Positions 1-64,000 of a stretch of 64,000 nucleotides of DNA are shown here, in pieces. The stretch comes from Physcia stellaris. Its lineage: Eukaryota > Ascomycota > Lecanoromycetes > Caliciales > Physciaceae. Position 1 is the stretch's first letter; each line of letters opens with the position of its first letter. The position numbers were made by a program, and so were the translations under genes. Under the pieces are notes generated by a model, which did no database searches, was not told the origin of the DNA, and was given only the letters and a program-made list of their open reading frames with translations. The stretch lies in the NCBI GenBank assembly GCA_018902385.1, contig JABSSW010000030.1, forward strand, positions 248,001-312,000. Reading direction: 5' to 3'.

Positions 1-299
1 AGTCATCGAATGAAACATTTCGTCGTCGTCGTATTGAGATAGAATCTCATTTAAACATCAATTTGAGAAATCGATTTTCAAAATAATTTTACGATTACGA
101 TCGTAATGTCGAAAAATTGAAATTTCGATTATTTATTTTTTCAAAATTTCGAATGTTTCGTTGACAAATTCGATTCATTCGAAATTAATTTTTTTTTTGA
201 TCATTCGAGTCAAAAACTTGACGAATTTGAAAAATACTTTGATGAAACGACGATAAAAATTGCAAAAATTTACAAAAATTTGCATTTCTTTAATGCAAA

Positions 300-2815
300 T
301 TGAACGAATTCAATTGACGATATTTTGAACTTTCTTGAAATTCATTCGTAAGTTTTCTGTTGATAATATGACGCTCAAAAACGAGATTTTCGTTTGAAAG
401 AATTCGCATTTTTTGATATCAATTTGAAGTTCGATCTTTTTTAATTTTTGAAATATTTGAATGAAATGTCGTTCATGTTCTCGTCGAATTTTGTTGTAAA
501 TAAAAATGTCATTTAAATATATTTGACAAAAATGATTAATGTATTCGAACAGCAAATCGTTCATGTAATGTTGTCAATTCGCCGAACCATTGATCAGCCC
601 GAAAGACAGTACATGATACTTGTAAATGCCTAACGAACATATAAAAATAATCAGATCTTCGCTTTGTGAATCCATTCGAAATTTATTGAAAATCGATATG
701 ATGTCCAATTTGAATAGAAACTTGCAATCTATTACTCGGGCCAAAGTCTCTTCAATCAGCGATATTGAATAACTGTTGCGCTTGATTATGGCGTTCAGTT
801 TTCGATAATTCACACACAGACGAAACTGTCCGTTCGACTTGACAGCGAATAAAATGAACGATGCGTATGATGCTTTGTTTGAATTGATAAATTTCTTTTG
901 AAAATTGTCGTGAAAATATTTTGAAAAATTTCAAACTTTTTAGACGATAGAGAATACACTCGACTTCGTGATAATTGAATCGTGTTTTTCGTCAATTCGA
1001 TTTTGTGATCGTAAAATTTATGAAAAAATAATTTATTTGTTTTTTTGAAATTGAATACGCTTTCGAATCGCTTAAAAAAATCAAAAATTTTTCGTTTCAA
1101 TTTTTCAACGATTGCTTTCATGATTTTAAAAATTTTTTTGAAATCGATATCGAAATCGAATTTTATTTTGATTAGATTTTCTTGAACGTCGTCAATGATT
1201 TCGTTCAGTTTTTTCATGATTAATGAGAACGTTTTGATTTTTTTTTTTTTTTTTTTCGATTTTGTCAAAAATTGATAAACAGCGACGTCGATAAAAACGA
1301 CATTCAAAAACGTTTCGAAATCAAAATTTTGTTCGTCGTTTTCATTATCGAAAGTCGAAATTTTGAATCGTCTATTAAATCGTCGAGCAGATTTTTTAAC
1401 TAAATTCGATTTTCGAACAAAAATCTTCACGAAAATAAACTGTTGAAAATTTCGTATGATTTTAATTCGTTTTTTTTCTTTCGAAAACTTAGCAAAAAAA
1501 TATTTTTTATCAATTTTCTCGATAGCATATCGAAAATTAAAATTCAATATGTTTTTGAAAAAAAATTTCTCGTCGTTCTCGAAATTCTCGACGATAAAAA
1601 AAAAAAATTTAATCTTGAACGAAAATGAAAATGATCGTCTTTGAATAATTCGATATTTTTGAAAATTTATCGATATCGACTGCTTGATCGATGATGTTGA
1701 CGATGAGAAATATATCTCTTTAAAAAAGATTGATCGTTCGCTTTTAGTTCTCAAAATTTTGAACGTTTCGAAATGAAAACAACGATCGAGTTTGAAAATA
1801 ATTTTATCGTTCTTCATATTCAAAATGACTTCGTGAGCGTTCATTCAAAACTTATTCAGTATCAGCGAATGAATTTCAATTCTGATTATGAACATGAGAG
1901 TCGTGATTTTTGAGTGATTCTGCACGATAAGTGTAAAATAAATGACATGAATAATGAACTTAATTTCTCGATCGTCGAATTCATTGACGAGTTTCGATCG
2001 TGATAAAATCACAAAAATTATCTGAAGTGTTTCACAAATTAGTTGCGCAATCTTTTCATCAATGAAAGCGTATTCAGTGACATTTGTATCCACTAATGCT
2101 TGCAAATTATGTTCGTATTTATCGAAAATTAATGTACATTTAATTATTAAAAGATTGTTTTGAAATTTATTGAACGTGCTGAATGTTTTTGACATTGTTG
2201 AAATAAACAGCATTTTCGTCGCGATTTTGAAAAGATTTAGACGTTTTTCGATTCATGAATTGAAAAAGTTTCGTTGCTAATATCATTAGAATAATCATCA
2301 AAAAAATTGAGTCGATTTCGATTTGAAAATTCATTAAAAATTCATTCATTTCGTTGATTGTCAGAATGTTTTTTTCTTGTTTAATTTTTTTGAACAATCA
2401 AATATCGATGATTTTAGAAAAAAACAATTTCGTATCAGATGATTGAAATTTTCACAACGATAACAATTTTTATCGATGTCATTTTTATCATAAAAAATTT
2501 TCATGATCATTTGATCGATGACGAACATGATTTTTTTGACGTTGAACATGTTATCACGAATTACGACTTTGACAATTGATGTTTTGAAAATAATTCGTGA
2601 AATATTTTTGAATGTCGAATTTTCGAAACGTGTGATTTCAAAAAAATGTAATTCTTGATTCATTTTTTCAATCAATTTTTTTAAGTTCTCGATTGTTTCA
2701 AATCGATCGTTACTAACAATGATTCGTTGTAGTTGAAGAATGAATTTTTCGCGAAATTCATCGATCAAATTCTGTTCTGAATAATGAAACAGTTGACTGA
2801 ACAACATCAAAAATT
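300..2815 (-). mobile_element. Ty3/gypsy-type LTR retrotransposon fossil (gag-protease-RT remains)
   Basis: A heavily decayed Ty3/gypsy-like element lies on the minus strand. In element order it shows a gag remnant with a CCHC zinc knuckle (CYRC...H....C, about 2,425-2,480), an aspartic-protease-like stretch (ALVDT...YAFIDE, about 2,050-2,110), and reverse transcriptase blocks (YRKLN, then KFLFKLDIISIFNKFR, then YLNDIFIY standing where YLDDILIY is usual) between about 310 and 815. RNase H and integrase would lie beyond the left edge of the window. LTRs were not found. It is broken many times over and looks old; all recognisable parts carry the island-wide C-to-T decay. Confidence 0.8.
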
Positions 2816-5244
2816 CGAAAAAAATTTCGAAAAGCGTTGATTGATACGCATGATAAGAGTCTTGAACTTATTGCGTACGTTTCGTTTCTTGTTTTTTTCA
2901 ACATAGATCAGAATCAGAACATCAAAGATCATTTAAGAAGTTTTGAAATAAGCAATGTCGATTTTACGTCGAACGAAAAAATGATCACGAGTTTTGTTTT
3001 CGATTCAGTTGATAAATGTCGTTGCTTTGATATATTCGTCGACGAAATGATCAACGTTAACAATGAATTTGTTTTTGATCAATTGCTTTCAAATCTCGTA
3101 AAAAAATCTGAAATGTTTTCACTGAACTTGAGAAAATTCGTCATTTTGACATTTTTATTCTTTTTATCGATCGATGAGCAATGTGAAACTGAAAATTGAC
3201 GTTGTTGTGATTTTTAAAAAATTTATCTCGTTTTGCAGTTTTACATTGCGATTGATCAGTTTAACATTTTCGATTTTGAATTTGATGTCATTCTGAAAAT
3301 GAACGTTGTTGTAAAATTCATTCGAAAAATATTCATTTCGTCACGCAACGTCTGATTATTTTTTTTGAATTTTTCATTTTCGATGTTGAATTTGAATTTA
3401 TCGACATTGAGTTGATTTATATTTCTATTTTTCGTCGAAATAAACTGACGATTTCTCGATTGTGTTTTTTGTTTTTTTCGATTTTTTCGAAATTTTTGAG
3501 CAACGAATTATAGTTTTCTACGTGAACGTTTCAATTTCAAACAGTTTGAATTCTCGCGTCACGATCGATTTTCAATTGATTCAACATCTGCAATATCGTG
3601 AAAAAATTTTTGCGAATTCATTGTTGAAATTGTTCGACGATACAGATGTTTATCGCATGTTTCGCATCGTTCGAACTGTAATTTGCGTCTTTCGAAAAAA
3701 CGTAATTTAGAAAAATGTTTTTTATCAATCTGAATGAATCGACGATAGCGTGATCATTTTTCGAAAAAATTGCTAATTGTTGAATCTGATTAAAAATTTT
3801 GCGTTTAAATTTAGAAAAAAATGATCACAGAAAAAATGTTGATAAAAATAAACATGACTGAGACTTTAATGCAAAAAAAGAATTTCGCTTCAATCGATTC
3901 GGCAATAAATATTCAGAAATAGTCGTGTTCTAGAAACTTGATCGTGAAAAACAACGAAAATAGTGTTATTTCCGGTGAAGTAACTCGTGTTGATTTATGA
4001 TGAATAATTTTTGATGAAACGATGAGTGTTGAATTTCGATTTATCGTATAAATGTTTGTTGATTGATAATCTGACGATTATTTTTGCAATTCGTTTTTCG
4101 ATATATTCGACTTGATACATCGACTTTCGCGATAAACACTTTTTTGAAAATTCTGTACAGCATTAGAGCGAGCTAAGTTTTCTGTTTTTTTTTGTTGATT
4201 CGCTGAATAAAATCGAATCTTTTTGTTCAATCTGATTTTGAGAATGACGTTTTAAATTTTCGTGATTGATTTGAAATTTTGTTTATTGAGTAGATTGTCG
4301 TATCTCGAACAGTTTGAAAAAAATGAATGATTTAAAAATAATGTGAAATGTCATGCATTGATTGAACTAATACATAACTACACGAGAATTTTTAAATGAA
4401 AAGCAAATACATGAGAATCTGTAAAAACATATGTAAAAAATTAGATCGTTTGAATGCGTCAAGACGAATTTCGATTCTAACATCCGATGTGATAAAATAA
4501 AAATGTTAATTCTAATAACTGATCAGATGTTGATTTCAGATGTTGAATTCGATGCACGTTCGTCACATTTTTCATCAAACGCGAATTTTCTGATTTCAAA
4601 ACATCATTATACATCAAACGAAATATTTTATTTTTTTGATATGATGTTTTGTTTAATTACACGTATTTAATGTTAATATTTTACTAATTTTGATTAAAAT
4701 ATCAATTCGAAATTTCGAAAAATGAAATCATGTATCGATTTTGAAAATTTCGATTTCGACGTTTTCGAATTTAATGAATAAATCAGAAAACAAAACACAA
4801 TTTGTATGACAAAACTGCAATTATTTTTGACGATTTTGATAACAATAATCAAAATTCGTCGTTTGCATCGATTTTCATATTGTTTTTCATTTTTCATTTT
4901 TTTTGTTGTTGTTTCAAAATTTTCAATTGTATTTGCAATTGTAAAATACGTTTTTGATTTTGCATCATGAATTGTTCATGTCGTTGTTGATCGATTGTTT
5001 TTTTTTTACGAATTTGAAAACGACGATTTTCGACGTCTGTATTCATACGATGCATACGTTTCATCATTTCGCGTTTTGTTTGTTTAATTTTCATGATTTT
5101 TGTTTCAACAAACGTTTCTGATATGTTCTTTGATTTTGATGATTTTTTCGTTTTTTTCAACTTTAATCTCGTTCTCGAAATCGATATTCACAATAATTTT
5201 CGCTTTTTTGTTTTCGCTTTTTTCACGAATTCGTTCATCGAAAT

Positions 5245-5375
5245 TGCGAAAATTGTTGATTTCGAAATCGCAAAAATTGTTGATTTTTGAATCGCAAAAA
5301 TTGTTGACTTTTGAATCGCAAAAATTGTTGACTTTTGAATCGCAAAAATTGTTGATTTTTGAATCGCAAAAATTG
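5245..5375. repeat. 24-bp tandem repeat, about 5.5 copies
   Basis: A unit close to gcaaaaattgttgatttttg plus aatc repeats about five and a half times with few differences. The 24-bp length is a multiple of three. On the minus strand it reads as an eight-residue repeat close to IFAIQKST. It sits in AT-rich DNA and may be a relic of a transposon gene or a plain minisatellite. Confidence 0.85.
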
Positions 5376-6607
5376 ATATTTTTACGATTTTCGAAATTGA
5401 AATTTTCGAATTCGCAATTTTGATAGAAATTGAAAATTTCGATCGTGTTGCAATTTTTGCAAATGACGAATAAAAACGTACAATGAAATTAATAACGAAA
5501 TCAAATAAATTTTGAATCGATACATCAATTGATTTGATTTTTGCAATGATATCATTCATTTCGAAAAAGAAATCGTCGTTCGAATCGTTGAAAAAATTCG
5601 TGTAAAATTTTTGAATAAACTCGTTGTCGAAAATTTTTTCATTCACACGTTTTTCAAAATTTCTCAACGAATTTTCGATTGATTTGTTAAATCGAATCGT
5701 GAAAAACTTTGATTTGAATAATTCATTTTCGTTTGTAATGTCATCATCGTTTTCGACGATTTTATCGATTGTTAATCAATTTTTTTTTGTTTCGTTTTCG
5801 CTTTTATTTTTTTTTTTTTTTGTTTTTCGTTATTCGTTGTTTCGTCGTCAACAACAACGAACTCGAATTCGATTTGAAAATTTCGCATTTGCGTTTCGAT
5901 TTCAATTTTCGTCGACAATTGTGATTGTTGTGATTGTTATGTGAAAATCAAATCGATACGAATTGATTTGTTCGTTTCGAAAATTATTGAAAAAATGATC
6001 GTAAATAAATCGAAACAAGTGAAATCGTAAATGTAATATCAAAAACACATATTGACATTCGTGATTCAATCGTTAATGTTTTTGCGATATGTTTTTCATT
6101 TTCAAACGAATATTTGTGTTCGTTGACATCAAAATTTTAATTCGTGAATTCAATTTTTTCGCGTGTGTTTTGATATTTGATATACATGTTTTTCAATTTG
6201 TTCAAAATTTTCGAAATCGTGATTTCGAAATTCATTTCGATAATAGCGATTTTTTCGAAACATTTTTTAACAATTTTCGTTTTATCGTCTTTGACGAAAT
6301 CACATCAATTGAAAAATATTGTTGTTTTTGATTTTTTCGAATTCGATATGAATACAACGAATTAATGAACGAAAATCATTTTTTTTCAACAATCATTTGA
6401 TTTTGAATTTTTGAATCATTTTGTTTTGAAATTTGAAATGCAATAAAAAAATCGAATCGAACAACGCGTTCTAAAAAGTAAACAGTCGATTATTTGCATG
6501 CATGTAAAAATCACACGCTAATTTAATTAGTGCAAAAATGCAAATTTACATTCAGAACATCGAGCTAGAACAGCTCGAAAAGTGAAATTGATGAAAAATG
6601 CGAATTT

Positions 6608-6702
6608 GCGAAAGATGCTGAAGATGTGGGAGAAACGGGGTAATTTGCTTGGCATTATCGCCAAAATCGACTTGTGTCTCTCACATCTTCAGCATCTTTG
6701 GC
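6608..6702. repeat. Inverted repeat able to form a hairpin at the island edge
   Basis: The arms 6,611-6,633 and 6,677-6,699 are inverted copies matching at 22 of 23 positions, with a 43-bp spacer. The pair lies just inside normal-GC DNA next to AT-rich island 1 and about 575 bp beyond the 3' end of the CSC1-like gene. It could be a tiny foldback element, a transposon end or a hairpin. No target-site duplication was recognised. Confidence 0.75.
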
Positions 6703-7277
6703 ATGGAAAAAATTTGGTGTGAAAACCCCTAATGAATCGTTGAGGGTTCAGGGTTGTACTGGAGATATCTAACGCCTTATGATTTTGGCATTTTCAAGGA
6801 GATCTTGAATGTTGGAGATATCATAACCCTCGTAGCTCTTGGGAGAACGCTGTGGTTAGACATGGACGAGCGTCTTTTGAAATTATTAGGTATTCATTCT
6901 AGAGCTTGCATGTAGTTGATCTTGGGCTGGGCAATAAACTTGGTACTGTGCGTTTGTGGACTGTTAGTTGATCAGCTGAACACGAAATACAGGCCATCAA
7001 TCTACGTAGTTCCTCCCAGATTTGCAGTTTGGTGATCTGTACTAAGATAATGCGTACCATCTCAAACTCGATACTTCAATCACAGTCATAAGCATTGTCT
7101 CATGTCTATCAGGGGTTTTTGGCCCTACATCATTACCCTCTTCCCTTGGACGCTGGTCCACGCTGATTCATCCTGTCCGGTCCCCGTGAACTCCAAATGC
7201 ATCGACAAAGGCCGCCTCACCAACGCTAAGATGCCCACATCCCGTAGCAGATGACCGCCTGACATGATTTCCAAAGC

Positions 7278-10200
7278 TCACCTACCCCTTCGATAAGCCT
7301 CGTATCCCGTCTCCGGGGGCGTCTCGTGACCTGGTAGATTCGCGTAGCCACTCCCTCCTGTTCGCCACCTATCGAGCCCATACTGTTCGTGGCCGGCCTC
7401 TTCTCCGGCCGTATACATCCCAGGGGGCTGCGCTCCATTCAGAAGCCTGCTCTCGCTGTCGTTACGCATATTGTACATCCCAGCGCCTAAATCAGCAGGA
7501 TAGACGTCTCGATATCCAGGAAGCGGTTTTCTACCAGCAGGACTCTGCGTCCGACTATTGCTAGGACTTCGACTTGAGGCACGCGAGCTGCTCAAGCTGC
7601 TGTTCTCACGACTCATAAAGCTCCGAGGCGTGCCGCTGCGCTCGGAAATCAAGTCCTGCGGCCGCCCGAACAGCTCGCCATCACCACCAAACTCATCCTT
7701 GAAGTCGCTACGATCCATGAAGTAGCCGAAGTCAAGCTTGCCCTCAGGCACCACCTCAAAGAGATCCTTTTCTTTCTTGTTGGGTGCAAAGCGCGCGGAT
7801 TTTCCAGGGTGGTCGCGGGACATTTGGTTCATGGCAATGTCTGAATACCCGGCGGCAATCGATGGAGCTCCGTCTGACTGTTGGTGTTGCAAGCGGCCAC
7901 GGTATATTTGGCTTAAGGCTTGTTGCGCTTTGGCATGAACCATGGGTGTCATAAGCGGTTTGTAGAGCGCTGGATGCCCAAATCGTGAAACAACTCTGTC
8001 GCTTCCTTTACGGGCTTTCTGACCTGCTTCGGCAAGGCTAGACGGGTCTTTGAGGGTGGCTTTCGTGTAATAGGCATTCTGGTCGTCGAAACTACGCGCG
8101 CAGTAATATTTGAAGCCAAGCAGCAAGGGAAGGAGTGGAGCTATGCAGATGATCATAGTCCAGGTTCCATTAGCTTTGAGAACAAGGGCGAAGATGAAGT
8201 TGGCGAGGAACGTGGCAAAGATAAAGCGATTGAAGAGGATACGCCAGTATTGGCCGCCAGACTCGGTCTTGGTGATGAAGACGTAAAGGAGCAGGTATTT
8301 CTTGAGCCAGAAATCGACAGTAAAATAGAGCGCCGTGACTGGGAGACCTAGAGGCTGGAGGGTGGTAAAGCAAAGTGCTACGGTGGCGTAAAAAAGGAAA
8401 TAGTTGTAGTACACCGCATAATCGAACGGAGGAGGGGCGGTCCATTCGATACTCTGTCGAGGGGTTGGTGACATGAACGTCCGACCAAACCATGTCCAAG
8501 TGAGAGAAATTATCTGGGCCAGGTCTGCGGCGGCTCCTAGGTTACGTTGCAGGAGATAGGTTAGCCAAAAGGTTGACAGCTGTGACAGACCTGTCAGCAA
8601 GTCGACGAAGAATTTAGAACCTTTGATAGCGTCCCAAGTGCTCTGGCCTGGTGCTTTAGTGCCGGTCAGAGAGGCTATGTAATGCCATAGTATTCCAAAA
8701 ATGGAGAAGACTATGAGATTGTTGAAGACGAAGAATGCATAGAGCCTTGTAGTAACATGACGTTCGCGCACAGTTTTGCTGACATCGCCGGCCCTAATCG
8801 AAATGCGGCGGAATATGATAGGTAACACGAGGTATATGAGCGAAGTTAAAGCTGGGGACGCTATGCCTTGGACAATTGCCCAGGACCTGGGATGTGCGTT
8901 CAGCTGTCTCTGGAAAGCAGGCCATACAGCCCCAAGAGTTGAGAAGTTGGAGAGAAAGAGCGCAATCAATGCGTTGGGTGCAATCCAAAGGAATGTTAAT
9001 AAAGCTATCCAGAGATTATTCATGACTCGTTTCCAATTTCTGGATTTCCTGGACAGTGGGAGATTAGGCCATATCAGTTCATTTGGCCTTGGTGCCAATG
9101 TAATAATCACACCCTTAGGTTGCTTTTTTCTCGCTGCGTAGGCGACTGTGTGGGCTTCCTCAATCCTCTCATAGCTGGCGAAGCCATACGGCATTGGATT
9201 GCGCTTGTCTACCCCCTCTCGCACAAAGTCAATTTCTGTCTCAAGCTCCTTAATTCGGTCAGTGAGGTAGTCAATAGCATCGACCTTCCCGCCGCCGTTG
9301 CTCTTTCGGTACTTCTTCGAAGGCTTAAGAGTCGGACGGTTGGCAGGCAACCTGTCAGGGTTTTTCAGATACTTAGAAAGGACGGACTCTAATTCTCGGA
9401 CAGCTTCTTCGTGTTGTTCAATCAGATCTGGGAGCTCTTTGACGTTACGGCCAATCGCTGCTCGTGGCACTCCGGCCGTATGCTCAATCCCATCGGCGAT
9501 TCCCATGATGCCCTCATCGGTTCTCGATTTTGGAGGAATGTCGATAAACATCAAAGTCCTCGAATGTAGACTTTGTAAGTAGTCAGTACTCTCAAAATAC
9601 TGCCTCCGTAGCCTTGTAATTGCCATATAGTTCCGCCAGAGGAAAAAGCATATGACAACGTCGATCAGATAAGCACAGGCAACGTGAGCCCATAATGAAG
9701 AATGTTTGAACACACTTGCTGGCGTCATATATGCAAAAAACTTATTCGATCCTGATCCCTGGACAGTACCTTTGGCGGTACCAATGGCATTCGCCGGTAT
9801 AACTACCCCAATACCAACAATGCTCGCAGCCAGGAAGATGTTTCGGCACATCTTGGTGAATCTTAGAAACACGGCAGCGTCGAGTCCAACCTTTTCCACG
9901 ATTTGTGCTTCTGTGATGTGTGCGACGGGACCAAACCAGGCAAACATTCCTGCGCCTATCTTGGGCGGTGCGTGTTTCTCATCCGCATACTTCAATTTTG
10001 GGGCGTAAACAACTGAATTATGTGGTCGTAGCCATGAGAATATTGCCGTAATCAGAATCATCGCACCGAGAGAATAACCCAGAGCTGCCCAAAAAGCGGT
10101 GCCTTGAACCTGGAGATGGGATTAGCTACTGTGTCACTAGAAAGCCTTCTCTGGATTTTGCACCTCTGTGTTGAAGGGATTCTGTATCAAACAGAAAAGT

Positions 10201-10292
10201 TTGTCGGATGGATTCAAGTCATTGAAAGCCGTACAACAAGAGTCTCCACTTGGAGTCTTTGCTGACTGAGATACCGCTGATTTGCAGTCCAT
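7278..10292 (-). CDS. CSC1/RSN1-family (DUF221, OSCA/TMEM63-like) membrane channel
   Basis: The predicted protein of 986 residues belongs to the fungal CSC1/PHM7/RSN1 family, which are multi-pass calcium-permeable, osmosensitive channel proteins. Exon 1 (10,292-10,164) starts MDCKSAVSQS and ends NPFNTE. A 54-nt intron (10,163-10,110) joins it in frame to VQGTAFWAALGYSLGAM, the family's first membrane segment. The long second exon carries the RSN1 N-terminal membrane region, the cytosolic domain with the usual ASYERIEEAHTVAYAARKK-like stretch, and the seven-helix channel core (for example SPALTSLIYLVLPIIFRRIS and LPVTALYFTVDFWLKKYLL). A Ser/Arg-rich, proline-containing cytosolic tail follows. 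The start is chosen because its ATG has a good context and the joined frame matches the family; the long open frame alone would begin inside the first helix. Some RSN1 members have been linked to exocytosis. The gene is intact. Confidence 0.9.
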
Positions 10293-11484
10293 GGCGAGAA
10301 ACGAGCGAATGCCTTAACGCCCTGGCAAGGATTCCAAGGATTTGCAGAGGTAGGGGGCTTCGGGAGGCAGACGCCTAAGGTTGTAGACGCTCTAGAAGGA
10401 AGGCATTGAGGTGATCATGCTGACTTGCTGAGGTCGGAAAAGAGGTGCAGCGCAGGTTGGGGCCTTTGTCGCTGTCAAGGTGGGGAGTAGACAATGGAAT
10501 GAGAGTGCTGCAGGTACGATGTAGGGGACAAAGCCAGTTGCCGTACGATTAGTAGAGAGGTTTAGAGAATAAAAGTTGAAGAGAGCTGGTCAGAAGATCG
10601 ACGAAACAGATGCTGGTTTGGAGGAGGTGGTCAATAAAATCCTGGACAACCTAAGCATCCAGATCTCCACATGCACATGGATCGGCAGAAGCGGACCGAT
10701 TGGAGACTCTATTTTTAGCACTGCCTGCAGCCCTAACCGTTAGGGTTTTCCACGCCAAGACAGATCGCGTATGGTGCCTGTGGCGCTGATATGAGGTCGC
10801 AGCTTCCTCTCGTGGTCACCTTCCAGTCAAGCATAGTGATTGACACAACCACGCTACCGTATCATCATCTCACCGTCAAACTGATCTTCGAAGCAACATT
10901 ATTCGGAGGCACCGCGGTGTAAGAAAATTATATGTAATTCCCTATCTTTATGTCTCCTGTATGATTGAAGAACAGCCACTTGATTTGATCCATTCCGGGA
11001 TAAGAACATACGGCATCTCAGCTTGCAGAATATGAATCTCTAAATTCAATTCATTTTACATACCTATAGCTGTCAGCTTGCGGCGTTCCATTTTGTCCGT
11101 GGGCGGATGAACTGGTCCTCAGATGACTTACCTTATTCCCCCTGAATTGTCCGGATTCGTGGTCAAATGGCACTTGATCAGGGGTTCGAGACATCCAGCC
11201 GTTCGATAACGTGTTGACTCAATCTGCATGTTCCAACGTACTCATAGACCCGGATTGGCGTCTTTTTCCTTCCGCTTGGCTTCACCGTTGGGTTCCCTGT
11301 AATAAATTCACATTATTCTATGCCTTGATGTGTGTGATAACTAAAGGATGGATGCTTACCTACATGTTTAATGATGCGGTCCTTCGGAGAGCTTACCTCG
11401 ACTACCAATGAGGCGAGAACCTAAACTGCGTGTGGATGTTTCTCTAGGAGACCTCAGAAGATGGTCATTCGAAGTACACATTCA
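10293..11484. other. Intergenic region upstream of the CSC1-like gene
   Basis: About 1.2 kb of normal composition without a supportable gene. It probably carries the promoter of the CSC1-like gene and the 3' end of the bL9m gene. The only distinctive site seen is a telomere-repeat-like palindrome at 10,731-10,745. Confidence 0.6.
10731..10745. promoter_or_regulatory. Palindrome of two telomere-type repeats (CCCTAACCGTTAGGG)
   Basis: Two 7-bp arms, CCCTAAC and GTTAGGG, are perfect inverted copies around a single C. Each contains the fungal telomere unit TTAGGG. It lies about 440 bp upstream of the CSC1-like start codon. In fungi internal TTAGGG sites can bind Tbf1/Teb1-type Myb proteins; a regulatory role here is inferred from the pattern only. 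Confidence 0.35.
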
Positions 11485-12418
11485 TCATCCTTGCGGCTCC
11501 GATTCAATGTCTTCTTGCGCCGTTACGACAGCCGTCCGTCGTATAGCTTCTCCGCCTTTTACAAGGATGTCCACTCTAAAGCTACCAAGTGCTTTTATTC
11601 TGTCTGGTTCAAAGCCACTTGCTTCTCCATTGTCTTCCACAATCTGGACATCTTCAGGACCGAGCACGATTCTGGACCCCTCTTCGTGTTGTGCGAGGAT
11701 CGACTTTACCGAGTCCGAAATATCAGCTGTCGAGACCGATCCGTAAATCATTGTGGGTTTGGGCTTTGCTTTAGCCGATGATTGTAGAAGGGTTTGGATG
11801 TCTGGTGTCTGAATAATCTTAGGTGACGCTGCTGGACTTTCGTTCTCGTGAGTTACAATAGGCGTCCTGTAGAAGATAAGCTCCGGTGGAATAACAGCAG
11901 CCATTATCTCTGTTGCTCGAGTAGGCTAATGCAATCGTCAATACCCGGCCCTTTGTGTTGAGTAGGGTACGCTTACAGATAAAAGCTTCATTTGGACCTC
12001 TACCATCTTTTCTTGTTCCTCTTCCTCCTCCACCGTTTCTTCCATGCCGAACATAACGTCACGCTCAGCCACAACATCACCCATTTCTTTCAGTTGCGAG
12101 CTCGTTATGTACAACGCCTTGTGCTGTGGATGCCATACGTTTCGCATTCTCCCCGGGGCAACGGCTATGATCGAGCCTGTGATGGTTTGTTTAGTTATCA
12201 CCGATCAAGACACAAAGCCAACACTTACCGCGTCGACCATAGCGTTTGATATCCTCCAAGAGCTTGACTTTGATTGTGGATGGAGCTTTGGCGACTTTCT
12301 TCTTTCCTCTAAGCTGCTGGTGAAACGGCGTGGCTAATTTTTGGGTATCCGCCACCATGGTTGTTCTTAAGCGCTGAAGACAGCCGTGCGCCCTTGGCAT
12401 ACAAGTGAGATTGGCCAT
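11485..12418 (-). CDS. Mitochondrial large-subunit ribosomal protein bL9m
   Basis: The predicted 270-residue protein has three exons: 12,418-12,229, 12,176-11,977 and 11,907-11,485. The introns are 52 nt (GTAAGT...CAG, branch ATAACTAA) and 69 nt, and phases 1 and 0 keep the frame. The joined sequence carries the bL9 signature: KVKLLEDIKRYGRRG runs straight into SIIAVAPGRMRNVWHP across intron 1. A short mitochondrial-type leader precedes it, rich in basic residues and ending near RGKKK. The long C-terminal half (IPPELIFYRTPI onward) is typical of fungal mitochondrial versions. bL9 sits on the large mitoribosomal subunit. The start MANL is chosen; an in-frame ATG at 12,457 is an alternative. 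It is transcribed away from the Ubp16-like gene. Confidence 0.85.
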
Positions 12419-12802
12419 TGAAGATGTCGAGCATGGATCGCAATGCACCAAGTTCAATAAAGTATGGATTTGATTCTACGTACCTTAAGGCCAATCAAAC
12501 CGAGTAGCTAGACGCTAACCCTGATTGGCCTAGCTATCGGCAATAAAGATGCATGTGAAAGCCTGCAACCTAAAATAATGAAAACCATCTGATACTCAGT
12601 AACGGCTGCAGTTCGCTTCTGCATTGCTTGTCTCGGAGTTCTGAAAAAGCCGGGCATGGTAAATCTACTGTTGACCCAAGCAAGCAAACAACAGATACTA
12701 CCTACAATTTCATGCTGACTGTGCCCAGTGAGCTAATCCTAAAATCAGGCCAGATGCTCAAGCACATATGAGGCAGTCTTTGCAGCTTCCCTTCATGGCT
12801 GA
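12419..12802. promoter_or_regulatory. Divergent promoter region between bL9m and Ubp16-like genes
   Basis: A gap of 384 bp separates two start codons facing away from each other, so both promoters must lie here or overlap the leaders. No TATA box or specific operator was recognised. Both products are expected at mitochondria, the ribosomal protein inside and Ubp16 at the outer membrane, which would fit shared control; this is inference. Confidence 0.5.
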
Positions 12803-14665
12803 GTGACGTTAGCCAAGATGCCTGACAGACCTCTGACCGTACTCACGTACGCCGCGAGCGCATCTCTTGCCGCCATCGCTTTGGTCTATTTCTTCAGTCC
12901 AAATCATCTGATCGATGGGGAGGCCTCTGCAAACTCAGCAAGCACACGTAAGAAAGGGGTTGTCGGCCTGTTGAACCCCGCCAACGACTGCTTCATAAAT
13001 TGTATCTTACAGTCACTCGCTGGACTTGGCGACCTTCGCCTCTATCTGATCAGAGAGGTTCACCGGAGAGAGCTTAGCGATCCTTCCATCTATACTTCGG
13101 TAGCTCTCAAGGACCAAAATGGGAACCAGGTCCATTCATCCAAATTAGCTAGTCTACAAAGCGGGGAGGTTACCCAAGGCCTGAAGTCAATCATAGACAG
13201 TCTAAATGAGCGGCCTATCCACAAAAAGACCATTTCAGCATCGAACTTTGTCAGGGTACTGGAGAACGCCTTTGGATCACGGATCAGCAAGACACAGCAG
13301 GACGCTCAGGAGCTATTACAAATTGTCGCGGAGCGATTAGCCGAAGAATACCATGCTGGTAGGGATGCGCGCAGAAGAGCCTTCCAGAGCGAGTCCAATA
13401 ACATTGATAATAAAGCTTATCCTGAAGACCTAAGCCAGAGCAAGGAAGGAGAGGATGAAGACACATTTTTGGAGGATCTGCTTGCAACAGAACGCGATTC
13501 TGATATCTCAGACGATGAGATTGGATTCCCACTCGAAGGCACAACAGAGGCTGGGATCGAATGTTCACATTGTCACTTCAAGCCAAAAGCTAATACAACC
13601 AGCTTTGTGATGCTAAATCTCATGGTTCCTCACAAAAGCTCCACGACTCTCAACGATTGCTTCGATGCTCATTTCAAGACGGAGCACATTGACGACTATA
13701 CCTGCGATCAATGCCGTCTACAGCACGCTCTTGATGCTTTTGGAAAAGACTTATGCCGTGTAAAATCGGAAGCAGAGAAAGCAATAATAAGAGCCAAGAT
13801 CCTCAAAGTTCAAAAGGCCTTAAACGAGAACCCCGAGCAGCCACCAGAAGACGTGGATTTACCGAACGTTAGCCTGGCTCCAAAACGACGAATAGCACGT
13901 CATGTTCAAATTACGAGTTTCCCCAAGATTTTGGTCATTCATCTTTCGAGATCAGTATTTGATCCTGGTAGTATTTCCACAAAGAACATGGCAAAGGTCG
14001 CTTTCCCGGAAAGGCTGCCTCTCGGTGGTTTGCTGAACAGAAGAAACTACAAATTATTGGGGATGGTGACGCATAGAGGCACGCATAACAGTGGCCATTA
14101 TGAGGCTTTCCGCAGGCAGCACTTGTATGCACCAGTTTCCACGCCACACAAAAAGAGGCCGTCTGGCCCATACAGCGCTACAAGTACCCCTAATTTGGGC
14201 GTGACACGAAGCCCTGATCTCTCTTCTCAATCATTATGTCCTCCCGAGCCAACTATTGATTCAGTCAGGAACCCCAAGGTCATTGTGAAGGGAGAAGCAT
14301 CTACAAGTTCTTCTGACCCATCCGTATCATCTAATTCTTTACCTTCGCCTTCTACAAGGCCATCCTCCAGCTCTAACTCTGGCGTGCCAACGTCACAACC
14401 CTTGAATTCACCCTCGAGTTTTCCAAAGAAGGAAAATCTCTTGCCTGTTAGAAACCAAACCTTGTCATTCACACAGGAAGTAAGCGCAACGAAAAAGCAG
14501 AAAAGATCTTCGATCGACATTACTCGGTTGAAGCGGAGAAAGAAAGTCAGCGAGCGGTGGTGGCGCATCAGCGACGACAAGGTCAAGGAATGTACAACAA
14601 GTGATGTCCTCGCAATGCAGAAAGATGTTTATATGCTTTTCTACGAGATGGAGAGAGACGGATGA
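12803..14665 (+). CDS. Ubiquitin carboxyl-terminal hydrolase, Ubp16-like, membrane-anchored
   Basis: The single-exon protein of 620 residues is a USP-family cysteine protease that removes ubiquitin from proteins. The Cys box GLLNPANDCFINCILQSL holds the likely nucleophile C63. The His box near HNSGHYEAFRR holds the likely base H432. A zinc-ribbon pair (CSHC...CDQC) lies between them in the fingers. An N-terminal hydrophobic segment (TYAASASLAAIALVYFF, residues 15-31) matches the membrane anchor of yeast Ubp16 at the mitochondrial outer membrane. A Ser/Pro-rich, low-complexity insert of about 130 residues follows the His box before the C-terminal WWRISDDKV strand, a USP feature. MTLAKMPDRP is taken as the start; the second ATG five codons later is an alternative. 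All core motifs are intact. Confidence 0.88.
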   Translation: MTLAKMPDRPLTVLTYAASASLAAIALVYFFSPNHLIDGEASANSASTRKKGVVGLLNPANDCFINCILQSLAGLGDLRLYLIREVHRRELSDPSIYTSVALKDQNGNQVHSSKLASLQSGEVTQGLKSIIDSLNERPIHKKTISASNFVRVLENAFGSRISKTQQDAQELLQIVAERLAEEYHAGRDARRRAFQSESNNIDNKAYPEDLSQSKEGEDEDTFLEDLLATERDSDISDDEIGFPLEGTTEAGIECSHCHFKPKANTTSFVMLNLMVPHKSSTTLNDCFDAHFKTEHIDDYTCDQCRLQHALDAFGKDLCRVKSEAEKAIIRAKILKVQKALNENPEQPPEDVDLPNVSLAPKRRIARHVQITSFPKILVIHLSRSVFDPGSISTKNMAKVAFPERLPLGGLLNRRNYKLLGMVTHRGTHNSGHYEAFRRQHLYAPVSTPHKKRPSGPYSATSTPNLGVTRSPDLSSQSLCPPEPTIDSVRNPKVIVKGEASTSSSDPSVSSNSLPSPSTRPSSSSNSGVPTSQPLNSPSSFPKKENLLPVRNQTLSFTQEVSATKKQKRSSIDITRLKRRKKVSERWWRISDDKVKECTTSDVLAMQKDVYMLFYEMERDG

Positions 14666-15841
14666 AGCCTGTCAACCTCGTCCATGATAGCCAACCACAA
14701 GCACACCCTGACGGCACTTACAAGTAACCACCATTGTGTTACCTATGTGTGTCTAGGAATTCAAGGCTCCTGAATCCTAAGAGCTGAATCCTACAAATAC
14801 GCCGCCAACGACGTAAGCCCAAATGACCAGCAAATCCAATGTCGGCTATATGGCGTCAAGGGCTTGGTTCAGATCAAAGAGAACACTGGTCGATTGAAAC
14901 TCGGGTAAGACTGGGTTGTCCACCTCGTGATACTTCGCACTGAACAATCTTCCATTCAGGCGATAGCGTTACCGTTTGTCAAGTGGGCTTCCAGCCAGCG
15001 AGTCGACCCTGTGTTGTCTTTTGTAGCTGTACAAGTTCAGAGATAATCCGTACGGCTTCAGCAAGGAGACAGCTGTGAATAGACACACATCTCTGTGTAT
15101 ACGTCGATGCGTGGGAATTAATGACTCACAACAAGCAGAAGAGTATTGGAGAGTGAAGTATCTGTGATATGCCGGTTATTTTTGCCGTCTGTTCTGACAC
15201 ATAGGGACGATTAATGTACATTTGCAAGTCAGCCTCGAACGCAATGGTAGGCGAGTCCCGGAGCTTACGTACCTCCCATCTTGGCAAGCGGAGTGGAAAG
15301 CTTGGCTGCCAAGAGCGGAACCTTGGCAGCCATGCGTCTAAAGACCACTAGCGCTCTTCGCCACTTGCCCTCATCCATACAGAATGTCTTCAGAAATCTC
15401 CTGCTCTGATAACCCCAGGCGAATGCAGGGTGCCAGATATCATCACGGCTGTGCATGTGACTATTGTACAAGCGAATATGCATAAGCTATGTGAGTCGGT
15501 CTTTGTGCGTTGCTCTCGTGGAGGTAAATGCCTATCAAAGCATCCGAGTCATGTCTGCGCTCTACCTTACACAGGGTACTCCAGCTTCTTCCTGTCTTGG
15601 CTCTCCTTGTGCTTTTCTGGGCGCAGCAGACTGACGTGTTTGTGATCTTTGTCACCATATTGATCGAGATCGTAATTAAAGTACATAAAGAAGCTCAAAG
15701 CTTATCCTTAACTTACCTCTCCCGTCTATCTATCCTGTCTATCATCTACTTTCAATATCCAGAAAAGGCCTCTCATACTCTGACGGGACTATTTTGAGCT
15801 CCTACTCCTCGTAATTTCACTTTAATTGCCCTAATCTTGAT
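14666..15841. other. Intergenic region with a doubtful small minus-strand gene
   Basis: About 1.2 kb separates the Ubp16-like gene from the ENA ATPase. On the minus strand there is a possible small gene. ATG at 15,333 opens MAAKVPLLAAKLSTPLAKMGG, ending at a clean GTACGT donor (15,272). Farther on a CACAG acceptor at 15,073 opens AEAVRIISELVQLQKTTQGR to a stop at 14,979. The middle exon and frame could not be settled and no family is recognised. The right end is presumably the ENA promoter. Confidence 0.3.
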
Positions 15842-18800
15842 ATGCCTACTTCCAACGCTTGTAAAGAGCAAAACTATTCTCGACATCCATTTCTTTTATC
15901 TGTAGATTCCATCTTAGACCAGCTACATACAAACAAAGACACTGGGTTAAGCCAAGTCAAGGCCCAAGAAGGCCAACGTGACTATGGCCCCAACAGACTC
16001 GAGGGTGAGGGGGGAGTGCAATGGTATTCAGTTTTGCTTAAACAGATCAGCAACGCAATGATCCTGGTACGTCTTTTCCAACCATATGTATAAAGGGATT
16101 TTCTCGAGCATACAAGACTATGACAAGTCGCGTGTCAGACAATCCGCTTTCCTCTTCGCCTAGTAGGCTAACACGCAAATAGGTGCTGGTACTTGCGATG
16201 GCTTTATCCTACGGAGTAACTGATTATATCGAGGGCGGGGTGATCTCAGCCGTCATTGTTCTCAATGTCCTAATAGGCTTCTACCAGGAATTTCAGGCAG
16301 AAAAGAAAATGGACGCATTACGTTCATTGTCCTCGCCTTCCGCAGCGGTTTTGCGTGATGGGAAAATCGAAACGATCCCCTCGCCAGAGGTTGTTCCTGG
16401 TGATATCGTCCAGATTAAAACGGGTGACACCATACCAGCAGATCTTCGCTTATTCGAGGCGATGAATCTCGAGTGCGATGAGAAGATCCTCACTGGTGAA
16501 GCTATCCCCGTCGCCAAGGACTTGAAGCACGATTTTTCAAATGATGACGAGCTCGCTACAGGCGTTGGCGATCGAATCAACATGGCTTACTCTTCGTCTA
16601 CTGTTACGAAAGGACGAGCTCGTGGTGTTGTTGTATTCACTGGAATGTTCACCGAGATAGGCAGAATTGCAGAGTCTATGCAAGGCAAGAAAAGGAAGGC
16701 TAATCGCTCTATGTCAAGGAAGAAGCATGGCAATTTTCAGCCTGCGAAAGGTGCTGCGCTTCGGGTTTGGGATGGCGTTGGCCAATTTTTGGGCCTTACC
16801 GTTGGCACTCCCCTTCAACGAAAGCTCAGCAAATTAGCCTACATTCTGTTCGGCTGTGCTATTCTTCTTGCCGTCATCGTCTTTGGTGTCAACAGATTCG
16901 ATGTCACAAACGAAGTTGCCATCTACGCTATTTCTACTGGTATGTCACCTTGATTGCTGCTCATGAATGTATGCTCACACTGTTCTAGGTATTGCTATTA
17001 TTCCTGAATCCCTGATCGCTGTCTTGACTATCACCATGGTTGTCGGAATGACCCAGATGCGCAAACGTCGAGTAGTCATTCGTCAGTTGAGTGCTTTGGA
17101 GGCACTTGGGGGTATCACTAATATTTGCTCTGATAAAACCGGAACCTTGACGCAAGGAAGAATGATCACACGTAAAGCATGGATTCCTGGTGGCGCTACA
17201 TACACAGTAAATGATGCCGAGGAGGCTGCGGACCCTACAAGTGGTACCGTTACCATGGGGTTGGACTCAGCCGATTATGAGGACAGCATCGAGGACGAAG
17301 AGAAGAAGGGCGAGAAGTTAGACCGAGCACGCAGTACCGTTGGCCTTACCTTCGACATTCCTGCAGAGAAGGCTCTCCAAGACCAGCGCAAGAAAACCAA
17401 GGCCGAGAAAGTGAAAGGCAGCGAGACTGAATACTCAATCCCCGATGTTTCGTCTGAGCTTGAAGCGTTCCTTCATTCGACTGCACTCTGCAACCTTGCC
17501 AGGGTTCGTCGTGACGAGAAGAACGGCTGGCAATCTATAGGAGATCCAACCGAAATTGCACTTCAAGTCTTTGCCCATAGATTCGAGTATGGGAAGCCCG
17601 TCCTCGAGTCGAGGGGCTGGAATCAATTAGCCGAGTATCCTTTCGATAGCTCCATCAAGCGTATGTCTGTCGTGTATCAAATGGAGACTCAGCGCTCGAC
17701 GATGATCTTCACCAAGGGAGCTGTTGAGAGGGTTGTTGAGCTTTGTACTCGCGTTGGGACTGGCGAAAAGCAACAAGAAATGAATGAAAAGATCAAATCG
17801 GGAGTACTCGACAAGATGAACGCATTTGCAAGTCAAGGACTTCGAGTGATGGCTATTGCGCAACGGGAAATAGCTTCAGAACAACAGTTCGATACGCAGA
17901 GTCCCCGTGAAGTCATAGAGAAAGACCTTACGCTCCTCGGTCTTGCCGGTTTGTATGATCCGCCTCGATTGGAGACTAAAGATGCCGTGCAAAGCTGTAC
18001 CGAAGCTGGCATCAAGGTCCATATGCTCACTGGAGACCACCCATCTACCGCTAGTGCAATCGCAAAAGAAGTTGGAATCTTACCTCGGAATATGAAAACT
18101 CTTTCAACCAATGTCGCCTCGTCTTTGGTAAAGACCGCGACAGAATTTGACGGCATGACCGACGAAGAGATCGATGCCTTGCCGACATTGCCACTAGTCA
18201 TCGCTCGCTGTGCACCAAATACGAAAACGCGAATGATTGCGGCACTTCATCGTCGGAAGGGCTTCGCAGCGATGACTGGCGACGGTGTCAACGATGCTCC
18301 CTCCTTGCAGGCCGCTGATGTCGGAATAGCAATGGGCCTTGCCGGATCGGACGTTGCGAAGGGCGCCGCAGACATTGTGCTGACTGACGATAATTTCGCT
18401 TCCATTGTCAACGCAATAGAAGAAGGTCGACGAATGTTTGACAATATCCAGAAATTTGTGCTTCATTTGCTTACCTCTAACGTGGCCGAAGTCATCTTGC
18501 TTATTGTTGGTCTTGGATTTCAGGACGAACAGGGCTTCTCTGTGTTCCCCCTAAGTCCACTCCAGATCTTATGGATTAATATGCTTACCTCATCTTTCCC
18601 GGCCTTTGGTCTTGGTCGAGAGAAGGCGAGCTCCGACATCATGCGACGACCACCGCACGACAACAAGCGTGGCGTTTTCACAATCCAGATCATAGTTGAC
18701 ATGCTGGTCCTAGGCGTCATCATGGGCGCCTTGACTCTACTCACCTTCGTCATTGTTGTCTATGGGCCTGGAAATGGCGACCTAGGGTTCGATTGCAACC

Positions 18801-19330
18801 GCAAACACTCGGAAAGTTGTGATGTTGTCTTCCGAGCACGAGCAACTGTGTTCGCGGAACTGACTTGGCTGATCTTGATCTCAGCCTGGGAATTTAAGAG
18901 CATTCGCCGTAGCATGTTCAGCCTCGATCCAGCAACCAGTGCAGATTATAGATTCCCTTTCTTCAAGGATATCTATAACAATCGCTTCCTATTCTACGCG
19001 GTCGTCATCGGCGCTCTGTCAGTCTTTCCTGCGGTTTACATCCCAGGCCTCAATACAGATGTCTTCAAGCATCAGGGCATCACTTGGGAATGGGGTCTCG
19101 CTTTTGGAGCTGTAATTATCTTCGTACTTGGTACGGAGCTTTGGAAGGGGATGAAGAGGCGATTTGGCTGGTTCCAGGAAGGCGAGGTGGTGAAGAGTGA
19201 CAGGCTGAGGCTGAACCAAGGGTTCTTCAGCTTTGCCAGGAGCTTGACACGGCCGAAGAGCAGTGAAAGTCATTTGGGAGATATGATCAAGGACGATGCC
19301 GAGAAAATGAAAGGCGAAGATCTGGTCTGA
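15842..19330 (+). CDS. P-type ATPase of the ENA (P2D, Na+/K+ efflux) class
   Basis: The predicted protein has 1,107 residues in three exons (15,842-16,066; 16,183-16,939; 16,989-19,330), with introns of 116 and 49 nt. It fits fungal ENA-type pumps, which use ATP to export Na+ or K+ across the plasma or endomembrane. It shows an N-terminal cation-ATPase domain (DTGLSQVKAQEGQRDYGPNRL), the actuator motif LTGEAIPVAKD, and the phosphorylation loop CSDKTGTLTQGR with D376. The nucleotide-binding domain (DPTEIALQVFAHRF) and hinge (MTGDGVNDAPSLQAADVGIAMG) are present, and about ten membrane segments. Membrane segment 4 reads IAIIPESL, with a glutamate in the ion-site motif. All catalytic motifs are intact. 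The first intron sits exactly before membrane segment 2 (VLVLAMALSYGVTDYIEGG). Confidence 0.93.
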
Positions 19331-21522
19331 AAACTACGCTCCGTCGAACCACAAATACCGCTGCACAAACAAAACCCCCGTGCAATTCTTGATAAGCCCC
19401 GATGCAGGATCTTCATAAACATCTGCCAAGCCCAGTCCGCTTTTAATAGTTCATTACTGTTGGTGAAACGATATCTGACCATACAAGCTACTTCCACAAT
19501 CTCCTTATTTCTCATCGGCGCCTGCGGGCAATCGAAGGTTTTAAGCGCAACCCTTTCTTTGACGGTCACTATGGTGCTAAGATTGGCGAAAGCGGCGCTG
19601 GACTTTGGGCCACGGTTGTTTATTTTGCGACCTCATCGGGGGTTCGAGAGGAGTAGATGCCGCTGAGGGCGTCAATGAGGTGAGTAACCTTACGAGGTTC
19701 GATGGCACGGAGCCAGTCAAGGGGTCTTTCGTCGAATGCGTTCCAGATGGTAATAATGCCGAAGTCTGGTATGGAATCGCTGCGAAGGATTGAGAGAGAG
19801 GCTTGCCTCATTTATCCATAGTCGAATATAAAGGTCCAAGAGATGGACGTGTAAGCGACGAGCACTGGGTAAAAAGGAAGGTGGTAAGATATGCGATTGC
19901 TTTGAGTTGCAGACGCTGGAAGTACATTTTCCTTGATTCTTTGGATAGATACGTAGGAAAGTGTGGCGCTTATCACAGATATCAGATAGAGTAGTTCCGT
20001 TGGAAAGTAACAACAACACTGAAACTTCAAAAACTCATTCACATATCCGCGGAATTGTGACGGTCAGGATGAGGAGGCGTCACTCTTCCCGAGTCGGCAC
20101 CGAGGTATCAGGCCGAATGTATGTGAGGTTGGGTTTGCAGTAATCATGTTGAGGATAAGATGAGACACTGAACACGATAGCGAATGGGAGAGGTGGCGGA
20201 GGGAAGTCTTACCATGTCCACTATTTGGCAAGCAATGTTTGACAGTATTGACACCTAATTGCAGATGGAGTAGTATAATAATTAAGATTAGGAACTTGCG
20301 CAAACGGAAGCCTCGAAATAATAGCTACAAGTGCTTTGGTCTTTTTGGTTTTGTTTTGGCGATTTCTGATCTCGTACAGCTCATCCATATCAGAATCACT
20401 CTTACCTTTTGAATAGCTACAGCAATCGGATAGGTCCAACTTACATCTGCTCACAAAATTGAGAGGCTGGGAGGCCTAGGGACTGTACGATGCTGTCAAG
20501 GCCTGGCGGTCAGTGACTCACACTCACAGTTCTGATGCGGAGCTAAGGCATCGATCTTGGACGCACACCCGGGCGAGCCAATGGTTGAGGTCAATTGGGT
20601 ATGACTCTTGCACTGCTGAAGCTCTAGACTCGACGAGCTTTCGACGTGGACGTGTTGCAGCAAAAAATCAACTGTCGACAGTAGCGCGTTCAATTCGTCC
20701 AATCACTACGCGCTGTCATGTTAACGTCGAATACGCGCCCAACCTCCACTAAGCTACTTTACCTCCCTCACGAAGCGCCAACTGAACACGAAAATACACA
20801 CTGATACTGGCGCCCATTTCAACTTGCCTCATCAAATGTTTCTGGCCTCATGACGGTCGGCGCCTGGCAAGATGAGATCTCTAAGAATACTTACTCGCCC
20901 TACCAGCATAGTCTGGTGTAACGTTTATGCGCCTCCAAATTGAGCCTCATCTCAAAGGCGTCATCCGTTTGCATGCAAATCCGGGGCTGGTCGGCGCAAT
21001 GGAGACCAGGTGACTTCGCGAATGACTAGCAACATAGGAAACGTTCAAGCTGCCTCGACCTTGACGCGCGACATCGAGGGTCCCTCGCGCTGGCTGCGTT
21101 TCAAGTAACCTCTTTCCCAAATGAATCAACCTGCTGATATCCTTTCTGTCTGCTTTCCCTACGTTTCACTTCGCGGTCTCCCTGTAGTCTGCAATGGTTC
21201 TGTCGTCGTGTTTCACTTCCTGCTCTGCACTATGGGGTGGTTGTGGAGGATAAGTATCGTTCTCGCGCCTCTGCACATTTGCTCTTCATTCTTCTTTCTC
21301 AAGTCACGATACCCTCGATGAAACGCCCTTAGGGACTTTCTTGACGAATCTCTTTTGTCTTCTTTCCTTTGTCTCTGTCATAGACTATACTCAGGAGCCG
21401 GACTCCTATCATAATCGCGCAAGCTCAACCATCTCTCTTTTCTTTTACAGATCGCGTAAGTACATGCTGTCTCATCACTTGCAATGGGAAGCTATATTAA
21501 CATATGATCCAGTCTGGAAGCA
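19331..21522. other. Gene-poor intergenic region
   Basis: Apart from a doubtful minus-strand relic at 19,620-20,303 I see no gene. The stretch from about 20,300 to 21,520 has only short frames. Its right end is probably the promoter and leader of the gene starting at 21,523, with pyrimidine-rich tracts typical of fungal leaders. Confidence 0.5.
19620..20303 (-). pseudogene. Possible broken membrane-protein gene
   Basis: A single minus-strand frame (20,042-19,620) reads for 140 codons with one internal TAA at 19,812. It looks protein-like on both sides of that stop: hydrophobic YHLPFYPVLVAYTSISWTF before, and SIPDFGIITIWNAFDERPL then HLIDALSGIYSSR after. Upstream, ATG at 20,303 opens a signal-peptide-like MRKFLILIIILLHLQLGVN followed by a GTAAGA donor. 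Together they suggest a decayed or unusually spliced gene for a small membrane protein. No family was recognised, so this is a weak call. Confidence 0.3.
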
Positions 21523-23196
21523 ATGCCTCTTGAACCATATCACTATAGACCTGCTACACCTCCATACGAGCCTGGTGCTTCGCCTCTCTCTAATCACAGC
21601 CGTAATACTTCGGGATCCTCCGCCTGGTCGCGCCATGGCTCCCCTACTCATTCCATCGAAACTCGCGCCTCAACCCCAACCCGTTCTCCTCTCCGACACT
21701 ACGGGCCTACACTTCTTCCCAAGATTCGCACCCAGGAGCAAACCCTTGAGCCACCGTCCAGCACTATCCGAACGCATCGGAGGGCTTCTTCGCACGCTGT
21801 CAATCCCACTCCACAACACACCATCTCAAGACCGGGATATCAACGAAGCACAACCTCTCCTCCAGAGACAATAAGCTTGCTCTCTCCTATCACAGCTACT
21901 CCTAACACTCGTTCTTGGAACGACTCCTCTTTGAACGCGCCATTTGAGTTTACTCCACAGACACTCGTCAGACCTTCCATCCATGCCAGAGCTTCATCTG
22001 CATCTCGTGTTGTCACCCACTCCCGAAACTCCTCTAATTCCTCTAATATCGACGAAGCTGCCTTACGCCGTTATGGATACCCAACATACCGTAATTACCC
22101 TACCTACCGCACCAACAACTACGCACCATCCGTCATTCCTGGCGCATCAACCTTCATCCCACCCCCAATCACCCTCCCAGCCCGCCCTGAGCCCGCTCTT
22201 CCAAGCGAGCTCCGCTACGTCGACGACAACGCCGAAGCGCTCAGCATAACCGAATACCTGACCACTCCGAACCCATCCATTAACCTCGTTCCCGAGGTAA
22301 ACTACTACCAAGGCAGCGGCAAACAAACGCACTTCTGGTGGGACATCCGCAACCTACGCACCTGGACCGACTTCTCCCTCAGCACCATCCGCTCGATCCC
22401 CGACTTCCCGCGCCTCCTCGACATCGACATCCCCGCCACCGCTCTGCCCGCCCCAACCATCCCCCGCTCGCGCTTACAACCCAGCTCGGAAGCCGCCCTT
22501 GCCGACCTCTGCCGGGACCACTATGCCGCAAAAGTGAACGCGGCGCTCAAAATCGGGCTGGGGAGCTACAACCACATCGCGATGCGGGCGCCCACACCCT
22601 ACAAGCCGGACGGCCCGCACTTCGTGTCCAACTACCAGAACGACATCGAGCAGACCTTCAGCGGTAACGGGCGCGGGCGCGTCGTCGGGCTGGTGAAATC
22701 CTACCACCGCTGGAACACGGGCATGCGGCACGAGGTCGGGCACAAGAAGGTGCTGTACCTGGCCGGGCTCTCGCACCTGCAGAAATGCATGCGCGAGCAC
22801 GGGTGCCGGTACGGCTTCCTGCTGACGGAGATCGAGCTCGTGTGCGTGCGCGCCGGCGTCGAGGAGGTGCCGTATTTCGGCTTCTTGGAGCTCAGTCCTG
22901 CGATAAGGACGGGCGAGACGAGGGGCTTGACGGTTGGACTCGCGCTTTGGTATTTGAATATGTTGGCTAAGGATAGTCCGTCTTTTGGACGCGGGGAGGC
23001 GCTGCCGGGGCAGTGTGGGTGGAGGGTTGATGTTGGGCCGCCGGCGGCGATGACGAGGATGAAGGTCTTGCCTGAGAAGGATGAGTGGATCCCCGGGACG
23101 CAGAAGGGGGAGACGCGGAATGCGAAGACGGTGCGTGGGTGGGTGTTTCCGGGGGATCCGTTCCATAGGTTGAAGGAGGGGAAGAGGAATCATTAA
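21523..23196 (+). CDS. Conserved fungal protein of unknown function
   Basis: The single-exon protein has 557 residues. The first 230 are Ser/Pro/Thr-rich and look disordered (for example HYRPATPPYEPGASPLSNHS). The C-terminal 300 residues are dense and conserved-looking: TEYLTTPNPSINLVPEVNYY, FWWDIRNLRTWTDFSLSTI, HYAAKVNAALKIGLGSYNHI, GFLLTEIELVCVRAGVEEVP and YFGFLELSPAI. This layout matches a widespread ascomycete family often carried in databases under the unsupported name sialidase; no sialidase Asp-box is visible. Codons in the second half are markedly GC-rich at third positions. No signal peptide or membrane segment is seen. Function is unknown; being an intact gene is well supported. Confidence 0.8.
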   Translation: MPLEPYHYRPATPPYEPGASPLSNHSRNTSGSSAWSRHGSPTHSIETRASTPTRSPLRHYGPTLLPKIRTQEQTLEPPSSTIRTHRRASSHAVNPTPQHTISRPGYQRSTTSPPETISLLSPITATPNTRSWNDSSLNAPFEFTPQTLVRPSIHARASSASRVVTHSRNSSNSSNIDEAALRRYGYPTYRNYPTYRTNNYAPSVIPGASTFIPPPITLPARPEPALPSELRYVDDNAEALSITEYLTTPNPSINLVPEVNYYQGSGKQTHFWWDIRNLRTWTDFSLSTIRSIPDFPRLLDIDIPATALPAPTIPRSRLQPSSEAALADLCRDHYAAKVNAALKIGLGSYNHIAMRAPTPYKPDGPHFVSNYQNDIEQTFSGNGRGRVVGLVKSYHRWNTGMRHEVGHKKVLYLAGLSHLQKCMREHGCRYGFLLTEIELVCVRAGVEEVPYFGFLELSPAIRTGETRGLTVGLALWYLNMLAKDSPSFGRGEALPGQCGWRVDVGPPAAMTRMKVLPEKDEWIPGTQKGETRNAKTVRGWVFPGDPFHRLKEGKRNH

Positions 23197-24397
23197 TCGT
23201 TTGTGCCTTATGTCTTTGGGATTTGCGTTTGGTGCAGGGATGGACTTGACTGGAAAGACTGGAAAAATTGGGTTGAGCTTGAGTATTTTCTTCTTACATT
23301 TCGCTTTTTTTTTAGATCTGGTTTATTGTATCTCGGTTGCTAATCGTCTTTTCTACATTCCTTCACTCATTTCCTTGTTTTGTTTTTCCTTTTTCTCCCC
23401 AAGAAACTAATTGCGAACCTCACTATTGCTCTTGATCTTTTTCCTTTCCCTCCATCAATCGAACACCTCGATCATCATTGAATCCGATTCCATCATCCGA
23501 GTTTCTCCCCTCCCTCGATCAGGTTCATTATCCCGTTTACATATTTCCCCTCCCATCCTATCCCTTTCCGGCGTTCCATCATCGTGTCCCCGTCTCTCCG
23601 ATCGCACCTCATTACTTGACGCTAATAATCCGCATTTCTTCTACCCCTATGAGACTGTATATCCATATAGTCCATCGTCTCACTACACGTAGCCTTCATA
23701 AATCTCCGGTTTGTATATAGGGGGGGAATGGGGGAAGGGTTTGATATCAGGACTTTCTTAGAAAAAGTGGTATCTGCACGGAAAGAGGTCTCGGGTTCCA
23801 TCAATTATTGAAAATTTCTCTCGATTAAGGAAGATAGCAGGATTGGATAGCTCTAAGAAATACCAAGCTTGCTTGTTCGATGGCGTCTATCGCAGGAGAT
23901 GGGGTCGGTGGCGAGTGGGTATGTTTACAATCATCGAAGGAGAGAAGTGCCGGAAATCCCTGGGTTCATGAGATTAAACCTGCTTCTCTGCGACGATGGT
24001 CGTGGAGTACATGGGCGAGGGATGCTATCACGCGCTGCGACGGATTTGTCTTGTTGGGTGGGTTTCGATGGTCTGACTTGTTTGTGGGCGGGGTTCGATG
24101 ATGTTATGGTGGAGTGGACTTGGCCGAAGGGGCGGTGCTTGGAGCGTGCTTGATAGGGTACGAGAAGAGACGTATCAGGACATCAAGGCCCAGTGACTAA
24201 ACAAAAGTGGAGGAAGAGTAGCCTGAGGAGCGGTGCATGGTAGTACCTGGTGGATCTGCGAGGAGATGGCCGTGGCTTGCCTTTAACAGAGGTCTAGCTG
24301 TTTCGTCAGTGCTTGATACCTGGAATGAGGCCAGAAATAAAAGTATTCGATTGGGGTAGTTTCCCCACCCTGGATCGAAAATATGACAATAAGTCAG
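23197..24397. other. Intergenic region, nothing recognised
   Basis: About 1.2 kb between two convergent genes (ending at 23,196 and 24,398). It holds pyrimidine-rich DNA and short frames only; it probably contains both 3' untranslated regions. Confidence 0.6.
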
Positions 24398-25423
24398 CTA
24401 TTCCATGCCTCTCAAAAAAGCATCCGCAAGGTTCTTCTCCCTCTTCTTCCCAATCTCCCTCCTCCTCTCCTCAATCTGCCGCTTCTTCGCCTCCTTCCTC
24501 TCCTCCCTCTCTTTCTTCATCCGCTCCGTCTCCACCCTCTCCCTCTCCAAGCCCTCCATCTCCTTCTGCCGCCCCTCTTTATCCTGACTAAAAGCATAGA
24601 ACCCGACCCCCTTCGACCTCACCTCCTTCGACGCATCATAATGTACTTCCTCCGGCGGCGTCATACTGCGATCCCTCTTCTCCGCAATCTCCCGCATCCT
24701 CGCCGCAAGCGCTTCATCGGGGTTAAACGCCGCGGACTGAATCGTATCGCCATACACAATATTCTCCGGCCTGGCCGGCCGAGCCGAGTACTTCGACAAC
24801 TCCTCCTCGGCATGGACTTTGGCGTTTCGTCTCCGTCTCTCGCGCTCCGCTTCCGCCTTCGTGCCTTTCCGCGTCCGGCCCATGTCATCTTCATATTCCA
24901 CCAGCTCTTCCCCTCCCTCATCACTATCCGCGCCGCCTCCATCATCATCAGAGGAGGTATCATAATTCTTGTCTTTCCCAGCATCCTGGTCCTCAGCCCA
25001 CTTGCGATCGAAATCCACAAGACTATTCTCCTCTCTATCCACGCCCCTGCCCCCTCTGCCAGACGGAGGCACATAATCGCCCCTCTTCATAGCAGCGTAC
25101 AACCGCGCCTTTTCTTCCATCTTCCGCTTCGAGCGGTGCAGCGCCGCGGAGTCGAGCTCGCCGATGTCGGCATTGTGGGTTTGCGGCCGGGGGCCGTCGG
25201 TGGATATGTCGGCCAAGGCGCGCTTCTTGGAGCCTTTGTTGTGGGTGCTGAAGAGGTCGGGTTTCGATTTTGAGGGGCGGGCGCGGCCGGTTGTGCTGCT
25301 GGTGGGGGGCTGGGAGAGGAGGGTTGAGAGGGTGCTGGTGAAGGCGAGGGAGGAGGGGGTGGTGGATTGTGGGGCGGAGGGTTTGGGGCGGGGGGCGCCG
25401 TAGAGGGAGGATGAGGAGGCCAT
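24398..25423 (-). CDS. CCDC174-like nuclear coiled-coil protein
   Basis: The single-exon protein of 341 residues starts MASSSSLYGAPRPKP. It resembles eukaryotic CCDC174 (DUF4078), a nuclear protein linked in animals to the exon-junction complex and splicing. The family hallmark YDASKEVRSKGVGFYAFSQD lies near residue 260, followed by a long charged coiled coil (about 270-330) rich in Glu, Arg and Lys. An acidic stretch (YDTSSDDDGGGADSDEGGEE) precedes it, along with a DMGRTRKGTK-type segment typical of the family. The open frame extends further upstream, but this ATG is favoured because conserved content begins after it. Convergent with the gene at 21,523 and about 300 bp downstream of the DUF7708 gene. 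Confidence 0.8.
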   Translation of the reverse strand: MASSSSLYGAPRPKPSAPQSTTPSSLAFTSTLSTLLSQPPTSSTTGRARPSKSKPDLFSTHNKGSKKRALADISTDGPRPQTHNADIGELDSAALHRSKRKMEEKARLYAAMKRGDYVPPSGRGGRGVDREENSLVDFDRKWAEDQDAGKDKNYDTSSDDDGGGADSDEGGEELVEYEDDMGRTRKGTKAEAERERRRRNAKVHAEEELSKYSARPARPENIVYGDTIQSAAFNPDEALAARMREIAEKRDRSMTPPEEVHYDASKEVRSKGVGFYAFSQDKEGRQKEMEGLERERVETERMKKEREERKEAKKRQIEERRREIGKKREKNLADAFLRGME

Positions 25424-25723
25424 TGTTCTGGGAGATGGTGTCTGAGAATAAGTACTACTTACTGCTCTTGGAAATGTGGGTGAGGTCGCCAACGGGCAAT
25501 AGTTCAAGCTTAAGTGGATTCTGTACTCCGTACGGAGCACATCACACAAACCCTAAAAGCTGGAAGAGACTAGGGTTGAGCAAGGGAGCTGGGCAACAAC
25601 GAGTGTGCCTGGTCGTGCTTGCCAGGTACTGTTTACCATTTTCCTCTATCCACTTGAAATCATCCTTGATATCTGACGTTTTTGTCCGGCATCTGTCGCT
25701 TAACCTCCCCCACCCCGCAAAAC

Positions 25724-28516
25724 TCAATCCACATAATCTTCATCAGTGAGTGTTTCGGGGCTACTGATAGTAGTGGCGTCGCTGTCCGAATCCAAGGTCT
25801 CTAGGCTCCTAAGACGTCCTTTCATATGCTTTTTCCTGCCTTCCTCAGCCTCGACACTTTCCAGGTAATCTTCATCTAAGCTCTCCAAGCTATCTGATAT
25901 CTTCCCAGCTGTCGTGTAGAGTACCTTGATCGCCTTTCCTGATGCACTTTCGACGATCGCTTGCTGCAACAGCAGCAGAGCTTCAAGGATTATTGGTTGA
26001 GCATCTGACTCATCCACCTGCTCGACGCCATCAATAATGACTAGCAGCATCGCGGGGCCACGGTCTAGAAGCTCCTCCAGTATCTTTAGGGCAATGCCGA
26101 ACGTGTCAAGCGAGCCGTCTAACCTTCCCAACCGTGTCTTCATTCTTTTTCTAGACAGACTGACTTTTGACGGAAGCTGGTCGATCAGCTGCCTTATAAG
26201 AGTGTAGACAAAGTCGATGGCCTTGATGTATTGCGAATCCTGCCAAGGCCTATCGGTTAAGTCGGGACGGTCCCCTTCAGTCTCGTCCTCACTGTTGAAG
26301 AAATAACATACAAACGGGATGCCCATGACGCGCGCCGTGGAAACGACCTTGGCGGCGATTGCCGTCGCATCAGATGGATATATTTCCTGAAAGCGGCCCA
26401 TGACCCAAAGAGCTTGGGAGGTGGGTGATCGGCTCCAGTTACGGATAGCTTCAGCAACCTCGGATCCAATCAAGGCGGTCGAGAAATCAATGATTTCCAG
26501 CAGTTCAATTATGCTAGATGTAGAGTCTTCGAGATCCGCGGACCATTGCTGAAGTTCACTTCGAGTGGTCACCTTAGCCACTATTGAGATAAGCATCGAA
26601 GGTCAATTGAGTGCTACTGGCGTGGCCTACCTTCGCTGTTGTGGCCGTTTTTTCTGGCATATGTACTATGTCCCTGTTCTGTCAATTTGCGAGCCGAGAA
26701 GCCTGCTCACGAGTCATCACATGGCCAGATAGAGTCCGATCAGTCTACGTGTTAACTTACCCCGAGAAGGATTTTTCATGATTTTGTCGTCATTACTATG
26801 GAGCCAAGCTTGTAAGCTTGCTTGGAGACCTGAAACCAGCCGGTTCCCTAACGTTTCCGCAAACTGTTCCAGCTGTGCGTTCGAAGGCCCTTGCTTTCGC
26901 ATTTCTTCCCGGATTTCCTCTCGAGCGAGCGCAGCTATGGCAGCTGCTTTCTCAGCCGCGACCTCAGCTTTTTCAGCAGCATCCTCCTGTCGAAGTCTCA
27001 TAACCCGGACTTCCGCATGTGATTTGACCTCACCTTTTTGAATTAGCCGATTGCATAGATGTTGTATTCTCAATACTTGGTCTTTCAGAATATCGGAGGA
27101 ATCTTCAGTCAGACTATCAAAAATCCTTCTTGAAGTACATGCTTGGTACCATTTCATTGCAGAGTAAAGGAAATGGAAGACATGGGTATAGAGAGATGAG
27201 ATAGCTTCATGCATGTCACTGGTGTTCATTATTTCGACTTCGACTTCGCAGTCTTTGAGTGGTTCAGATATGTCGCTTAGAGATTGGCTCAAGACCTCAG
27301 CGATTTTTTGGTGATTGACGGAAGCCTACAGGGAGTCAGCCTAGCGTCCTATTCATTGCTTATTCGCAAACTGCCTGCAGGGCCCTCCGCAGGACTCATA
27401 AATTTTGAATGTGCCCAAAATCACATCATCTCATAGATCGGAGTAAACAAGCCATCCGATCGACTATGTGTCCAAGTCTAAGACAATGTCGCATAAGCCC
27501 TTGACATATGGCGCGATAGAGTAGGCGTACACCGACGACGACCCGGCTTGTATTTTCATGATGGAGAATCCCAACGGTATCTCAATTGCGGACCTCTCTA
27601 AAACAGAATATGTTTTCGTAAGAGATGTAATGCCCAGATTCTGGGCCAGGAGATCGAACAGTTCCAAATAGCACAATTGCACTGCACCAGGTCATAGGAC
27701 GGAGCTGCCTACTACTGAAAAATGGAAACAGTCTACTTATATCGGTGCGCGAGATGAAACGGCTCTATAACCTGCTGTATCGCAAAGTGACGATTACGTA
27801 CCTTGATCAATGTCGTCGTCACACCGCAAAAGACTGATAAGTATTGGTTCTGTTCGGGAAGGCATTTTAGCAGGTTTGAGTGAGAGTGCACGGTATTACA
27901 GAAGCTGTGGAATGCCTTCTGTGCTTTGCCATCTGCCAAACGGGGTCCGGATTCCCAGTAGGTTCTGGCGTCTTCAACTGATATGATGATGTCTTGGATC
28001 CCCGGAGGCTGCCCCGTCCCTGTGTCTACGCGCCATGTTGGGCCTGTGGCTCGGGGAGTCTTTCTGAAGATGCCTCTCTTCCAACTTCTTTCTTGTTTGG
28101 CGATCTTCTTTTGCTGCTCCTTATCCAGATATTGATTGAAGGCTAGCCACTGCTTCTGTAGGGTGTCGTTCACGGATCTGAGATCAGGGCTGGTGGGATT
28201 TCTAGGCGAGCGAATCATGTCAGTCGGAGTCTTGGCGCCCAGTGACCTTGGAAACGATCAGGAAGAGGAAGATCATGGGGACTGCGTACGCCGTGATCTC
28301 TTCGAAATGAGAATACCATTTAGCTGGAGCAGGTTTCTCACCCACTGCTTGGCTTTCAGACTGGCCTGGCTGTCGATTTACAACGAGATCGAGTGCCTCT
28401 GCCATCGAGTCGTGGGGGTTTTCCGCGACGTTGGCAGTCGCAAACCGCCGGAGCACCAGATTTTCACTTTCTCTCACTTCTTGTTCTTCGAGCTTGCTTT
28501 TCCTTGAGAAAGCCAT
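25724..28516 (-). CDS. DUF7708-domain NLR-like protein lacking a P-loop
   Basis: Five exons are inferred: 28,516-28,290; 28,201-27,802; 27,325-26,761; 26,678-26,631; 26,580-25,724. The spliced length is 2,097 nt, an intact frame for 698 residues. A DUF7708-type helical domain, common as the N-terminal domain of fungal NLR-like proteins, reads KAFHSFCNTVHSHSNLLKCL, then across the 476-nt intron LIK/ASVNHQKIAEVLSQSL, then SLYTHVFHFLYSAMKWYQ. A coiled coil rich in Ala/Glu follows. The C-terminal part resembles a degenerate NTPase fold: ALWVMGRFQEIYPSDATAIA stands where a Walker A would be but lacks GxxxxGK[ST], while AMLLVIIDGVEQVDES looks like a Walker B. So nucleotide hydrolysis is doubtful. 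No repeat domain follows; an acidic tail ends the protein. Role inferred only: allorecognition or signalling scaffold. Confidence 0.75.
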
Positions 28517-29125
28517 AAGGTCGTAGTACGCAGACTATCTCATATTATCATATCATCCGGGGGGGAATGTTATCCTCGCTACAAAGGTACGGGCGAATGT
28601 GGCCAGCATGTCAAGCTGTTTATCGTTGAGCCTCAATTTCCCTTGCCCCTCCTTTCTCTCCAAGGCGTCGAGGCATCTAGACTCGAAATCCTGCCGCTCG
28701 TGGATCTGCGGTGTGTACCAATACTCGAATTGATTGGATGACACCCTTGTTGTTTGCTTCCTTCAAAGCCTTACACAGCATAAAAGCCCTCAAGATGGCA
28801 GGCAGAAATGCCACCGCTTGACTTAGTGTTCCTCAAAGGGTTTCCCTCCGAAGCAAGTCGAATCCTCTGAGCTCCACTTGCCTACCTAAGCTCTATGTTG
28901 ACACTTGAGCGAGTTTACCAGCCGTTGCAGTCGGTAATCATAAGCAGCCGGATATCTTCTGGAATCAATCTCGTACTTAAGCAATTATCATTCTGTACTG
29001 CGATCGGACATCTATTCCTATCATCATCCCCGACCTCACTTTGCAATTAGAAGCGACAAAGCCGACCGGCAGCAGAACCTGATCTTCCTTCTTACAGCCT
29101 AAAATCAGGCGATCGTAGACTAATC
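28517..29125. promoter_or_regulatory. Divergent intergenic region with a short upstream frame
   Basis: The DUF7708 gene and the DUF7025-AAA gene start back-to-back 609 bp apart, so the region must hold both promoters. On the minus strand a 63-codon frame (28,744-28,553) ends 36 bp before the DUF7708 start. It looks protein-like (MSSNQFEYWYTPQIHERQDF...). It could be an upstream open reading frame, a lost first exon or a tiny gene; no family was recognised. Confidence 0.45.
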
Positions 29126-32100
29126 ATGGACAACCATAGAGACAGTGAAGGTTCACAAGCTCGAACTCCATCCGCTCACTCGAATGTGGATACTGCCCCT
29201 ACCTCGGTTGAATCAAAGGAAAACTGCGAACACAATGACACGACGCCAAAACGGAGTGAAGATGGTGAGCACAAGCCTAAAGCCTACAAACATGGCGTCA
29301 TGTACCGCGTGGAATACAAATACAGTGACGGTGAGATCGCACATGAAGTAGAAGGAGACGATGAGGCGAGTCTCCTGCGCGGCCTTCGAGCCTCCGCTCG
29401 ATCCGATAGCCTTCCGCCACTGACAATCACCACCGTCTTCTACTCTAACAGCACCAAAGAAGGGTCTAAGAATAAAAAGAAGAGCAAAAAGAAAGGTGAA
29501 ATGGCTGAAAAGAAAGACGACCAAAAGGATGATAAACAGGACGACAAGAGCAAAGCCCTGCCAGAAGACAAAAAGGAGATCTCTGATGACGACGGGGAAG
29601 GTGCGCTATTCGAAGACTTTATCGACAGTCGTCCTAGTAGGAAAAGCATGACAATCCACTCAAGGAAGTTATTCAATGCCATCAGAGATGTTATTACGTA
29701 TTACCCTGGTATGTCGTTACTAGGAGATGAATTCCAGATCTATGAGCCTTACCGAATGCTCTGTCATTACCGGGAAGAATTGCGCGCATACAAGCACGAA
29801 CAGCCTTCGTGGCATGACGAAGCATACCGTAAGGAGTGCAACGAGCATCTTGACGTTCTGCTTGAATTTATTGACAGCCGTTATGGAAAAGCCTTAGACG
29901 ACGAGAAGGCTAGATGGGCGCGGCCAAATCCAGCCTGTACGTTCGAATATTTATGGTACATGTTTAAACCTGGAGAAATTTGCTATGAGACTGTTGATGA
30001 CCAAGTCAACCCGTACATCACGAAAGAGGTTATACCTTTTGGCCGCATGGTAACAAAAAAAGCTGTTAAGTATGAGATTTCGACATGGAATATTGATTTC
30101 GACGGGTATCTAATGGGTTGTTGTCCGAACGACGTGGTAATAAGCCCTTTTGATGGCGAAAAAGAGATCAGGTCTCTGAAGTATTATCCTGCCAGGTTTT
30201 ACAACGAGTCTCACCAAGAAATCAGTAAGAATGGCGGAAAGAACTTCCACGAACAACTGGTCGCAAGAGGTAGAAAATTCTGGGAGCTGGCTAAGATGGG
30301 CATATGTTATCAAGAGTATAATGGGGTATCCGCGGACTATCCTCATAAAAAGGTAAACCAATGCACACTGGAATTGCTGTGATGTATTGGAGCTCACTCT
30401 ACCGACCAGCTGCACGGTCGTGTGGTAATAGATCCGGCCGGCTATTTCAGCCGTTACAATTTCGAAGTATCGGACCGAGGCACCAAAGAGATACGCCCAC
30501 CAATAGGTGACGATGACGATGACGAAGAGGAAGGGGGAGCAACTATATCTGCAGGCTGTCAGTGTCAGTCTTGTGCTGACAACCCCCGAAAAACACGCCG
30601 CAATCGATTCGAAGGGTTTCATGATCTTTATCCAGACGAAGATAAGCCTCCAGAGGATGACACTTTCTTTTTACTCTGCGATCAAAGAGTTTTTGCGTTC
30701 ATTCTGAAGAGCAGAACCTGGGGTAGGTAACATCTGCAACCCCTCATTGCCATAGAATGTCAACTAATCGGTGCCTTCATACTCAGAGACCCTCTATGTC
30801 AAAGACGTTGACGACGTAATAGAGCAGAAGCATGCATTTCAATACCTAGTACTTCCTGATGACGTTAAATATACCCTAAAGGCAATTTCGTGTTCCTACG
30901 TAAAAGCTCAAGAAAAATCTCGCAAAAATAACACAGACATCGTCAAAGGCAAAGGCGAAGGCAAAATCTTTTTGCTCCATGGACCACCAGGCACAGGCAA
31001 AACACTATCAGCAGAATTGGTTGCAGAGCTCACTCAGAGACCACTGCTCTCCTTGACTTGTGGAGATTTAGGCACAACAGCCGAAGAGGTGGAAGTCCGT
31101 CTTGGTCGGTATATGAGCCTCGGGGAGACGTGGGAAGCCGTGTAAGCAAATCTCGGAGTCTTTTACTACAAAGCTCAAACCATTCTTTTGGAGGTGTTCA
31201 AAGACAAGCGGCAGCCCTCAAGACGACTCCTGCGTATCTTTTATTAACCCCTTTATCCGTAACACTGACACCCGATATCAATCAGTGTACTGCTTGATGA
31301 GGCAGACATATACCTCGAAGCCAGAGATGTCAATGAAGTGAAGCGTAACAGTTTGGTTTCGGGTAAGGCATAGAAACGACAATTGACGCACATACTGACC
31401 CCAAACAGTATTTCTCCGCGCCTTAGAATATTACAAGGGTCTTCTTTTTCTAACTACAAACCGTGTCGCGTAAGTACTTTGGACCTTGGCGTGTAGGTTT
31501 TGACTGACATTCCCCAGCACTTTTGATGAAGCCTTCAAGTCCCGCATCCATGTCGCCCTAGAATACAAACGCTTGAACGACAACGATCGTCGCTTGATCT
31601 GGCAGAATAATATAGACATGCTTCTATCGGACAAACTCGAAGTCACGCCAAAGGCGAGAGAGTATGTAAGCTCTGATAGTAAGATCTTGAGTCTAGAGTG
31701 GAACGGCCGAGAGATTCGAAATGGTAAGTCTGACCAGCCGCCTCTAATTCCATTGGCTTCCCCTGAGTTGACTTCATGGCCTCCTCACTGTTGCGGCTTC
31801 CTTGTCTCAATGTACAGTAGGAACCTGCTAAAATATGATCGCAGCCCTCCAGACTGCTCTGTCTCTAGCTGAATTCGAGGCCGAAGAGAAGAAAAAGCCC
31901 ATTGTCAAAATCAAGAGTACACATCTTGAACGAATCGTCGCAATGTCTGCAAGTTTCCAGAATTATATCAAGAGCGCGCACCGCAACAGGACAGATTCGT
32001 ATCTCGCTAAGCAGCATAAGTTGCGGAATGATTACTATCAAGATACGCCAACAAGATCATCAGAGAGGAACGTACATGAACGGTCGAAGTACTGGATCCC

Positions 32101-32701
32101 GCAGGATGATGAGAAGACACTAAAGGCAAAGTCGACAAGGCTCAATCAGAGAGACGAAGACGAAGAGCTAAGGCTGAAATCTACGAAATATACCCCTCGA
32201 AAAAGCAGCAGAGTAGTTTCGGAGGATGAGGATGTCTTGGACCGGTATGCAAGCAAACAGCCAAAGCAAAAAAGCCGGCTGCCAGCACCTATCGAAGAAG
32301 AATCTGAGGAGGAAGCGCCAAGATCAAAAAAAGGTGACAGACGAGCTCTGCGCATGGAAGAAGGGGAATCTGAAGAGGTGGAAAAGCCTAAGGTAAGGAG
32401 GTTGGTGAAAAATACTGCCCGGAGAGTATCTCCAGATGAGGAGGAAGAGGAAGAGGAAGAGCCTCCCAAATCGGCTAGATTGTCACGAAAGCTTACGAGA
32501 TCGGCCATGATGGACGAAGAGGAAAGCGAAGACGAGATGGTCCCCTCAAGGACTAGAGACTCCTCTAAACGAGCTGCTGCAGGCTCTCAAAACGAGAAGG
32601 AGTCTGGAAGGCGCCACGGACGAAGCCCAATCCCGCTCAAGAAAGGAACAGCTAAGGTAAACAAGAAAATTATTAGCGAAAGCGAGGAAGAGGAGGAGTA
32701 A
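29126..32701 (+). CDS. AAA+ ATPase with fungal DUF7025 domain
   Basis: Seven exons are inferred: 29,126-30,352; 30,410-30,722; 30,787-31,141; 31,286-31,362; 31,409-31,469; 31,518-31,723; 31,845-32,701. They total 3,096 nt with no frame break (1,031 residues). The N-terminus is charged and disordered. The DUF7025 region spans the first two exons (FEYLWYMFKPG, LHGRVVIDPAGYFSRYNFEV). The AAA module follows: Walker A HGPPGTGKT near residue 579, Walker B VLLDEADIYLE, sensor TTNRVATFDEAFKSRIH, then a lid (NALQTALSLAEFEA). The tail of about 240 residues alternates acidic and basic blocks. This is a large, often multicopy family in ascomycetes with no settled role. Catalytic residues look intact. Head-to-head with the DUF7708 gene. 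Confidence 0.88.
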
Positions 32702-34650
32702 CGTGCGAGCCCGTTTCTTGTGCCATCACGATAAATTTATGATCGAAATTTTACTTTAGTATGCTTCCTATCAGCCCTGTTACGTACGAGCGATGCAACA
32801 TCTTCGAGCGAGAGCTTTGAGGGCGTAACTTGAACCTCTTCATCCCCCATGACTGAGTTCGCCGTCCTCGCATGTTCCGCGAAGCTTTCCTCTCATGCAA
32901 ATTTTCCCCGAAGCCCCCGATTTTGTAGCTGATTTCAATTGCGTCAGGCCACAAGATTAGCGAGAAACAAACCCGAAAACCCGGAGCCTAATCAAAGCAT
33001 AAAGCTGATGCATGGCCTTTCGACAAGTCTGTGAAGGATCTCGTCTACTGATGGCGCGTGAAGGCCCATTTGAAAGCTCGCTCACATGCTCATCTCCCAA
33101 GGAGTCGGAAACGCGTCCAGAATCTATTCTGGGGGCTATCCAAGTACCTAATCTACAACACACCCGCTAAGTGTGCGGGTTGTTTCGCACTGTCCTTGGG
33201 GACTGTGTTGTTTGGCATGCATGAACCATTTGGACCTTACAGCATGTTTATTTATGAACACCTGCGCTGCTTCAGGCCTAGCACGATGATTGGCCTGTAA
33301 GTGCCATTATGCCAGAATAAAATAGTAAGTCACAGCGAGCGCCTCGGAGCATTTGCTGTCCAATTTATGAAAGCTCCCAGCTTACTGCGACGTGGAACTG
33401 TTGAAAGAGATCTTTTCCAGGAGGAAAGCGCTCTCGGGCCAGCTCCGGGCCTTGTCGCTACCTATCGATGTGCGACAAGAGCATCGTCGTTTATGGAAGC
33501 AGTAAAACACTCTTTTACACACGCCAAGGAAACCACGAATAGGCCTAACCACCATGCAGGAACGTGATTGGGATTCAGTACGTACTCTTGTAATGAGGAG
33601 GCCAAGCCAGAGCAGGAGCAAGATAAAACACGTTAGCACTCGAAATGTACTAACGTGGTTGTTGGTCTTATCACTTAGGAGTAATCTCGAACTAAAGATC
33701 CGGGCTAAACTTAAGCTTCAAGGGACCTCACAGCATCCGGAACCATGCGACCAATGCCGTGAAGACTTTTGGGCTTCACTAAGGCGTAGCGCAAAGCTCA
33801 GACGGAATTCCAACGCCAAGGATCGACATGAAGGCGTGGGTGCGGGACATGAGATGACTAGGTATGTCAGGTACGTTGTCCGGTATCCACAGCAGTCACG
33901 GCGAGTCGATGAGCTGAGCAAGTCATACCCTCTGGCATAAAGCGTGAGACTACTTATATACTCATCATCGATATGATCGCAAAAGCATGTGCAACAATCA
34001 GTGGCCAGGGATGCCCTGCAATCCCACCTTCCAGCTACCGATCGACAAGGAATACCGAACGCATGCAAGAAGCGCACGACTTATAGACCCTTTCCACGTG
34101 CAAGAGCGGGATAATTTACTAGTTCAGACAAGGATGCACATAGGGCAGAAGTTCTTCTCACTTCCCTGTTCAATTGAACCTTAATCGTTGGTATCGTCTG
34201 ATCTCACCAGTTGGAAGCCTTACCTCAACTTTAGTTCCTCGACTACGAAAGGCAGAGCGCATCAACCAGCCTTGGCAGGCCAAACTTCTACCCGTTCCCC
34301 TGAACTAAACAACGTTCGACTGATTAGAATATTGTCGGGCTGAAAGGGTCCATTGGAGTGTGGGGTGCTGATACGATGCTTTCCATCCTTTCTCTCAGCA
34401 TCCCCATACTTGGATGCAGTAGGAGATACTTTTTCGTGCTCAAATGCTCAAGGTTAATCCGAAGAGATCCGAGATCTCCACTCCCACTTGAGCTGGAGAT
34501 ACTTCCGTGTCCTCTGCTTGAATGAGCAACACCTTGGTTGCTCTCAAACACTGTACAACGCTTTACGGCTTCATTTGCAACCCACCAGCAACCTGCAGGA
34601 TGCGATATTGAAACAGCTCGTTTATTTGATCTTGCAATCTCTATATCGAC
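32702..34650. other. Intergenic region, nothing recognised
   Basis: About 1.95 kb of normal composition. Frames of up to about 128 codons occur on both strands, but none shows family motifs, and their overlapping pattern looks random. The last few hundred bases are presumably the GPCR promoter. Confidence 0.6.
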
Positions 34651-36033
34651 ATGGCGACTTCTCTTACCCCCGAGCAGGATCGGATGATGGCTCTTACTGA
34701 GCGCATTACTGCATCTTTTTCCATCGTTGGCATCCTTTTCATAATTCTCACCTACCTCTTTTCGTCATCCTTTTCGAAGCCAATCAATCGTCTGGTATTC
34801 TACGCGTCATGGGGAAATCTAGGACTCTGCATCGTAGCACTGATCTCCGTGGACGGTCCCGACGCTGGTCAGAACTCGCCGCTTTGCCAATTCCAGGCTT
34901 TCATGGCGCAGCTGTAAGAAGGCCCCAAGATCATGAGGATATCACTGTTGACCGCGATTAGATTCCTCGGTGTGGATGCGTATTGGGCGTTCTGCATGGC
35001 CATCAACATCTACCTTGTGTTTTTCCGGAGCTACAATACAAGACAACTACGAGGATTAGACCACAAGTATTTCATCGCCTGCTATGGCCTCTCCCTCATC
35101 CCAGCCATCATATATCTCTTCATGGAGACAAAGGACCGAGGCAAGATCTATGGAGGGGCAGTCGTAAGTATCGTCTGCACATAGGATTGACGGGATCGAC
35201 TGACTATATAGCTCTGGTGCTGGGTGTCGAGACAATGGGACTTCCTTCGCATAGCGGTCCTATATGTCTTCATGTGGTAGGTGTAGCCTGGGGCTCTCTT
35301 AGAACAGTCATCTAATTCACCTAGGGTCGCGGTCTTGATCGCAGTTGTCATCTACATCATGGCCGGCCGCTACGTATGGAAGAAACGCTCCGCCCTGGAC
35401 GGTTTCCTAAACCCTTTCAACGAAACCCCCTTCATAAACGTATTGATGACAACGGAAGTAACTGTCACCTCTCAAGACCGCAAGCCGTCCCTCCCCTATT
35501 CCCAAGCACGAGAGGTAAACCGGAGCCAAGACGACGACAACTACAACGCCTACTCTGTCAATATCGAAATCGGCGAACCGCCACGACCCCAGCTCCCCCA
35601 CAGACCGTCCCGGCCGACGGTATTCCGCCTCCCCTCCGTCACCCGCGCCGTCGCTCTGAGCCAGGAGAACGTCGAATCCTTCCTCTACGCGCGCGTCGCC
35701 TTCCTCTTCTTCGTCGCCCTCCTCATAACCTGGGTTCCATCGAGCGTCAACCGCGCGTACGCCCTCGCCCACCCTGAACACATCAATTTCGGGCTCAACT
35801 TCACTTCCGCATTCGTCTTCTCCATTCAAGGGCTGTTGAACTGTCTGGTCTATATGGCGACATCGAAGTCCGCGTGTCGTCAATTATGGGCGAAGATGCT
35901 GGGGCGGAAATATGATAGCCCGAGGAGGAAAGAGATCACCACGTATGGAGTAGGGAGTGACCTGGAGGGGCAGAGGAGTAGGCAGAGGTTGGATAGCGAT
36001 GCGACGAGCGTGACGAATTTGACGGCGCGGTGA
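34651..36033 (+). CDS. cAMP-receptor-like G-protein-coupled receptor
   Basis: Four exons (34,651-34,913; 34,962-35,163; 35,212-35,276; 35,325-36,033) are joined over three introns, each exactly 48 nt. They give 412 residues. The protein resembles fungal Dicty_CAR-type seven-helix receptors, which couple nutrient or other signals to G proteins at the plasma membrane. Helices are visible as ITASFSIVGILFIILTYLF, RLVFYASWGNLGLCIVALI, LGVDAYWAFCMAINIYLVFF, YFIACYGLSLIPAIIYLF, LRIAVLYVFMWVAVLIAVVI, VAFLFFVALLITWVPSSVNR and FTSAFVFSIQGLLNCLVYMA. A conserved Cys (SPLCQFQAF) before helix 3 suits the usual disulfide. A long third cytosolic loop and a basic C-terminal tail are present. The ligand is unknown. 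The first two splice joins fall at or next to helix 3 and the 4/5 region, and all restore family sequence. Confidence 0.9.
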
Positions 36034-37765
36034 CGCTCGGTCGTCTACCCCTTTTTAAGAGCAGGGATAGGAGTGAGGGTCCAGTATAGACTTTACGCAG
36101 ACACGGTTTTGGGGCTGCAGCGGGCCTGCTTGGTTGGGAAAGTTGGTTCTTGAGATATATACCCCTGCTTGTATGGAGTTGTAGGCACACCTTTCTGGTG
36201 GTATTTGAGCAAACCATTTTTTTTCTTTTTCTTTTCTTTTGGCAAGTTCCAAATCTGTGATACAAGGCTTTCCCTCAGAGTAAGCTTCACGTAACCATCT
36301 CTAAGTAAGAATGAGTTCATTCTTCATCAGAGTTTCTTCGTCTCATTCATATAAGTTTTCGGCTTCGCGCTATGCTGCTAATAGACAAACGTCCGCAGCA
36401 GCACTCACATTGTGGCCATCTCAGACGCCTTGGAATAACCTCTCCTCTAGTGGATGTTGAATTTCGCAACAGATGTCAACAATCATCCGCACGAAAGAAT
36501 CCTCTAGTTGACGCAAGAACAATGGAACGTACAGCGAAATATTCAGGGTGCAAGAGAGTCATGCAGTCTCGGCGGATGGATCCAACGCAATCAGAGATGG
36601 GATCTTGGTAGGAGCAAGCGAAACCTTACATACCAAGTTATTCCGAGAACTACCCCTGAAACACCACAGCTTGTTGAATCTAGAGAAGCTAGCATCAAAT
36701 CACGAAGCAAAGGATCTTATTGGCGATTGGAAAGCGACCTAGACTGAGGTACCCTCCCCTCGCCCTCGACAAAAATATGGATTGTCGAAACGCGATGGAC
36801 ACACGAGTTGGCCGAATTCGAAAAGACAAATCCACATTTTATGTGCATCTCGTGGTCTACAGTGTCAAAAATTTGATCTCATCGAAAATCATCTCGTGCC
36901 CACACCCGTTTTTGTCAGAGGGGAGTGCTCCAGAGCGGAAACGTCTCCTGGGGGTCTTACTGGGTTTAAGGCTCCTTCATATAGAGAGAAGACTTATTCG
37001 CCTTTGGTGATTCAGATGAATCTTTTACGATTTCCCCTGACAGTGACTTGCGCTGCGTTGATCAGCTGCAGCCAAGGATTGCAGGATTTCAAGGGTATTG
37101 CGCGAAGCTTTGGAGTTCGTCAGTGTCTTTGATTACTTTGGGTTGAATGCTGAGCAATCGGTTGTGGGTCTGGACCGGATTGGGGTTTGGGTCGAGGCGG
37201 AGGGGGATAATTGGAAGAGAAGAGAATAAAACGAGAAATGAGATAAGGGAGGTGCATTCAGTTAGACCTCAAATGCTAGAGTTAATGGAATGACAGATCT
37301 ACAAGGGGAAAAGATGAGAAACGATGGATCACAAGCGAAGTGAGGAAGGAATCTCCCTTACAGTCAATCGCGGTCCCTTTATTTGTGAAAATGTCTTGGG
37401 ACAAGAGGCATTGAACAACACTCTCCAGATATCTCCTTCATCGCCAGATCTCTAATTGTATGCAACAGCACAACGTCATTTGGATCATGCAGGGCATTGA
37501 GAGCTGTTACAGAGTGTAGTTCTTTGAGATGGAGCTATGTAACATCATATCATTGCTGCATGTAGCAAGCTACTTTGGTACTAATGCAGTAATGTTTTAT
37601 CCGTCAGAGCCCAACCTGCCTGAAAGACCAGCCATTACCTGCCGCGACACAGCCGCTTCACTGTGAACGGCTGTGCTCCGCTGTGTTTCGTGAGAGCCTC
37701 TAGACTGACTGCTTTTATCGACCCCCTAACCCCCTAAGAAGGTCTTGACAATTTCGAGGTCCTTC
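36034..37765. other. Intergenic region, nothing recognised
   Basis: About 1.7 kb between convergent genes. It includes a pyrimidine-rich tract near 36,220-36,240 and short frames only. No RNA gene or transposon was recognised. Confidence 0.6.
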
Positions 37766-38971
37766 CTAATTTCCCCTTATCTTTCCATGAATTCGTCGCT
37801 GATTGGAGGAGTTTTTCTTGTAGGGAACCAGATTGCGAGAACTCAAATTGCAAAGTTGGTGGGATGGAGCAAGCCATTCGTCTTCTGGTTCCGTAAGGAC
37901 CAACCGGTGGCAATGGCTAGTCTTCTTATCCGCCACGTCTTTCTCAGCTCGATGGATCTCCAGGCTCCCGGGGTACTCCAAAGTTCTCTTGCATACAGTA
38001 AGGGAATCATTGGCCTTTGCTTGAGGTGTCGTTGCCGCAAAATCTTTTCCAGTGCCATCCTCCTCATCGGTATCTTCTTCATCGGTATCTCTTTCCATCC
38101 AAATAACATGTTCGATTCGCTCCCTAGGCTGTGGCACATCGTGTGCCAGATTTCCAGGATGAGCTAGTAGATTGAATTCCCATATTGTGACATAGATCAG
38201 AGACATAAGCGCTAAGCATTCATCTGACCGAAGCCGGATCTCCGTGCAGCCGTTTCTGGTTTGTCGGTAATATCTATCAAAGGCCCAGTTGAGCGTATCT
38301 GAATCACAAGCCGCCGAGGGCCTACCCTTGACGCGCATTTTGAACATCAATTCCGTGATAGCTGACGGCAATGAGACGTCCCGGGGCAAGATACTGATAT
38401 TCCGCGAGTCAAGGTCCTTGAGGACGGTTGTCGTGAAGATATTGTATCGCTGGGCTACTATGTAGTACGCCACTGAAGCTTGAGTTAAAGCGTAGAGATC
38501 GTTGAACGAATCCAGGGATTTCAAAACAACGGCTTTCAACTCTGCAGGAAGCAAGTCCAGTAATGGTCGAGGTTTCGGGATAGATGGCAAGCCAATCGGT
38601 TTTGGCTCTGCAGGAAGCGAATTAAGCACAGGCGTAGGTCTCGGGTTAGATGGAACACGGATAGAGAGTTTGCTGAAGTGGTTTTGTAACTCTTCTATCT
38701 CGGGACCAAGAAGCTGCACTTTTGACTGATGCTCCTTTTCTTTTTGTGATATGAGCTTGTCTTCCACATGAGTGGACTTCTGCTCTCCGTGTTGATTGCT
38801 GATTCGATACCCATCATTGTGTTCTAAGTGTAGTTGGCTTGAGGGTTGGGTGCTCGCGGCACTTCGCAGATTGGTTAGGTCTACGGTCTCTGTAGGACTG
38901 CGGGACTCGAGAGAAGAGACTTCTTCAGGGAATGGCCCTTTGGGTAAATTCGTCTTAGGTCCTGGTTTCAT
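37766..38971 (-). CDS. F-box-like protein, local paralogue family member 1
   Basis: The single-exon protein has 401 residues. The first 135 are Ser/Pro-rich and disordered, with FSKLSIRVPSNPRP near residue 105. An F-box-like start, LLDLLPAELKAVVLKSLDSF, is followed by DLYALTQASVAYYIVAQRYN and IFTTTVLKDLDSRNISILPR. A distal block follows with CLALMSLIYVTIWEFNLL and HPGNLAHDVPQPRERIEHV. The same ordered blocks recur in the genes at 50,759 and 59,498. F-box proteins usually recruit substrates to SCF ubiquitin ligases, but the match is by pattern only. An acidic run DTDEEDTDEEDG lies near residue 300. It is the last gene before AT-rich island 2. Confidence 0.7.
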   Translation of the reverse strand: MKPGPKTNLPKGPFPEEVSSLESRSPTETVDLTNLRSAASTQPSSQLHLEHNDGYRISNQHGEQKSTHVEDKLISQKEKEHQSKVQLLGPEIEELQNHFSKLSIRVPSNPRPTPVLNSLPAEPKPIGLPSIPKPRPLLDLLPAELKAVVLKSLDSFNDLYALTQASVAYYIVAQRYNIFTTTVLKDLDSRNISILPRDVSLPSAITELMFKMRVKGRPSAACDSDTLNWAFDRYYRQTRNGCTEIRLRSDECLALMSLIYVTIWEFNLLAHPGNLAHDVPQPRERIEHVIWMERDTDEEDTDEEDGTGKDFAATTPQAKANDSLTVCKRTLEYPGSLEIHRAEKDVADKKTSHCHRLVLTEPEDEWLAPSHQLCNLSSRNLVPYKKNSSNQRRIHGKIRGN

Positions 38972-39895
38972 AGCGTAGCTCGACCGGGTAGCTCGAACGT
39001 GGTGTATCTCTCAATTTGGTCTTCTCCTGACTGGCTTACCTTTGATTTCTGAAAAGCGTTTGACCTTTTACTGTGTCTGCACTCTCATCATCTGAAGGGA
39101 GCGGATGCAAACAAAGTCCTGTGGAGAATATGTATTCAAGCAGGTTTAAGAGGGATTTTGGCATAAGTTGAGTGCCTTTAATATTCAGTGTGGCGCACAG
39201 GTCCCAGAGATGAGTGAAGTTTTGATGACACTGGCAAGTGACAATTGGTGAATGGCGCTAACACACAGCAGAAAGGGGCTGTTAAAAGCTTTCCACGTAA
39301 TGCTTAACTCTTACAAGATCTCTAAGAAGGCCAGCATTGTCCAAATTTAGATACAATGAAAAATTAGCAAAGAATTCGAGTGCAAAACCTATCATTAATA
39401 ATAATTGATTTATCTTACTTAGCCAGCACTTGTCCTGTATTCCATCAGGGCTCATATTGCTTGATTAACGGTCTCCCACCACGTCTTTTGATATATGTGG
39501 CTTGTGCAATCACACACATTATCAATTCCTGTCAGAAGTATGTAGTATGTAGTATCCATGAATCTATCGTCATCAGTCGTCACAGTGGTCTATCGTACGT
39601 GCAACACCACTTGGGTCATCTTCCCATATGAAAAGCTGGTGTCACATTGATAGTCTCACCACATGATTTGGTGAGAGACATCAGAGTCATGGGATGATGT
39701 GCAAGAAAAGAGCGCGTAAGCGTTTCGATATCGAGAATTCTGGGGCAAGAACAAGAAAATGGCATATTGGCCAATCAGAGCTCGCTTATGTAATTAACCG
39801 TCTGGCTTGGCATCCCCTCCGCATCCAATTAGTGAAATTTAGCGTGTTTATTTCGTGATCTCTTCCCTCCACCTGCAATCACCATTTACTTCATC
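38972..39895. other. Intergenic region at the edge of island 2
   Basis: About 0.9 kb that becomes gradually richer in AT. It presumably holds the promoter of the F-box-like gene. No gene or repeat was recognised. Confidence 0.55.
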
Positions 39896-39929
39896 AATAA
39901 TACGTCTATTCTGATCATTGCGACGTTGT

Positions 39930-41720
39930 TTGAATCGTCTGAATCGAATCTATTTTATCATATAAACAACATGTCATTTGTTGAGTCAACATTTGAACTA
40001 ATCATCGTGCAAAAAAAAGAAAAAACACGCGTCGATGCAAACGTTTTCATTTCGAAATCGAAAAAACGATTTTTCATTGTATTGAAACAGCAAAAAGTCA
40101 TTCAAACGTCTGAATCTGATTATACATTTTTTATTACATTTATTTATCGATCATTTCAATTGAATCACGTTTGTATGACGTTTTGAAAATTCGTTCAGTT
40201 GTTTTTGTTTTTTTTGCAATCGATATTCGATTTATTGTTTCATCACATCAATTAAACGATTTATAGCAAGAAAATCAACTGAAATGCATTCATTATGATG
40301 AAATTACGTCAATGAATTGTTATACGCATTTTCATAATTCAACATTTTGCAAAAAAATCAACAATTCAATCATTTTGATTTCAAAAAAATGTCAACAATT
40401 TATCATTCAATCGCGATCGATATCAAATCATTGAACGTCATTTGAACGTTGAATTTAATCAACAAATGTTATACAACAATGCATCATGATTTTGAAAAAT
40501 CGAAAACGTTTTGAACGTTTTCAAATTTCAATTATATTCGTTTATTCGTTTTGAAAATCATTTTGCAATTGACGAGTTCGCAATCGAATTTCACGATCGT
40601 ATAAATAACAAATTTCGTTTATCACACAAATCAACGAAAAAAAATTTCGTTTTATACGTTTTGATCAATGATAAAAACATTTTACACGATTTCATGATGT
40701 GAAAATTTCGCGATGATTTCGAATATCACAAAAACGATATCACGATCGATATATTTTCAAAAACGATTCGAAAACGTAAAAAAAACATTATTGAAATCAT
40801 TGTTATGAAAATTAATTTTTCATTTACGAAAAAAACAATATATATTTTTTGCGAACGAATTACACGCAATTTACGTCATTATCATTTCGTTTGTTTCATC
40901 GACAATTTTTCACGAATTCTCATTTCGTCAAAATTTTTTTGATTTTCAATGTTGATATTTGTGACATCGTACGAGACAATGCAATGAATATATCACAAAA
41001 ATTGAAAAAAATAATTGTTGCAAAAAAATCACAATTGAATTTAAAACAATGAATATATCGAATTGTGAATGAATTGATCAATTGTTTCGTGTGAAAAAAT
41101 TTCGAACGAAATCACGTGATTTCATTTGCTATTATTGCATATATTTCACAAACAAACGAGCAAACATCACGAAAAATTCGATTCACGATCGATATGTTTT
41201 TTCGTGACGATTTCAATAAAATCGTCGTCAAACAATTCATTATTGCAATGCAATACAATTTTCATATGAATCATGTGAATCGTGCAAATCAATTTCGAAA
41301 TGCATTGACGATATCACGATTTGAACAATTCAAATGAACGAAACGAATGATCGAATACATGATGAATTCGATCAATATCAATGCATACATCGTTTGAAAT
41401 CATCATCAATCACAGACGAATTCTGATCATCGAAATCGACGTGTATTTATTCAGAAATTGATTGATGAATTTTTACGAAACTCAAATATCATACATCGAT
41501 CGTCAAAATGTGTCAAATCGACGTATTGTAAATGAAATGATTGTTCGATCAATTTTCACACGAAATTTCGAAAACGTCAAGCATTCAATTTCAAAATGTC
41601 AATATACAACATCGTTCGAATCGTAAAACGTTTGATTATTGTATGACATGTAAAATGAATTTATGCGTGTCATTCGAATGCTTCAAAATTTATCATGATT
41701 CGAAGAAATGATCATACGAG
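39930..41720 (+). mobile_element. PiggyBac-like DNA transposon relic (DDE_Tnp_1_7 transposase)
   Basis: Pieces of a transposase occur in order on the plus strand. The clearest is FAIDEFAIEFHDRINNKFRL (in 40,511-40,702), running on to NFVLYVLINDKNILHDF. This lines up with the fungal PiggyBac-type core, where a VDE..I.F..R..nK.k motif is followed by GYK..VL.d.GYV.DWLW. Near 41,637-41,705 the Cys-rich tail YCMTCKMNLCVSFECF matches the family's zinc-finger-like end. Between them the frame is interrupted several times. Trp and Gly positions of the family are lost, as expected from the island's mutation pattern. Its terminal repeats were not located. Confidence 0.65.
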
Positions 41721-42523
41721 TGTTTTGATCAATAAAAAGATTTGAAAACGTTTTGAAACATTTGAAAATGATTTAGTGATTTCAAACAAATTTCGAATGT
41801 AATCATATTTCAATTATTGAATGTTTATATATTATCGAACTTTTTCATTGAATTATACACATATACACGTAAATTTGATGAAATAATGATGATTGAAGTG
41901 AAAAAAAAAAAAATCGCGTGAAAACACGTTAAATTTCACTAATTGAATGCGAAAAACATTAGATTTTTTGTTTTCTGCAAACTCTTTTCATTTGTTTCAA
42001 TTAATCAAATTTCTGATTAATTTAAAAGTCAACATTTCTCGTCAGAAAGTCTGAGTCAAAGATCGAATAAATCGTTGTTTTGAATTTTTTCGACTGCAAT
42101 ATTACACAAAAACAACACGATAAATTGATAATTAGCGTTTTTATCGAATATTATTGATTTAATTCAATACAATTTAAATTCATTATATTCGACTCGAGAA
42201 CAATCAAAATTATTTCAAAATTGAAATTTTCGAAATCACGCAATTGAACGTTTTCAATGCGCAATGCAATTGCGCAATAAACATTACATATTATACAATT
42301 ATTTTATTAGAACATTGTAATTTCGTATCGAATTAACAATTTTATCGCTTTACATTGTTAAAATTCGAAATATTCGTTGCAATAATGAATTGCGCAATGT
42401 GTTTGATTTGACAATTTTGAATTTGAAAATGTAAAAAACGTGCGTTCACAGAACGATTACATTATTGCGCAATTCAATTACACAACAACAATGATGTATT
42501 ATACAATTATTTCGTTAAAACAT

Positions 42524-43584
42524 GAGAATCACTATTCGAAAAATACATTTTACTATTTGAAGAATAGAGTTAGAATTGTCTTCGGAAAAATTATCAAGAA
42601 CTTGAGAACGCATCGAAATAAAAATTTATTTTTGATGTGTTTCGCATCAAATTTTCATTCTGTTTTCGAAAATCAAGCAATATATTTATTCGCATGCTAA
42701 TTACACGTTTTCTGTTCATATGACAAGCATAAAGATGTTTCAAAATCACGTTTTTTGATTTTTTGTTCGTTTTTGTCTCAAATGTTTAAACTGATCGTCG
42801 AGTCAAGTTTCAAGTCAACATGTTCGAGCTTGACTTGAGTTTGATTCAAACTCAAGCTTTTCATTTAAAATTTGAGTTTGACTTGATCAAGTTTCAAACT
42901 CAATGTGAAATTTGAATTTGATTTGAAAACGACATCATATACTAATTATAATAAAAAAATTCTAATAATAAAAAGTTATTAATAAATGCATTATCTTTTT
43001 GCATTACTTTTTCTTAAAACGTAATATTTACTTCAAATTTGATCATTTTTAAAAAAATCAAGTCAAGTCAAGTTTTCAAGCTCAAACTTCAAACTTAATT
43101 ACAAAGTTTGACTTGATGTCAAGACAAATTTCAAGCTCAAAATTTCAAATTTGATTCGATTTTTTCGAATCAAATTCTTGATTCGATTCAAGTTTTTGAC
43201 TCGACGCGATCAATTTACAAATGTCAATTCAAATTTGATCGTCAAATGTTTGATACACGATCAAAACTTAACGTGAAACATTTGAAACAAATGTTTGACG
43301 AACAAATTTTCGATCAACATACGAATTTGCGAAAAACGAATTTGACGTTTTATTAAATTGTCTGAAATCAAAACATCGCATTTCAATTATTCAATGCGTT
43401 TCGAATCGATTTTTTCATTTTTGTAACATTGAAATTCGCTCATTCAATTTTACGAAAATCATTTTTCACACAACGATTTTTTCAGTGAAATGTCGAAAAA
43501 TGAAAATGAAAACATTAAACAAAATTTTGCAATTTTAATTTTATTTTTCAAATAATAAAATGTATTTTTCGAATAGCGATTTTC
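42524..43584. mobile_element. TIR DNA element, copy 1 (about 620 bp plus a nested insert)
   Basis: Inverted ends of about 55 bp are seen: GAGAATCACTATTCGAAAAA at the left, and its complement ending at 43,584. Together with copy 2 it is bounded by the 8-bp duplication TAAAACAT (42,516-42,523 and 46,153-46,160). Eight-base duplications are typical of hAT elements. No transposase frame is seen, so it is non-autonomous. Minus the 439 bp added by the nested MITE it is about 620 bp, the same as copy 2. Confidence 0.75.
42787..43217. mobile_element. Foldback MITE nested in TIR element copy 1
   Basis: A 431-bp insert is absent from the matching place in copy 2 (near 43,835). Its ends are inverted copies (TAAACTGATCG at the left; TAAATTGATCG read inward from the right), followed by GTCGAGTCAA-type sequence on both sides. 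It is flanked by CAAATGTT and CAAATGTC, an 8-bp target duplication differing by one C/T change. Long imperfect inverted arms fill most of its length, with an AT-rich centre. No coding capacity. The empty site in copy 2 confirms both boundaries. Confidence 0.78.
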
Positions 43585-43908
43585 TAAATTAAATGAAAAT
43601 CATTATTCGAAAAATACATTTTATTATTTGAAAAATAAAATTAAAATTGTTTTTCGAAAATTATCAAAAACTCGAAATAAAAATCGATTTTTGATATGTT
43701 TCGCATCAAATTTTCATTTTGATTTCGAAAATCAAACAACATATTTATTCGCATGTTAATTACACGTTTTTTGTTTATATGACAAACATAGATGCTTCAA
43801 AAATCACGTTTTTTGATTTTTTGTTCGTTTTTGTTTCAAATGTCAATTCAAATCTGATCGTCAAATGTCTGATACACGATCAAAAATTTAACGTGAAACA
43901 TTTGAGAC

Positions 43909-44108
43909 TGTTACGAGCATGCCTTGGGAGGAGCTTTGGTAGGGCCTTATCTTATCAGCGGGAGGCCATATGGGGATTAGTGCGATCTAGGGCCTTGGCG
44001 CCCACAACCTACTTCTGGCATTCGGCCTCCATGTAGATATTTGCTCCCTAGATCAAATATCCTCGTTTTGCTATCTGTTACCCTCCTAGCCAGGCACGGC
44101 CCCTGACA
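43909..44108 (+). repeat. 5' LTR of the short retroelement
   Basis: A 200-bp repeat of normal GC with TG...CA ends, preceded by GAGAC. It keeps the ancestral base at all 14 sites where the two LTRs differ by substitution, judging by the direction of the island's decay. Confidence 0.88.
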
Positions 44109-45649
44109 TTATATTTGATCTCCATCGTGACGAACGATGTAAACTTCACACTCGCAAGGCCAACGAGTAGAAAGAAACGCGATCACCCAATTCGTGACGA
44201 TTTCATCTCCAGCACGAAATTTCAGTCAATTTGCGACGGTGACGTTTCCAGCGCAATTACTTATCAACCCGCAGTGACGATGATTCACTGCCTCTAGCAC
44301 AGCAGATCTTTCGTACAGAATTAACGAGACTAACTGTTATTCGGTCAAATTTTGCTTTTGTGAGTTGCTCGTCGGAATACGCGAGTAGTTAAATAAGATC
44401 GTCAGAGTATGAAGTTTTCTTAGAGGAAGATCACGAAGCAACAGAACGAATCTTCGTGAGTTGAATAAAAAATTTACATAGAGCATTTTCAGATCAACGA
44501 AACGAAAGTCCTTTTGCGGGGTCACGAAGTCACAGGTCGAACCTTCGTGAGTGGAGCAACAGGACGAATCTTCACGAAACGAAAGTCCCCCCTTTGGGGG
44601 CGGTGATTGCACCCTACTTCCACTTGGCGCATCGTGGGCCAGCGAGAATGGCCGTGAGTCTGCGAGAATGACAGTCAATTGCCGACCTCCTCCTTCGAGC
44701 CTTCGGCATCTAGCCAATAGACGACCTCCGTGCTTTCTCGAGCCAGTCAGCCCACCTATCCCCGAATGGCCTCTACAATAATCGTCTTCTTATTAAGCGT
44801 TGGGACATCGCTTGTTGAAGAGGAAAATAGAAGCCACACACAACAATCTCACCATCAAATCAACAAACAACCACCCAAACCCAACACCAAAATTTTCGAT
44901 TTCTAGGCCTGTTACACCCCCAGCATCGCCGAGAAGTCTATCCGCTCCGCTCCGCTCCGCCAGTCCCAGCGACTCTGCCTGCTACAATGGCACCTAATGG
45001 GTCCGCTACAATGGCCACCAAAAGCGTTGTTTTCTTCGATTCTTTACACCTCCGCAGTCAACACCAATAGGAGATGGACCTTTTACATACAAGCGATACG
45101 GGAGCAATGGCACGAAGAGTTGGAGAACACGAATCTATTGGCCTGTTACTCAGTCAAAACAGCCCGTTTTCTCCGCAGCCGTCTGCCCGTCGTCAAGGCA
45201 GCCAACGCCCTGCCAATCGATCTTTTGCCCCAGAACCTGCAGCCAATCAAGACGCGCCGATTAATAAGAACTCGAAAACCCAAATCCGAGAAGTTTGAAA
45301 CAGCATACGCCCGCGGAACCGATACCGTCCTGCTGCTCCTCTGCTCGAGAAATCGGCCGATCCACCATACTAATCTGCAGATATCTCTCGCACCAATTCG
45401 ACAAGATTCTCAACAAGGTCCTCATCAAAATTCTCATTCTCGTGGCATATATCTACCTTTTTTTCTTCTCGCACATCTTCTGCTTTCGGATTTATCTCTT
45501 CACGTCTATCGCATCTGCTATGAAACTTCCTGCCCCAATCGTGGCCAGGCTGGTATTTGGGCCATCGCCGATGAATCCCTTCGCAATGCCGATCGATAGG
45601 AGGAGGGATATTCGCTTCGGGACGAAGCTTGAAGAAGAGGAGGGGATAG

Positions 45650-45850
45650 TGTTACGAGCATGCCTTGAGAGAAGCTTTGATAAAATCTTATCTTATCAGC
45701 GGGAGGCCATATGAGAATTAGTGCGATCTAGGGCCTTGACGCTCACAACCTACTTCTGACATTCGGCCTCCATGTAGATATTTGCTCTCTAGATCAAATA
45801 TTCTCGTTTCTGCTATCTGTTACCCTCCTAGCCAGGCACGGCCCCTGACA
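45650..45850 (+). repeat. 3' LTR of the short retroelement, partly hypermutated
   Basis: A 201-bp copy of the 5' LTR, preceded by the polypurine tract and followed by GAGAC. Relative to the 5' copy it has ten G-to-A and four C-to-T differences, every one at a C followed by C or T on one of the strands, and no transversion. Confidence 0.88.
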
Positions 45851-46424
45851 GAGACAAATGTTTGACGAACAGACTTTTGACGAACAAACGAACATGCGAA
45901 AACGAACTCGACGTTTCATCAAATTGTTTGAAATCAAAACATCGCATCTCAATTATTCAATGCGTTTCGAATCGATTTTTTTCATTTTTGCAACATTGAA
46001 ATTCGCTCATTCAATTTTACGAAAGTCATCTTTCACATAATGATTCTTTTTAGTGAAATGTCGAAAGATGAAAGTGAAAACATTAAAAAAAAGTTTACAG
46101 TTCTAATTCTATTCTTCAAATAGTAAAATGTATTTTCCCAATAGTGATCTTCTAAAACATTGTTGCTTCGTATCGAAATAACGATTTTGTCGTTTTCAAT
46201 TAATTGTATACGATGTGAGTTGTGCAAAAACAGTTTCGAAAAGTGCTTGATTTAGATGGTGTCACGAAGGCAAATACGGCCATTTACCCGATCTTTGATC
46301 CAGACGTGTAGAAGAGAAGCCCGAGCCCTACGACGCTTCGGCTACACGGCCCGAGACAACTCCCCATACCCATCATCTTTTGGATCCATGATTAGCTTCG
46401 TACTCTCTCTTCAATTGTGGTCAC

Positions 46425-48430
46425 ATGTCGGAATCTTTAGACGATGTGCATTCAAGCCTCAATGAGGGCGATCTCCTTCCTGGTTCCCCTAGCTATGCGA
46501 TGCGCCTTTTGAACAGTGTTGATGAGACTGACGAGGCAAGTACGGGCCAGCTTTCACCGTCCTCTTCTCAAGGTACAACCCAACATGGACTGTTGGATGT
46601 TGTGGAAGAAGGCCTTATCACTCGCCGCCCGAAACACGTAATCACTCATTATGGTCGACCGATGGAGTCAATAGCACGTTTGCTACACGACGTTGGGCGG
46701 TGGGTACAAGGCCCTCGACCACCTCGACCGTACAAGATAGACCCAGTTTTCCCGCGAGTCCAGACCACCCCTTTAGTGTTTCTTCAGAAATTCTTTCCAG
46801 AACGACGGCAAAAATATTGGCTATTTGGCGCAATCTTTCTTCTTTGGGTATTCGTCTTTCTGGTCGTCTTGTCTAGATCGATACTTGGATGTCGGATTCC
46901 TGGTTATGAAACGCCAGTTCGGTTGTCTTGCGTCTCGAGGTTCTGGTATACGGCTCTCTGCATTGCCCTCGTCGTTCTGGCTGACCTTTCTAGGCGTAGC
47001 AGTACCTTCTGCGGCGTTGCTGCCGCAAATTGTCACCCGTCTCATAATTTGATATTTGCTTTTCGATGCCCAGCTGATTGCCGAGGGACCATAATCTCTT
47101 CCCCGGAAACGGTTGGTGACAAAGCATACAATTATCGCAGTATGGTTGTTGGTGGTCCGATAACAGCAGCAGGAACAAATATCTCAATATATCGTGGAGA
47201 TTCTTTCATCTGTGGAGCTGCAATCCACGCTGGCATTCTCAGTAATTCTGACGGCGGAGGTGGTGTGGTGTCGCTAGTGGGAGAACACCATGATTTTCCT
47301 GCTATTGACGCGAATGGCATCCTGAGCCTCAATTTTACTCCTAGCTTCCCAGTGTCGTTTACCTTTCTTGAGAACGCGAGTGGAGCCTCAGCTCAATGTC
47401 GAGATCCTCGATGGTGGTTAGTCCTGATTACGGTGCTCTTCACGGTCACAGTATCCATTTTTACCACCTCACCATCCGCGTTTTTGGCTCAACTTTTGTC
47501 GCTATATTTTTCTGCGTTGCGCTGGCATCCGATCCTCCAGATTTCGAAAATTACATGTCAGTGGTTTCGTGGGCTTTTCGTGGGTTCCTTCCCGCTGCGT
47601 CGTTTGGCCTTGTGATTTATTACTACTGTGTTCATTATACCCTCAACCACTTGAGCGCACAAATCGAAAAGACCGTTCTATGGCTAGGTGGTTGCTGGCT
47701 TGGCGCGTCAAGCAACTTTACCTTTGAAAAGCTGCCTATCCAGCGTATGACACCTCATGACCTCCAGCAGCCAGGAGCAATACTCACCCTAGTCACGATT
47801 GTTTTAATCATCTTCCTCATTACCATCTTTCAAGCGTGGACATTCAGGATAGAAGGTAGGATGCCTCGATACCTCACCTTTTACGCCTGTATCGGTTTGC
47901 TAATCTTGGCATTAACCACAATCCCGTACACCAACGTTCGGATTCACCACTATATTCTAGCACTCATACTTCTTCCGGGCACGACATTACAGACCCGTCC
48001 AAGTCTTTTCTACCAAGGCCTCCTTGTGGGTCTTTTCATCAATGGGATCGCTCGGTGGGGCTTCGATAGTATCCTGCAAACACCGAGAGAGCTGTACGGG
48101 GACGATTACAACAGTGCAATCCCCCAAATTGTCGTTTCAAGTGTCAATAGCAGCATAAACAGCATCGCCATCTCATGGAATCATACGAAGAGTGGGTTCG
48201 ATGGCATCAGTGTCTTGATAAACGACGTCGAACGCTTTCGCGCTCCCGAAGCTCAAAGCATTGATTCATTCAACTGGACGAGACTTAAAGTCGCGGAACC
48301 CGAGTATTTTCGTTTCGCATATGTGAAGTACGGAAATCTGGGTGGCGTTTCCATCGGCAAATTCACGAAGCCGGGAATTTGGGGATCGGATGGTGTCTGG
48401 GTTCCTCCTGAGCCCGAGGCAGCTGGATGA
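46425..48430 (+). CDS. LCCL-domain multi-pass membrane protein, with one frameshift
   Basis: The gene encodes a fungal LCCL-domain membrane protein of about 650 residues. Exon 1 (46,425-46,945) has an acidic, disordered N-terminus and one helix (YWLFGAIFLLWVFVFLVVLS). A 48-nt intron (46,946-46,993; GTATAC, branch CTGAC, CTAG) joins CVSRFW to RSSTFCGVAAANC. The LCCL domain follows (FAFRCPADCRGTI, NYRSMVVGGPI, IYRGDSFICGAAIHAGI, SFPVSFTF). The C-terminal half has several helices (FVAIFFCVALASDPPDFENY, LTLVTIVLIIFLITIFQAW). The two halves are in different frames: the frame shifts by one base near 47,475-47,485, at a run of five T, where TTSPSA should continue as VFGSTF. This may be an assembly error or a young pseudogene. 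The role of fungal LCCL proteins is unknown. Confidence 0.8.
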
Positions 48431-50758
48431 ATCGCTTTTCAGGGTATCACTGACTAACAGCTATAAGCCGAGTCGCGGCTTTAGAGAGCGCCTGATACTC
48501 AACATGTCCTGGACTTCTCCAGTCGCGTACTGTATTTCTGTCGATGGACTATTTACCTTTCAGCAAAGAAAAAAGGTTGACCATCTTCGGAGTCATGATT
48601 CCATGGCCAATGCGTCTCAGTACTGTAGTCAGTTTGCAGAAACATATCAACTTTCGTCCAAATAAAGAAGTCAGGTCAGCCTATTTTGGGATCATAGGTA
48701 TAGTCGATATCATTGAAATTTTCATATGAAGGCCTCTGCAAAATTCAATACAGCATGGGAGCTGTCGGGATTAATGGGTAGTCAAGGAGTGTTTGCTGAG
48801 AAAGCTGTTGAGGATACTGCACGCCACAAATCTAATACGATGCACCGTTCAATTCCTCAAATTGTCCTTTACTCGATGGTGAGTCGCAGTTTCATCAAAG
48901 GATACCACGCATCTTTGTCGTCCATCATGCTCTCCTCGTTACTGGTCTTTCGGTAGTGACCCAGTCGATTCCCTGAGCTATCTTGCCACGCTCTAGGCTC
49001 GATAATGAAGGAATTCTTCGCAAGCTCCCTTTTCCAGAGGAGTATCATCATCGTCGCTGTCGGGAATATTTCTTCGGTCTGGGTTCCTCACTCTTCCCTC
49101 TCCTTGCCTATTCCACAAGTCCACCTTGAACATATTCAGGATAGCTGTAACAAATCCACAGCTATTTACTCTATCACTCACCATTTGAAAGGTCATACAG
49201 AGACCCATGATTACGACAGCGCAAATGGTAGCGACATGGTATTCTCAATATATGGGCGATGGTTTCGGGATCATAACGTCGATATCGATTTCGGGAACTT
49301 CGTCGCCAAGCTCATTCGCGTTAAGATTCTATCTTTTGAACAAAAGCCGATCGTCGGAGATATCATAGAAATCCATAGAGCATGGTGAGAGCATGTGGAA
49401 AGCAGTTTACCGTTATGCTCTAGAAAAACTGACTCGACAGGAACGGAAATTGGCGATGGCAGTATTCGGATCAACAGAAAGCAGAACATGTACTATCCCA
49501 TGGTCTGCTGTGGTGCTATCCTGCCTCCCATGCATCGCCATTGATACACCCAATATGATAATACGCTTACCCGTGTTTGGCACAAAGCATATGAAGACGG
49601 CATGAAGACGGTGTGTAGATGACATGAAGGAAACATCATCTTCTGCTTCCGTCCCATGTCGGGTAATCATAGATCTGTCGGCGTTTCCTAAAAATAAGCA
49701 CCACTTACCATCAGACCATGGGATAAGCTCAGGCCCTTTTTCGGGCTTTGATCATAATTGTCGATCACCATACAACGCCAGGGATGGAGAAATGTCGATT
49801 TGTTACGTACAAACATTCCATCGGAAATAAACGCGCCGATTACCTTCGAAAGCATAAGCCCCAAGCTTGAGTCAGACAAGTCCCTGGGTTATCAAAATGA
49901 CGATTTTATAATTACCGCGCTCTCAGCAGCCATAGATCTCATCACAGCCCTTGAAACGCGTGAAGAAAAAGCCTTCCCAGAGAACCAACGAGATTCAAGC
50001 ATGATAGATGAGAGAGGAGCAGATCCAGGACAACACGCGAGACAAGCTAAGTCTATGGGTTACACCAGACCAGAAACTCGAGGGACGTCAAGTAGCTGGG
50101 TTAAGCTTGTTATAGGCGAAAACGTGCTGCCGCCGATTACTCCTGCGGTACTGCAAATGAAGCGGCTCTCACGGTATGGCAGAAATGGCCATGTTTGCAC
50201 GGTACCAGCACTGAACAAAGAGAGAGATACCGAATTGGCTGGCAGAGCTGGGACAGTCGTGCTAAATCTAGAAACGAGCTCTTTGGGCCTCGTGCAAGTT
50301 GGAGACCTTTTTCTTAGATCATGTGCTGGATACTACTTCGGAAAGGCCATGAGATTTGTGGTCGGATATTTGCGGTGGTTTTGATCAACGGCGTTATGTC
50401 AACAGAGACTGCGAGAAATTGGCCTCAGGATCATTGGCTTTCTGATGGTTGGAGCTACAAGGAGTCAAAGAGAGTTTGTGTTCCATAAATAAAGTCCCTT
50501 CTACAAGCCTCTGGCATATCAAGAACTCAGAATACCTCAAACTTCCAGACATTTTGTTAGGTAATGCAACTACCAAAGAGTGTGAAGCATTATTATGTCA
50601 GTCCAGCTCATCTCCATAGAGGCGCAGATAGACTTCGACTGTTGTATCAAGCCGACTCGTATGCTGCAACTTTATATTAAAAACAGTTTGTGATTACAGC
50701 ATCATCCCCCCCTCCTCATTGATAAAAGATTGAGTGTGCATCGACATTTTCATTTTAT
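48431..50758. other. Poorly understood region with two plus-strand open frames
   Basis: Two frames are longer than chance would easily give: 49,005-49,388 (127 codons, MKEFFASSLFQRSIIIVAVG...) and 49,758-50,384 (208 codons, MSITIQRQGWRNVDLLRTNI...). The second contains LGYQNDDFIITALSAAIDLI and a hydrophobic-acidic pattern that could be a real domain. Neither was assigned to a family, and no splice scheme joining them was convincing. They may be parts of a decaying gene downstream of the LCCL gene. Confidence 0.35.
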
Positions 50759-51598
50759 CTATCCCAGCTTCACAAAGGTCTCCCGAGGAGGGTCTGCCCG
50801 GTTTGCAAGGTAGGTAAACGTAATGAAGGTGACCCATCGAAGTAAACGATTTTTTTTCTTTTTCTCAACAGCCAGCAGCCAGATATCCTTGTGATCGATA
50901 TTCCTCTCGCTATTAAATTCCAGATTGTTTGCGTCAAATACATGATCGATGCAGTGAGTTACTTCCTCCCTGGGATTATCGACATCCTTCGCGAGCGGTC
51001 CAGGCTTGGCATTCACATTAAACCACCAATCTTCCACATCTAAAACCGATTGAAGTGCGAGGCACTGCTCGAATGTGAGTCGAAAGCGAATGCCATTCAT
51101 TGTGTGAACTTTCATGTAGGCTTCAAATGCCTGCAAAAGCTCAAGTTGCTGACAATTCGGAGCAAGACCAGGAACGCGGACCAAGACGCTCAATCCTCCA
51201 ACCGTTCGCAGCTCAGGTAAAGCCACATCTCGTGGTAAGAAGCTAACATCCCGCGATTCGAGCCCATTCATTGTAGCTTCCGTGAAGATGTTGTCGCGAT
51301 CGGCTATAACGTGATATGTGGCTATGGCTTGGGTCAGACTCTTGAGATCCTGAAACGATGTGAGATTCCTTAGGATCATGGCTTTGAGTTCTGCGGGTAA
51401 GAACAAAAGATAAGGCTTCGGTTGGCGAACGGAATTTTTGCCGGAGAGTAGTCGTGATTCCTCCACTTGGCGGCCGAACGACTCTCGCTGATGGAGATCA
51501 GGGCGATCGCATCTTGTAGGCGTAATTTGGACATCTTTGCGCTTCTGTACTCGGATGGCGATGACTAGAGCGATCGCTAAAACAATCAGGACAATCAT
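50759..51598 (-). CDS. F-box-like protein, local paralogue family member 2, with membrane anchor
   Basis: The single-exon protein has 279 residues. It starts with a hydrophobic segment, MIVLIVLAIALVIAIRVQKR, that looks like a signal anchor and is absent from the other two family members. The shared F-box-like block LLFLPAELKAMILRNLTSF is followed by DLKSLTQAIATYHVIADRDN, IFTEATMNGLESRDVSFLPR, CLALQSVLDVEDWWFNV and KPGPLAKDVDNPREEVTHC. These line up with the gene at 37,766 without large gaps. It lacks the long disordered N-terminus of the other two. A basic EKKKKNRLLR stretch lies near the C-terminus. Function unknown. Confidence 0.7.
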   Translation of the reverse strand: MIVLIVLAIALVIAIRVQKRKDVQITPTRCDRPDLHQRESFGRQVEESRLLSGKNSVRQPKPYLLFLPAELKAMILRNLTSFQDLKSLTQAIATYHVIADRDNIFTEATMNGLESRDVSFLPRDVALPELRTVGGLSVLVRVPGLAPNCQQLELLQAFEAYMKVHTMNGIRFRLTFEQCLALQSVLDVEDWWFNVNAKPGPLAKDVDNPREEVTHCIDHVFDANNLEFNSERNIDHKDIWLLAVEKKKKNRLLRWVTFITFTYLANRADPPRETFVKLG

Positions 51599-53690
51599 GG
51601 CGACGTTTGCCGATTTCAGGTCAGACGCTGAGAAAGATATGATCGAGTATTGGATTCAAGCAGGGCCACTCGGATTCTGCTGTTGAACAGCAATAGGCTC
51701 AGGTTTCAAGGCGCTAGAAGTAATCAAATCCAATCTATGGCTAAGATATGGCGGGTGGTGAACTTGATGAATGAGTTCCAAAGCCGGGATACTGAAGCGA
51801 AAGCTCCAGAAAAGAGAGCTAGTTAGCTTTGATAAAATACATCATAACGATGTAGCCAGGACAATTTATGTCTTGACTTCTTTGCTGCGCGAAGAGGTCC
51901 CAAAATACCTTACCTGTTAGAGAACTAAGAGTCTTTAGTGTATGTGCTTGATAGTGACTATGTGAAATGATGAACCAGTCACATATCGAAAAGGGTGAAT
52001 TAGACAATGAACAAGGAAGCTTGCACGAACATGTATTACAGTCGTACTGGCTCAAATACCGCGAATGAAGGTTTATAGCACACTTGCTAATGAGAACCTA
52101 GCGACTCTCGTACCACTTTCAATCACGCTCGCAGATCTTGCAGGTCATTGAGTCAAGCTTGCTGTAAGTGGCTTGAAATGACGATTCGGAGGTCCTCACA
52201 AGATCATTAATTTGTTCTTATTGGAACCTTGGAATCACAGTACGTTAGCCAGCAGGATGAATGCAGAAGTTAAGGCAGACGGCTCCAGAGCTTCATAATC
52301 CTTCGACGAAGTGAATTTAGCACCCAGTCTCATCATTGAATACTCAGCTCCACAGGATCTATGAACCCTCATACCTGAGTGGGATTCCGTTGAAAAGAGG
52401 TGCGGCGATGGCGCACGTTCAAAAGTAGGTGTAGGTAAGAAGTCCTTGGCCCCAGCAAAGAGTACCGATTACTCATACCATGTGATGCTGGCCAACGGAG
52501 CACAAACAAGCTGAACCCACTGTTCGTATGATTCCTCTGTACATTTTGGCCTGCAGCGTGTTCAAATCCAACAAATCGATTCCGATTGGCAGGCTTTCAT
52601 CCGAGCTGGGCTTGCTGCGAAATTGAATGAGATGATGCGTCGAAAGAGTTCACTTCTGAACCTGTGGGAGATATATTTAATGGGACGGGAGATACTGTGA
52701 AGAAAGAAACAACCGAGAATCAGTGGTTACCTCTGGTTATGTAGTAGGTAGAGAGTACTGTAATCAGCTTTCAATGACGTTGAAAAAAGGATCCAGTACT
52801 GTAGAGCTGAGTCATCACATGCCAAGATTTGCCAAGCTGTCTTCAGATCTGACGTCACTTGTGTACACTCGAAGACAGGTTCGTACAAGTAGACTTCCCC
52901 GTGCATTAACTAGTAAGTAATAATAGCTTGGTCAGGTGTGTTCTTTTCGTGCTAACTGACTTCGATGCAGTACGATTGCTTTCCCCCTCCTTATCCTGGT
53001 GAGCGATTCCCCAGAAAACGAGCATCGAAGTCGCAAGGAATAAATCCGTGGAGCAGGAGGTGTAGGAGTAGCCTGGCATATATCTTCTCCTGGACCCGTA
53101 CGAATGGCTACTCACTCCTATGCGAAGATTCTATGCAGTTCTCATCCGAGATTCCTGCACCGATTACCTAATTGCCACCGCCATGGCCGCCAAATCTTCT
53201 GGCCGCTCCCTCCAGAATCCAAGCCAATATCGCTGACGAAGAGAACATGATACTGATAGTGGTGCTTGCGCAGCTGTACTCGTTTTAATATCAGCACTCA
53301 AACATGTCCAGGGCGAGAGGGTACAATGTACAAAATGGGATGCCATTGAGGTGTATGGGTCGTGGTCTTTGAGACCGAGTCGCGAATCTTGATATTCATC
53401 GAGTTAGCCGATTTCAAATCCTGCATGCTGGCGGATATCTTCGGTCAAAGCCTTGCTTCAGTAATGCAAGGCTAACAACTTCCCCGCCTTCAGGTACATA
53501 TTGACGTCAACAATTGCGAAGGAATTCAACGAAGTGTACAGGCCCAACAATTTGTGATTCCAAGGCCTTTAAAGATCTTCAGCTATAGCTTACCCTTGGG
53601 TCCGTCCCACATCCTCATATTCCATGAGACAGGAAGCCATCAACTGACTACATTTTGACCTGTAATACTTTGGACAACAAAATCGTCTCA
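51599..53690. other. Intergenic region, nothing recognised
   Basis: About 2.1 kb of normal composition between divergent genes. Only short frames without motifs are present. It presumably contains the promoters of the F-box-like gene and of the asparagine synthetase gene. Confidence 0.6.
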
Positions 53691-56047
53691 ATGTGTGGAA
53701 TCACGGCTGTTTTAAGCCTCACTGGTTGCCATGCCATGAATGGGTGCTCATGTTCCAAGAATTTGGAAGGAGCGAAGCAAGACCGCGAGGCTTGTAAGCG
53801 TCGAGACCCGAGCGGAGAAGGCGTCAGTACACAAGAGCAGATGAACGGTAGTCTAAACGCTATAAAGCACCGTGGACCGGACTCACATGGTAGCTGGGTC
53901 AGTGCTGATGGAAAAGTTGGTATGTTGTCTTGCTCTCAAACAAGTATAGGCTCCCCTTCTGAGCTTTGACAAGCCCTGGGTAGTTGTCGACTGGAGATCA
54001 ACGACCTTAGTCCTACAGGGAACCAGCCATTTCAAAACGCTGACAATACTGTTCATGCCGTTGTTAATGGCGAATTGTATGATTACCAACGTATCCGTCA
54101 AGACATGATCAATAAGACAGGGTACGTTTTCCGAGGAACAAGTGATTGCGAGATTGTTGTTGCCTTGTACGAATACTACGGGGTCGCCTTTTTGTCCCAT
54201 CTCCGTGGAGAGTTCGCTCTATGCCTATACGACTCAAATCGGCAACTATTCCTCGCATCTCGAGATCGAAGTGGCGTGAAACCACTGTTTTGGACCATCG
54301 TTGATAACAGACTGCTTCTTGCATCCGAGGCAAAGGCACTGCTGCCATACGGCTGGCAGCCCGAATGGGATGTTCGTAGCATTGTGACTAGTGCTTGGCT
54401 CACTGAAGAGAGGACGATCTTCAAAGGCGTCCAGAAAGTCCGCCCAGGCTATTACATGACTTGTATCGGCTCAGCCTTTATGACACAACGACAGTATTGG
54501 GACCACGACTACCCTGACAAACATAAAATTGAGACACGGAATGTTGACGAAATGATTGAAGGTGTTCGCTCTAGATTATTGGAGGCAGTACGGATCCGGC
54601 TTCAAGCGGATGTACCCGTCGGTATACACCTTTCGGGTGGCATCGATTCCGCCGTCATAGCTGGTATGGCGAAGCATCTCCTTGACACTGGTCAGGCCAA
54701 GCTTGGTTCGCTTGACACGAATCAGCAATTACAATGTTTGGGGGTCGCGTTTGATAAGGATAGTGGGTACGATGAGTCTGGTAATACTCACTAATTCGTT
54801 AACGTGGACAAGCGCTAATAAGATTGAAGATGTTGCAAAACGCACGTCAGATTGGCTTGGCGTCGATTTTCAAACCGCAGATATGACCGAGTCCGTATTT
54901 GCCGACAACTTCGAAGATGCTACCTGGTATGATGAGCAGATTCACACAGACCTTGGTTTCGTTGGAAAACATGTACTATCGAAAGTGACGCAGGATAGTA
55001 ATTTGAAGACAATACTCAGTGGTTGGTCTTCACATTTACATACACAATAATAATGCTGAGCCAACACAGGACAGGGTTCGGATGAGATCTTTGGCGGCTA
55101 CCATTTCCTTGTACCAGATGACTTGCGAGAGCCAGATTTCTCATGGCCAGACGAGACGCCACCAGAGCAGTTCAGAAAGGTCCAGTCTGCAATGGCACGA
55201 GAACCGTCTGCGACGCGCGCGAAGCTGGGCAAGTTCGAGGCCGAGTCCCTACAGCCGCATATCTCACCTCAGTCGATGGATGAAGCACCGGAGTGGGTAA
55301 AGTTAATTCAAGGTTTTACCCGGCAACCTGAATTCGCTTCTTGGACTAAATCATTGGGTCGAAGTTCCATTACTGCGATCGTCATGGAGGATATCAGTGA
55401 AATGGTGAGACAGCAAATGAGAGGCAAATGGCACCCACTCCATTCCGCCTGCTATATGTGGAACAAGACTTTTCTATCCAATATTCTCCTTACAAATCTT
55501 GGCGATAGAACGGAGATGTCACATTCCGTCGAGGGACGGGTACCTTTCCTTGATCATCATCTCATGGAATACGTCAATGGTCTGCCCCCAGCCTCAAATT
55601 CCGGTATGATCCGGCTAGTAAGACGTTGACCGAGAAGTGGATATTGAAAGAAGCGAGCAAGCCGTTCATCACTAAAGAGCTGTACGAGCGTAAGAAGCAT
55701 GTAAGTATTTCACCTAATGAGCACAACAATAATCTATACCAAAGCCAGATGATATTTGATGGATGGGATGAATTCAGTCTGATTGAGAAGTCTTACTAAT
55801 CATCTACAAGCCCTACTCATCACCCGTCACATATGCCGTCAATGGACCTATGTACAAGCTTTTCCATCGGCTAATTACCAGGCAAAACATCGAGGCCCTT
55901 GGTTTTGTAGATTGGTCGACAACAGGAAAGACACTTCAGGAAGGATTCGAGGAACAAGATCCAGTGAAAATGCGCACAGTTTGTGTTGTTGCTCAATATG
56001 TAGTATTGGGCCATAAGTTTGGCATCAGAACGGCAAAGGTGGACTGA
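53691..56047 (+). CDS. Asparagine synthetase (glutamine-hydrolysing), with one frameshift
   Basis: The enzyme makes asparagine from aspartate, ATP and glutamine. Five exons are inferred: 53,691-53,919; 53,974-54,780; 54,830-55,021; 55,070-55,700; 55,811-56,047. The product would be about 698 residues. MCGITAV supplies the N-terminal nucleophile Cys2. The glutaminase domain shows HRGPDSHGSW, LGSCRLEINDLSPTGNQPF and VVNGELYDY. The synthetase domain shows VPVGIHLSGGIDSAVIAGM (the ATP-binding SGGxDS loop), SGQGSDEIFGGY across intron 3, HSVEGRVPFLDHH and KTLTEKWILKEASKPFI. All key motifs are present. Within exon 4 the frame shifts by one base near 55,590-55,605, between GLPPA and KFRYDPASK; no intron explains it. 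It is therefore either an assembly error or a recently damaged gene. Confidence 0.88.
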
Positions 56048-56819
56048 ACGAGTAAAAGCTGCTTTTGGGACTGGGTCTGAACTTGGCCCGGAGCCCATGC
56101 TGTTACAGAGAAGTAATTTCATCTTGAGCCATCATTGCCCTGTTGGTGTGGGTTCTGTGAGCCTTTCACATGCTTGGTTACTTCTTGTCACTATAGTTGA
56201 CAGGAACAACCAGCTCCCCTTTGAAAGACAGAACACGATGATTGGGGACTCACAATGGTCTCATGACCACTTTCAAAGTCTCCTTCTGTCTACATAAATG
56301 CAGATCTATAACCATAGGCATGCCTTTCTTTGTTTCTTAAGATGACCACGACTTGCTCTAGGTGCTGCGTGATGGAACCAACTTATTAGCTCTGAATAAC
56401 AATATTAGGACAATAGGCTAGACGAACCGTTGATCTAACTAATATTAGACATCCACGAAGACGTTGCATGGCCAGTACTGGTACAACTCAGTAGCGCTGA
56501 AATTATCTACCCCCCTTTGTGCTATTTCGTGGCTTGAACGCTTTTCCGCGATCGAGATCTCGGTTTGCCAGAACACGAAAGTCAGGATCCACATCTAGCA
56601 CGAGACCGGACCGCGCGGCAAATACCGAGTGAGCCTCGCGGTTCTAGACGCGTCACTCCCATTTTCTCTTCTTCAAATCGAACACTTGCTTTGGTTTCAT
56701 CTCGACATACCAGACAACAGCTGCTCTCCCATTTTAGTTGCAAGTCATACAACTCTCCATTCCAGCTTCTCTGAGTAGATCATCAATCGTACATCATTTC
56801 CCAGCAAGTTCCCGATACA
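56048..56819. other. Intergenic region, nothing recognised
   Basis: About 770 bp between the asparagine synthetase gene and the MYND gene. It should contain the former's 3' end and the latter's promoter and leader. No feature was recognised. Confidence 0.6.
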
Positions 56820-58853
56820 ATGTCGGGCCCAGGATACCAGGTTGTTGTGGCGCGCCTCATGGAGAATGGACAGGACGACCCTGCAATTAAGGCAGAGTTC
56901 AATGAGCAATTCGGTACTCTGATGAACATCATTCGGACTACCTACTCTGCAACCATGATCACGGATGTGAAATCGCTTGACTTGAGGACGATGTTCCGTC
57001 CCAAAGTTATTCTCTTAGTTACGTAAGACACACCCTTGCCCATCCTGTTCTTCCGTTCTTAATCAACGTATCTATCCGTGAGTAGACGAGCTAACCCCAT
57101 ATCTGCTTCAGCGAAGAGGTCACCAAACCTGCACATGTCAGCAAACTACACAAACCTCTGGCGAGGTATGTGCAGACAGGGGGCACGCTAATCCTATGCT
57201 GCTGGTTTGTCACCAAGTCTACTACCTGGGCCATCGAAGGCTTCTTGTGGGAGTTCACTAAGGAGTGGAAGATCGCTGAAGGCACGGGGGTACGTACCGC
57301 GACGTATCGCTATTTCTAAACTGCAACTACTGATCATCGATGAACAAACAGGAGTATGGACGCACCGACTTACGACTTAACCCATCTAGAACGATGGAAG
57401 CGAAGTTCGGCAGCGACGCCTTCAAGTTCATCGAGATGTCGTATCCACTAAAAGCTGTACATCTAAAAGGAGTGGCTGGGGACGATCAGATCTATGTTTC
57501 AGGAAAAGAGTTAGACTATCCAGGGATTCGAATCACGGGAGTGTTCGAGGACACTACGCCGTCCGCCTTTCGGAGGCACGGCAGTGGCTATTTGGGGTAT
57601 GTGGGAGATACGGAGCTTGAACACGGTACTCAGGCTTTGATTGTGGCGATGTTAGGTAAGTCTTAGCTTTATTCGCGTTGGCAAAGATCGAGCGCCCTTA
57701 ATGACGGGCTCTTTGTTGAAAGTTTAAGGGGTTTCTCTTCATACGGCGAAGGCGGGACTCTAATTGTTCGGCTTCTAATGTCGAGACTTGATCTGCTCTG
57801 AGTACTGATCCAGCAATTACAGAAGCTGCTATGAGATCCTCCCTACCTAACAACCACAAGCCTCCACGTCAGATACATCCCCTTCCACAACGTCCACCCA
57901 AACCGTTAGTCACACCCAATCCATTACTTTTCAGTACTCAGAAGGGCCCCGAGTCACATCCTGACCGCATGGCAAGCCGCGTCGTTGCCTCGAGTCAAGC
58001 AACAGCAATCCCAATCCGACCAACTCAACCGCATCTCAAAGTGACCACGCTACCATCAATGTTACCCGTCGCCCGCAATGACATAACGGCACTTCGCCAC
58101 TTCGAGAGAGATGGATCCGAGGATCCCACAGACGATAGCTATGGCGGCGGGTTCAAGACACCAAGCATCCACACCGATTGCTCGGGACCGCCCGCTCCGA
58201 ACTCGGGCTTTCGTGACTATCCAATGGCTCAAGACTGGCATACCGCTGGGACAGAAATCCACCGTCCTTCAGACGAGGCCCAAGACCATAAAAGTGACCA
58301 GCCTAATCCAGAGAGAGATGATGCGCCGACAAATGAGGCAGATCTTACTTCAAACAATGTGACTAAAAGGGGCGGGGGTGAGGATGATGACTCACTTTAC
58401 AATGCATCCATCAACGGCTCTAATGACAAGGCCGCAGTCCTTCACACCACTGACGCAGCAGTCAACTCCCCATCCACACCAAAACCCACCCCCAGCTCCA
58501 GCCGCTACAAAAACAACAACCACAATCACCACAAGACTCACATCAGCAATCAGGCCTATCCATCTCGGAACAGCGTCACCAAGCCGTCCAACCAAGCTCT
58601 CGTCCAGTACCAAAGCAACAACAATACTCATTCCCCTGATCCCGATCCAATGCCAGCACTCACACCCTGCAACCCCGGCTGCGCAGTCTGCACCATTTTG
58701 TTACCAGCTATGAAATGTGTTGCTTGTAGGAAGGTGCAATATTGTTCGGCCACATGCCAGAGGGTGGATTGGGAGGAGCATAAAGTGGTGTGTAAGGCTC
58801 AGGCACAGGATCGGGAAAGAGTAAATGGGAACGGAGGCACGAGCTCGGGATAG
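56820..58853 (+). CDS. MYND zinc-finger protein
   Basis: Four exons (56,820-57,022; 57,112-57,289; 57,352-57,655; 57,814-58,853) with introns of 89, 62 and 158 nt give 574 residues without a frame break. The first 230 residues form a compact, probably fungus-specific domain (QVVVARLMENGQDDPAIKAE, TLILCCWFVTKSTTWAIEGF, SYPLKAVHLKGVAGDDQIYV). A long low-complexity Pro/Thr/Asn/His linker follows. Near the C-terminus is a MYND finger, CAVC...CVACRKVQYCSATCQ...H...C, a zinc-binding protein-interaction module. The protein stops shortly after the finger, right at a 34-bp tandem duplication, while a long open frame continues in another phase. So it may have lost about 150 C-terminal residues. Function unknown. 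Confidence 0.82.
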
Positions 58854-58870
58854 GGTGAATGAGAACGGGG
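58803..58870 (+). repeat. 34-bp tandem duplication at the end of the MYND gene
   Basis: Units 58,803-58,836 and 58,837-58,870 match at 26 of 34 positions. The first is read in the MYND frame (AQDRERVNGNG) and the second in the next frame (ARARDRVNENG), giving nearly the same peptide. Because 34 is not a multiple of three, it switches phase and brings a stop at 58,851-58,853. Confidence 0.75.
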
Positions 58871-59319
58871 TTGGGTTGTGGAAGCTTCCTCGAAAGGAGA
58901 ATCTGGCTGCGATGGTAATCGCAAGGGACATGAACGCAGAGGAGTACGAAATGGTCTACTTACGGGATCAGCAATGGATGAGGCGGCATGATCTCTGTTT
59001 CCGCAATGCCGTGTCAGAAGTGTACACTGTCTTGCAATTTCTTCGTTATAGGCATCATGGGAGAGGACGGGAGATTGATTTTGTGGCGATTCACGTCTTC
59101 GGCTTACAAACTCCACAAATTGGGATCAATTCGCTTTCCATGTGTGAGGCACTAAGCAATGATCGGGTTCGTGAGAAGGATGACGGGGAAGTGCACAAGA
59201 TAGTGAAAGGGCATGGAATGGAAGTTGCGATTCCTGGAGAAGATCGAAGACGTGTTGTATTCTACATAAGAGGAAACCAACAACGAAGTCTAGGGTATTC
59301 TTACGGGCTGCTTTGGTAA
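58825..59319 (+). pseudogene. Out-of-phase open frame following the MYND gene
   Basis: 164 codons overlap the MYND stop in a different phase. The stretch looks protein-like: GLWKLPRKENLAAMVIARDM, MVYLRDQQWMRRHDLCFRN, REIDFVAIHVFGLQTPQIG. It most likely once formed the C-terminus of the MYND protein. It could instead be reached by a splice I did not find, or be a separate short gene without its own promoter. Confidence 0.4.
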
Positions 59320-59497
59320 TTCAGTAATTTAGTGCTGACACAGCTGTGGCTAATCGGGACTGTGGAGCGTGGCAAGCATGCTTTGTTGAGGAAATCCTAC
59401 ATCATTGTCATGAACAGCAGGATAGAGTACTACCATACCGGTAACGCAGTCTCGCGGCGAATCCCATCGCTAGCACCACTCCCCAATGTCAACAACA

Positions 59498-60849
59498 TCA
59501 GACCTTCGTCCCGTGCGCGAACGCCCCAAACTTGTGGCTCAATGCCATAGCAGCGGCCAACTGCGTCTCGCTTGCCGCCGATCTGTTGAGTATGGAACCC
59601 GTAGGGACGCCCATCGGATAAGGACCGAAGACGAGTACCCTTTGTAGGATGAGAGCAAAAATTTCCCGAAAGATCGCAACCTGTGCAAGAGTGAACGAAG
59701 GTCTCCCTGGAAAATTGAAGACGATGGGGTGATAATGCGCGAGCCCCCGAGGATAAGCATTTAGCACTATGTCCGGCGGGCAATGGACGGCCTGTTTGGG
59801 TAGTTCGTGTAGGTAAAAACAGTCGAAGGTAAACGTTGGACCAGTTTGGTACACGGGTCCCGTCCATTTCTTCCACCCAATAATATCGGTTATCGTGAGA
59901 AGAGCTCGGCAGTGCTCTATAGAAAGCCGTCGAGCTTTCTTCCGGCCATGTCTTGTGCGAAGTCTGTTATAGTAGTTGAATAATGCGGCGCCAAGATCAG
60001 GAGGTGGTGGACCGCCCCCTATAATGCTCACTTCTAGCCACGCCAGACTGCGGGGTGGTGGGACTTTTTCAGGAGGTAGTCCGACGCCGCGTCTCCGCAA
60101 CTCTTTGAAGGTTTGCTTGTTGAAGATCTCTTCTCGACGATCGAAGTAGGCTCGAGAGTAAAGTGCGGAAGCGCGGATTAAAGCGTCTAAAGACTGCATA
60201 TCGTGGAGCTCTCCCAGTACCATCAGCTTCAACTCTGTAGGAAGACCATCCAAGCTGGCAGGCGGATCCGGTAGACGCTAACAAAGGTTAGCACAGTCAT
60301 GTCCATGACGGAGGAAGAGGGTTTCCATACTCTTCCTGATAAAGGGTGGAGATTACAACCGTCCATCTCGATCAGGCTCGGCCTACAACTTGGAACAAAC
60401 TGAGATACAGGCTGAGTTTTGGATCTTCGCATCGGCCGCGGATCTTTCCGTCCTGTTCCAAGAGCCTGAATCAGGCAGTCATCGGACTTAGATGCTTCGG
60501 TAGAATAGTTTTCAAACTTCACACGTTTCCGTTGTTGGACGGGGCCGCTCTGGAGCGCACCATGTGATTTGATAGCCATTCCACCACTTTGACTGATCGA
60601 CCTCGTCGGATGGAGCCCGGTCGAGGCTCTATATGTGTTCGAGGCATATTTTGAGGCATAGTCCGTGCTCTCGGGTTTCGCGGTTCCGTCTCGATGATGG
60701 GCGCTTTTGCGAATCGAGAGTCCAGACAGCAGCTTCGGCAGTTGAGCCAGATCATCAACCAACGGATCGCCGAGTCTTTTTCTAGGGTTGTGTCTAGGCG
60801 GCTTTGCTTCTGACAAAACGCTCGTCGATGACTGATCATCGGCTTCCAT
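59498..60849 (-). CDS. F-box-like protein, local paralogue family member 3
   Basis: Two exons (60,849-60,331 and 60,277-59,498) with a 53-nt intron (GTATGG, branch GCTAAC, TTAG) give 432 residues. The N-terminal 170 residues are basic and disordered and include LLSGLSIRKS, echoing KLSIR in member 1. The splice joins HPLSGR to RLPDPPASLDGLPTELKLMV, placing the F-box-like block at the start of exon 2. Next come SLDALIRASALYSRAYFDRR, EIFNKQTFKELRRRGVGLPP and CRALLTITDIIGWKKW, aligned with members 1 and 2 but more diverged. It is the last gene before AT-rich island 3 and convergent with the MYND gene. Confidence 0.72.
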
Positions 60850-61179
60850 GATTAGCTACAGGGAACGTACACTTTTGAGCACTGTCCTGCCGCGAAAAGG
60901 AACTTTCAAGCCGAATATATGTCATACCTTGAAGTGAAAAATGTTAAGTACTAATCGATGTTTGCTCGGCTGTTATGTGCATTACGTCACACCATTCTAC
61001 AGGTGATGTTACAGGTATGTAGGGTGCAACGTGCTTATTATTCATGATAAAATACTATCTACCGTACATGTGATGAATGTGAATTATTGTACAGAGTTTG
61101 CACGCTAATCTATAACAGAATAACGTCTTGACATTGTCTTTGATGATGAGTTTACTTCAACACTTTCTCTCGAATTTGC

Positions 61180-64000
61180 AAAGATATAGAATCATGATGT
61201 TTAATTCATTTCGAGCATGTCGATAAATCGTTGATATTTGAACGAAAATAGAAATTTGATGAAATCGTCGATTGACATGATGTCGATCGTTATGTATTTG
61301 AATTCAATGCGATTTTTTTTAATTTCGTTTTTTACATAATGATATACGATATCGACGTGCTTGATGCGATCATGATGTATCGAATTTTCATGAATGTTTT
61401 GACGCTCTGATTGTCAATATTTATCAATATTTTGACGTAATTGTTCGATTGATTTTGAGTTCGTAAATCAACGAGTAATTGTTTGAATCAAATAGTTTTT
61501 TTGACGACGAATAATATGATCATATATTCGGCGACGCAAATAAACGTGATCACGATAAATTGAAATTTTGATATTCAATTTATCGAATCGTCGTTTAATA
61601 AAAACAAATATGTTTCGATGAATTTTCTGAAAATTTTGTCACGAGTTCAGTTCGCATCGCAATATGTCTCGATGTTTAATTTTTTGTTGAGATTATCGTC
61701 GTAAATTATGCAAAAATCGATCGTGAAATTGAAATAAATTATAACACGCTTGATTGTTTTGATATGATTAAAATTGAAATTCTGAACAAATCGACTGACT
61801 ATAAAGATCGCATTCGTTACATTTGATTTGATTTCTATCATTGCAAACATGATTGAATTCATTATTGTTTGATATTGTTTGATATTTTGATCGATAATTT
61901 GATTAGCGTTGAAAATTGAATCAAATGATTTTTTCATGAATGTTCGAACTGATTTCGCATTTTGTAAATCGAATTTTTTAACAACGCGTCAATATATGTT
62001 TTTTGATTAAAACGAATTATGTGCATTTCGCGATTTTTGAAAATGATCATATCAAAATAAAAATTTATTGATTCAAAATCAATCATATCGAAAACGCTAT
62101 TGAGTTTCGTTTTTGCTTTATTAATCATGATTTTATTGAAAGCAATGATTTTGATATTATCGACTTATGTAATAATGATAAAATTTTTGAAATCAGCATT
62201 CGTGACGAATATGCTCTGATTTGCGTCGAAAAAATTGAAAATTAGTTTTTGTAAAAAAATTCGAACAGACGTTTATATCATAGTCTGAATGATTGTTTCA
62301 GATTATACAATGTTTTGTTCAACTTGCAAATAATCTTGTCATTGTCACATTCAATCGAATATTTAACGTAAATATTTGAATCAATGAATTCGTATAAAAA
62401 CGCAATTTTCACGTTCATTTGTTCAATTTTCAGATTCAAAAAAACGACAACGACGAATAGAACTCGAAAATCGTTGATTTGACGACGAAAACAAAAATTT
62501 GATCAAAATCAATGTCGTATTGTTGTAGAAATTTTTTGACGCATCATTTAATTTTGTATCGTATTACAACGTCATCGACATTGCGTTTGAGTTTGTAAAT
62601 TCATTTATCGTTCAACGATTTTTTTCATCGAACGTGAAATTTACTAGATTTCAAATGTGATTTTTCGATAAAAAATCGAATTTTTTTCATTGTTTCTAGT
62701 CATTGTGAAAAGTGAAAATTTCGTGCGATGTCGTTGTAATTATTTGATTTTTTTTCGTCGATCGTCAGCATTGCTATGAACTTTTCAAACGAAAAAACGT
62801 CGATGTTTTCGACGTAATCGATCAACAATGAAACGAAATTGATCGTATCAAATTCAGCGTTTGTAATTGAAATTGATTGAAAATCAACAATGCTGTCGAA
62901 TAAAACAATTAAATCATTTGAATTTGAATTTCAATTCGCGAACAATTCACGCATTGTTAAATGAAACATCGTGAAACTGACAGAAATTATGACATTGTAA
63001 ACGATAAAATTCATAGAAAAATTTATTCGAATTGTCTTTCTGTCTGAACGCATTGTAACGTATTTTTGTGAAATTTTTTGAAAATTTTTTTGTTGTTAAT
63101 GACGTCACTGATTTTTATATGATGATATTTGAAAATTTGATTTTGATATGTGATCGAATTTCAATGCTTTGAAAAATTTGAGATTGAATTTCTTTTTTTT
63201 TGCAATGAATTCAGTGTGAATAACAGAAAAATTTATCATTGTTAAATCAACAATTGATTCGATAAAATTTTCATCGAATTCGACGTCAATTTTTGATGTT
63301 GATTTGTAATCATAAATATCGAAATTTTTGACGCGTTCGATTTTCTGATTAATCGATATGTAAATTCGATAAATGATGCCATCGTCATATTCGATGAAAA
63401 TTTTTTTTCGACGTTCGATTTCAAATGATTTTTGATTTTTTTGTTGATGACGACGTAAACGATTGATTCGAATGAATACATGTTCGTCAATTTCGAAAAT
63501 TGTTCGTAAATATTTTCGAACGATGATTGATTTTTCAAATACGAAATTGAACGTCGATTCTTGATATACGTCATTGTACGTGTGATGTCTGATCACAAAA
63601 ATTCGATATGTTTTTCGTCAATAACGTTGTTTTGATCATGATGATGAAAATGCGTTGATGTGTTTCGATTACATCATTGACGTTTTGAGCATTTGTTGAA
63701 ATTGAATCAATTCAATGTTTTGATTGTCAAAATAATTGATTGATTACGTGTTGCGAAATTCGCTGTCATAATTTGTACGTACGATTTTGACGTCAACATC
63801 GAATTAACGTTTGATTCAATTGATGTATTTAATAAAACATTGTAATCACTCGTGCTTGTTTTTGACGATGTATATTTTCGTTCAACGTGACTTGTCATCG
63901 ATGATATTAATATAATAACGCTCATTTTCAAAGTTTTCGATCGTTATTGATATTAAATCAATGTGAATAATATGAAACGCTTTTTCGACATGATGAGTAT
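61180..64000. other. AT-rich hypermutated island 3 (continues past the window)
   Basis: The composition drops at about 61,180 and shows the same pattern as islands 1 and 2, with C almost only before G or A. Apart from a Ty1/copia fossil on the minus strand no feature was recognised. Confidence 0.8.
61200..64000 (-). mobile_element. Ty1/copia-type LTR retrotransposon fossil, partial
   Basis: The late part of a copia-like polyprotein is readable on the minus strand. A reverse transcriptase end with the INFYFDMIIFKNREMHIIRF and QKTYIDALLKNSIYKM blocks lies at 61,934-62,128. The YQTIMNSIMFAMIEIKSNVT then VSRFVQNFNFNHIKTIKRVI blocks lie at 61,647-61,937, and RNase H-like traces extend to about 61,200. 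Frames at 63,105-63,596 may be the integrase to reverse transcriptase linker. The element runs beyond 64,000. It is broken many times and old, with the same C-to-T decay as its surroundings. LTRs were not seen. Confidence 0.75.

Follow-up and report, generated by a model that had tools for sequence, protein, structure and literature searches.

RIP-like hypermutation of cytosines before pyrimidines in repeats of the ascomycete Physcia stellaris

Repeat-induced point mutation (RIP) is usually taken to choose CpA, with CpT or CpG variants. In the RID-dependent RIP of Neurospora crassa, CpA is hit most and CpC least (CpA:CpT:CpG:CpC about 64:18:13:5). RIP-like mutation falls on TpCpG in Microbotryum and on CpG in other basidiomycetes, while MIP of Ascobolus immersus (Masc1) methylates duplicated DNA without mutating it. 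AID/APOBEC deaminases cause C-to-T hypermutation, read the 5' neighbour of the target C and frequently leave a strand bias.

Repeats of Physcia stellaris resemble those of Neurospora in carrying dense C-to-T changes on both strands of duplicated DNA, introduced copy by copy with gene blocks spared, and in being accompanied by a putative RID-type methyltransferase. They differ in the target: the 1503 C-to-T changes counted in 16 repeat copies split CpA:CpT:CpG:CpC = 2.9:46.3:0.4:50.4 percent. We consider RIP with an unusual sequence preference, nearly inverted with respect to Neurospora, to be the best explanation and give it a probability of about 0.75. Repeat-directed C-to-T change outside CpA is also found in Microbotryum and the other basidiomycetes, but here CpG is the least changed context. 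Ascobolus MIP shares the RID/Masc1-type enzyme and the duplicated substrate, but here the bases are heavily changed; AID/APOBEC action shares the C-to-T hypermutation, but in these repeats the target is set by the 3' neighbour and the changes fall on both strands.

The window, i.e., the whole 64,000-nt stretch analysed, comes from Physcia stellaris (Ascomycota, Lecanoromycetes, Caliciales, Physciaceae; GCA_018902385.1, contig JABSSW010000030.1, 248,001-312,000, forward strand). With CpY denoting C before a pyrimidine and CpR C before A or G, its parts are:

about 1-6600 (-): island 1, a CpY-depleted repeat, GC 0.275, truncated by the window start
367-840 (-): reverse transcriptase in island 1, RVT_1 match (C30:248367-248840)
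2361-2867 (-): CCHC zinc-knuckle (gag-like) frame in island 1, judged by eye
7201-39300: gene block, control, without CpY depletion
39950-43900: island 2, CpY-depleted repeats, a single CC/GG remaining over 3.95 kb
43909-45850 (+): LTR element of about 1.94 kb, GC-rich, lightly mutated, with TG...CA ends
43909-44108 (+): 5' LTR, the less altered member of the LTR pair
45650-45850 (+): 3' LTR, at an early stage of CpY mutation
45851-46214: AT-rich flank of the LTR element, CpC almost absent, part of CpT remaining
46301-60800: gene block, control, without CpY depletion
61000-64000: island 3, a CpY-depleted repeat, truncated by the window end
63105-63617 (-): 170-codon open frame in island 3, no family assigned

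The original prediction held that CpC and CpT had been lost from the AT-rich islands and that CpA and CpG had been kept, and dinucleotide counts confirm it. With both strands pooled, CC occurs 1.9 times per kb in islands versus 56.8 in gene blocks and CT 18.2 versus 66.4 times, whereas CA (64.4 versus 66.8) and CG (54.3 versus 54.2) are retained; the respective values are 1.3, 19.8, 59.5 and 57.1 for island 1 and 0.5, 15.4, 68.0 and 57.6 for island 3. The second gene block was taken as 44201-60800 for these counts and as 46301-60800 for observed/expected ratios, which reveal no CpY bias in the gene blocks (CC 0.94, CT 1.07, CA 1.08, CG 0.90), so that the outcome named as contrary to the prediction, a bias shared by islands and gene blocks, is absent. 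Against 300 base shuffles per island, CC+GG was observed 17, 1 and 3 times in islands 1-3 (shuffle ranges 212-296, 113-165 and 93-150) and CT+AG 257, 114 and 91 times (591-705, 349-428 and 257-333), while CA+TG and CG exceeded all shuffles. TpC before A or G was retained as well (TCA ratio 1.92, TCG 1.73). Two parts of the prediction have to be narrowed: the feature, assigned to the whole of 1-64000, is confined to the three islands (about 13.4 kb), and CpC is strongly depleted but not fully absent, with 21 CC/GG left in the cores of the islands, of which 12 lie at 582-830. In the most advanced copies, CpC is lost and CpT nearly so; two loci of 3.3 kb each (L004 and L005) contain, per kb, CC 0, CT 0.2-0.5, CA 49-51 and CG 59-61. 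Sampling across the genome is sparse: one island supplied 15 of the 18 low-GC stretches.

Island 1 was compared first with unmutated relatives, which for L033 gave C-to-T fractions of 0.70 for CC, 0.64 for CT, 0.26 for CA and 0.22 for CG. These values are blurred by divergence, because even the better stretches reach a similarity of only about 80%, C-to-T change allowed for. An older 8-copy alignment, counted where the next base is invariant, shows the order of targets (variable:invariant CpA 81:56, CpG 53:94, CpT 109:0, CpC 3:0) but is blurred by much ordinary divergence; many CpA and CpG columns also vary in it, which counts against our reading. In view of the blurred island 1 comparison, closer copies were used: 16 repeat copies, rows 3-18 of the best 40 of 208 candidates and hence the least changed ones, were aligned to an unmutated relative from the same genome, leaving out gap columns and positions whose next base carried any change except C>T and G>A. 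Here, C had become T at 757 of 796 CpC (95.1%), 696 of 1008 CpT, 44 of 1059 CpA (4.2%) and 6 of 793 CpG sites. Such a tally by next base had been proposed as a check, and 1453 of the 1503 changes fall at CpC or CpT; changes mainly at CpA, the outcome that was to count against the prediction, were not found in these copies. CpA sparing itself stands as far as density in the islands is concerned, which equals that of gene blocks, but is incomplete, as the 44 changed sites attest. Saturation-corrected rates CC:CT:CA:CG are about 100:39:1.4:0.25; CpC outpaces CpT about 2- to 4-fold (1.9-4.1 in the 7 copies for which this ratio was calculated), and relative to CpC the rate is about 70-fold lower at CpA and about 400-fold lower at CpG. 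The sets of changes differ among copies and are largely independent: the 16 copies have 16 distinct CpT patterns, and any two of them disagree at 25 of 66 sites in the median (range 8-44), versus 28.7 expected if hits were independent.

The LTR element is flanked at both sides by GAGAC, a target-site duplication, and a purine-rich tract precedes its 3' LTR; within its AT-rich flank, 45851-46156 repeats 43284-43588 in diverged form. Between the two LTRs, compared as slices extending a few bases beyond them, the 3' LTR shows 15 C/T differences, with C as the next base in 11, T in 1, C/T in 2 and A/T in 1. Eleven LTR pairs (same-strand, 1.6-1.9 kb apart, within the best 40 of 89 candidates, gap columns and stretches below 85% transition-tolerant identity left out) served as a second data set for the aligned-copy check and agree with the first: 158 of 176 C/T differences are at CpY and 6 before A, the partners differing at 34% of CpC, 16% of CpT, 2.4% of CpA and 1.6% of CpG sites.

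Probes from island 1 (bases 1-300), island 2 (41001-41400) and island 3 (62001-62400) had at least 40 genomic matches each, among the best 40 of 253, 44 and 41 candidates, respectively, as did a GC-rich probe from the LTR element (43905-44150; best 40 of 89 candidates). Altogether, four AT-rich island probes and the LTR probe had at least 40-45 matches each among the best 40 candidates scored. No CpY loss is seen in the gene blocks measured. A single gene-block probe was run (18001-18400); it matched only itself and is single-copy. In this small sample of probes, duplicated DNA is mutated and single-copy DNA spared, except that the unmutated copies L033 and L034, about 95% identical over 3.5 kb, escaped. 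Their coexistence in the genome counts against RIP, because an always-active process should have hit both.

Island peptides had been expected to lack Pro, Gly and Trp and to keep Gln, His and Arg, which holds in a 344-codon frame at 813-1844 (-) with no Pro, Gly or Trp and with 11 Gln, 7 His and 21 Arg. A 905-codon frame of an unmutated relative contains 36 Gln, 22 CGA and 10 Trp codons; CpY mutation yields fewer stops because its hits can convert only the 10 Trp codons, versus 36 Gln codons open to attack at CpA and 22 CGA at CpG. It is plausible that the survival of long open frames in the islands is explained in this way, as the original prediction proposed. The stops in 150 reverse-transcriptase matches are 250 TGA, 33 TAA and 3 TAG; 26 matches contain TAA, 3 contain TAG and 10 are free of stops. 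Six matches were considered as possible counter-examples (L081-L086). The three with TAA or TAG are all CpY-depleted, while of the other three, drawn from the ten stop-free ones, L085 lacks CpC and has reduced CpT, L084 is at an intermediate stage (CC 10, CT 57 per kb) and L086 is unmutated.

A search for RID/DIM-2/Masc-type methyltransferases, also proposed beforehand, returned one DIM-2-like and two different RID/Masc1-like genes. The DIM-2-like protein has DUF7893 above the cut-off, a weak BAH match below it and 9bap as its top structure-bank match (608 bits). Each of the RID-like genes encodes a PPCQ catalytic motif and yields a readable spliced gene model, and the two proteins are 39% identical over 307 aligned positions. 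Motif VI reads EQT/EET in these two versus ENV in the DIM-2-like protein; we take EQT/EET to be the RID/Masc1 signature and call the two genes RID-like on this basis.

Could a cytosine deaminase, AID/APOBEC-like or an unusual fungal one, have acted on exposed single strands after recruitment to repeats or reverse-transcription products? The high density and almost pure C-to-T nature of the changes would suit such an enzyme, and the cytidine/dCMP deaminase family PF00383 has 8 matches in the genome. However, across the 16 copies, CpY is changed whatever the 5' base (A 0.79, C 0.87, G 0.71, T 0.84) and CpR stays at 0.017-0.033 for all four. The 5' base has little influence, and targeting of the AID/APOBEC type is rejected; since the 3' base sets the choice, a DNA methyltransferase fits better. 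Moreover, every one of the 16 copies carries CpT changes on both the + and the - strand, which differs from the pattern left when the minus-strand cDNA of a retroelement is deaminated, and we regard a deaminase as unlikely.

Slow decay, in which CpY is methylated in repeats, for instance by a DIM-2-like enzyme, and 5-methylcytosine then deaminates spontaneously, appears quite improbable to us. Enzymes of this kind act on silenced repeats, and such a gene is present, but in each of the 16 copies 63-109 C>T/G>A changes stand against 0-8 in the reverse direction and 0-2 transversions over 399-502 columns (105, 0 and 0 over 499 columns in copy L071). So few accompanying ordinary substitutions speak for a burst, not a gradual process, and CpG, again, is the context least changed. 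Finally, RIP of the ordinary CpA type, or AT-biased drift or ultraviolet-type dipyrimidine damage in place of any repeat mutation, matches the low GC of the islands and the C-to-T direction but is hardly credible. Against this group of explanations stand the CpA and CpC fractions above, the 6 of 176 LTR-pair differences before A, TA/AT of 0.36-0.50 in 12 of the 13 AT-rich stretches measured and the dominance of TGA over TAG and TAA; unlike in dipyrimidine damage, TpC is not a main target (TCR changed 0.024).

We return, then, to RIP with a nearly inverted preference. Dense C-to-T change affects both strands of repeats at C before a pyrimidine, and the two aligned data sets together with the methyltransferase genes support the RIP-like, CpC/CpT-directed interpretation proposed originally. 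In the mechanism that we favour, duplicated DNA would be detected by one or both RID/Masc1-type methyltransferases, which would then convert the C of CpY, most likely during sexual development; the genome has a match to the MAT alpha-box. The switch from CpA to CpY would reside in the RID-type enzyme or its partners. Tentatively, and at slightly less than even odds, we speculate that a duplicated RID-type methyltransferase was re-specialised to C before any pyrimidine, giving an inverted-specificity RIP that can run to completion, with CpC and nearly all CpT removed, CpR spared, stops arising at Trp codons only and long frames kept. The two paralogues may also divide the work, e.g., one acting on CpC and the other on CpT.

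To our knowledge, a RIP preferring CpC and CpT is new. The indices used in genome surveys measure the loss of CpA and the gain of TpA, and this fungus would score as RIP-negative by the usual cut-offs, because TA/AT is as low as given above, with 0.68 in the thirteenth stretch (L031:1-1000), and (CA+TG)/(AC+GT) is 1.26-1.55 in all 13. The expectation of the original prediction that TpA would not exceed ApT is borne out, TA/AT being below 1 throughout, and a standard index would miss the islands, as was also foreseen. The ratio (CpC+CpT)/(CpA+CpG), which derives from the per-kb counts as about 0.17 in islands versus 1.02 in gene blocks, offers a simple replacement index for RIP of the CpY type. 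Such RIP alters the effect on coding DNA, stops being fewer and Pro, Gly and Trp being lost. A natural switch of specificity with two candidate enzymes makes the cytosine choice of RID testable.

The AT-rich islands of the window (window ~1-6600, 39950-43900 and 61000-64000; GC 0.26-0.28) carry what is probably the mark of RIP with a nearly inverted preference, in which CpC and CpT are hit and CpA and CpG are largely spared. They lie between gene blocks with 45-61% GC per kilobase; the window is C30:248001-312000 in a genome of 43.97 Mb in 147 contigs. Relative to the gene blocks (window 7201-39300 and, for this comparison, 44201-60800), the islands hold CC/GG at 3%, CT/AG at 27%, CA/TG at 96% and CG at 100% of the density. 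Sequence shuffles place this signature far beyond chance expectation, and the same bias, looked for in the gene blocks of the window, was not seen there. Seventeen CC/GG remain in island 1 and, as a point against, 12 of them fall at window 582-830, a part of its reverse-transcriptase region that either escaped or was replaced. A 24-base tandem repeat occupies window 5218-5399, within a 195-codon frame at 5188-5775 on the reverse strand.

The mutations could be read directly from aligned repeat copies. Two retroelement copies that look Ty3/Gypsy-like by eye (L033, C5:1165000-1168500; L034, C12:58800-62300) are GC-rich and unmutated; they differ by ~5% without marked context bias, and both escaped the process. 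With 501 bases of L033 as the query, the best 40 of 208 candidates were scored; the 38 matches besides these two copies showed 76-86% identity. Sixteen of them (rows 3-18 of the 40) were aligned to L033 as reference, and in 399-502 columns each showed C>T or G>A at 63-109 positions, with reverse transitions at 0-8 and transversions at 0-2. Sorted by the next base, C-to-T changes affected 757/796 CC, 696/1008 CT, 44/1059 CA and 6/793 CG, with little influence of the 5' neighbour; corrected for saturation, the rates CC:CT:CA:CG stand at ~100:39:1.4:0.25. The spectrum itself is very cleanly supported. The original prediction had CpA spared, but CpA looks like a weak genuine target, since its hits are scattered over sites (47 of 69 unchanged in all 16 copies, the most-hit site changed in five).

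An LTR element of 1.94 kb at window 43909-45850, whose length leaves no room for a complete coding set, has TG...CA LTRs of 200 bp, a GAGAC duplication on either side and a purine-rich tract. Its two LTRs were presumably identical when inserted; they now show 15 C/T differences, 11 of them with C as the next base. Both LTRs are present in 11 copies among the 40 matches listed, and these 11 pairs together give 176 C/T differences, with the next base C in 87, T in 48 and C/T in 23; the remainder stand before A (6), G (3) or other mixed bases (9). Stop codons offer a further reading, as a CpY change yields a stop from TGG only (to TGA, via CpC on the opposite strand), whereas a CpA change yields TAG and TAA. 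The 150 reverse-transcriptase matches scored (best 150 of 527 candidates) contain 250 TGA, 33 TAA and 3 TAG, and 10 are stop-free. Part of the TGA stops could derive from CGA, yet CpG is scarcely changed.

An older alignment of eight copies, with much ordinary divergence, gives a result against a CpY-only picture: where the next base is invariant, CpT columns are variable in 109 cases and invariant in none, and CpC in 3 and none, but CpA columns are variable in 81 and invariant in 56, and CpG in 53 and 94.

Outside the window, 200 kb (bases 200001-210000 of contigs C1-C20) were cut into 400 half-kilobase stretches, of which 18 had GC <36% and 379 >42%. The low-GC class carries the islands' signature: relative to the high-GC class, its densities were 0.03 for CC, 0.15 for CT, 0.89 for CA and 0.87 for CG. 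This sample is thin, because 15 of the 18 stretches come from one island (L028); the other three belong to L031 (two) and L017 (one). Some AT-rich DNA fits less neatly: unlike the other islands, L031:1-1000 (C19:200001-201000; GC 0.18) has a low CG of 17 per kb and a TA/AT of 0.68. The end point of the process is seen in two loci of 3.3 kb each (L004, L005), with CC/GG at zero, CT at 0.2-0.5, CA at 49-51 and CG at 59-61 per kb; another (L084) is intermediate, with most CC gone and CT not.

Probes of islands 1, 2 and 3, of the L028 island and of the GC-rich LTR element each found at least 40-45 matches, self included, among the matches listed, whereas one gene-block probe found no copy in the genome beyond itself. 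The 16 copies have 16 distinct sets of changed CpT sites, and any two copies differ at 8-44 of 66 sites, with a median of 25, against 28.7 expected under independence; therefore, the copies were struck largely one by one, after they had spread. The escape of L033 and L034, at 95% identity, suggests that the process is leaky or is limited to a life stage not passed since their spread.

We favour a RID-type enzyme that would read CpY (RpG on the opposite strand) on paired repeats, because the target is set by the 3' neighbour, a choice typical of DNA methyltransferases. A single-strand deaminase would also make C-to-T changes, but is a weaker explanation, as AID/APOBEC enzymes read the 5' neighbour. 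As a side observation, the top-ranked genomic match to the cytidine/dCMP deaminase family (C64:178666-179121) has four TGA inside it, reflecting either introns or a mutated pseudogene. Slow decay of methylated repeats is likewise weaker; other substitutions are almost lacking, which suggests a quick and recent change.

Searched for across the whole genome, the DNA methylase family has four matches, which fall in three genes. One, on C3, encodes a DIM-2-like protein with DUF7893 above the cut-off and a BAH match below it, which matches structure 9bap (608 bits), presumably Neurospora DIM-2. The others are RID/Masc1-like candidates:

C5:497355-501292 (L011/L012), at least 798 residues, the 5' end lying beyond the locus read
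C6:790057-794028 (L009), 513 residues

Both have PPCQ, and EQT or EET in motif VI, which we take as a putative RID/Masc1 signature. Their catalytic parts share 39% identity over 307 aligned positions, and the final motifs are intact once short introns are removed from the models (one in C5, two in C6). The two genes are divergent and apparently intact, with one intron at a shared position after the IAS residues. The genome also has a MAT alpha-box match and families such as PHM7 and DUF7025; with the DIM-2-like and RID-like genes, these would suit a filamentous ascomycete.

Known repeat-mutation preferences include CpA, CpT, CpG and TpCpG; to our knowledge, a preference that puts CpC first and nearly spares CpR is not among them. 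A duplicated RID would be the obvious place for a change of specificity, with the two RID-like proteins as candidates.
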